From: Aquibium carbonis
Lineage (GTDB): Bacteria; Pseudomonadota; Alphaproteobacteria; Rhizobiales; Rhizobiaceae
Assembly (NCBI RefSeq): GCF_003970795.1
Contig: NZ_RWKW01000013.1
Span: 1 to 34,035, forward strand
Direction of reading: 5' to 3'
DNA length: 34,035 bases
The position numbers were made by a program, and so were the translations under genes. Below the pieces are notes generated by a model, which worked only from the letters and a program-made list of their open reading frames with translations, had not been told where the DNA came from and did not search any database. Every line of letters begins with the position of its first letter. The first letter of the stretch is position 1. Shown here piece by piece: positions 1 to 34,035 of this stretch.

Positions 1-250
1 AGGCGGTGTCGGAGGTGGCACTGCAAACGGCAACAACGGCCATGGCAATGATCCCGACGGAAACGATTCGTCCAACCCGGGCGCTTCCAACAACGGTGAT
101 GGGACGGACGCCGACGGCACGCCCGGCAATTCCGCCAATGCTGCCGGCCCCGGCGGCCCGGGCGGACCTGGCGGTCCCGGCGGTTCCGGTGGTCCTGGCG
201 GACCGGGCGGCCCCGGCGGACCGGGTGGCCCCGGCGGTCCTGGCCGATAA
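1..250 (+). CDS. Collagen-like Gly/Pro-rich protein, C-terminal part (5' end outside window)
   Basis: Reading from base 2, 82 codons run in frame to TAA at 248-250. The first part is rich in Gly, Asn and Asp (GGVGGGTANGNNGHGND). From about base 151 it becomes an uninterrupted run of GPG/GGP triplets with one Ser substitution, ending in PGR. This is a low-complexity, collagen-like tail with no catalytic motif. Such tails occur on surface or exported proteins, but the N-terminus with any signal peptide lies outside the window, so location and function are unknown. A longer reading frame on the same strand (6-737) is an Ala/Arg-rich shadow and was rejected. A hairpin follows 24 bases after the stop. 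Confidence 0.6.
   Translation, partial: GGVGGGTANGNNGHGNDPDGNDSSNPGASNNGDGTDADGTPGNSANAAGPGGPGGPGGPGGSGGPGGPGGPGGPGGPGGPGR
150..246 (+). repeat. Tandem 9-bp-type coding repeat (Gly-Gly-Pro)
   Basis: Degenerate tandem units of the form GGN GGN CCN run almost to the stop codon of the collagen-like gene. Third codon positions vary (ccc, ccg, cct, gga, ggt), so selection on the protein repeat is more likely than very recent DNA duplication. The array could still vary in length by slippage. Confidence 0.6.
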
Positions 251-273
251 GCTGAGGTCCAGACGACCTGTGG

Positions 274-295
274 CCTGCCGGCGATGGCCGGCAGG
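274..295 (+). terminator. Hairpin after the collagen-like gene
   Basis: CCTGCCGGC (274-282) and GCCGGCAGG (287-295) form a perfect 9-bp stem with a 4-base loop, 24 bases after the stop at 250. No U-run follows, only cttctcgg, so it is a likely but not classical intrinsic terminator. The rest of 296-518 holds nothing I can support. Confidence 0.5.
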
Positions 296-518
296 CTTCT
301 CGGATGACCTAATTCAGCCGGACTGGTTTGGACTCTTCCGTCGAACGCCCGCAAGGCCACGGCACGATCGGGGTCTTAGGGAGGCGGGCAGGCGTCGTGT
401 CGTCCCGCATCGATCAGACCCGGCGCCCGTCCGCGCGATGGGGTCGGGAAGGCGATCGGCGGGGAAATCCACGGCACATACGGGCGCCGCGCTTTTCCCC
501 GTCTTCCCTCAAGGGCGA

Positions 519-1028
519 TCAGTCGCGGTCGGCGAACGCGTACTGGCTGCCGGCCGAAGACGGATGTCGCACGTTCCTCACCGTAGCGCATTCCGGGAGG
601 TATCGGCTCGCATAGTCGAAATGCATCACCTTGAGCTGGCTGGTCAGTCCGCCGTTCTGCGCCAGCCACCTGCGAACCCAGGCCGGGTAGGTCTTCAACA
701 TGAAGTTCGCCGCAAGACGATTGTCTCCAGCCGATGAGCCTGACGGCAGGTGAAAGCCGAAGGCAGCGCCTCTGGAAACGCAGGCCTTCGCCTCGGGGAG
801 CGCCAGAAACAGGGTGCATGCGGAATCACAGCGACCGGAAAAGCGGATCGCGCGGCCCGAGCGCTCCATCTTTCGCATCTTGAGCGCGTAATCGATGACG
901 TAGCCGCCCGTGTCGTGCCCGACGGTATAGACGTTCGGGTGCCACGACGATGCGCTTGCCACGGTTGCCTTCATGGGGACGATGGCGGTTAGGAAGAGCA
1001 CCGCCACTTTTATCGCCATCCTGATCAT
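519..1028 (-). CDS. Small exported protein, ClpP/COG3904-like
   Basis: This 169-residue protein has an N-terminal hydrophobic segment after basic residues (MIRMAIKVAVLFLTAI), typical of a Sec signal peptide ending near ATVASASS, so it is probably periplasmic. The central part reads GGYVIDYALKMRKM, then SGRCDSACTLFLAL, then GAAFGFHLPSG. This order (glycine-rich strand, C-x-S-A-C-T helix start, later G-x-H) resembles predicted periplasmic proteins with a ClpP/crotonase-type fold, where the Ser and His would be catalytic. That is family inference; no activity is established. The start is supported by GGAGGG seven bases upstream of ATG at 1028. It stands alone between genes of unrelated function. 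Confidence 0.6.
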   Translation of the reverse strand: MIRMAIKVAVLFLTAIVPMKATVASASSWHPNVYTVGHDTGGYVIDYALKMRKMERSGRAIRFSGRCDSACTLFLALPEAKACVSRGAAFGFHLPSGSSAGDNRLAANFMLKTYPAWVRRWLAQNGGLTSQLKVMHFDYASRYLPECATVRNVRHPSSAGSQYAFADRD

Positions 1029-1258
1029 CTTTCACCCTCCGTTCGGCAGGATGATATCGGCGCTCCCTGAACGAAGTGTGGGCCTGGTCCCGACAAGTTT
1101 AAACAACGCGCCGGAATGCGCGCCTCATCGGTCGCGCAGGGGCTCAAGGCCTGTGATCGGTTGCTCCATGCGTCCGCCGCGCGGCAACGCCTCGGGTTGG
1201 TCCGCCCGGCGTGTCGGATACCGTCATGAATGTGAAAGCGGTATACGCGCCGGCCGGG

Positions 1259-2353
1259 TCAAGCCCGTTCTGGAAACAACGCCTTGAGACCTTCGGCCGA
1301 CGCTTCGGCCACGCCGCGCTCGGTGATCAGGCCGGTCACCAGACGCGCCGGGGTGACGTCGAAGGCGGGGTTCGCGGCCGGCGTCGCGTCCGGCGAAATG
1401 CGCACCTGCACCACGTCGCCAGCGGCCGTCTTCCCCCATACCAGCGATACCTCGTCGCCGGACCGCTCCTCGATCGGGATTTCCTTCACCCCATCGCCGA
1501 CGGTCCAGTCGATCGTGGGCGAGGGCAGGGCGACGTAGAACGGGATGGCATTGTCGCGCGCGGCCAGCGCCTTGAGATAGGTGCCGATCTTGTTGCAGAC
1601 GTCGCCCTGGGCCGTGGTGCGGTCGGTGCCGACGATGACCATGTCGACCATGCCGTGCTGCATGAGGTGGCCGCCGGCATTGTCGACCACCAGCGTGTGC
1701 GGCACGCCGTGGCCCGCCATCTCCCATGCCGTCAGCTGTGCCCCCTGGTTGCGCGGACGCGTCTCGTCGACATAGACGTGGACGGGAATCCCTTCTTCGG
1801 CAGCCAGATAGATCGGCGCGGTCGCCGTACCGTAGTCGACGGTGGCCAGCCAGCCCGCATTGCAGTGGGTGAGGATGTTGACGGGTTCGTTCGGCTTCTT
1901 CGACGCGGCGATCTGGCGGATGAGGGTCAAGCCGTGCCGGCCGATGGCGCGGTTGAGCTCCACGTCCTCGTCGGCGATCTCGGCGGCGCGGGCATAGGCG
2001 GCGGCTGCGCGTTCCTCGATCGGAAGCGGCTTCAGCGTGCGCGCCATCTCGTCGAGCGCCCAGCGCAGGTTGATCGCGGTCGGTCGGGTCTCGTGCAGGT
2101 GGCTCCAGACATTGTCGAGCGCCGCGTCGGAGGCGTCGTCGAGCATGTGCATTGCCACGCCATAGGCCGCAGTCACGCCGATCAGGGGGGCGCCGCGCAC
2201 CCACATGTCGCGGATCGCGGTGGCGATCTCGTCGACCGTCTTCAGCGTGACGACGCGGAATTCGTGCGGCAGCCAGCGCTGGTCGATGATCTCCACCGAA
2301 CGGCCGTCCCCGGCCAGCCAGATGGTGCGAAAATGGCGTTCCCCGACGTTCAA
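1259..2353 (-). CDS. mtnA: S-methyl-5-thioribose-1-phosphate isomerase
   Basis: MtnA isomerises 5-methylthioribose 1-phosphate to 5-methylthioribulose 1-phosphate in the cytosol. The product is 364 residues, normal for the family. It contains [13 protein letters not shown] (53-65), [16 protein letters not shown] with the conserved catalytic Cys164, and [18 protein letters not shown] with the conserved Asp244, matching the Cys/Asp pair of characterised MtnA enzymes. I chose TTG at 2353 as start. It overlaps the mtnK stop (TGA 2352-2350) in a TTGA junction, no ATG lies near the N-terminus, and family similarity begins at once ([15 protein letters not shown]). This implies translational coupling with mtnK. 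Paralogues act on 5-deoxyribose 1-phosphate (DrdI-like) and the two cannot be told apart by eye. Confidence 0.93.
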
Positions 2354-3618
2354 GCGACCACTCCCGTTTCGATGCGCCGAGCCAGCGCGTTGACCTCGTC
2401 CATGCCGTGGATCTGGGCCCGGTTGACAGCGATATGGCGCCCGAACTTCAGGGCCCTGGCTTCGCAGGCCGCGCGCCTGCCGCGATCCTCGATCGTCTCG
2501 AAATCGGCATTGTGGGCAAGACCGAGGATACGCCGATGGATCTCGACCCCGGCGAAGCCGAGCAGATCCACCCACAATTCGTGCAGCACGTGATCCAGTG
2601 CCTGTTCGGCCCCAAGCGCGTCGCCCCGATCCTCGAACAGGCTTTTCTGGTAGAGCATGCCTGTCCGCTCGGTGCGCCACAGATGCGCGAACTCGTTGCG
2701 GAAGGTCGTCCAGCAGGTGTCGAGAACGCCCAGCAGATAGGCGCGCATGGAGTCGCGGCTGCCCCCATGCTCGTGACCGGCCTGCGAGAAATACGACATC
2801 CAGAAATTGGAGAAGAGCATGCCCACGTCGAAGGCCATCGGCCCGTAGAAGGCGAATTCCGGATCGATCACGCGGGTGTCGTCGTCGGTGACCATGATCG
2901 AGCCCGTGTGGAGATCGCCGTGCACCAGCGTCTCGGCCTTGGCGGCGAACAGGTGCTTCATGCGCTGCGCGGTGACCTTCATGTCGCGGTCGGCGCGCAG
3001 TTCGGCGACGAGCGGGTCGAGTTGCGGCGTCGTATGGGCGTTGAGTTCGGCCTCGAAATAGGGATCGGAAAAGACGAGATTCTCGGTGATGTCGCAAAGC
3101 TCGACATTGCCGGCGAAAAGGGCGAGGTCGGCCTTGCGCCCGGCGGCGCTCATCGAAAGGTCCGAGCCGCGGAACAGCGTGCGGGCCATGAACAGGCCAA
3201 GGTCGTGGCCGATGTGCGGCAACTCGCGGCCGTCGATCAGGGCGCGGCGCAGGATGACGTGCGGCGACAGAAACTCCATCACGACCAGGGCCTGCGCCTC
3301 GTCGAAATGCAGCACCGCCGGTACGCGCCCCGGATCGCGCGCAGCCTGGCGGGTGAGGGCATGGTACTCGAAGAACGATCGCTTCAACGGCAGCGGCCAG
3401 CTCTCGCCCACCAGCCGCACGTAGGGCAGCGCCTGCTTGACCACGACGCTGCCCGCTTCGCTCTCGACGATGAAGACGAGGTTCAGATTGCCGTCGCCTA
3501 CCTCGCGGATGCGCCAGCCCGATGGGTCGGCGCCCAGTCGCTCCTGCATCGCCGGAAGCCGGCAGAGGCGCGGACCCAGCGTGTCGACCGTCAACGCCTC
3601 GTAGGAAGCGGCCTCCAT
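2350..3618 (-). CDS. mtnK: S-methyl-5-thioribose kinase
   Basis: MtnK phosphorylates 5-methylthioribose at C1 with ATP. The 422-residue product has an aminoglycoside-phosphotransferase-like kinase fold: GDGNLNLVF (41-49) in the nucleotide loop, [17 protein letters not shown] (60-76), HGDLHTGS with the catalytic Asp235, and [10 protein letters not shown] (251-260) with the metal-binding Asp. These match Bacillus subtilis MtnK closely. In-frame ATGs lie upstream (3696, 3657), but ATG 3618 has the strong GGGGAGGAGATTC ribosome site and starts where the family does ([15 protein letters not shown]). It is the first gene of a leftward mtnK-mtnA operon divergent from a sugar ABC transporter. Methylthioribose supply may therefore be external uptake rather than only intracellular MTA hydrolysis. 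Confidence 0.93.
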
Positions 3619-3674
3619 GAATCTCCTCCCCATGGTCGGGCGCGCATCGGTTTCCATTCTCGCGCCTTTCCAAA

Positions 3675-3703
3675 ACGCTAGAGACGCATCTGGCAATTGT
3701 CAA
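3675..3703 (-). promoter_or_regulatory. Predicted mtnKA promoter
   Basis: On the minus strand, TTGACA (3703-3698) is followed by a 17-base spacer and TAGCGT (3680-3675). The -35 is consensus and the -10 weak, giving a leader of about 50 bases before ATG 3618. The -35 lies inside the left arm of the palindrome, suggesting repression by steric block. Confidence 0.5.
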
Positions 3704-3720
3704 TCATGTTGACAATTGCC
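3692..3720. promoter_or_regulatory. Perfect 12+5+12 bp palindromic operator between mtnK and the ABC operon
   Basis: Arm GGCAATTGTCAA (3692-3703), spacer tcatg, arm TTGACAATTGCC (3709-3720). The inverted repeat is perfect and lies in the 147-bp space between divergent start codons. Each arm carries a consensus -35 hexamer TTGACA, one per strand, so a bound protein would cover both promoters. The SorC-family regulator at 9974-10936 is the best candidate ligand-responsive binder; that link is inference from proximity and pathway. Confidence 0.75.
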
Positions 3721-3738
3721 GAGATGGTGCCGTAGCGT
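3709..3738 (+). promoter_or_regulatory. Predicted promoter of the sugar ABC operon
   Basis: TTGACA (3709-3714), an 18-base spacer and TAGCGT (3733-3738) on the plus strand. The leader would be about 20 bases and contains the ribosome site AGGGAGGAG (3748-3756). The -35 lies inside the right palindrome arm, mirroring the mtnK promoter, which has the same TAGCGT -10. Confidence 0.5.
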
Positions 3739-3765
3739 CGGTTTCCAGGGAGGAGTTCGCCGCGC

Positions 3766-5271
3766 ATGGAGGCCACGTTCCGCATTACGGGTCTGAGGAA
3801 GGCGTTTGGGCCCATTCGGGTGCTGAACGACGTTGCGCTCGACCTGTGTTCGGGCGAAGTGACTGTTCTTATGGGAGCCAACGGCGCGGGGAAATCCACC
3901 CTCGTCAAGATCATGAGCGGCGTCCACCGGCTTGACGCGGGCGAGATGACGCTCGGTGGCGTCCGGTATCATCCCGCTTCGCCCGCGGAGGCGATCCGGG
4001 CCGGCGTCGTCACCGTTCACCAGAACATCAATGACGGCGTCGTCGCCGCGCTGGACGTTGCCGCGAACCTGACGCTCGATCGGCTGAGCGGCAAGGGCGC
4101 GCCGCTTTTCTATAATCCGCGGCGGGTTCGGCGCGAGGCGAAAGCGGTCGCGGCGCGGCTCGATCTCGACATCGACCTTGGGGCAAGCATCGCGGACCTG
4201 TCGCTCGCCGACCGGCAGATGGTGGCGATCGCGCGGGCCATGGCGCATGAGCCGAAGGTGATGATCCTCGACGAGCCGACGTCCTCGCTGTCGAGTGCGG
4301 AAGCCAACCGGCTCTTCGCCGTCATCGACCGGCTGCGCCAGCACGGGGTCGCCATCCTCTACATCACCCACCGCATGTCCGACATCCGCCGTGTCGCCGA
4401 TCGCATCGTGAGCCTGCGCGACGGGTCGATCAGCGGCGTGTTCGAGACCAAGCCGCTCGACTATGAAGGTGCGGTCAACGCCATGCTCGGCCGTGCGATG
4501 CACCTGGTGGCCGTCGATGTCAAAGAGGCCACACATCCGGTGTTCGAGGCCAACGACCTTCGCTTGTCGGACCAGTCGCGTCCCTTTTCGATGGTGCTGG
4601 GCGCTGGCGAGGTCGTCGCCGTCACCGGCCTCGTCGGCGTGGGCAAGACGCTGCTCGCGGAGACGCTGTTCGGCTTGCGCCGGCCGCTGGCGGGCACGAT
4701 GCGCCTGCGTGGGGAGGCGTATGCGCCGACCAGTACGGCCGAGGCGATCGAAAAAGGTGTCTTTCTCGTCGCCAAGGACAGGGCCGAGAGCGGCATCGTG
4801 GGGGATTTCAACATCTACAAGAACATCAGCCTGCCGTTCCTGGAGCGTTTTTCCCGGCTCGGCGTGTCGCGGCGCGGTGCCGAACGCGCGGTGGCACGCG
4901 AGCAGATCGACAGGCTGTCGATCGTCTGCCGCAGCGAGCGGGACGACATGTCGACACTCTCGGGCGGGAACCAGCAGAAGGTGATGGTGGCGCGCTGGAT
5001 GGCGCAGCCGGCATCGCTCTTCATTCTCGACGAGCCCTTCCAGGGCGTCGACATCGCCGCAAGGCGCGACATCGCCTCGAAGCTGCGCGCCAGCGCGGCC
5101 GGGCGCACGACCCTGCTTTTCCTGACCGAGCTCGACGAGGCGCTGGAGACGGCCGATCGCATCCTCGTCATGTCCGAACACACCATCGTTGGAGAACACC
5201 GCAATGAAGGCCTCGACATGGACCGGCTGCTGGCGCAGGTCGCCGGCGAGCCGATGAGGGGCGCCGCCTGA
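3766..5271 (+). CDS. Sugar ABC transporter ATP-binding protein (RbsA/MglA type)
   Basis: This 501-residue double-ATPase subunit energises import of a monosaccharide. Domain 1 has Walker A GANGAGKS (37-44), a degenerate signature LSLADRQ (145-151) and Walker B MILDEP. Domain 2 has GLVGVGKT (288-295), a clean LSGGNQQ signature (398-404) and LDEPFQGVD (421-429). Two fused ATPase halves are the hallmark of the ribose/galactose/xylose family. It starts the rightward operon, overlaps the permease start by one base (TGATG at 5269), and diverges from mtnKA across the palindrome. The likely cargo is therefore methylthioribose, 5-deoxyribose or a related deoxypentose rather than ribose itself (inference). 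The true substrate cannot be read from an ATPase. Confidence 0.92.
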   Translation: MEATFRITGLRKAFGPIRVLNDVALDLCSGEVTVLMGANGAGKSTLVKIMSGVHRLDAGEMTLGGVRYHPASPAEAIRAGVVTVHQNINDGVVAALDVAANLTLDRLSGKGAPLFYNPRRVRREAKAVAARLDLDIDLGASIADLSLADRQMVAIARAMAHEPKVMILDEPTSSLSSAEANRLFAVIDRLRQHGVAILYITHRMSDIRRVADRIVSLRDGSISGVFETKPLDYEGAVNAMLGRAMHLVAVDVKEATHPVFEANDLRLSDQSRPFSMVLGAGEVVAVTGLVGVGKTLLAETLFGLRRPLAGTMRLRGEAYAPTSTAEAIEKGVFLVAKDRAESGIVGDFNIYKNISLPFLERFSRLGVSRRGAERAVAREQIDRLSIVCRSERDDMSTLSGGNQQKVMVARWMAQPASLFILDEPFQGVDIAARRDIASKLRASAAGRTTLLFLTELDEALETADRILVMSEHTIVGEHRNEGLDMDRLLAQVAGEPMRGAA

Positions 5272-6260
5272 TGGCCGACACTGCCATTCGTTTCGGATTC
5301 CTGGCCTTGCTGGCCGGCTTGATCGCGTTCTTCTCGGTTTCGGCGCCGGGTTTCCTGTCTCCGCAAAGCGCTGTGTTCATCTTCCAGTCCGTGGCGATCA
5401 CCGGCATCCTGGCTCTGGGCGTGACCGCGACCCTCGTCGTGGGAGGCTTCGATCTCTCGATCGGTTCGGTCGCGACGAGTTCCATGATGGCCGCCGCCTA
5501 TGCGATGGTGGTGCTCGAGCAGAATGCCCTCGTGGCGGTGCTGTTCTGCCTGGCGATCGGCGCGCTGGTGGGCCTCGTCAACGGCATCATCATCGTCTAC
5601 ATGCGCGTGCCCGATCTCCTGGCGACGCTCGGCATGATGTTCCTGCTGGTCGGCCTCCAGCGCATTCCCACCGAGGGACGTTCGATCGCCGCTGGCATGA
5701 CCATGCCCGACGGGTCGACCGCCGCCGGCACCTTCTCCCCAGCCTTCCTGGCGCTCGGCCGACACCGCTTCGACTTCTTCCTGCCGAACCTGTTGCCGGT
5801 GTCCGTCGTGGTTCTGCTGGTGCTGGCGCTGCTGATCTGGTTCTTCCTCGAATACACCCGTTTCGGCCGGATGATGTATGCGGTCGGGTCCAACGAGAGG
5901 GCGGCCGAACTCGCCGGAGCGCCGGTCAAGGCATACAAGATCTGGGCCTATGTGATCTCCGGAATTTTCGCCTCGATCGGCGGGATTTTGCTGGCCGCCC
6001 GGCTTGGACGCGGCGACATCGCATCGGGTAACAATCTCCTCCTGGATGCGGTCGCGGCGGCGCTGATCGGCTTTGCCGTGCTCGGCGCGGCCAAGCCGAA
6101 TGCCTTTGGCACGGCGATCGGGGCGTTGTTCGTGGGGGTGCTCCTGCAGGGGCTCACCATGATGAACGCGCCCTACTACACCCAGGATTTCGTCAAGGGC
6201 GCGGTGCTCGTCGTCGCGCTCGTCTTCACCTTCGCGCTCTCCAACCGGAGCAGGCGCTAG
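5271..6260 (+). CDS. Sugar ABC transporter permease (RbsC type)
   Basis: This 329-residue membrane protein has about eight to ten hydrophobic segments. It shows family blocks GGFDLSIGSVATSSMMAA near residue 62, GLVNGIIIVYMRVPDLLATLGMM near residue 100, and ARLGRGDIASGNNLLLDAVAAALIG in the C-terminal half. As a homodimer it would form the inner-membrane channel for the sugar delivered by the downstream binding protein. ATG 5271 shares one base with the ATPase stop, so translation is coupled. It ends 40 bases before the binding-protein gene. Confidence 0.92.
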   Translation: MADTAIRFGFLALLAGLIAFFSVSAPGFLSPQSAVFIFQSVAITGILALGVTATLVVGGFDLSIGSVATSSMMAAAYAMVVLEQNALVAVLFCLAIGALVGLVNGIIIVYMRVPDLLATLGMMFLLVGLQRIPTEGRSIAAGMTMPDGSTAAGTFSPAFLALGRHRFDFFLPNLLPVSVVVLLVLALLIWFFLEYTRFGRMMYAVGSNERAAELAGAPVKAYKIWAYVISGIFASIGGILLAARLGRGDIASGNNLLLDAVAAALIGFAVLGAAKPNAFGTAIGALFVGVLLQGLTMMNAPYYTQDFVKGAVLVVALVFTFALSNRSRR

Positions 6261-6300
6261 GACGTTACGTGCAGCAAAACAGTCAGTGGAGGATAACCCG

Positions 6301-7347
6301 ATGAGCATCACACGCAGAACCTTCTCCCGGCTCGGCCTCGCCGCCGCCGCCGGCCTTTTCGCCGCGCCCGCGCTGGCGCAGGACATGCCGGCGCCCTTCG
6401 ACAATCCGGGCGAGGTCAAGATCGCACTGGTTCGCTACCTGTCGACCGGCGACTTCTTCCAGGCCTATCTTTCGGGCGTGGAGGCACAGGCCAAGGCGCT
6501 CGGCGTCGACCTGCGCGTTCTCGACAGCCGTCAGGACGCGGCTCTCCAGGCCGACATGGTCGATCAGGCGATCGCGCTCGGCGTCGACGGCATCATCATC
6601 CAGCACGGGCTGACTGAGTCGATGAAGGAAGCCGCGCAGCGCGCCGTGGACGCGGGCATCAAGGTCGTCGCCTTCGACGTCAATGTCGAAAACCCGGCCA
6701 TCCCGCAGATCGAGCAGTCCGATCGCGACCTGGCACGCTTGGCCCTTGAGCAGGCGGTGGCGGATAATGGCGAAGCCTGGAAGGCCGGCTATGTCTACGT
6801 TGCCGGCATCGCGCCGCTCGACCGCCGCGACGAGACCTGGCGCGAGTTCAAGGCGAAGTATCCCGGCATCAACGAAGTGGCCATGTTCGGCACGCTCGAC
6901 AATCCGATCGCCAACTCGGTGGCCAACCAGGCGCGCTCGGTCGTGACTGCCAATCCCGACATCCAGGTGATGTTTGCCCCCTATGACGAGTTCGCCAAGG
7001 GCGTGAAGATCGCGGTCGACGAAGCCGGCCTGTCGGACTCCATCAAGATCTATTCCGCCGACATCTCGACCGCCGACATCGCCGCCATGCGCGAACCGGG
7101 CAGCGCCTGGGTCGCTACCGCTGCGACCAACCCGGCGGTCGTCGGCCAGGTCTCGGTGCGCGCGCTCGCCATGCTTTTGGCCGGCGAGGAGCCGGGCGCC
7201 AGCGTCATCGTGCCGCCGACCCTGATCACCCAGGCGGACCTCAATGGCCAGGACATCAAGAACATGGAAGAACTCTCGGCCAAGCTGCCGCAGTTCGCCC
7301 ACGCCGACGTGGCCATGCCGGCCTGGATGCCGAACCCGAACGAATAG
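6301..7347 (+). CDS. Sugar ABC transporter periplasmic binding protein (RbsB type)
   Basis: This 348-residue protein begins MSITRRTFSRLG followed by a hydrophobic run and ALAQ. That is a signal peptide with a twin-arginine-like motif and a cleavage site near residue 28. The mature part has the type I periplasmic binding fold: VKIALVRYLSTGDFFQAYLSG at the start, IALGVDGIIIQHG, and VVAFDVNVEN, the second strand-loop of the ligand pocket. GGAGGATAACCCG precedes ATG 6301; an ATG 15 bases upstream lacks such a site. It closes the ABC operon and a GCAA-loop terminator follows. Ligand is inferred from the mtnK/mtnA neighbourhood. Confidence 0.9.
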   Translation: MSITRRTFSRLGLAAAAGLFAAPALAQDMPAPFDNPGEVKIALVRYLSTGDFFQAYLSGVEAQAKALGVDLRVLDSRQDAALQADMVDQAIALGVDGIIIQHGLTESMKEAAQRAVDAGIKVVAFDVNVENPAIPQIEQSDRDLARLALEQAVADNGEAWKAGYVYVAGIAPLDRRDETWREFKAKYPGINEVAMFGTLDNPIANSVANQARSVVTANPDIQVMFAPYDEFAKGVKIAVDEAGLSDSIKIYSADISTADIAAMREPGSAWVATAATNPAVVGQVSVRALAMLLAGEEPGASVIVPPTLITQADLNGQDIKNMEELSAKLPQFAHADVAMPAWMPNPNE

Positions 7348-7372
7348 TCGCCGGCACTGTCGGTGGACGGGG

Positions 7373-7405
7373 AGGGCGGTCCGCAAGGGCCGCCCTTCGT
7401 CTTCG
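7373..7405 (+). terminator. Terminator of the sugar ABC operon
   Basis: AGGGCGGTCC (7373-7382) and GGGCCGCCCT (7387-7396) pair over ten positions (one G-U) around a stable GCAA tetraloop, 25 bases after the stop. The tail ttcgtcttcgt is only moderately T-rich. Confidence 0.65.
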
Positions 7406-7424
7406 TGCCACCCCTGTCGATCGA

Positions 7425-7761
7425 ATCGACGTCTCGCCCCTCGTCAGGTTCGAGACCGTCACGGCGCTGGCGCGCATCGAGACCCAAGAGCGTGGGGCTG
7501 GCATGCGGCCGAGTCGTGAGACCGTCCCGTAAGCCGGCGAGGCCGTCGACGCATTGGCTGAATGGCTGGGCGCCAACGATCGTCGACATCTCCGCCGAGA
7601 GGGGAAATGCGGCCGTCGAAGCCAGTTCGATCTACGGCAAGATCGTCGGTCATCCGGCCGCGCTGAATTTCGGTGACTGCTTCGTCTGTGGCTGCGCCAA
7701 GGTGTTCGGCGTGCCCTTGATCTGCAAGGGCGACGATTTCAGCCGTACCGACCTGGCATAG
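7425..7761 (+). pseudogene. Degraded PIN-domain toxin (VapC-like) remnant
   Basis: Two pieces of a VapC-type PIN ribonuclease are visible in different frames. Frame one (from 7425) gives IDVSPLVRFETVTALARIE, the family's middle helix, and runs into an in-frame TAA at 7530-7532. Frame two, ending at TAG 7759-7761, gives YGKIVGHPAALNFGDCF and then PLICKGDDFSRTDLA, the very typical C-terminus with the conserved acidic metal ligands. The first strand with the initial catalytic Asp (VDTSA-type) is absent, and no VapB antitoxin gene is seen. A stop, a frameshift and a lost 5' end make this a pseudogene. The rest of the 512-base gap between the ABC operon and the aldolase (7348-7859) holds only the terminator and no other gene I can support. 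Confidence 0.75.
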
Positions 7762-7859
7762 CCGCGGACGAATGGCGGGGGCGTCTGCTTGATTGCGTCC
7801 TTGCCTTGGTCGACTGACATCGGCCCCAAGCGGAATTACGCGAACGGCCCCGAGGGTTG

Positions 7860-9914
7860 CTACCTCAACACCGCCTGAATGTTGCCCCCGTCCACCGTCG
7901 TGACGTCACCCGTCGTCCGCTCCGCCAGCGCATGGTTGAGGAAGGCCTGCGCCACGTGCTCGGCAGTGACTTCCTGGCCGAGAAGATTGCCCGACATGTA
8001 GTCCTTCTGCGACAGGCCCCGCGCCTTCGAGCGGCTGGCGATCATCTCGTCGGTGAGCAGGCCCGAGCGGATTCGATCGGCATTGACGGCATTGGAGCGA
8101 ACGCCGATCGCGCCATACTCCAGAGCGTATTGCCGCGACAGGAACAGGGTCGCGGCCTTGGGAAGCCCGTAGGCGCCGAACTTGGGACCCGGGTTGACCG
8201 CCTGCTTCGAGGTGTTGAACAGCAGGCAGCCGCCGGTGCCCTGGAGCTTGAACAGGCGCACTGCGTTTTGCGCCACCGTCTGGTGCGCGAAGAAGTTGAG
8301 CTCGAAGCTCTTGCGCAGCAGCGCGTCGTCGAGTTCGCCGATGCCGCCTTCCCAGGCTGCGCCAGCATTCGAGACGACGATGTCCACGCCGCCGAACACC
8401 TCGACCGCCCGATCGAAGGCCGCGCGCACATCCTCGGCCCGGGTGACGTCGCCGCCCACGCCGATCGCGCCGTTTCCGGCCGAAGCGGCAACCTCTCCGG
8501 CCCGCGCCTCGTCGAGATCGAACACCACCACATGGGCGCCTTCGCGGGCGAACAGCTTCGCCGTTGCGGCCCCGATGGCGCCGGCCCCGCCGGTGACCAG
8601 CATCACCTGGCCGGTGAGCGGCTTTGGCTTGTTGGCGGCGAGCTTGGCCTGTTCGAGCGACCAGTATTCGAGCTCGAACAGGTCCGACTTGGCCAGCGGG
8701 CGGAAATCGCCGATGGCGGCCGCGCCCTTCACGGCCTCCATCCACATTTCACCGACGTCCGACGCAATCCTGGCGTCCTTGAGCGTGCGGCCATGGCCGA
8801 ACATGCCGAGCCCCGGAACGAGCGTCAGTCTCGGCATCGGGTCGAGCATGGTGCGCTTGACGTCGTCTCGCGCGTCGTTGGTGTCGAAATAGGTCCGATA
8901 TTCGTCCGCATAGGCTGCGACATGCTCGCGGATCGTCGCCGCGTAGCTGTCCAGATCGCCCTCCGGCGCCGGCAGCACCATAGGGCCCGTCTTGATGCGG
9001 ATCGACAGGTCGGGCGTCGACACGCCGGCCGCCGCCCATGTGCCGAGAGCCGCGGCGTTGACGAATTCGAGGATGGCCGGCGAGGTACGGAAGTCGCCGA
9101 CCATGCGGTCGAAGCGGCCTTCTCCCAGGCTGGCCGCAACGGCCCCGCGCAGCAGCGGCGCGATCTCCGCCGGCGTCGCCAGCTTTTCCGGCAGCGTCGC
9201 CGGCACGAGCGGATCGCGGCCGCTCCCGGCAACGTAATCCTCCGCGACGGTAACCCAGTGGATCATGCGGTCATAGGCTTCCTTCGCCGTCTCGGCGAAG
9301 GTGAAGATGCCGTGCTTGTCGAGGATCAGCCCTTCGACGGACGGGTCCTTTTCATAGATTTCCGCTGCCGCCTTGGCGAGGTCGAAGCCCGGCTTGATGT
9401 AGGGGACGTAGCCCATTTTCGCGCCGAACACCTTCTCGCAGAGCGCCTTGGAGTCCTCGCCCTGGTCGACGATGGCGAGGATCGCGGTGGAGTGCGTGTG
9501 GTCGACGAACTTGTGCGGCAGGAAGGCGTGCAGCAGCGTCTCCACCGATGGGTTGGGCGAGGAAGGGTTGATCAGGTTGGCCCGCTGCAAGGCCACCATG
9601 TCCTCGTCGGAAAGGCTCTCCAAGGCACGCGCCTTTAGAAGCGCGCCGAGCTTGACCGCGGGCAGTCCCTCCGGCTCGATCACGGCCATGTCCCAGCCGC
9701 TGCCCTTGACGCACAGGACCTCCCAGCGGTCGCCGACGAGATCGGTCACCGTGGACTTGACCGAGGTGTTGCCGCCGCCATGCAATACGAGGCGTGGCTC
9801 GCCGCCGAGCAGACGCGTGGTGTAAACCCGCAGCGCCAGCTCGCGATCGACGCCCTTGCGAGCATACTGCGCCACCAGGGCTTCGGCGTCCGTGTCGTTC
9901 CAGAGGTTTTTCAT
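7860..9914 (-). CDS. Class II aldolase / short-chain dehydrogenase fusion (RhaD-like)
   Basis: This 684-residue bifunctional enzyme belongs to the rhamnulose-1-phosphate aldolase/alcohol dehydrogenase family. The N-terminal class II aldolase region (about 20-250) shows LHGGGNTSVK, the zinc-ligand motif HTHST and KHGIFTF. The C-terminal SDR (about 435-684) shows TGGAGAIG for NAD(P) binding, SNAGAAWEG, and the catalytic YGLPK (Tyr582, Lys586). In rhamnose loci the aldolase makes DHAP and lactaldehyde and the SDR acts on the aldehyde. Here no rhamnose isomerase or kinase is seen, while MtnK and MtnA are close. A role cleaving methylthioribulose 1-phosphate or 5-deoxyribulose 1-phosphate is therefore more likely (inference). 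It lies downstream of the SorC regulator with a 59-base gap and is probably co-transcribed. Confidence 0.9.
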   Translation of the reverse strand: MKNLWNDTDAEALVAQYARKGVDRELALRVYTTRLLGGEPRLVLHGGGNTSVKSTVTDLVGDRWEVLCVKGSGWDMAVIEPEGLPAVKLGALLKARALESLSDEDMVALQRANLINPSSPNPSVETLLHAFLPHKFVDHTHSTAILAIVDQGEDSKALCEKVFGAKMGYVPYIKPGFDLAKAAAEIYEKDPSVEGLILDKHGIFTFAETAKEAYDRMIHWVTVAEDYVAGSGRDPLVPATLPEKLATPAEIAPLLRGAVAASLGEGRFDRMVGDFRTSPAILEFVNAAALGTWAAAGVSTPDLSIRIKTGPMVLPAPEGDLDSYAATIREHVAAYADEYRTYFDTNDARDDVKRTMLDPMPRLTLVPGLGMFGHGRTLKDARIASDVGEMWMEAVKGAAAIGDFRPLAKSDLFELEYWSLEQAKLAANKPKPLTGQVMLVTGGAGAIGAATAKLFAREGAHVVVFDLDEARAGEVAASAGNGAIGVGGDVTRAEDVRAAFDRAVEVFGGVDIVVSNAGAAWEGGIGELDDALLRKSFELNFFAHQTVAQNAVRLFKLQGTGGCLLFNTSKQAVNPGPKFGAYGLPKAATLFLSRQYALEYGAIGVRSNAVNADRIRSGLLTDEMIASRSKARGLSQKDYMSGNLLGQEVTAEHVAQAFLNHALAERTTGDVTTVDGGNIQAVLR

Positions 9915-9950
9915 CGCTCGTCCGTGTTCTTGCAGGGGAAAGGGTGGGAT

Positions 9951-9967
9951 GCCCGGCTGAGCCGGGC
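9951..9967 (+). repeat. Short GC hairpin between regulator and aldolase
   Basis: GCCCGGCT (9951-9958), one base, AGCCGGGC (9960-9967), followed on the plus strand by gggTTTT. It lies in the 59-base gap between two leftward genes. In their direction no U-run follows, so it is not a standard terminator for the regulator. It could be an mRNA-processing or attenuating structure that sets the regulator/aldolase ratio. Confidence 0.4.
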
Positions 9968-9973
9968 GGGTTT

Positions 9974-10936
9974 TCAGGCCGTATCGGCCGTCTTGCGGGC
10001 CTGCGCCAGAAGCCGGCGCGCCATGTCCGCCGAGAGCACGAGATGCGTGGCGAAATCACCGGCAAGCGCTGCCTGGAGCGGTTCGAGCTTGGCGCTTTCC
10101 TGCACGACCATCATCCGCCGACGGATGCTTTTCAATGAGGCGAAATCGGCCGATATGACACGGCGGTTGTAGCCGCAGTCGAGCAGGCGGCCACTGGCAT
10201 CGATCATCTGGCCGGCGATCACGCCGGCCGCTCCTTCGTCGCGCAGCGCATGGACCTCGGCCGCGGTCATAGCGCCGCATTTCACCACATGGGCGTCATC
10301 GTCGACAACGCCGACGGAAAACAGCGCCAGGTCGCAATCCGACACGCCGGCAAGCTGTTCGCGGATCACCGGCTCCTCCCGCAGCTCGCGTGCCAGGCTT
10401 TCGGTCGACAACACCAGCGGTGCATAGAAATTCAGTCCCCGGGCGTTGAGACGTCGCGCGATCTCCATCGTGCATTGGTCCGGGCGATAGGAATAGGGTG
10501 CGCCGAGATTGCCGCAAAGCTGCACCACGGTCACGTCCTGCAGGTCGGCATAGCTCATCGCGTCGGCGATGGCGTAGACGGTGCGTCCCCAAGCGATGCC
10601 GATCTTCTGGCCGCTGGAAACGAGCGACAGGAACACGCTCGCGGCCACGATAGGGATTTCAGACGTCGATTCCAGCGCGGCGGGATTGTCCTGAACGACC
10701 CAGACACTGTCGAGACCGAAGGCATCTTCCATCTTGCGGGCGAGCACGTCGGCGGCAAAGAGCTGCGTCGAGGTGGAGATGGTGACGATCCCGGTCTCGC
10801 GCGCCTTGCGCAGATACATGGCAACCGATGCGCGCGAAATGTCGAGACGCCGGGCGACCTCGTCCTGGCGCAGGCCGTGCGTGTAATAGAGCCACGCCGC
10901 CTTGTGTATGATCAGGTCGCCTGGGCGGATCGCCAT
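9974..10936 (-). CDS. SorC/DeoR-type sugar-binding transcriptional regulator
   Basis: This 320-residue protein has an N-terminal helix-turn-helix near residues 20-48 (YYTHGLRQDEVARRLDISRA, then SVAMYLRKARETGIV), as in SorC-family regulators. It is followed by the large C-terminal sugar-phosphate-binding domain. Characteristic blocks include FLSLVSSGQKIGIAWGRTVYAIAD, VVQLCGNLGA and the C-terminal GVIAGQMIDASGRLLD. Family members usually repress sugar operons and are released by a phosphorylated sugar. Candidate effectors here are methylthioribose 1-phosphate, the ribulose phosphate or DHAP. ATG 10936 is preceded by GGGAGGTGACGAGCC. It is followed by the aldolase fusion and probably controls the mtnK/ABC palindrome at 3692-3720 (inference). 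Confidence 0.88.
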   Translation of the reverse strand: MAIRPGDLIIHKAAWLYYTHGLRQDEVARRLDISRASVAMYLRKARETGIVTISTSTQLFAADVLARKMEDAFGLDSVWVVQDNPAALESTSEIPIVAASVFLSLVSSGQKIGIAWGRTVYAIADAMSYADLQDVTVVQLCGNLGAPYSYRPDQCTMEIARRLNARGLNFYAPLVLSTESLARELREEPVIREQLAGVSDCDLALFSVGVVDDDAHVVKCGAMTAAEVHALRDEGAAGVIAGQMIDASGRLLDCGYNRRVISADFASLKSIRRRMMVVQESAKLEPLQAALAGDFATHLVLSADMARRLLAQARKTADTA

Positions 10937-10958
10937 GGCTCGTCACCTCCCGCTTAGA

Positions 10959-10988
10959 CATTATTCAAGCGTGGTGACAAAAGTCAAC
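10959..10988 (-). promoter_or_regulatory. Predicted promoter and small inverted repeat upstream of the SorC regulator
   Basis: Minus strand: TTGACT (10987-10982), then ATAATG (10964-10959) after a 17-base spacer. The -35 overlaps an inverted repeat TGAC-aaaa-GTCA (10975-10986), a possible site for autoregulation. The half-sites differ in orientation from those of the 3692-3720 palindrome, so shared recognition is uncertain. Confidence 0.45.
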
Positions 10989-11191
10989 TCAGCCCTGATC
11001 ATGTCGGATGGAGGAGCGGGATCATGCTGGTCACGGCGCGCCTGAGACGTGCCGCTGGCGTGCGTCAGCGCCTTCCCCGTTTCGTGTTCCGGTCGGCAAG
11101 GGTCGCGCGACGACATCGAGGCATGTGCGCCGCTTGCCGGCGGCCTGGCCGATCAAGTCGGGGACGGCCGGTGCCGCCCCCGTTGCCGCGG

Positions 11192-12394
11192 TCAGCGGTC
11201 CTTCGCAGCTCCCACGTCCGGCCGGTCCCAGCTCGCCACGCTGCGTGGCCGGTCGAGCTGAAGCGTCGAGGCAGGCGGGTTCGCGGATGGATGGACGTGG
11301 CGAAAGCCGAGCCAGTTGTTGGGTCGGGCGCGGAGGTAGGGCGGTGGGTAAGGGATGTCCGCTCCGAGTTCGGCCGCCGCGTGAAGCGCCCAGCGTGGAT
11401 TGTCGAGCATGGGCCGCGCCAGCGCGACAAAGTCGGCCGCACCCGACGACACGATCTCCTCGGCCTGCCGTGCCTCCACGATCATGCCCACAGCCATGGC
11501 GGCGAGGCCAGTCTGGTCCTTGATCGCCCTGGCGAACGGCACCTGGTGGCCGGGCGTCGCCGGCGGGATCGCAATGCCGGGCCTGACATTGCCGGACGAC
11601 ATCACGACGTAGTCGAGCCCCTCCGCCTCCAGCGCGCGCGCGAGATCGACGGCGTCGTCGAGCGTCGAGCCCTCCGGCGTCCAGTCGGTCGAGTTCATCC
11701 GGAAGCCGAGTGCCCGGTCGCTGGGCCATGACGCGCGGACGGCCCTGACGATCTCGACGGCGAAGCGGTTGCGGTTTTCGGCCGAGCCGCCCCAGCGGTC
11801 GGTACGCCGGTTGGTGATCGGCGACAGGAAGTTGTGGATCAGGTAGCCATGCGCGCCGTGGAGCTCCGGCAGGTCGAAACCCGCCCGGGCGGCCCGGCGG
11901 GCGCTGTCGGCGAAAGCGTCGATGATGCGCTGGATTCCGGCTTCGTCGAGTTCGTCCGGCACCTGCCAGCCCTCGTCATAGGCAATCGGCGAGGGCGCGA
12001 CCGGCGTCCAGGCGCCTTCCTCGGCGGGCAGCGGCTCGCCGCGCCAGCGCTCGGGAATGGTGCGGGTCGCAGCCTTTCGACCGCAATGGGTGAGCTGGAG
12101 GCCGATTTTTGCCGGAGACAGTTTGCGCAATGCCGCGACGAGGCGGGTGAGCGCGGCTTCCTGGGCATCGTCGTAGAGACCAAGGCAGCCATGCGTGCCG
12201 CGCCCGACCGCTTCGACGGCCGTCGCCTCGAGGATGACGAGGCCCGCACCCGACATCATCAGGCCGCCGAGGTGGACGAGGTGCCAGTCCTGCGCGACGC
12301 CGTCGACGGCGCTGTACTGGCACATCGGCGACACCACCACCCGATTGTCGAGTGCGAGGCCGCCGAGACGGCCTTCGCTGAACAGGACGCTCAT
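11192..12394 (-). CDS. NADH:flavin oxidoreductase, Old Yellow Enzyme family
   Basis: This 400-residue FMN-binding TIM-barrel ene-reductase contains VVSPMCQYSAVDGVAQDWHLVHLGG near the N-terminus (YqjM-like subgroup with the FMN-tuning Cys), LTHCGRK, and ELHGAHGYLIHNFLSP followed by NRRTDRWGGS, the classical family signature. Such enzymes reduce the C=C bond of enones such as cyclohexenone or carvone with NAD(P)H. ATG 12394 was chosen because GGAGGGAGGAACCAG precedes it; an upstream ATG at 12445 has no clear site and adds residues not typical of the family. It diverges from the acyl-CoA ligase with an 18-bp element between them, linking it to the catabolic cluster. Confidence 0.9.
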   Translation of the reverse strand: MSVLFSEGRLGGLALDNRVVVSPMCQYSAVDGVAQDWHLVHLGGLMMSGAGLVILEATAVEAVGRGTHGCLGLYDDAQEAALTRLVAALRKLSPAKIGLQLTHCGRKAATRTIPERWRGEPLPAEEGAWTPVAPSPIAYDEGWQVPDELDEAGIQRIIDAFADSARRAARAGFDLPELHGAHGYLIHNFLSPITNRRTDRWGGSAENRNRFAVEIVRAVRASWPSDRALGFRMNSTDWTPEGSTLDDAVDLARALEAEGLDYVVMSSGNVRPGIAIPPATPGHQVPFARAIKDQTGLAAMAVGMIVEARQAEEIVSSGAADFVALARPMLDNPRWALHAAAELGADIPYPPPYLRARPNNWLGFRHVHPSANPPASTLQLDRPRSVASWDRPDVGAAKDR

Positions 12395-12475
12395 CTGGTT
12401 CCTCCCTCCGGATGCGACATTCCTCTCCACCACGTCGTCGGTCATAACGCAAACCAGCCGGTCCCTCTGCCGCCA

Positions 12476-12493
12476 GTATCACAAGTGTGAAAC
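12476..12493. promoter_or_regulatory. 18-bp palindromic element, copy 1 (OYE / acyl-CoA ligase)
   Basis: GTATCACAAGTGTGAAAC: arms GTATCACA and TGTGAAAC are inverted repeats with one mismatch around AG. It sits 81 bases before the OYE start and 99 bases before the ligase start. Three similar elements occur at 14243, 21720 and 28925; likely operator of the cluster's IclR regulator. Confidence 0.65.
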
Positions 12494-12592
12494 GTTGCTG
12501 CGCATCCGCGTGTCGAATTGACTTGGCTGGTCGTGCCGACGATCTTGCCGCCGCGTCGGTGGAGGCCGGCTCGACACCAGGGAGGAATGCCC

Positions 12593-14224
12593 ATGCTGGG
12601 CTTGATGCAGGACAGGCAACTGTTGATCTCGTCATTGATCGAGCATGCCGCCCGCTATCATCCGGACGTCGAGATCGTCAGCCGCACCTGCGAGGGACCG
12701 ATCGTTCGGACGACCTGGGCCGAGGTCCGTTCGCGGGCGGCAAGGCTCTCCAAGGCATTGCTTCGGATGGGCATCAAGCCGGGTGACAGGGTGGCGACGC
12801 TGGCCTGGAACACCCACCGGCACCTCGAACTCTATTTCGCCGTGTCCGGCATCGGCGCGGTGCTGCACACGGTCAACCCACGGCTGTTCCCAGAGCAGAT
12901 CGACTACATCCTGAATCACGCCGAGAGCCGTGTGCTGTTCTTCGACGTGACCTTCGGCGCGCTCGCGAAGGACCTGCGCGCCAAGCTCGGCAAGGTCGAG
13001 CGCTTCGTTGCGATGACCGATGCCGCGCATCTGACCGACGACCTGATCGGCTGCGAGGCCTATGAGGATCTGGTGGCGACCGAGGACGACGTCTTCGAGT
13101 GGCCGCAGTTCGACGAAAGGACGGCCTCGTCGCTCTGCTACACGTCCGGGACGACCGGCAATCCCAAGGGCGTGCTCTATTCCCACCGCTCCACCGTGCT
13201 GCACTCCTTCACCGCCTGCGCGGCTGACGGGCTGCGCCTGTCGAGCGCCGACAGCGTTCTGCTCGCGGTGCCGCTGTTCCACGTCAATGCCTGGGGTATT
13301 CCCTATGCCGCCGCCATGTGCGGCGCCAAGCTCGTCCTGCCAGGCCCGCAACTCGACGGGCGCAGCCTGTTCGACATCGCTGTGGCCGAGGCCTGCAATT
13401 TCTCGCTCGGCGTACCCACCGTCTGGCTCGGATTCTTCAAGCATGTCGACGACACGCCGGGCATCGATCTTTCGCAGCTGCAGCTCGAACGCGTGGTGAT
13501 CGGCGGTTCCGCCGCGCCGCGTGCCATCATCGAGCGCTTCCAGCGTGACTTCGGCGTCTTCGTCATCCACGCCTGGGGCATGAGCGAGACGAGCCCGCTC
13601 GCTACCATCGGCAACCTCCTGCCGAAGCACCGTACGGCATCTCCCGACGACAAGATCGCTGTCCAGACGAAGCAGGGCCGCGCGATCTATGGCGTGGAAC
13701 TGCGCATCCGCGGCGAGGACGGCGATGCGCTCGCGCATGACGGCGCGGTCGCCGGCGATCTGCTCGTGCGCGGTCCCTGGGTCGCGTCGGGCTATTTCCG
13801 GGGCGAGGGGGGAGACGTCCTCGACGCGGAAGGGTGGTTTGCGACGGGCGACGTCGCCAAGATCGACGCGGATGGTTACGTTCAGCTGACCGACCGCTCG
13901 AAGGACGTGATCAAGTCGGGCGGGGAGTGGATCTCGTCGATCGACCTGGAAAACGCCGCCATGGCCCATCCCGGGGTCGCGGAAGCCGCCGTCATCGGCG
14001 TCCATCATCCGAAGTGGCAGGAACGACCCCTAATGATCGTGGTGCCCAAGGCCGGTCCGGCGCCGACCCGGGAGGAACTCCTTGACTTCCTGGCCGGTCG
14101 TGTCGCGAAATGGTGGCTTCCCGACGATATCGCCTTCGTCGACACCCTGCCGCACACGGCGACGGGCAAGCTGCAAAAAACGAAGCTGCGCGAGCAGTTT
14201 CGCGATCATCGGCTGCCGAGCTAG
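12593..14224 (+). CDS. AMP-forming acyl-CoA synthetase (AlkK-like)
   Basis: This 543-residue adenylate-forming ligase converts a carboxylic acid to its CoA thioester via an acyl-AMP. It shows the P-loop [11 protein letters not shown] (about 183-193), [21 protein letters not shown] (about 414-425), the hinge region [15 protein letters not shown], and C-terminal TGKLQKTKL with the catalytic Lys. The sequence is of the medium-chain/AlkK group rather than acetyl-CoA synthetase. ATG 12593 follows GGGAGGAATGCCC; an ATG at 12587 lies too close to the Shine-Dalgarno sequence, and the ATG at 12518 adds an arginine-rich, unlikely N-terminus. It probably activates the acid produced by earlier oxidation steps for the acyl-CoA dehydrogenases immediately downstream. 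Confidence 0.92.
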
Positions 14225-14242
14225 GGCGCAGGTGATCTCACG

Positions 14243-14260
14243 ACTTCACATTCATGAAAC
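14243..14260. promoter_or_regulatory. 18-bp palindromic element, copy 2 (acyl-CoA dehydrogenase operon)
   Basis: ACTTCACATTCATGAAAC, 89 bases upstream of the start at 14350. It shares TTCACA, the two-base gap and TGAAAC with the copies at 12476, 21720 and 28925. This is the most degenerate right arm of the four. Confidence 0.55.
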
Positions 14261-14349
14261 GACGCTGCAGCATATTGTTTCATTTGTACGCCGGACAAGC
14301 TTCGCATAGCGTGATTGTCAGACGGTGAAGGCTGCATCGGGGAGGAAAG

Positions 14350-15468
14350 ATGCCGCAATCCATATTCGACGATTCCGAAGGCATGCTCGCCATGCTGCGC
14401 GACAGCGTCGCCACGCTTGCGTCGCGCCAGCCGGGCGCAGCGTCGGTTCGGCAGAAGCGCGCGGCCGGCGCGGACATGGACAAGGTCCTGTGGACCGCGA
14501 TGGCGCAGGCCGGATGGACCGGTATTCTCATTCCCGAGGACCTGGGCGGCGCAGGCCTTTCGCTGACCGAGCAGGCCGTGGTCAGCGAAGCGCTCGGCCG
14601 AGCGCTGATCAGCGAACCGGTCGCCACCGGGGCCGTCTTCGCCTCGATCCTTCTGGCCAGGGCGGACGCATCGGTCGAGCGCGGCCGTCTCGTCGCGGGT
14701 CTCGTCGATGGTAGCCTGATCTTGGCGCCGGCCTGGAAGGATGGCATCGGCCGCAGCGTCTCGGCGCGTGCCGCCGATGGCGGATACATGCTGTCGGGGG
14801 AGAAGCGTCACGTCGACCTTGCAGTCTCGGCGACGGACTTCCTCGTGGTCGCCGCGCTGGACGGAGGTTTCGGCCTGTTCTCCGTGCCTGCCAAGGGCGT
14901 GGGTCTAAGCGTGGAGACCGCCCACGGCGTGGATGGCGCCGCAATCGGCACCGTCCGGTTCGACCAGTGCTGGCTGCCGCAGGCTGCTCTCCTCGCCAGG
15001 GCGTCGAGCGAGGCGGAACTGCTCGATGCGGCGATCACCAGCGCCCGTGTCGCGCTCGCGGCGGAGCTCGCCGGCATCGCCTCGCGGGCCGTCGAGATCA
15101 CGATCGACTACACCAAAGCGCGCGTGCAGTTCGGCAAGCCGATCGCGAGTTTCCAGGTCGTCCAGCATCGCCTCGTCGACATGTGGTCGGACGCCGAGTT
15201 CGCCTGCGCGGCGGTCGTCAACGCAGTCGAAACCCTGGCGGACGGAGACGCGCAGGCCGGTCGCATGGCCGTGCTGGCCGCCAAGGCGCGCGCGGGCGAC
15301 GCGGCCGTTTCGATCTGCCGCCGCGCGGTGCATCTGCACGGCGCCATGGGCTTCACCGATGAATGCGACATCGGGCTCTATCTCAAGCGCGCGATCAGCC
15401 TGAACGCGACGCTCGGCCAGCCCGAGGATCTGCGGCTCGAATTCGTCAATCTGGAACGTGCGGCCTGA
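14350..15468 (+). CDS. Acyl-CoA dehydrogenase, small-subunit type (PimD-like)
   Basis: This 372-residue flavoprotein has an N-terminal helical domain (WTGILIPEDLGGAGLSLTEQ), a middle beta-domain (GGYMLSGEKRHVDLAVSATD), and a C-terminal helical domain with YTKARVQFGKPIASFQVVQH. It also has HLHGAMGFTDECDIGLYLKR, a block typical of the small subunit of pimeloyl-CoA dehydrogenase-like pairs. It would introduce the alpha-beta double bond of an acyl-CoA, probably as a heteromer with the product of 16260-17423. A GGGGAGGAAAG ribosome site precedes ATG 14350. First gene of an operon continuing into the hydratase after 15 bases. Confidence 0.88.
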   Translation: MPQSIFDDSEGMLAMLRDSVATLASRQPGAASVRQKRAAGADMDKVLWTAMAQAGWTGILIPEDLGGAGLSLTEQAVVSEALGRALISEPVATGAVFASILLARADASVERGRLVAGLVDGSLILAPAWKDGIGRSVSARAADGGYMLSGEKRHVDLAVSATDFLVVAALDGGFGLFSVPAKGVGLSVETAHGVDGAAIGTVRFDQCWLPQAALLARASSEAELLDAAITSARVALAAELAGIASRAVEITIDYTKARVQFGKPIASFQVVQHRLVDMWSDAEFACAAVVNAVETLADGDAQAGRMAVLAAKARAGDAAVSICRRAVHLHGAMGFTDECDIGLYLKRAISLNATLGQPEDLRLEFVNLERAA

Positions 15469-15483
15469 GGCCGGGAGGACAAA

Positions 15484-16260
15484 GTGCGCAACAATCTCAT
15501 CAAGGTGACCATCGAGGACCGCATCGCGGTCGTGAAGATGGACAACGCACCGGTCAATGCCTATTCGCGCGACTTCTCCGACGAGATGATCGAGGTGTTC
15601 GACGAACTGAACGACACCCCGGAGGTTCGCTGCATCGTCATTACTGGCCGCGAGAAAATCTTTTCGGCCGGCGCCGACATCAAGAACCGCCAGGCCATCG
15701 GCGACATCAAGGGCGAGACCTATCGCCATCTGCGTCGCACCCGCGAGGTCTCGAACTGCATCATGGAGTGCGGCAAGGCCGTCATCGCCGCCGTCAACGG
15801 GCCGGCGCTCGGGGCCGGCATGGGGCCGATCATCGCCGCCGACATCATCCTGGCCTCCGACAATGCCGTTTTCGGTCTGCCGGAAATCGACATCGGCCTC
15901 ATGGGCGGTGCGCGCCACACGATGTCCCTGTTTCCCAAGTCGCTCGCCCGCCGGATGATCCTCACCGGATACCGCGTGCCGGCCGAGGAGGCCTATCGCC
16001 GCGGCATCATCGAGGCCTGCGTGCCACTGGAAAACCTGATGGACGAGGCCATGAAGATGGCACGCATCATCGCGTCGAAGAGCCCCAAGGCGCTCAGCCT
16101 CGCCAAGCGCGCGATCAACACGGTCGAGAACATGCCGCTGCGCGACGGCTACCGCTTCGAGCAGAACCTGACGGTCGAGATGACGCGCCACGAGGATTCC
16201 AAGGAAGCCATGCGCGCCTTCATCGAGAAGCGCCCGGCGGTGTTCAAGGACGAGATCTGA
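15484..16260 (+). CDS. Enoyl-CoA hydratase/isomerase family protein
   Basis: This 258-residue crotonase-fold protein starts with GTG 15484 (GGGAGGAC upstream). It shows FSAGADIKN, the first oxyanion-hole strand, then NGPALGAGMGPIIAADI and FGLPEIDIGLMGG. The second glutamate of classical hydratases (PE in FGLPE) is present. At the first catalytic Glu position, within GAGMG where rat hydratase has GGGCE, no Glu is visible. It may therefore be an isomerase, hydrolase or lyase of the superfamily, possibly ring-opening, rather than a standard hydratase. It sits between the two acyl-CoA dehydrogenases and its stop overlaps the next start by one base, so all three should be co-translated for the same acyl-CoA. 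Confidence 0.88.
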   Translation: MRNNLIKVTIEDRIAVVKMDNAPVNAYSRDFSDEMIEVFDELNDTPEVRCIVITGREKIFSAGADIKNRQAIGDIKGETYRHLRRTREVSNCIMECGKAVIAAVNGPALGAGMGPIIAADIILASDNAVFGLPEIDIGLMGGARHTMSLFPKSLARRMILTGYRVPAEEAYRRGIIEACVPLENLMDEAMKMARIIASKSPKALSLAKRAINTVENMPLRDGYRFEQNLTVEMTRHEDSKEAMRAFIEKRPAVFKDEI

Positions 16261-17423
16261 TGACGTCCGCGACCGATTGGAACGCCTTGGCCGACGAGGC
16301 CTTCCGCGAGGCCTTCCGCGATCTCGTCGAGCGCAGGCTGCCGTCCGAGCTGCGCTTCATACGCAAGCAGCGGCCGCTCTTCGACGAGGTTTCGGTGTGG
16401 TACCATGCGCTGGCCGAGGAAGGCTGGCTCGCGCCGGTCTGGCCGGTCGAGCATGGGGGCATGGGGCTGACGCCGGCCAAGCACATGATCTATGTGGAGG
16501 AGTGGGGGCGGCTCGGCTGCCCGCGCATCCCGGACCATGGCCTCGGCCTCATCGGGCCGCTGCTCCTGGAGCACGGCACCGACGAGCAGAAGGCCTACTA
16601 CCTTCCGCGCATCCTCACCGGCGAGCATGTCTGGTGCCAGGGCTATTCCGAGCCGAATTCCGGCTCCGACCTGGCCAGCCTGCGCACGGCGGCCGTGCGC
16701 GACGGAGACGCGTTCGTCGTCAACGGCCAGAAAATCTGGACCACGCTGGCGCACTGCGCGAACTGGATCTTCGCGCTGGTTCGCACCAGCCGCGACGAGA
16801 AGGTGCGCCAGAAGGGCATCACCGTTCTGCTGATCGACATGACGACGCCGGGCGTTCGGGTTCGTCCCATCGCCAATCTCCGGGGCGAAACCGATTTCTG
16901 CGAGGTGTTCTTCGACGACGTGCGCGTACCGGTCGCCAACGTGGTCGGGCAGATCGACCAGGGCTGGGATGTGGCCAAGTCGGTGCTCGGCCACGAGCGC
17001 ATCTTCCTCGGCGCGACGACCCGCCCCGAGATCGCCATCGAACGGCTGGAAAAGCTCGCCCGGGCACGGGGCGCCTTCGAAGACCCGGCTTTCCGCTCGC
17101 GCTACGCCAGGCACAGGCTCGACCTCTATGATCTCGGCTCTGCCTTCGAGCGATTCGCGAAAGTGTTGCGCGACGGCGGCGAACTGGGCGCGGACGTCTC
17201 GATGCTGAAGATCTTCACCACCGAACTCTACCAGCGCATCACCGAGGAGACCCTGACATTGGCAGGGGAGGATGCGCGCTACTTCGATGACATCGAAGCC
17301 GGTAATGATCAGGTCGATGCGATGAACCTGTTTCTGGATTCGCGCGCACCGGCCATCTTCGGCGGATCGAACGAGATACAGAAGAACATCCTGGCGAAGG
17401 CGGTCCTGCGGCTGCCGAGCTGA
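16260..17423 (+). CDS. Acyl-CoA dehydrogenase, large-subunit type (PimC-like)
   Basis: This 387-residue protein contains the acyl-CoA dehydrogenase domains in order: N-terminal helices (EEGWLAPVWPVEHGGMGLTP), the middle domain with WCQGYSEPNSGSDLASL and GQKIWTTLAHCANWIF, and a C-terminal domain ending IFGGSNEIQKNILAKAV. The middle-domain blocks resemble the large subunit of pimeloyl-CoA dehydrogenase. The start ATG 16260 shares its A with the TGA of the hydratase gene, so the long open frame before it is not coding. With the small-subunit gene at 14350 it probably forms an alpha/beta enzyme. Substrate unknown; such pairs often act on branched, dicarboxylic or alicyclic acyl-CoAs. Confidence 0.9.
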   Translation: MTSATDWNALADEAFREAFRDLVERRLPSELRFIRKQRPLFDEVSVWYHALAEEGWLAPVWPVEHGGMGLTPAKHMIYVEEWGRLGCPRIPDHGLGLIGPLLLEHGTDEQKAYYLPRILTGEHVWCQGYSEPNSGSDLASLRTAAVRDGDAFVVNGQKIWTTLAHCANWIFALVRTSRDEKVRQKGITVLLIDMTTPGVRVRPIANLRGETDFCEVFFDDVRVPVANVVGQIDQGWDVAKSVLGHERIFLGATTRPEIAIERLEKLARARGAFEDPAFRSRYARHRLDLYDLGSAFERFAKVLRDGGELGADVSMLKIFTTELYQRITEETLTLAGEDARYFDDIEAGNDQVDAMNLFLDSRAPAIFGGSNEIQKNILAKAVLRLPS

Positions 17424-17465
17424 ATTGACGGCCGCGGCGAGCTCCGCGGATCGAGGGAGGAGAAC

Positions 17466-18261
17466 ATGGCCAGCATGGAAGCCGCCGTTCCGGCGGGCGC
17501 GGTCGCGTCGGCGATCGACCAGGATTATGCGCTGGTCGGCGAAGGCCTGACCAAGGTCTTCGGCGGCTTTGCCGCCGTGAAGGACGTGAATCTCGCCGTT
17601 CGGCGAGGCTCGATCCACGCGCTGATCGGGCCGAACGGCGCCGGCAAGACGACGTGCTTCAACCTGCTCACCAAGACGCTGTCGCCGACGAAGGGCAGGA
17701 TTCTGCTCAATGGCGTGGACATTTCCAGGCTGCGGACCGCGGAGGTGGCGCGTCGCGGCCTTGTCCGCTCGTTCCAGATCTCGGCCATCTTCCCAAACCT
17801 GACCGTTCTCGAAAACGTCCGCGTCGCGCTGCAGGCGTCCTACGGCACCGGTTATCACTTCTGGCGGTCACTGCGGGCGGTCGCGCCGCTCAACCGGCGC
17901 GCCGAGGAACTGCTGGAACAGGTCGGCATCGTCGAGAGCCGCGGCACCACGGCGGCCGAACTGTCCTACGGCAAGAAGCGCGCTTTGGAGATCGCCACCA
18001 CGCTGGCGCTCGAACCGGAGGTGATGCTGCTGGACGAACCAACGGCCGGCATGGGCCATGAGGACGTCGAGCCGATCACCGAACTGATCCGGAAGGTCGC
18101 CGTGGGACGCACGGTCCTGCTCGTCGAGCACAATCTGTCGGTGGTTTCGAACCTGTGCGACCGCATCACCGTGCTCCAGCACGGCGAAGTGTTGGCAGAG
18201 GGGACCTACGAACAGGTGTCCAACGACGAGCGGGTCGTCGAGGCCTACATGGGAGGCGTGG

Positions 18262-18269
<8 letters not shown>
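17466..18269 (+). CDS. Branched-chain-type ABC transporter ATP-binding protein (LivG type)
   Basis: This 267-residue ATPase has Walker A GPNGAGKT (about residues 57-64), the LivG-type loop GLVRSFQISAIFPNLTVLENV, the family signature AELSYGKKRALEIA, Walker B VMLLDEPTAGM and the switch His in LVEHNL. It is the first of four consecutive importer genes and overlaps livF by eight bases. A strong GGGAGGAGAAC site precedes ATG 17466. The start lies 42 bases after the acyl-CoA dehydrogenase stop, so transport and beta-oxidation genes are probably one transcript. The importer likely carries an aromatic or alicyclic acid, or a related hydrophobic substrate, rather than leucine (inference from context). 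Confidence 0.92.
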
Positions 18270-19008
<739 letters not shown>

Positions 19009-19012
19009 GCCG

Positions 19013-19894
19013 ATGTTCGACGGCATCTCGACGCAACTGCTGATGGGGCAGATCCTGATCGGGCTGATCAACGGCTCGTTCTACGCCATGCTCTCGATGG
19101 GGCTCGTCATCATCTTCGGCATGATGCACATCATCAATTTCACCCATGGCGCACAGTACATGCTGGGCGCTTTCGTGGCCTGGCTCCTGCTCAACCATCT
19201 CGGCATCGGCTACTGGCCGGCCCTGGTGATCGCGCCGGTGGTCGTGGCGATCTCGGGAATGTTCCTGGAAAGGGTGCTGCTTAGACCCTTGGCGGGGCTC
19301 GACCATCTCTACAGCCTGCTGGCCACATACGCGGTCGCGCTGATCGTCGAGGGGCTCGTTCGCTATCAGTACGGCTCGACCGGCCTGCCGTATCAGAACC
19401 CCATCCCCGGCGGGGTGAATCTGGGCTTCATGTTCATGCCCTACTACCGCCTCTGGGTCGTGGCCTTTTCAGTGTTCACCTGTCTCGGCACCTGGATCCT
19501 CATCGAACACACCAAGCTCGGCTCCTACCTGCGCGCGGCCAACGAGAAGCCGCAGCTCGTCCAGACATTCGGCATCAACGTGCCGAAGATGATGACGCTG
19601 ACCTACGGGTTCGGCGTCGGCCTCGCCGGCCTTTGCGGCGTTCTCGCGGCACCGATCTACCAGGTGTCTCCGTCGATGGGATCGAGCCTGATGATCGTCG
19701 TCTTCGCAGTCGTGGTGATCGGCGGCATGGGGTCTATCATCGGCGCGGTTGCCACCGGCTACATGCTCGGCGTCGTGGAAGGGCTGACCAAGGTCTTCTA
19801 TCCGGAAGCCGCCAGCGTGGTGATCTTCCTGTTCATGACGGTCGCGCTCTATCTGCGCCCGGCCGGCATCTTCAGCGGCAAGGAGCAGAACTGA
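19013..19894 (+). CDS. Branched-chain-type ABC transporter permease (LivH type)
   Basis: This 293-residue inner-membrane protein has about eight hydrophobic segments. Blocks typical of LivH are GLINGSFYAMLSMGLVIIFGMMHIINFTHGAQYMLGAF at the N-terminus and FAVVVIGGMGSIIGAVATGY in the C-terminal half. It pairs with the LivM-type protein to form the channel. Its stop overlaps the next start (TGATG) by one base. Confidence 0.92.
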   Translation: MFDGISTQLLMGQILIGLINGSFYAMLSMGLVIIFGMMHIINFTHGAQYMLGAFVAWLLLNHLGIGYWPALVIAPVVVAISGMFLERVLLRPLAGLDHLYSLLATYAVALIVEGLVRYQYGSTGLPYQNPIPGGVNLGFMFMPYYRLWVVAFSVFTCLGTWILIEHTKLGSYLRAANEKPQLVQTFGINVPKMMTLTYGFGVGLAGLCGVLAAPIYQVSPSMGSSLMIVVFAVVVIGGMGSIIGAVATGYMLGVVEGLTKVFYPEAASVVIFLFMTVALYLRPAGIFSGKEQN

Positions 19895-20865
19895 TGATCC
19901 GACTTCTCCTTATTGCCGTCGCGGTCGCGCTGCTGGCCATCGCGCCCTTCCACTTCTACTCCGTCACGCTGATGACGATCATGTGCTTCGTCATCTTCGC
20001 CTGCTCGTTCAACCTGCTTCTCGGCTATTCGGGCCTGCTGTGCTTCGGCCACGCCATGTTCTTCGGCGGCGCGGCCTATGTGACGGGCTACATCCTGAAG
20101 TCGACGCCGATCTCCATCGAACTGGCGATCCTGGCCGGCGGCGTCTTCAGCGGATTGCTCGGCCTCCTCATCGGCCTGCTCACCATCCGCCGCCAGGGCA
20201 TCCAGTTCGCGATGATCACGCTCGCCTTTTCGCAGTTCCTCTACTTCATCTTCCTCCAGTCGTCGTTCACCGGCGGCGAGGACGGCATGCAGGCGATCCC
20301 GCGCAACGCCCTGTTCGGCCTGTTCGACGTCAGCCAGAACCTGACCTACTACTATGTCGTGCTGGCCTTCACGCTCGTCAGCGTCTTCGTCTACTACCGC
20401 GTCGTCCACTCGCCCTATGGCGAGATCCTGAAGGCGGTTCGCGACAACCAGCCGCGCGTGGAGTCGCTCGGCTTCGATCCGGAGCGGATCAAGCTGCTCG
20501 CCTTCGTCATCTCCGCCGCCATGGCGGGCGTGGCCGGCGGCATGAAGGCGACCGTCTACCAGTTCGCGACCCTGACCGACGCCTCCTGGCCGATCTCGGC
20601 CGAGGTCATCCTGATGACGCTGCTCGGCGGGCTCGGGACGCTGCTGGGACCGATCTTCGGCGCCGGCATCATCATCTGGCTCAACGACTACCTGGCCGGT
20701 TTCGGCGAGTGGGCGCTGATCAGCCAGGGCGTGATCCTGCTGATCGTCATCGTGTTCTTCCGGCGCGGCTTCGTCGGCGAACTCTCGGCGCTGGCCACCT
20801 ACATCGCCAACCGTCGCAAGCCGGATCCGAAAGCCGCCGCGAGCAACCCGGCCGGCGCCCAGTGA
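19894..20865 (+). CDS. Branched-chain-type ABC transporter permease (LivM type)
   Basis: This 323-residue membrane protein has a LivM-like FNLLLGYSGLLCFGHAMFFGGAAY, GIQFAMITLAFSQFLYF, and the EAA-like loop AVRDNQPRVESLGFDPERIKLLAFVISA. TLLGGLGTLLGPIFGAG is near the C-terminus. ATG 19894 shares its A with the LivH-type stop, so the longer open frame beginning at 19633 is not the gene. A perfect hairpin follows the stop. The matching binding protein is not adjacent; the best candidate is at 24077. Confidence 0.92.
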   Translation: MIRLLLIAVAVALLAIAPFHFYSVTLMTIMCFVIFACSFNLLLGYSGLLCFGHAMFFGGAAYVTGYILKSTPISIELAILAGGVFSGLLGLLIGLLTIRRQGIQFAMITLAFSQFLYFIFLQSSFTGGEDGMQAIPRNALFGLFDVSQNLTYYYVVLAFTLVSVFVYYRVVHSPYGEILKAVRDNQPRVESLGFDPERIKLLAFVISAAMAGVAGGMKATVYQFATLTDASWPISAEVILMTLLGGLGTLLGPIFGAGIIIWLNDYLAGFGEWALISQGVILLIVIVFFRRGFVGELSALATYIANRRKPDPKAAASNPAGAQ

Positions 20866-20869
20866 TCCA

Positions 20870-20892
20870 GCCGGCCGCAGGATGCGGCCGGC
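20870..20892. terminator. Bidirectional terminator between the importer and the IclR gene
   Basis: GCCGGCCGCA (20870-20879) and TGCGGCCGGC (20883-20892) form a perfect 10-bp stem with a GGA loop. It sits in the 49-base space between two convergent genes and could serve both. U-tracts are weak on both sides. Confidence 0.7.
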
Positions 20893-20914
20893 AGCCGCTC
20901 TTGGCCGGACGGGT

Positions 20915-21694
20915 TCAGAACTCGATGTCGATCGGCTGGTCGAAGGGGTCGCTCGGCTGTACCGACTTGGCCGCCCGTTGCAGGGACGCCAGGTAGCGGT
21001 CGCGGTTGAGACGAATGCGTTCGGCCGCGCCACCGAGCCCCAGCACGACCGGCTGGTTCTGGATGCTGATCGGCAAAAGCACGCAGATCGTCCCGCCGCC
21101 CAGAAAAGGAACGTTCTCGGTCCAGCAGTAGCCGGTCTGTCTGATCTCGCGCACGCGCTCCATCATGTCGCCGATCTTGACACGCTCGGAGGCTTTCGGG
21201 GTCGCGATGTTGGCGCGGCGCACGATGTTGTCGATCTTGTCGTCGGGCAGGGTGGACAGGAGCATCCAGCCGACGGCCGACTGGGTCAGAGGCCGCAGCG
21301 TGCCCTCGTCGACGTGGAACCGCAAGGCGTGCACCGACTGGATGATCTGGACGTACTGGAGATAGACGTCGTTGCGCGTCCCGATGGAAACGGTCTCGCC
21401 GGTTGCCGCATGCACGTCGCGCAACGCGTCGAGCACCCGGCTGGTGCCGAACAGGGCACGGGGAATCCAGTCGCCCAGGGACGTGACCTTGGGCGTCGGA
21501 AAATAGAGCCGGTCGCTTCGATCGAAGTTCAGGTAGCCGAGCGTGACCAGCGTCTTGAGCAGAACCGTCGTGCTCGACTGCGGATAGCCGAGCGCGACGG
21601 CGATTTCCGACATCGCGCGCGGCTGCCTAATGCGCTTGAAATATTCGAGAATCTCGATGGCGCGTGTCGCCGACTTGACCTGCGAATTCTGCAT
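20915..21694 (-). CDS. IclR-family transcriptional regulator
   Basis: This 259-residue protein has an N-terminal winged helix (VKSATRAIEILEYFKRIRQP, then MSEIAVALGYPQSSTTVLLKTLVTLGYL) and a C-terminal IclR effector domain (ETVSIGTRNDVYLQYVQ, then the conserved GYCWTENVPFLGG region). ATG 21694 was chosen because GGAGGATCGGCCG precedes it; ATG 21850 would add an atypical 52-residue extension. It is the only regulator inside the catabolic cluster and sits opposite the first monooxygenase. One 18-bp element lies 25 bases upstream, and three related ones precede other cluster operons, so it probably controls itself and the pathway. Whether it activates or represses cannot be seen; positions about 90-140 bases upstream of the rightward genes suit activation. 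Confidence 0.9.
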   Translation of the reverse strand: MQNSQVKSATRAIEILEYFKRIRQPRAMSEIAVALGYPQSSTTVLLKTLVTLGYLNFDRSDRLYFPTPKVTSLGDWIPRALFGTSRVLDALRDVHAATGETVSIGTRNDVYLQYVQIIQSVHALRFHVDEGTLRPLTQSAVGWMLLSTLPDDKIDNIVRRANIATPKASERVKIGDMMERVREIRQTGYCWTENVPFLGGGTICVLLPISIQNQPVVLGLGGAAERIRLNRDRYLASLQRAAKSVQPSDPFDQPIDIEF

Positions 21695-21719
21695 CGGCCG
21701 ATCCTCCGCTATCAGTGCA

Positions 21720-21737
21720 GTATCAGAGATGTGAAAC
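21720..21737. promoter_or_regulatory. 18-bp palindromic element, copy 3 (iclR / LLM monooxygenase)
   Basis: GTATCAGAGATGTGAAAC, identical to copy 1 at 14 of 18 positions. It lies 25 bases upstream of the IclR start, where it would block that promoter, and 142 bases before the monooxygenase start. This is a likely autoregulatory operator. Confidence 0.65.
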
Positions 21738-21879
21738 TGCTCACCACGTACGAATTGCTTCTGGTTCGGGTTCACTGGGCATGACAAGGTAGCCGTCGTC
21801 AAGGCCGAACACGCCCTGACGTCGGGAGGAGACGAGACGGGCGCCTGCAAGGGACGCCCGCGACGGGAGGAGATGAGCC

Positions 21880-23193
21880 ATGAAGCTCGGTGTCTTCTAT
21901 GAGCACCAGTTGCCGCAGCCGTGGGGCGAGGATGGCGAACTGAGGCTCTTCAACGAGGCGCTCGAACAGGTCGAGCTCGCCGATCGCCTCGGCTTTGACC
22001 ACATGTGGGAAGTCGAGCACCATTTTCTCGAGGAGTATTCGCATTCTTCCGCGCCCGAGGTGTTTCTCGGTGCCGTCTCCCAGCGCACGAAGAACATCCG
22101 TCTCGGGCATGGCATCTGCCTGTCTCCGCCCGCCTACAATCACCCCGCGCGCGTGGCCGAGCGGCTCGCCACCCTCGATCTCGTATCGGGTGGCCGCGTC
22201 GAATGGGGAACGGGTGAATCCGGCTCGCTCATCGAGATGCACGGCTTCGGGATCGAGCCGGAACAGAAGACTGCCATGTGGCGCGAAGGCGTCGAGCAGA
22301 CGGCCAACATGATGACCATGCGGCCGTACCCGGGCTTCGACGGTCAGTTCTTTTCGATGCCGGTGCGCAACGTCGTGCCGAAGCCGGTGCAGAAGCCGCA
22401 TCCGCCGATCTGGATGGCGTGCTCGCGCCGCGAAAGCATCCTGCGCGCGGCCCGCAACGGGGTCGGGGCCCTGGTCTTCGGCTTCGTCGAGGCGTCCCAG
22501 GCCAAGCTCTGGCGCGACGAATACTATTCCATCATCAAGTCGGACGAATGCGTGCCGATCGGCCATGTTGTGAACGCGAATTTCGCGACACTGAACGGCA
22601 TGATGGTGCACCAGAACCATGACGAGGCCATCAGCCGCGGGTTGGACGGATTTCGCTTCTTCGGCTTTTCCATCGCCCACTACGCCGTCTACGGCGAGCA
22701 CCGGCCAGGCGTCACCAATCTCTGGAACCGGTTCCAGGCGATCAAGGACGAGATGCGCGACACGCCGGGCGCGGGTTCGATCGGAACGCCGGCCAGCGTG
22801 CGCGAACACCTCGAGAGCTATGCCGACGTGGGTGTCGACCAGATGATCTTCATCCAGCAGTCCGGCATGAATCGTCACGACCACATCTGCGAGGCGATGG
22901 AACTCTTCGCCAGCGAGGTCATGCCCGCGCTGAAGGATGGCGAGGACGAGCGTTTGCGTCGCAAGGACGAGGAACTCGCCCCTTTCATAGAACGGGCGCT
23001 CGCCCGCAAGCCGCGGATGGCGGCATTGCGCGTCGACGAGGTGCCGAACGTCGAGTCCATCGGCATCGTGCTCGAGCGGCGGTCGGGCAAGGATTACGCG
23101 AGCGCCGGCGGCACCTATGCCGATCCGACGCGCGGCGGCGCCATCCCCATGGCGTCGCGCGAAACTTTCGCCAGGGCGGCGAAGGTGGGTTGA
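21880..23193 (+). CDS. LLM-class flavin-dependent monooxygenase with C-terminal extension
   Basis: This 437-residue protein has the bacterial luciferase-like TIM barrel: MKLGVFYEHQLPQPWG, LADRLGFDHMWEVEHHFLEEYSHS near residue 34, IRLGHGICLSPPAYNHPARVAERLATLDLVSGGRVEWGTG, and PPIWMACSR. It would use reduced FMN and O2 supplied with a flavin reductase (candidate at 29049). Reactions in the family include Baeyer-Villiger oxidation of cyclic ketones, desulfonation and N-dealkylation. About 80 residues beyond the usual family length are present at the C-terminus, rich in charged residues (DGEDERLRRKDEELAPFIERA). GGGAGGAGATGAGCC precedes ATG 21880. It is followed immediately by the SDR gene and is probably the first gene of the 21880-28939 operon. 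Confidence 0.88.
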   Translation: MKLGVFYEHQLPQPWGEDGELRLFNEALEQVELADRLGFDHMWEVEHHFLEEYSHSSAPEVFLGAVSQRTKNIRLGHGICLSPPAYNHPARVAERLATLDLVSGGRVEWGTGESGSLIEMHGFGIEPEQKTAMWREGVEQTANMMTMRPYPGFDGQFFSMPVRNVVPKPVQKPHPPIWMACSRRESILRAARNGVGALVFGFVEASQAKLWRDEYYSIIKSDECVPIGHVVNANFATLNGMMVHQNHDEAISRGLDGFRFFGFSIAHYAVYGEHRPGVTNLWNRFQAIKDEMRDTPGAGSIGTPASVREHLESYADVGVDQMIFIQQSGMNRHDHICEAMELFASEVMPALKDGEDERLRRKDEELAPFIERALARKPRMAALRVDEVPNVESIGIVLERRSGKDYASAGGTYADPTRGGAIPMASRETFARAAKVG

Positions 23194-23229
23194 ATGAAGA
23201 CACACGTGCATGAGCGGGAAGGAGCGGCG

Positions 23230-23988
23230 ATGACGGGTAGGCTCGAGGGGCGTGTGGCGCTGGTCACGGGCGGCGGCCGGGGCATTGGCCGCGCGATTTC
23301 GGAGGCGTTCGCCCGTGAAGGGGCGTCTGTCGGCATCGTCGACCTGAAGCCCGAGATTGCGGGCGCCGCGGCCGACGAGATCAATGCTTCCGGCGGCAAG
23401 GCAATCGGGCTCGTCGCCAACGTGGCCCGGCGCGACGAGGTCTTCGAGGCGGCGGAACAGGTCAGGGCCGCGTTCGGGCCGACGACCATTCTCGTCAACA
23501 ACGCGATGTTCAATCGCTACGGTTCGCTCCTGGAGCAGGACGAGAAGACGATCGGCCTGATGATCGACGTCGGCTTCAAGGGCGTGATCTGGGGCTACCA
23601 GGCCGTCGTTCCCCAGATGGAGGAGGCCGGCGGTGGATCGATCATCAACATCGCGTCTCCCGCAGCCCTGATCGCGTTCAGGCACGGCATCATGTACAGC
23701 GCCGTCAAGGCCGCCGTGCAGGCGTCGACGCGCTCGGCGGCCGCCGAGTTCGGGCCCTTGAACATCCGCGTCAATGCCATCGCCCCTGGCTCAACCCGCA
23801 CCGATGGCGCCAATCTCGTCGTCGACGAGGCAGGCTGGGAGCGGCGGCGCCAGAAGGTGCCGCTCGGACGCCTCGGCGAGCCGGAAGACATCGCCAATGC
23901 CGCTGTGTTCCTCGCTGGCGCGGAGTCCAGCTGGGTCAGCGGCGACATGATGCTCGTCGACGGCGCCATGACATTCGCGTTTTCGTAA
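23230..23988 (+). CDS. Short-chain dehydrogenase/reductase
   Basis: This 252-residue classical SDR shows cofactor motif TGGGRGIG (about 13-20), NNAMFN in place of NNAG, INIASPA with the catalytic Ser, YSAVKAA with Tyr and Lys, and a typical C-terminus (WVSGDMMLVDGA). Asp at the end of strand two (GIVDLKPE) favours NAD(H). I chose ATG 23230 (GGAAGGAGCGGCG upstream) over ATG 23194, which touches the preceding stop but gives 12 residues outside the fold. It probably interconverts an alcohol and ketone, or a hydroxyacyl-CoA, in the pathway. Confidence 0.9.
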   Translation: MTGRLEGRVALVTGGGRGIGRAISEAFAREGASVGIVDLKPEIAGAAADEINASGGKAIGLVANVARRDEVFEAAEQVRAAFGPTTILVNNAMFNRYGSLLEQDEKTIGLMIDVGFKGVIWGYQAVVPQMEEAGGGSIINIASPAALIAFRHGIMYSAVKAAVQASTRSAAAEFGPLNIRVNAIAPGSTRTDGANLVVDEAGWERRRQKVPLGRLGEPEDIANAAVFLAGAESSWVSGDMMLVDGAMTFAFS

Positions 23989-24018
23989 TTCATCGCGGCA
24001 TTCGCCGCCGATGCAACC

Positions 24019-24057
24019 ATCTTCGGACGGAGGTCTCCCTTCGGGAAGTTCGAAGAT
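24019..24057 (+). repeat. Inverted repeat in the leader of the binding-protein gene
   Basis: ATCTTCG (24019-24025) and CGAAGAT (24051-24057) are perfect inverted repeats separated by 25 bases that contain a smaller TCCC-ttc-GGGA hairpin. They lie between the SDR stop and the ribosome site of the solute-binding protein. The structure may stabilise or partly terminate the transcript; this is speculative. Confidence 0.35.
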
Positions 24058-24076
24058 CTCAAGTGGAGGAAAAGAC

Positions 24077-25303
24077 ATGAAGACACAGACGATGAAATAC
24101 GCCTTGGCGGGTCTCCTGGCCTCGACCTTTCTGGTGCCGGCAGCCGTCGCCGACGGCATCTCGGGCGACGTGGTGAAGATTGGCGTCATGAACGACCAGT
24201 CCGGTCCCTATGCCGACAATGGCGGCCCCGGCACCGTCGAGGCGGCGCGCATGGCCATCGAGGATTTCGGCGGCGAGGTGAACGGCAAGAAGATCGAACT
24301 CGTGATTGCCGACGACCAGAACAAGCCCGACATCGGTGCGGCGATCGCGCAGAAATGGGTCGATGAAGAGGGTGTCGACGCCATCGTCGGTGGTTCGGCC
24401 TCCTCGATCGCCATCGCGATCCAGGCAATGATGGCCGAGAAGAAGAAGCCCTACATGCTGGCCGGCACGGCCTCCTCGGGCCTGACCAACGATGCCTGCT
24501 CGCCGATGGGCACCCAATGGGTTCTCGATACCTATTCGCTCGCCAAGGGCGTCATCCAGTCGATGATCGCTGCCGGCAACGAGTCCTTCTACTTCATCAC
24601 GGTCGACTACACCTTCGGCAAGCAGTGGCAGGCCGACGCCACCAAGTTCATCGAGGATGCCGGCGGCAAGGTGCTGGGCTCGGTGCTGCATCCGCTCAAC
24701 AGCAACGACTTCTCGTCCTACGTGCTGCAGGCGCAGGCGAGCGGCGCGGACGTCATCGTGCTTGCCAATTCTGGCTCCGACTTCGCCAACGCGGTCAAGC
24801 AGGCGCAGGAATTCGGCATCCAGGCAGGCGGCCAGCAGGTCGTGGCGCTGGGACTCCAGATCAACCAGGTTCACGGCATCGGCCTGGAGGCCGTCCAGGG
24901 CATGTCGATCGTCACGCCCGGCTACTGGGACCTGAACGACGAGACCCGCGAATTCGCCGACCGCTTCAAGAAGCGCTTCCGGGATCGCATTCCCAACGAG
25001 ACGATGTCGGGCACCTACAGCGCCATCACGCACTACCTGAAGGCCGTCCAGGAAGCCGGCACCGACGAGGGTGAGGCGGTCGTCGCCAAGATGCACGAGA
25101 TGCCGATCAACGACTTCCAGATGAAGGACGTCATGATCCGCGCCGACGGGCAGGTGATGCGGCCGATGTACGCCGTCACCATCAAGAGCCCCGACGAGGT
25201 GAAGCAGCCCTACGACTACTACACGGTTACCGCGACGATCCCGGCCGAGGACGTCTGGCGGCCGGCGTCGGAAAGCAGCTGTCCGCTCCTGAAGACCCAA
25301 TAA
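24077..25303 (+). CDS. ABC transporter substrate-binding protein (branched-chain/aromatic type)
   Basis: This 408-residue protein has a signal peptide (MKTQTMKYALAGLLAS to AAVADG) and a type I periplasmic binding fold. Family blocks are VVKIGVMNDQSGPYADNGGPG, VNGKKIELVIADDQNKPDIGAA, VDAIVGGSASSIAIAIQ and FYFITVDYTFGKQW. It belongs with the LivGFHM-type subunits at 17466-20865, although about 3.2 kb and three genes separate them. Proteins of this group often bind aromatic or other organic acids rather than amino acids. GTGGAGGAAAAGAC precedes ATG 24077. A strong hairpin directly after the gene may raise its level relative to downstream enzymes, a usual need for binding proteins. Confidence 0.9.
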   Translation: MKTQTMKYALAGLLASTFLVPAAVADGISGDVVKIGVMNDQSGPYADNGGPGTVEAARMAIEDFGGEVNGKKIELVIADDQNKPDIGAAIAQKWVDEEGVDAIVGGSASSIAIAIQAMMAEKKKPYMLAGTASSGLTNDACSPMGTQWVLDTYSLAKGVIQSMIAAGNESFYFITVDYTFGKQWQADATKFIEDAGGKVLGSVLHPLNSNDFSSYVLQAQASGADVIVLANSGSDFANAVKQAQEFGIQAGGQQVVALGLQINQVHGIGLEAVQGMSIVTPGYWDLNDETREFADRFKKRFRDRIPNETMSGTYSAITHYLKAVQEAGTDEGEAVVAKMHEMPINDFQMKDVMIRADGQVMRPMYAVTIKSPDEVKQPYDYYTVTATIPAEDVWRPASESSCPLLKTQ

Positions 25304-25318
25304 GCCTCCCAAGGCTCC

Positions 25319-25344
25319 GGCGAAGGGGCATCTGCCCCTTCGCC
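25319..25344 (+). terminator. Strong hairpin after the binding-protein gene
   Basis: GGCGAAGGGGCA (25319-25330) and TGCCCCTTCGCC (25333-25344) form a perfect 12-bp inverted repeat with almost no loop, 15 bases after the stop. No U-run follows (acccctg), so it may act as a 3' mRNA stabiliser with partial read-through into the lactonase gene 25 bases on. Confidence 0.65.
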
Positions 25345-25369
25345 ACCCCTGATGATCGAAGGCAAGACA

Positions 25370-26272
25370 ATGATCCCGAAGTTTCAGCTCGTCTCCGGGG
25401 ACGCGGACCTTTTGGGCGAGAGCCCGGTATGGGACCCACGCGACCGCATGCTCTACTGGGTCGATGGCGTGTCCCGCCTGATCCGCTCCCACGACCCGGC
25501 CACCGGCGGCTTCCGTTCATGGAAGACGCCGTCAATGGTCGGCTCCGTTGCGCTGGGCGAAGGCAGGACGCTGGTGGCGGGTCTGGCCGACGGCATCTAC
25601 CAACTCGATCTCGAAACCGGTGCGTTCAGTCCCCTGTTCATTCCGGAGCCTGACCCCAAGGTCCGCTTCAACGACGGCAAGAACGACCGCTTCGGTCGCT
25701 TCCTCTGTGGAACCATGGGCGTGCATGCCGATCCGCTGGGCAAACTCTGGCGCGTCGATCGCGACGGCCGTTCAGAGGTCTTCGCCACGGGCATCCGGAT
25801 CTTCAATTCCCTGTGCTTCAGCCCCGATGGCAGGACCATGTACTTCGCCGACAGCCTCGACCGAACGATCAGGGCGTTTTCCTATGGCCCGGCAGACACG
25901 CCGGTCGGCAATCCGCGCCTGTTGGCTGACACCAATCCATGGGATTCGGGCCCCGACGGCGCAACGGTCGATGCCGACGGCTGCATCTGGGTCTGTCTCG
26001 TTCAGGTGGGCAAGATTGCCCGCTTCACCCCGGGTGGAAAGCTCGACCGGCTGATCGACGCGCCGACCGACATGCCTTCCTGCGTGGCGTTTGGTGGCGA
26101 GGATCTCTCGACGCTCTATGTCACGTCGATCAAGGATTCCGGCTCCGGTCGCGCCATCTCTCGCCATCCGCAGGGAGGTTGCCTCTTCGCCATCGAAGGG
26201 CTTGGCGTTCGCGGCCTGCCCGAGGCGCGTTTCGGCGCACCCGTGGCCCTGCCGATGGCGGGTGCCGCGTGA
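25370..26272 (+). CDS. SMP-30/gluconolactonase-family lactonase
   Basis: This 300-residue six-bladed beta-propeller enzyme shows metal-site residues at the expected places: Glu17 in LLGESPVWD, Asn101 in RFNDGKND, Asn146 in IFNSLCFSPDG and Asp196 in GPDGATVDADG. These enzymes hydrolyse lactones with a divalent metal. In this cluster it could open the lactone made by a luciferase-like monooxygenase (inference). I prefer ATG 25370 (GAAGG seven bases upstream). ATG 25352 also fits the frame but lies just after the hairpin with no ribosome site. Its stop overlaps the next start (TGATG). Confidence 0.88.
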   Translation: MIPKFQLVSGDADLLGESPVWDPRDRMLYWVDGVSRLIRSHDPATGGFRSWKTPSMVGSVALGEGRTLVAGLADGIYQLDLETGAFSPLFIPEPDPKVRFNDGKNDRFGRFLCGTMGVHADPLGKLWRVDRDGRSEVFATGIRIFNSLCFSPDGRTMYFADSLDRTIRAFSYGPADTPVGNPRLLADTNPWDSGPDGATVDADGCIWVCLVQVGKIARFTPGGKLDRLIDAPTDMPSCVAFGGEDLSTLYVTSIKDSGSGRAISRHPQGGCLFAIEGLGVRGLPEARFGAPVALPMAGAA

Positions 26273-28377
26273 TGCTGACACGCATGAACTCCCTCTCCGC
26301 GCTGCTTTCGCCATCGTCGATCGCGCTGGTCGGAGCCTCCGACGATGCCCAGCGCATCGGCGGACGCCCACTGCGCTATCTTCGCGAAGGCGGCTATCGC
26401 GGCGCGGTCTACCCGGTCAATCCGAAGCGCGAGACCGTCCAGGGCATGCGCGCCTACGGCTCGATCGCCGATCTGCCCGAAACGCCGGATGTCGCTATCC
26501 TTGCCGTGCCGGCGGCTGGGACACTCGAGGCCGTGCGTGCCTGCGCCGAGCGCAAGGTCAGGGCGGCGATCGTGTTTTCGGCCGGCTTCGCCGAAACCGA
26601 CGAGGCGGGCAGGGCGATCCAGGTGGAGATGACAGGCATCGCCCGCGAAAGCGGCATGCGACTGCTTGGACCGAACTGCCTCGGGGTCTTCAACTCGACG
26701 ATCGGCTATTACGGCACGTTTTCGGCGATCCTCGACGGCGCCTTCATCGAGCCCGGACCGGTCGGCGTCGTGTCGCAGAGCGGTGCCTACGGCTCGCACA
26801 TCGCCCATCTGGCGCGCCAGCGTGGTCTCGGCATCGGCCACTGGATCACCACCGGCAACGAGTGCGACGTCGATGTCGCGGAGGCTCTGCGCTGGATGGT
26901 CGAGCAGCCGGACGTCAACGTGGTGATGGCCTACGCGGAAGGGGTCCGCAACCGCGACACCTTCGTGGAGGCGCTCGACGTGGCGCGGCAGCGCGAGAAG
27001 GCGATCGTCTTCATGAAGGTCGGCCGGTCGGAGGTCGGCGCCCATGCCGTGAGTTCTCACACCGCCGCGCTCGCCGGCTCGGATGCCGTGTTCGATGCGG
27101 TGTTCCGGCAGTATGGCGTCTGGCGCGCGAAGACCACGGCCGAACAGCTCGACGTCGCCTATGCGTGCTCCCGCGGAAAATACCCCGCCGGCAACACGCT
27201 TGGCATCTTCACCCTGTCCGGGGGCTTCGGCATCCAGATGGCCGACGACGCGGAAGCTGCCGGTCTCGACGTCGCGCCGATGCCGCAGGAAGCGCAGGCC
27301 GACCTCAAGGCGATGCTGCCCTATGCGTCGCCGCGCAATCCCGTCGATGCGACGGCGCAGGCCCTGACCGATCTGCCGCTGATGACGAGCTACATCGCCG
27401 CGATGCTGGAGAAGGGGGGCTATGATGTCTTCACCGGCATCTTCGGCAGTGGTCCGGCAAGCCCGACCTTCGCCGACCGCCTGCGCGAAGTGCTGGAAAC
27501 GGCCTCTGCCGCGTCCCGCGAGACCATCATGACGCTGACCATGACGGCTCCGCCCGAAATCGTCCGGTCGTATGAGGAAAAAGGCTTCCTGATCCACGAG
27601 GACGGCACCGCGCTGATGAACGCGCTGGGCGCGCTGGTACATTTCCGCCGCAGCTTCGACCGTGCGAAGCAGGCCCCCGAGCATCTGCCGGTCGCCGAGG
27701 CGATCGATCTCGGCACGGCCGCGATTGGCGAGCACGAAGCCAAGCGCATCCTGTCGGCCGCCGGTATTCCCTTTCCAAAGGATGCGCTGGTCAGGCCGGG
27801 CGAGGATGCCGGCACGGCGGCAGCGGAAATCGGGTTCCCGGTCGTGGTCAAGATCGCTTCGCCCGACATAGCCCACAAGACCGAGATCGGCGGCGTGATC
27901 GTCGGTATCGCGGCCGAGGATGAGACACGCAAGGCCGCCGCCGAAATTCTCGAACGGGCCGCCCTGCATCGTCCGGACGCGCGCATCGACGGCGTGCTGG
28001 TCTCGCCGATGATCTCCGGTGGGGTCGAGGTGATCGCCGGCGTGTCGAGCGACCCTGCGTTCGGCCCGGTGGTCATGTTCGGACTGGGCGGCGTCTTCGT
28101 CGAGGTCCTGAAGGATGTGACCTTCCGCGCTGCGCCCTTCGACGTGGCCGAGGCCCACCGCATGATCCGCGAGATCCGGGGATACTCGATGCTGGAAGGC
28201 GTGCGCGGCGCGCCCCCCGCCGACGTCCAGGCGCTGGCTGCGATGTTGTCGGCGCTGTCGCGCTTCGCCGCCGCCAACGCGGCCGCGATCGAGAGCATCG
28301 ATCTCAATCCCGTCCGGGTGCTCGAAGCGGGCAAGGGTGTCGTTGCGCTCGACGCGCTGATCGTGCCTCGGGCGTGA
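26272..28377 (+). CDS. ADP-forming acyl-CoA synthetase (acetate-CoA ligase family, fused subunits)
   Basis: This 701-residue protein has an N-terminal CoA-binding Rossmann domain ([21 protein letters not shown]), a succinyl-CoA-ligase-like middle domain with the phosphorylated His in [11 protein letters not shown] (His263), and a C-terminal ATP-grasp domain from about 480 ([40 protein letters not shown]). Subunits that are separate in archaeal enzymes are fused here. It makes an acyl-CoA from acid, ATP and CoA with ADP release, or runs in reverse to yield ATP. It is a second CoA ligase in the cluster, mechanistically unrelated to that at 12593, which suggests two acids are activated. ATG 26272 overlaps the lactonase stop; ATG 26284 is an alternative. 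Confidence 0.9.
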
Positions 28378-28399
28378 CGGACTGACTGGAGTGAGGGGA

Positions 28400-28939
28400 A
28401 TGGACGAGAACAGACTGACGGAACTCCTCGACCGCGAGGCGATCCGGGACTGCATCTATCGCTACTGCCGCGGCATCGACCGGGCGGACGAGGCGGCGTT
28501 GCGGTCATCCTACTGGCAGGACGCACAAGACTGCCATGGCGCCTACAGGGGCTCGGCCGAAGGGTTCATCGGGCTCGCGCTCGAGGTCTTCAAGACCGGG
28601 CCGCGCAACGTGCATCAGGTTTCGAACATCCTGGTCGAATTCACCGCTCCTGGCGTGGCGGTGGTCGAGAGCTATTTCAACGCCCTTCAAAGAGGACCGG
28701 ACCGGGAGGGTGTGGTGCGCCAGTTCCTGCTTGCCGGTCGCTATTGCGACCGGTTCGAGAAGCGGGGCGGGGAATGGCGCGTCGCGGATCGGGTCGTCGC
28801 CTACGACTGGGTCGAGGAGCAGACGCCGCCCTCCGCAGGGGAGGAAGAGCGCTTCGGCGCCCGTCGGCCCGTCGGCGCCGCCTATCCGGAAGACCCGATC
28901 TACGCCGTGTTGCGCGCCGCAGGGACTTCACAGGTCTGA
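28400..28939 (+). CDS. SnoaL/NTF2-like protein
   Basis: This 179-residue protein begins with a helix typical of the SnoaL-4 group ([22 protein letters not shown], then [18 protein letters not shown]), followed by NTF2-fold strands ([46 protein letters not shown]). The conserved His-Gln in the strand and the Tyr/Asp pair near residues 20-40 line the cone-shaped pocket in related isomerases and dehydratases. The fold is recurrent in catabolic clusters as hydratase, isomerase or ring-hydroxylating dioxygenase small subunit. No dioxygenase large subunit is present here, so an isomerase/hydratase role is more likely. ATG 28400 follows GAGTGAGGGGA. Its stop lies inside the 18-bp element at 28925. 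Confidence 0.8.
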
Positions 28940-28942
28940 AAC
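28925..28942. promoter_or_regulatory. 18-bp palindromic element, copy 4 (flavin reductase operon)
   Basis: ACTTCACAGGTCTGAAAC overlaps the stop codon of the SnoaL-like gene and lies 106 bases upstream of ATG 29049. It matches the other three copies at the shared core TCA, the two-base gap and TGAAAC. It suggests an independent promoter for the 29049-32694 genes. Confidence 0.55.
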
Positions 28943-29048
28943 TATTCATCCAGTGCGTGAAGGTGTTGCATGCGAACGGCTCTTCCTCACAATGGCGACG
29001 GAGTGGTTGCCGAAGGCGCGGCCACGATGGTGACGGAGTTAGGATCCC

Positions 29049-29636
29049 ATGGCCGTGACGCAGGCATTGAGCCGTTTTCCCGCATCCTTTCAGGTTTCTC
29101 CGGTGAGGAGTGAACGCGTGACGAAGGCCATCGAAAAAGACGTGCCGGCGGGGGTCGGCGAAAGCGAGTTCAAGACCGCGATGCGCCAGGTCGCCTGTTC
29201 GGTCGCGGTCATCACCGCCCGTTCCGGCAAGCTCGTCAATGGCCTCACGGCCACGGCCGTCTGCTCTGTTTCGGCAAGCCCGCCTGTGCTCCTCGTGTGC
29301 GTCAACAAGGGGGCTTCTGCCGAAGCGATCATCGCCGAAAGCGGGTCATTCGCCGTCAACTTCCTCACCGAGGAACAGCATCGCGTCGCGCGCCTGTTTT
29401 CCACGTCCAAGCTCAGCCCCGACGAGCGTTTCGCCGAAGGTCGCTGGCAGGCGCAGGTCACCGGCGCCCCCGTTCTCGACGGTGCGCTCGCAAGCTTTGA
29501 TTGCCTCGTCGAGGACTGCGTCCCGTCGGGGACGCACAACATCTATTTCGGGCGGGTCGTGGCCACCGCATCGCTCGACCAGGAAGGGCTGATCTATCGC
29601 GACGGCTCGTTCCGTCGCTTGGCGCCCATCGCCTGA
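29049..29636 (+). CDS. Flavin reductase (HpaC/FMN-binding split barrel)
   Basis: This 195-residue protein matches the small NAD(P)H:flavin reductase component of two-component monooxygenases. It has FKTAMRQVACSVAVITARSG, NGLTATAVCSVSASPPVLLVCVNKGAS, GSFAVNFLTEEQHRVARLFS, and the C-terminal IYFGRVVATA and GLIYRDGSFRRL. It would provide FMNH2 to the luciferase-like monooxygenases at 21880 and 31615. ATG 29049 has a modest AGGA site. A GTG at 29119 has a better GAGGAG upstream and would remove a poorly conserved 23-residue N-terminus, so the start is uncertain. Confidence 0.88.
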   Translation: MAVTQALSRFPASFQVSPVRSERVTKAIEKDVPAGVGESEFKTAMRQVACSVAVITARSGKLVNGLTATAVCSVSASPPVLLVCVNKGASAEAIIAESGSFAVNFLTEEQHRVARLFSTSKLSPDERFAEGRWQAQVTGAPVLDGALASFDCLVEDCVPSGTHNIYFGRVVATASLDQEGLIYRDGSFRRLAPIA

Positions 29637-29663
29637 CGGGCGTCAGAAGGGGAGGAGATCGAA

Positions 29664-31265
29664 ATGCGGGACATCGGCAGGATCGTGGTGGTCACCGGCG
29701 CGGCAGGCGGCATCGGCCGCGCGCTGGCTGGCCTGTTTGCTGCCGACGGCGATGCGGTGGTGTGCGTCGATCTACCCGGAACCGACGTCGTTGCGCTTTC
29801 CGAACGGCTGGGGGGCGGTCATCTCGGCGTGACCTGCGACGTATCGTCGGAAGCCGACATCCTGGAGCTGTTCGACCGCATCGACGAGCGCTACGGCCGT
29901 GTCGACGTGCTGGTCAACAATGCCGCGATGGGACCGACCATGGCGGCAACGGTGGATACCGGGCTCGATGCCTTCCGCAAGGCGATCGGCATCAACCTCG
30001 TCGGCCCGTTCGTGATGGCGCGCGAAGCCGCGCGTCGCATGAAGCCGGGCGGCGCGATCGTCAACATCGCCTCCTTGGCCGGCGTGCTCGGCAATCCGCG
30101 CCGTAATGCCTATGCCGCCTCCAAGGCCGGCCTCATCTCGGTGACGAAATCGCTCGCCTGCGAATGGGCGGCGCGCGGCATCCGGGTCAGCGCGGTGGCG
30201 CCGGGCTATGTCCGAACGCCCATGGTCGCCGAACTCGAGCGAACTGGGAAGGCCGATCTCGGCGCCGTGCGTCGGCGCGTCCCGGTCGGCCGCATGGCGC
30301 GGCCAGACGAGATTGCACAAGCCGCTCGCTTTCTCGCATCCTCGCGGGCACGCTACGTGACCGGCGCGGTGCTGGCGGTCGATGGCGGATGGGCATCGTT
30401 CAACCAGCCGGGCGATGCGCATCCCCCCGTGGACGGCACTCCGCAGGACGAATTGTCGCCTCCCGCGCTGCCGTCGTCCGGCCGCATCGTCGTGATCACC
30501 GGCGCCGCGCGCGGCATCGGAGAGCAAATCGCGAGGGCGTTTGCCGCCAATGGCGATACCGTGATCATCGCCGACCGCGACGGGGAGGGCGCCCGGTCCA
30601 TCGCGGATGGGCTCGGCGGGCCGCATGCGGGATACGCCCTCGACGTTGCTTCGGAGGACCAGGTCGTTTCCGTCTTCGCCGAGATTGCTCGCAAGTTCGG
30701 CCGCGTCGACGTCCTCGTGAACGATGCCGCCGTCGCCGATGGCTTCAGGCCGGCCCTCGACCAGGGCCCGGCCGACCTGGAAACGGTGCTCGACGTCAAC
30801 CTGGCCGGCGCGTTCCTGTGCACCCGCGAGGCCCTGAAGGCCATGCGGCCGGGCTCGATGATCCTCAACGTCGGCTCGATCAACACCTTCCTGCCTTTCG
30901 CGCCGCGCCATGCCTATGGCGCCTCGAAGGCCGGGATCGACATCCTGACGCGCTGCATGGCGGCCGAGTTGGGCCCGCAGGGCATTCGCACCGCCACGAT
31001 CGCGCCGGGCTACATCCGCACGCCAGGCGTGGCCGCCCTCGAAGCCGCCGGCCGCATCGATGGGCACGCCATCGGACGCCGGATACCGATGGGCGAGATG
31101 GGGCGTCCCGAGGACATCGCCGACGCGACCCTGTTCTTCGCCTCGCCGGATGCGTCCTACGTCAATGGCTCGATCCTCTACGTCGATGGCGGCTGGACCG
31201 CTTTCGGCAATGCCGGCAATGCCAGCGAGGTGGCGAGCAGTTCAAGCGAGGAGACAACCGAATGA
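29664..31265 (+). CDS. Tandem short-chain dehydrogenase fusion (SDR-SDR)
   Basis: This 533-residue protein consists of two complete SDR domains joined by a Pro-rich linker (HPPVDGTPQDELSPPALP). Domain one (about 1-250) has TGAAGGIG, NNAAMG, INIASLAG and YAASKAG. Domain two (about 273-515) has TGAARGIG, NDAAVAD, LNVGSINTF and YGASKAG. Both keep the cofactor loop and the Ser, Tyr and Lys triad, so both should be active. The Asp after strand two (CVDLPG; IADRDG) suggests NAD. A single uninterrupted frame with one GGGGAGGAGATCGAA ribosome site rules out two genes. It may carry out successive dehydrogenations or an epimerisation by oxidation and reduction. A short Ser/Glu-rich tail follows domain two. 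Confidence 0.88.
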   Translation: MRDIGRIVVVTGAAGGIGRALAGLFAADGDAVVCVDLPGTDVVALSERLGGGHLGVTCDVSSEADILELFDRIDERYGRVDVLVNNAAMGPTMAATVDTGLDAFRKAIGINLVGPFVMAREAARRMKPGGAIVNIASLAGVLGNPRRNAYAASKAGLISVTKSLACEWAARGIRVSAVAPGYVRTPMVAELERTGKADLGAVRRRVPVGRMARPDEIAQAARFLASSRARYVTGAVLAVDGGWASFNQPGDAHPPVDGTPQDELSPPALPSSGRIVVITGAARGIGEQIARAFAANGDTVIIADRDGEGARSIADGLGGPHAGYALDVASEDQVVSVFAEIARKFGRVDVLVNDAAVADGFRPALDQGPADLETVLDVNLAGAFLCTREALKAMRPGSMILNVGSINTFLPFAPRHAYGASKAGIDILTRCMAAELGPQGIRTATIAPGYIRTPGVAALEAAGRIDGHAIGRRIPMGEMGRPEDIADATLFFASPDASYVNGSILYVDGGWTAFGNAGNASEVASSSSEETTE

Positions 31266-31558
31266 TCGTCGACCATTCGCCCAGGGACGGCTTGCGCCTG
31301 CTCGAGCCGGAGGACTTCAAGGGCTTCAAGCTGCGCCTGTCCGGCCATGCCGATGTCCGCCCGGCCATCGGCGGCGTTCGCTTCGTCGATGACGGCAACG
31401 TGCTGATCGGCGTCGACCTGGTGCCGGCGCTGCCCGGCGCGCCCGATACCGATGACTGGCGGCGGGGCTACCAGGCGATGGTCGCCTATGCGGCCGGGAA
31501 GGGGTGGGTCGACGACGCCACCAACGCCATTCGCGCCCATGTCGAGCGCTTGCCCTGA
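31262..31558 (+). CDS. Conserved small protein of unknown function
   Basis: This 98-residue protein starts at ATG 31262, overlapping the stop of the SDR fusion (ATGA), so it is translationally coupled. The sequence has no signal peptide or membrane segment. It has a beta-rich middle (IGGVRFVDDGNVLIGVDLVPAL) and a helical C-terminus (WRRGYQAMVAYAAGKGWVDD, then ATNAIRAHVERLP). I do not recognise a family. Position between the SDR fusion and a luciferase-like monooxygenase, with codon use like its neighbours, suggests a pathway accessory protein. The longer open frame starting at 30164 is a shadow of the SDR gene. Confidence 0.7.
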   Translation: MIVDHSPRDGLRLLEPEDFKGFKLRLSGHADVRPAIGGVRFVDDGNVLIGVDLVPALPGAPDTDDWRRGYQAMVAYAAGKGWVDDATNAIRAHVERLP

Positions 31559-31614
31559 CGGGCGCATGAACGGGCCCACCGATCTGGAACCAAGGAAAGA
31601 CCGAGGAGACACCC

Positions 31615-32694
31615 ATGGAATTCGGGACATTCATACTTGCCGCCCAGCGCGGCTATCACCAGCCGTCGGACGTCGTGCTGAGGAACTCCATCGAGCAGGC
31701 GGTGACCTCCGAGCAGGCGGGCTTCGACACGGCCTGGTTCGCCGAACACCACTTCAACAACTACAGCCTCGTGCCGTCGCCGCTGATGATGGTGTCGCAC
31801 CTTGCGGGCGTGACGAAGACCATCCGTCTCGGCACCGCCGTCTGCGTCCTGCCGCTCTACCAGCCGCAGCGGCTGCTCTCGGAGATCGGTTTCGCCGACA
31901 TCGTATCCAACGGTCGCCTCGAACTCGGTGTCGGTTCCGGCTACCAGCAGTTCGAGTTCGAACGCTTCGGTGTCAATGTCGATGACGCGCCGGCAGTGTT
32001 CTCCGAGTATCTCGACATCATCATGAAAGGTCTCAACCAGAAGATCTTCGAGCATGACGGGGCCCACATCAAGATTCCGCCGACGGCGATCTCCGTCCGA
32101 ACCGTGCAGCGCCCGACGCCGCCGATCTGGATCGCGGCGGGTTCGGCGCGCAGCATGGGCCGGGCCTATCGCGAAGGCCACAATCTCTTCGTCACCGCCT
32201 TCCACAACGGGCTGGAAACCGTGACGTCCCTCCGCGAGACCCTCGAACAGGCTGCCGCGTCGGAAGGCAAGAAGGTGACGGATGCCAGGATTTCGCTGCT
32301 TCGCTGCTGCTATGCCAGCGACAATCAGGCCGAGATCGACAGCTACCTGGAGAATGCCCGGTTCCAGCGGCGCCTTTCCGAAGCCCTGCACCAACGCCGC
32401 CAGCAGAGCGAGGACGGCTACATGCTCAAGGAGACACCGACCCAGCAGGACCTGTCCTTCGAGACCATGCAGAAGAACCTGCCGATCGGCAGCGTCAACC
32501 GGGTCATCGACCGCCTGCTCGAAGAGATCGAGATCCTGAAGCCGGACCAGATCGCCGTGCAGACGCAGCTTGGTGACTTCGACCAGAAGACCATGGTGAA
32601 GCAGATCGAGACCTGGGGCGACAAGATCATCCCGGCGGTCAACAAGGCGCTGGGAACGACCTCGGCACCAAAGGCGATGGCAATGCACGCATGA
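31615..32694 (+). CDS. LLM-class flavin-dependent monooxygenase
   Basis: This 359-residue luciferase-like TIM-barrel protein shows MEFGTFILAAQRGYHQ, QAGFDTAWFAEHHFNNYSLVPSPL near residue 34, IRLGTAVCVLPLYQPQRLLSEIGFADIVSNGRLELGVGSGY, and PPIWIAAGSARS. Length is normal for the family. It differs clearly from the 437-residue relative at 21880, so the two probably oxidise different intermediates. Both depend on reduced FMN, likely from the reductase at 29049. GAGGAGACACCC precedes ATG 31615. It is the last gene of the catabolic cluster and is followed by a hairpin shared with the convergent glutaminase gene. Confidence 0.88.
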   Translation: MEFGTFILAAQRGYHQPSDVVLRNSIEQAVTSEQAGFDTAWFAEHHFNNYSLVPSPLMMVSHLAGVTKTIRLGTAVCVLPLYQPQRLLSEIGFADIVSNGRLELGVGSGYQQFEFERFGVNVDDAPAVFSEYLDIIMKGLNQKIFEHDGAHIKIPPTAISVRTVQRPTPPIWIAAGSARSMGRAYREGHNLFVTAFHNGLETVTSLRETLEQAAASEGKKVTDARISLLRCCYASDNQAEIDSYLENARFQRRLSEALHQRRQQSEDGYMLKETPTQQDLSFETMQKNLPIGSVNRVIDRLLEEIEILKPDQIAVQTQLGDFDQKTMVKQIETWGDKIIPAVNKALGTTSAPKAMAMHA

Positions 32695-32763
32695 GGCGGT
32701 GCGCCGGGCCGTCGACTGGCCTGGCGCGCTCGCTTTCGCGGGAGTTCCTCGAATGGCCGGAAG

Positions 32764-32782
32764 GGCCGGCGTCGCGCCGGCC
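32764..32782. terminator. Bidirectional hairpin between the LLM gene and glutaminase
   Basis: GGCCGGC (32764-32770) and GCCGGCC (32776-32782) pair around gtcgc, in the 93-base space between convergent genes. No strong U-run on either side. Confidence 0.5.
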
Positions 32783-32787
32783 GCGCT

Positions 32788-33744
32788 CTATCCGAACACC
32801 GACCACCCCATGCGGGTGGTGAGCTGTTCCAGCGCCAGCGTGCCGAGAAGCGAGTTGCCGTTTTCGTCGAGCGTCGGCGACCACACGGCGATGGAGGCCG
32901 TGTCGGGCGCGATGGCCAGGATGCCGCCGCCAACCCCGCTCTTGGCCGGCAGGCCGACGCGATAAGCGAACTCGCCTGATCCGTCATACTGGCCGCACGT
33001 CATCATCAGCGCGTTCAGGCGTCGCGAAAGCTTGGCGTCGACATCAGGGTCCTCGCCATTGCCGTCGATGCCGTCATGCATCAGGTAGCGCCCAGCGAGC
33101 GCGAGCTGGCGGCAGGTCAACTCGATGGCGCATTGTTCGACATAGAGTTTCATCACGGCTTCGACGTCATGGTGGAGGTTGTCGAAGGCCTTGGCGAGAT
33201 TGGCCATCGCTCGGTTCAGGTAACCCGCGCTCTTGCCGTCCTCGGTCACGATTTCCTTCAGCCGACCCAGCGTCTTCTCTCCGACATGATGTTCGAGGAA
33301 GGCGCGGACATCGGCATGCCCGCCATGATCCTTCGGTCGACCGAGGACGATGTCGCATACAACCAGCGCGCCGGGATTGATGAAGGGATTGCGCGGGATG
33401 CCCTTGTGGCGCTCGAGGTCGACGATGGAGTTGAACGGGTCGCCGGACGGTTCGCGGCCGACGCGTTTCCAGACCTCGTCGCCATAGGCGCGCAGGGCGA
33501 GCGTGAGGGCGAAGACCTTCGATATGCTCTGGATCGCGAACGGCACGTCCGTGTCACCACCCGAAACCAGGTCGCCATCGACCGTGGCCACGGTGATGGC
33601 GAAGCGGTCGGTCTCGATGTCGCCCAATCCCTCCAGATGATCGGCTGCCTTGCCGAAATCCTCGATGACGTCCATCCGCGCGACGATCTCGTCGACCGCC
33701 TGTTTGAGGTGGTCGAGATCGACCCGCCGTGCCTTCTTTGCCAT
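32788..33744 (-). CDS. glsA: Glutaminase
   Basis: This 318-residue serine-dependent beta-lactamase-fold glutaminase hydrolyses glutamine to glutamate and ammonia. Catalytic motif S-I-S-K (Ser73, Lys76) lies in VPFAIQSISKVFALTLAL. Other family blocks are EPSGDPFNSI, IPRNPFINPGALVVCD, CAIELTCRQLALAGRYL and GLPAKSGVGGGILAI. Length is normal. The start ATG 33744 has GGGAGCATCCAC upstream. It is a monocistronic leftward gene unrelated to the catabolic cluster. Confidence 0.95.
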   Translation of the reverse strand: MAKKARRVDLDHLKQAVDEIVARMDVIEDFGKAADHLEGLGDIETDRFAITVATVDGDLVSGGDTDVPFAIQSISKVFALTLALRAYGDEVWKRVGREPSGDPFNSIVDLERHKGIPRNPFINPGALVVCDIVLGRPKDHGGHADVRAFLEHHVGEKTLGRLKEIVTEDGKSAGYLNRAMANLAKAFDNLHHDVEAVMKLYVEQCAIELTCRQLALAGRYLMHDGIDGNGEDPDVDAKLSRRLNALMMTCGQYDGSGEFAYRVGLPAKSGVGGGILAIAPDTASIAVWSPTLDENGNSLLGTLALEQLTTRMGWSVFG

Positions 33745-33975
33745 GTGGATGCTCCCTGCCGGGTCTCAAACGCACGAGGCGCGGGATCGATCCTCATCGG
33801 ACGACGTCATGGGGCTTTGCGGATCTGTGACGTCATGGCCTGCTCCGCCTCGAAAGCGGTGATCCGCATCCCGGTCGGGACTGTGGCGTGACCCGGCCTC
33901 TTGTGTTTTCCGCCGGTTGCGGCTAAGCGCGCGGCAACTGCAACAGGCCGGCAACGGACGTCCAGGGAAAGAGAC

Positions 33976-34035
33976 ATGGCAAAAGGTAAATTCGAGCGCA
34001 CCAAGCCTCATGTGAACATCGGCACGATCGGTCAC
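33976..34035 (+). CDS. tuf: Elongation factor Tu, N-terminus (3' end outside window)
   Basis: The first 20 residues, [20 protein letters not shown], are the EF-Tu N-terminus leading into the G1 loop. EF-Tu delivers aminoacyl-tRNA to the ribosome. The ribosome site is AGGGAAAGAGAC before ATG 33976. The residues [10 protein letters not shown] are rhizobial in style. The upstream neighbour is the divergent glutaminase rather than fusA, so this is probably the tuf copy outside the str operon (inference). The 231-base space upstream holds no gene I can support. Confidence 0.93.

What the first reader, a model, noticed from the sequence alone, without database searches (positions are those of the whole stretch)
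12476..28942. Four copies of an 18-bp element define a probable IclR regulon
GTATCACAAGTGTGAAAC (12476), ACTTCACATTCATGAAAC (14243), GTATCAGAGATGTGAAAC (21720) and ACTTCACAGGTCTGAAAC (28925) share ten invariant positions, including TCA and TGAAAC, and a palindromic TTCACA-nn-TGTGAA core. Each lies in or at the edge of an intergenic region, upstream of OYE/ligase, the acyl-CoA dehydrogenases, iclR/LLM, and the flavin reductase. Distances to the rightward starts are 99, 89, 142 and 106 bases, typical of an activator. The only regulator in the cluster is the IclR protein.
Basis: partly seen in the sequence, partly recalled or inferred. Interest (0 to 1): 0.75.

Follow-up and report, generated by a model that had tools for sequence, protein, structure and literature searches.

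The report
Operator set of one IclR regulon
Four copies of a short DNA sign mark the promoters of one breakdown-pathway gene cluster and are, very probably, landing sites of the cluster's own IclR-family switch protein; this is a well-supported but ordinary kind of bacterial gene control.

Summary
A matrix trained only on sites upstream of iclR in other bacteria picks exactly these four as the top 4 of 34 kb (19.4-21.0 bits; next 8.8). A matrix from the four sites alone puts a site beside iclR among the locus's best six in 26 of 28 relatives; both misses are 71-73% identical paralogues. New here: the promoter -35 sits at a nearly fixed distance. TTG begins 24 bases after the operator in 20 of 38 non-redundant promoters and 25 bases in 6 more (2000 controls: best column at most 8). 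A weaker second operator is centred 21 bp downstream (z 9.9). This fits an activator bound as two dimers on one DNA face, near -68 and -47. At iclR itself the operator ends 25 nt before the ATG, which fits autorepression. Motif and tandem spacing match the published IclR group 1 (PMC8222616). New member of a known kind. Binding, sign of control, inducer and substrate are inferred.

The parts
12476..12493 (+). Operator O1 between OYE gene (leftward) and CoA-ligase gene (rightward), GTATCACAAGTGTGAAAC
12497..12514 (+). Weak second operator O2 of the ligase promoter, centre 21 bp from O1
   Evidence: place follows from the 21-bp shift found over 40 non-redundant promoters; inferred for this single site
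12518..12546 (+). Predicted ligase promoter: -35 TTGACT 12518-12523, 17-nt spacer, -10 GATCTT 12541-12546
12447..12452 (-). Predicted -35 TTGCGT of the leftward OYE promoter, beginning 24 bases from the operator edge
14243..14260 (+). Operator O1 upstream of acyl-CoA dehydrogenase operon, ACTTCACATTCATGAAAC
14264..14281 (+). Weak O2 of the acyl-CoA dehydrogenase promoter
   Evidence: inferred
14284..14312 (+). Predicted promoter: -35 TTGTAC 14284-14289, -10 TAGCGT 14307-14312
21720..21737 (+). Operator O1 between iclR (leftward, ATG at 21694) and LLM monooxygenase gene (rightward), GTATCAGAGATGTGAAAC
21741..21758 (+). Weak O2 of the LLM promoter
   Evidence: inferred
21762..21790 (+). Predicted promoter: -35 TGGTTC 21762-21767, -10 CAAGGT 21785-21790 (TGG instead of TTG, also in the LLM1 relatives aligned)
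28925..28942 (+). Operator O1 upstream of flavin reductase operon, ACTTCACAGGTCTGAAAC, overlapping the end of the snoaL-like gene
28946..28963 (+). Weak O2 of the flavin reductase promoter
   Evidence: inferred
28966..28994 (+). Predicted promoter: -35 TTGCAT 28966-28971, -10 ACAATG 28989-28994
20915..21694 (-). IclR-family regulator, 259 aa, proposed binder of all four operators
   Evidence: Pfam HTH_IclR 42.8 bits, IclR_C 51.2 bits on the longer ORF; translation; relatives
11192..12394 (-). Old yellow enzyme (NADH:flavin oxidoreductase), leftward target; start chosen by its ribosome-binding-site-like sequence
   Evidence: run on the longer ORF to 12445
12593..14224 (+). AMP-forming CoA ligase (AMP-binding family)
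14350..20865 (+). Presumed operon: acyl-CoA dehydrogenase, enoyl-CoA hydratase, acyl-CoA dehydrogenase, two ABC ATPases, two branched-chain-type permeases
   Evidence: operon by gene order only
21880..28939 (+). Presumed operon: luciferase-like monooxygenase, SDR, periplasmic binding protein, SMP-30 lactonase-like, ADP-forming CoA ligase, SnoaL-like
   Evidence: operon by gene order only
29049..32694 (+). Presumed operon: flavin reductase, double SDR, 98-aa protein without Pfam match, second luciferase-like monooxygenase
   Evidence: operon by gene order only

Best explanation
The four sites are the main operators (O1) of one local IclR regulon of about 20 genes in six presumed transcription units: OYE, CoA ligase, the acyl-CoA dehydrogenase/transporter operon, iclR, the LLM1 operon and the flavin reductase operon. 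An IclR dimer binds O1 (consensus GTTTCACA-nn-TGTGAAAC) and a second dimer binds a weak copy O2 centred 21 bp, two helical turns, downstream, on the same face. In the predicted promoters O1 is centred near -68, O2 near -47, and the -35 begins 24-25 bases after O1; from there IclR, with an unknown inducer, recruits RNA polymerase. At 12476 the same O1 probably serves the leftward OYE promoter too. At iclR the operator ends 25 nt before the start codon, so the protein should shut off its own gene. Shown here by computation: the sites, their conservation, their link to iclR, the -35 spacing and the O2 copy. Inferred: binding by IclR, activation, autorepression, inducer. The pathway probably oxidises and opens a cyclic or terpene-like compound (OYE, LLM, lactonase), then runs CoA activation and beta-oxidation; this last point is a guess from gene families.
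For: Relatives-only matrix finds exactly the four sites. Four-site matrix: the best site within 120 nt upstream of iclR is among the top 6 positions of the locus in 26 of 28 relatives (top 5 in 25 of 28); random stretches of like length hold a top-5 site in 39 of 1400. In whole genomes, 10 of 11 IclR proteins of 62-95% identity have a site of at least 18.6 bits 33-46 nt before the first matched codon; 4 of these 10 (L045, L047, L049, L051) lie on the same contigs as named loci, 6 are new. 0 of 12 IclR proteins of 27-42% identity have one above 11 bits within 300 nt upstream. Of 68 sites in window plus 28 relatives, none lies deeper than 60 nt inside a gene mapped by the window's 21 proteins; 7 have no mapped neighbour. 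TTG at offset 24 in 20 of 38 non-redundant promoters, 6 more at 25; 2000 rolled controls, best column mean 4.09, max 8. O2 at shift 21: z 9.9 over 40 promoters. Composite model ranks the four sites first. Motif and tandem spacing agree with PMC8222616 (abstract, passages and named sections seen).
Against: No binding or expression data. 12 of 38 non-redundant promoters have TTG at neither offset 24 nor 25; LLM1 promoters carry TGG, and the two Hoeflea ligase promoters show neither. The -10 columns are weakly conserved. The promoters compared belong to a few homologous families, so rows are not fully independent even after thinning. Site 28925 is the least conserved: a site upstream of the flavin reductase gene is listed in 4 of the 14 loci that hold the gene (window, L018, L019, L020; L018 and L019 only 14.0 bits); the nearest named relative, L016, shows none. 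Two paralogues (L027, L031) with nearly the same recognition helix have no site upstream, so helix likeness alone does not predict it. Sites of 20-25 bits occur 0.7-2.1 kb from distant IclR genes in L055 and L060. Pattern hits with up to 2 mismatches occur in 19 of 50 genomes without a close IclR. By operator score alone a few other places in the genome come within 0.4-2.2 bits of the weakest of the four.
Confidence: 0.77

Rival explanations
1. The four sites are IclR operators, but the protein is a repressor of the catabolic promoters as well, released by inducer; the fixed -35 distance reflects looping or a shared ancestral promoter module.
For: The family includes repressors, activators and dual regulators (PMC8222616, section seen). 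The operator beside iclR is placed for repression.
Against: O1 lies upstream of the -35 in the predicted catabolic promoters, where a repressor would not block polymerase directly; the spacing recurs in promoters of different genes.
Confidence: 0.15
2. Another regulator encoded elsewhere in the genome binds the sites, and iclR is just one of its targets.
For: No tool here shows binding; pattern hits exist in genomes without this IclR.
Against: The site stays beside iclR when the neighbouring genes change, as in Bradyrhizobium L032, L033, L036, L037 and L039; none within 300 nt upstream of 12 of 12 distant IclR genes; the motif fits the IclR group 1 consensus.
Confidence: 0.06
3. Chance similarity or a dispersed repeat.
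For: The inner 14-bp core alone has 40 places in the genome.
Confidence: 0.01

Closest known systems
IclR-family group 1 operators (Suvorova and Gelfand 2021, PMC8222616)
   Same: Consensus palindrome fits GKTYCRYW3-4RYGRAMC outside the variable centre; tandem copies 21 bp apart lie inside their 18-22 range; site beside the regulator's own gene.
PobR/PcaU (Acinetobacter) IclR regulators
   Same: Extra half-site repeat beside the palindrome (PMC8222616 passages); PcaU named a transcriptional activator (passage of PMC12285266).
   Different: Three-box sites with GTNCG-type boxes; ours is a strong and a weak full palindrome of another sequence. Promoter positions of PobR/PcaU sites were not checked.
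Solved chain 3d3o_A, putative IclR-family regulator
   Same: Best solved-structure match, E 7.8e-67, residues 79-255, so effector part only.
   Different: No function or operator known to me; its source organism (Acinetobacter) is recalled, not from a call.

Membership tests
IclR-family transcription factor | N-terminal HTH_IclR and C-terminal IclR_C domains | tested here: met
   PF09339 42.8 bits (cut-off 22) and PF01614 51.2 bits (cut-off 24)
IclR group 1 operator | Fits GKTYCRYW3-4RYGRAMC | tested here: met
   Consensus compared by eye; single sites deviate at outer positions, and the centre is not always A/T
IclR tandem operator | Second site with centres 18-22 nt apart | tested here: met
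   Shift 21, z 9.9 as a mean over 40 promoters; the second copy is weak and was not tested site by site
IclR autoregulation | Operator beside its own gene | tested here: met
   26 of 28 relatives plus the window
IclR family | Direct DNA binding and effector response | not testable with these tools
   needs protein
IclR-type activator | Operator upstream of -35, loss of expression in a mutant | tested here: inconclusive
   Position fits; mutant not available

The most novel reading that the evidence does not exclude
A single IclR tetramer on two palindromes two turns apart acts as a rigid ruler: the -35 must start 24-25 bases from O1, and in the OYE-ligase gap one O1 drives two divergent promoters, while the cluster encodes an undescribed ring-opening pathway shared by several genera of Alphaproteobacteria.
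Probability: 0.4. Interest if true: 0.5.

Novelty: new member of a known kind. Interest (0 to 1): 0.35.

Why it matters
It gives a precise, testable operator and promoter map for a regulator for which I found no description, and for about 20 genes; the IclR gene with its site recurs in contigs named Aquibium, Mesorhizobium, Bradyrhizobium, Hoeflea, Gemmobacter and others. A constant operator to -35 spacing, if general, could help to tell IclR activators from repressors by sequence alone. It also shows which genes belong to one pathway, a help in finding its substrate.

Tried and rejected
Presence of the 18-bp pattern (up to 2 mismatches) as a marker of IclR-bearing genomes: 26 of 61 genomes have a hit; of 11 genomes with an IclR of at least 62% identity 7 have one, of the other 50 genomes 19 have one (counted by eye from the listings). 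Too loose to use. Of 39 forward hits, 10 lie within about 15 kb of such an IclR gene; the reversed control has 15 forward hits.

Scoring only the 14-bp core: not discriminating. A first run on whole-genome loci ignored that some loci carry iclR on the minus strand; one search replaces it. A phylum-wide search found an IclR at E up to 1e-50 in 4 of 398 genomes, own included, the other three at 38-42% identity; the genomes are drawn evenly from a larger group, so this is no full measure of spread.

Literature: nine searches ran. Five held no paper with the required terms: operator/tetramer wording, two gene-set searches needing 4 of 5 terms, a carvone-type pathway needing 5 of 6 terms and an IclR/alphaCTD search. 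TTTCACA plus IclR listed 12 papers, BlcR plus IclR 2, Aquibium 9; none of these was opened. One search listed 7; I opened PMC8222616 (abstract, passages, Results part 1 of 2, the IclR-Family and Regulog sections) and saw passages only of PMC12285266, whose PobR is annotated as AraC family and served only as an example of activation with autorepression.

Left out of counts: seven sites without a mapped neighbouring gene; of 69 catabolic-side sequences, 38 (at least 60 bases long and sharing fewer than 39 of 60 bases) or 40 were used. NCBIfam names were obtained for a set of 9 sequences, at least one of them given in a wrong frame (15363-16260); the call for another 9 failed on a coordinate error and was not repeated; three proteins were run against Pfam later.

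On re-checking, the distance from operator to the iclR ATG was mended from 26 to 25 nt, the promoter centres by one base, and my confidence lowered from 0.85 to 0.77 only so that it adds up with the rivals.
Full report
The observation. In the 5,341,885-base genome the strict pattern has 6 matches, of which 4 are these. Because that pattern was made from the sites, I built an independent test.

Independent test. Relatives of the IclR protein were fetched: 28 loci from named genomes. In 23 of 28 a palindrome with at most 4 mismatches begins 34-98 nt before the matched iclR start. A symmetrised matrix built from these 23 sites (17 unique), none from the window, ranks the four window sites 1 to 4 of the whole 34 kb, at 19.4-21.0 bits, with the fifth at 8.8; 60 first-order Markov simulations of the window gave a mean best score of 10.8, the highest 19.07, and none reached the fourth site's score. 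The reverse test, a matrix from the four sites alone, places the best site within 120 nt upstream of iclR at rank 1 to 6 of all positions in 26 of 28 loci; L027 and L031 fail. These two are paralogues of 71-73% identity from assemblies that also hold a closer relative with the site (L019, L018).

Link to IclR. In 10 of 11 IclR genes of at least 62% identity from whole genomes (own genome not counted) a site of at least 18.6 bits lies 33-46 nt before the first matched codon; the exception, L058, lies on the same contig as L031. Four of the ten lie on contigs already seen; six are new. None of 12 IclR genes of 27-42% identity has a site above 11 bits within 300 nt upstream, though L055 has one of 24.9 bits 1 kb upstream and L060 has 20.2 and 22.0 bits 0.7 and 2.1 kb after the match start. 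Where the neighbouring genes differ, as in five Bradyrhizobium loci (L032, L033, L036, L037, L039), the site stays with iclR. This points to IclR as the binder, without proving it.

Promoter geometry. Scanning window and 28 relatives (562,141 bases) gave 68 sites of at least 13 bits in 27 of the 29 sequences. None lies deeper than 60 nt inside a gene as mapped by tblastn of the window's 21 proteins; genes of other families in the relatives were not mapped, and seven sites without a mapped neighbour were left out of what follows. Catabolic-side sequences, 69 in all, were thinned to 38 that share fewer than 39 of 60 bases. TTG begins 24 bases after the operator in 20 of 38 and 25 bases in 6 more; rolling each sequence at random 2000 times gave a mean of 4.09 and a maximum of 8 for the best column. 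In the window: ligase TTGACT, offset 25; acyl-CoA dehydrogenase TTGTAC, 24; flavin reductase TTGCAT, 24; OYE leftward TTGCGT, 24; LLM1 has TGGTTC, 25. A 17-nt spacer leads to a weakly conserved -10.

Second operator. The mean operator score of the downstream DNA peaks at a centre-to-centre shift of 21 bp (z 9.9; observed -14.07, highest of 300 controls -23.01). So a weak copy, two turns away and on the same face, sits between O1 and the -35. Conservation also extends one base past the 18-bp unit (T in 36 of 40).

Genome scan. Candidates caught by three patterns, together with the rest of the loci that hold them (176,258 bases, window and overlapping copies of it included), were scored with operator plus a 30-base downstream model trained without the window: 34.7, 33.3, 32.1 and 29.4 for the four sites, then 17.9 for the OYE side of 12476, then 15.5 at contig C12. 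Operator alone separates less: elsewhere 19.3, 18.7, 18.0, 17.5 against 19.7-23.7. The scan covers only places caught by the patterns and their surroundings of up to 3 kb, not the whole genome.

Mechanism. An operator upstream of the -35 at a fixed distance, with a second one next to the -35, is what an activator that touches RNA polymerase would need. At iclR the operator ends 25 nt before the ATG, which fits autorepression. Direction of control is inferred; I give activation about 0.8 given that the regulon is right.

Least certain target. A site upstream of the flavin reductase gene is listed in 4 of 14 loci that hold this gene, two of them weak (14.0 bits), and is missing in the nearest named relative L016. 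In several relatives that gene directly follows the snoaL-like gene and may be read from the LLM1-side promoter.

Pathway. Gene families are an old yellow enzyme, two CoA ligases, two acyl-CoA dehydrogenases, an enoyl-CoA hydratase, a branched-chain-type ABC transporter with binding protein, two luciferase-like monooxygenases with a flavin reductase, SDRs, an SMP-30-type lactonase and a SnoaL-like protein. An enone reduction, oxygen insertion, lactone opening and beta-oxidation route for a cyclic or terpene-like compound would use most of them; this is an inference with low confidence. Literature searches for such a set found nothing.

Comparison. PMC8222616 (abstract, passages, Results part 1 of 2, IclR-Family and Regulog sections seen) gives the IclR group 1 consensus GKTYCRYW3-4RYGRAMC and tandem sites with centres 18-22 nt apart in 94 orthologous groups. 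The present set fits both, so it is a new member of a known kind. Its supplementary tables could not be consulted, so I cannot say whether this group was already predicted there.

Noticed in passing
L027 364-1140 and L031 521-1297: IclR paralogues, 71-73% identical, nearly the same recognition helix, in assemblies that also hold the closer relative, but without an operator in the upstream DNA held (363 and 520 nt) or elsewhere in the locus at up to 4 mismatches, one poor 4-mismatch hit in L027 aside.
   Followed up: partly
L020 20506 and 20554: Two strong operators 48 bp apart upstream of OYE in Mesorhizobium zhangyense, where OYE lies about 1.4 kb from the ligase gene instead of sharing one operator with it.
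   Followed up: no
window 31262-31558: 98-aa protein between the double SDR and the second LLM gene, found in six relatives at 53-81% identity, no Pfam match.
   Followed up: partly
window 3766-10936: Separate sugar-type set: ABC transporter, periplasmic binding protein, bifunctional aldolase/dehydrogenase and a DeoR/SorC-like regulator.
   Followed up: no
L089 and L090: Distant IclR genes (38-42%): weaker related palindromes, 10.3 bits 59 nt upstream in L090 and 17.2 bits elsewhere in L089.
   Followed up: no
L055 about 1 kb upstream of the iclR match; L060 0.7 and 2.1 kb after the match start: Operator-like sites of 24.9, 20.2 and 22.0 bits near IclR genes of only 39% and 32% identity; G023, source of L060, also holds a closer IclR relative of 62%.
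   Followed up: no
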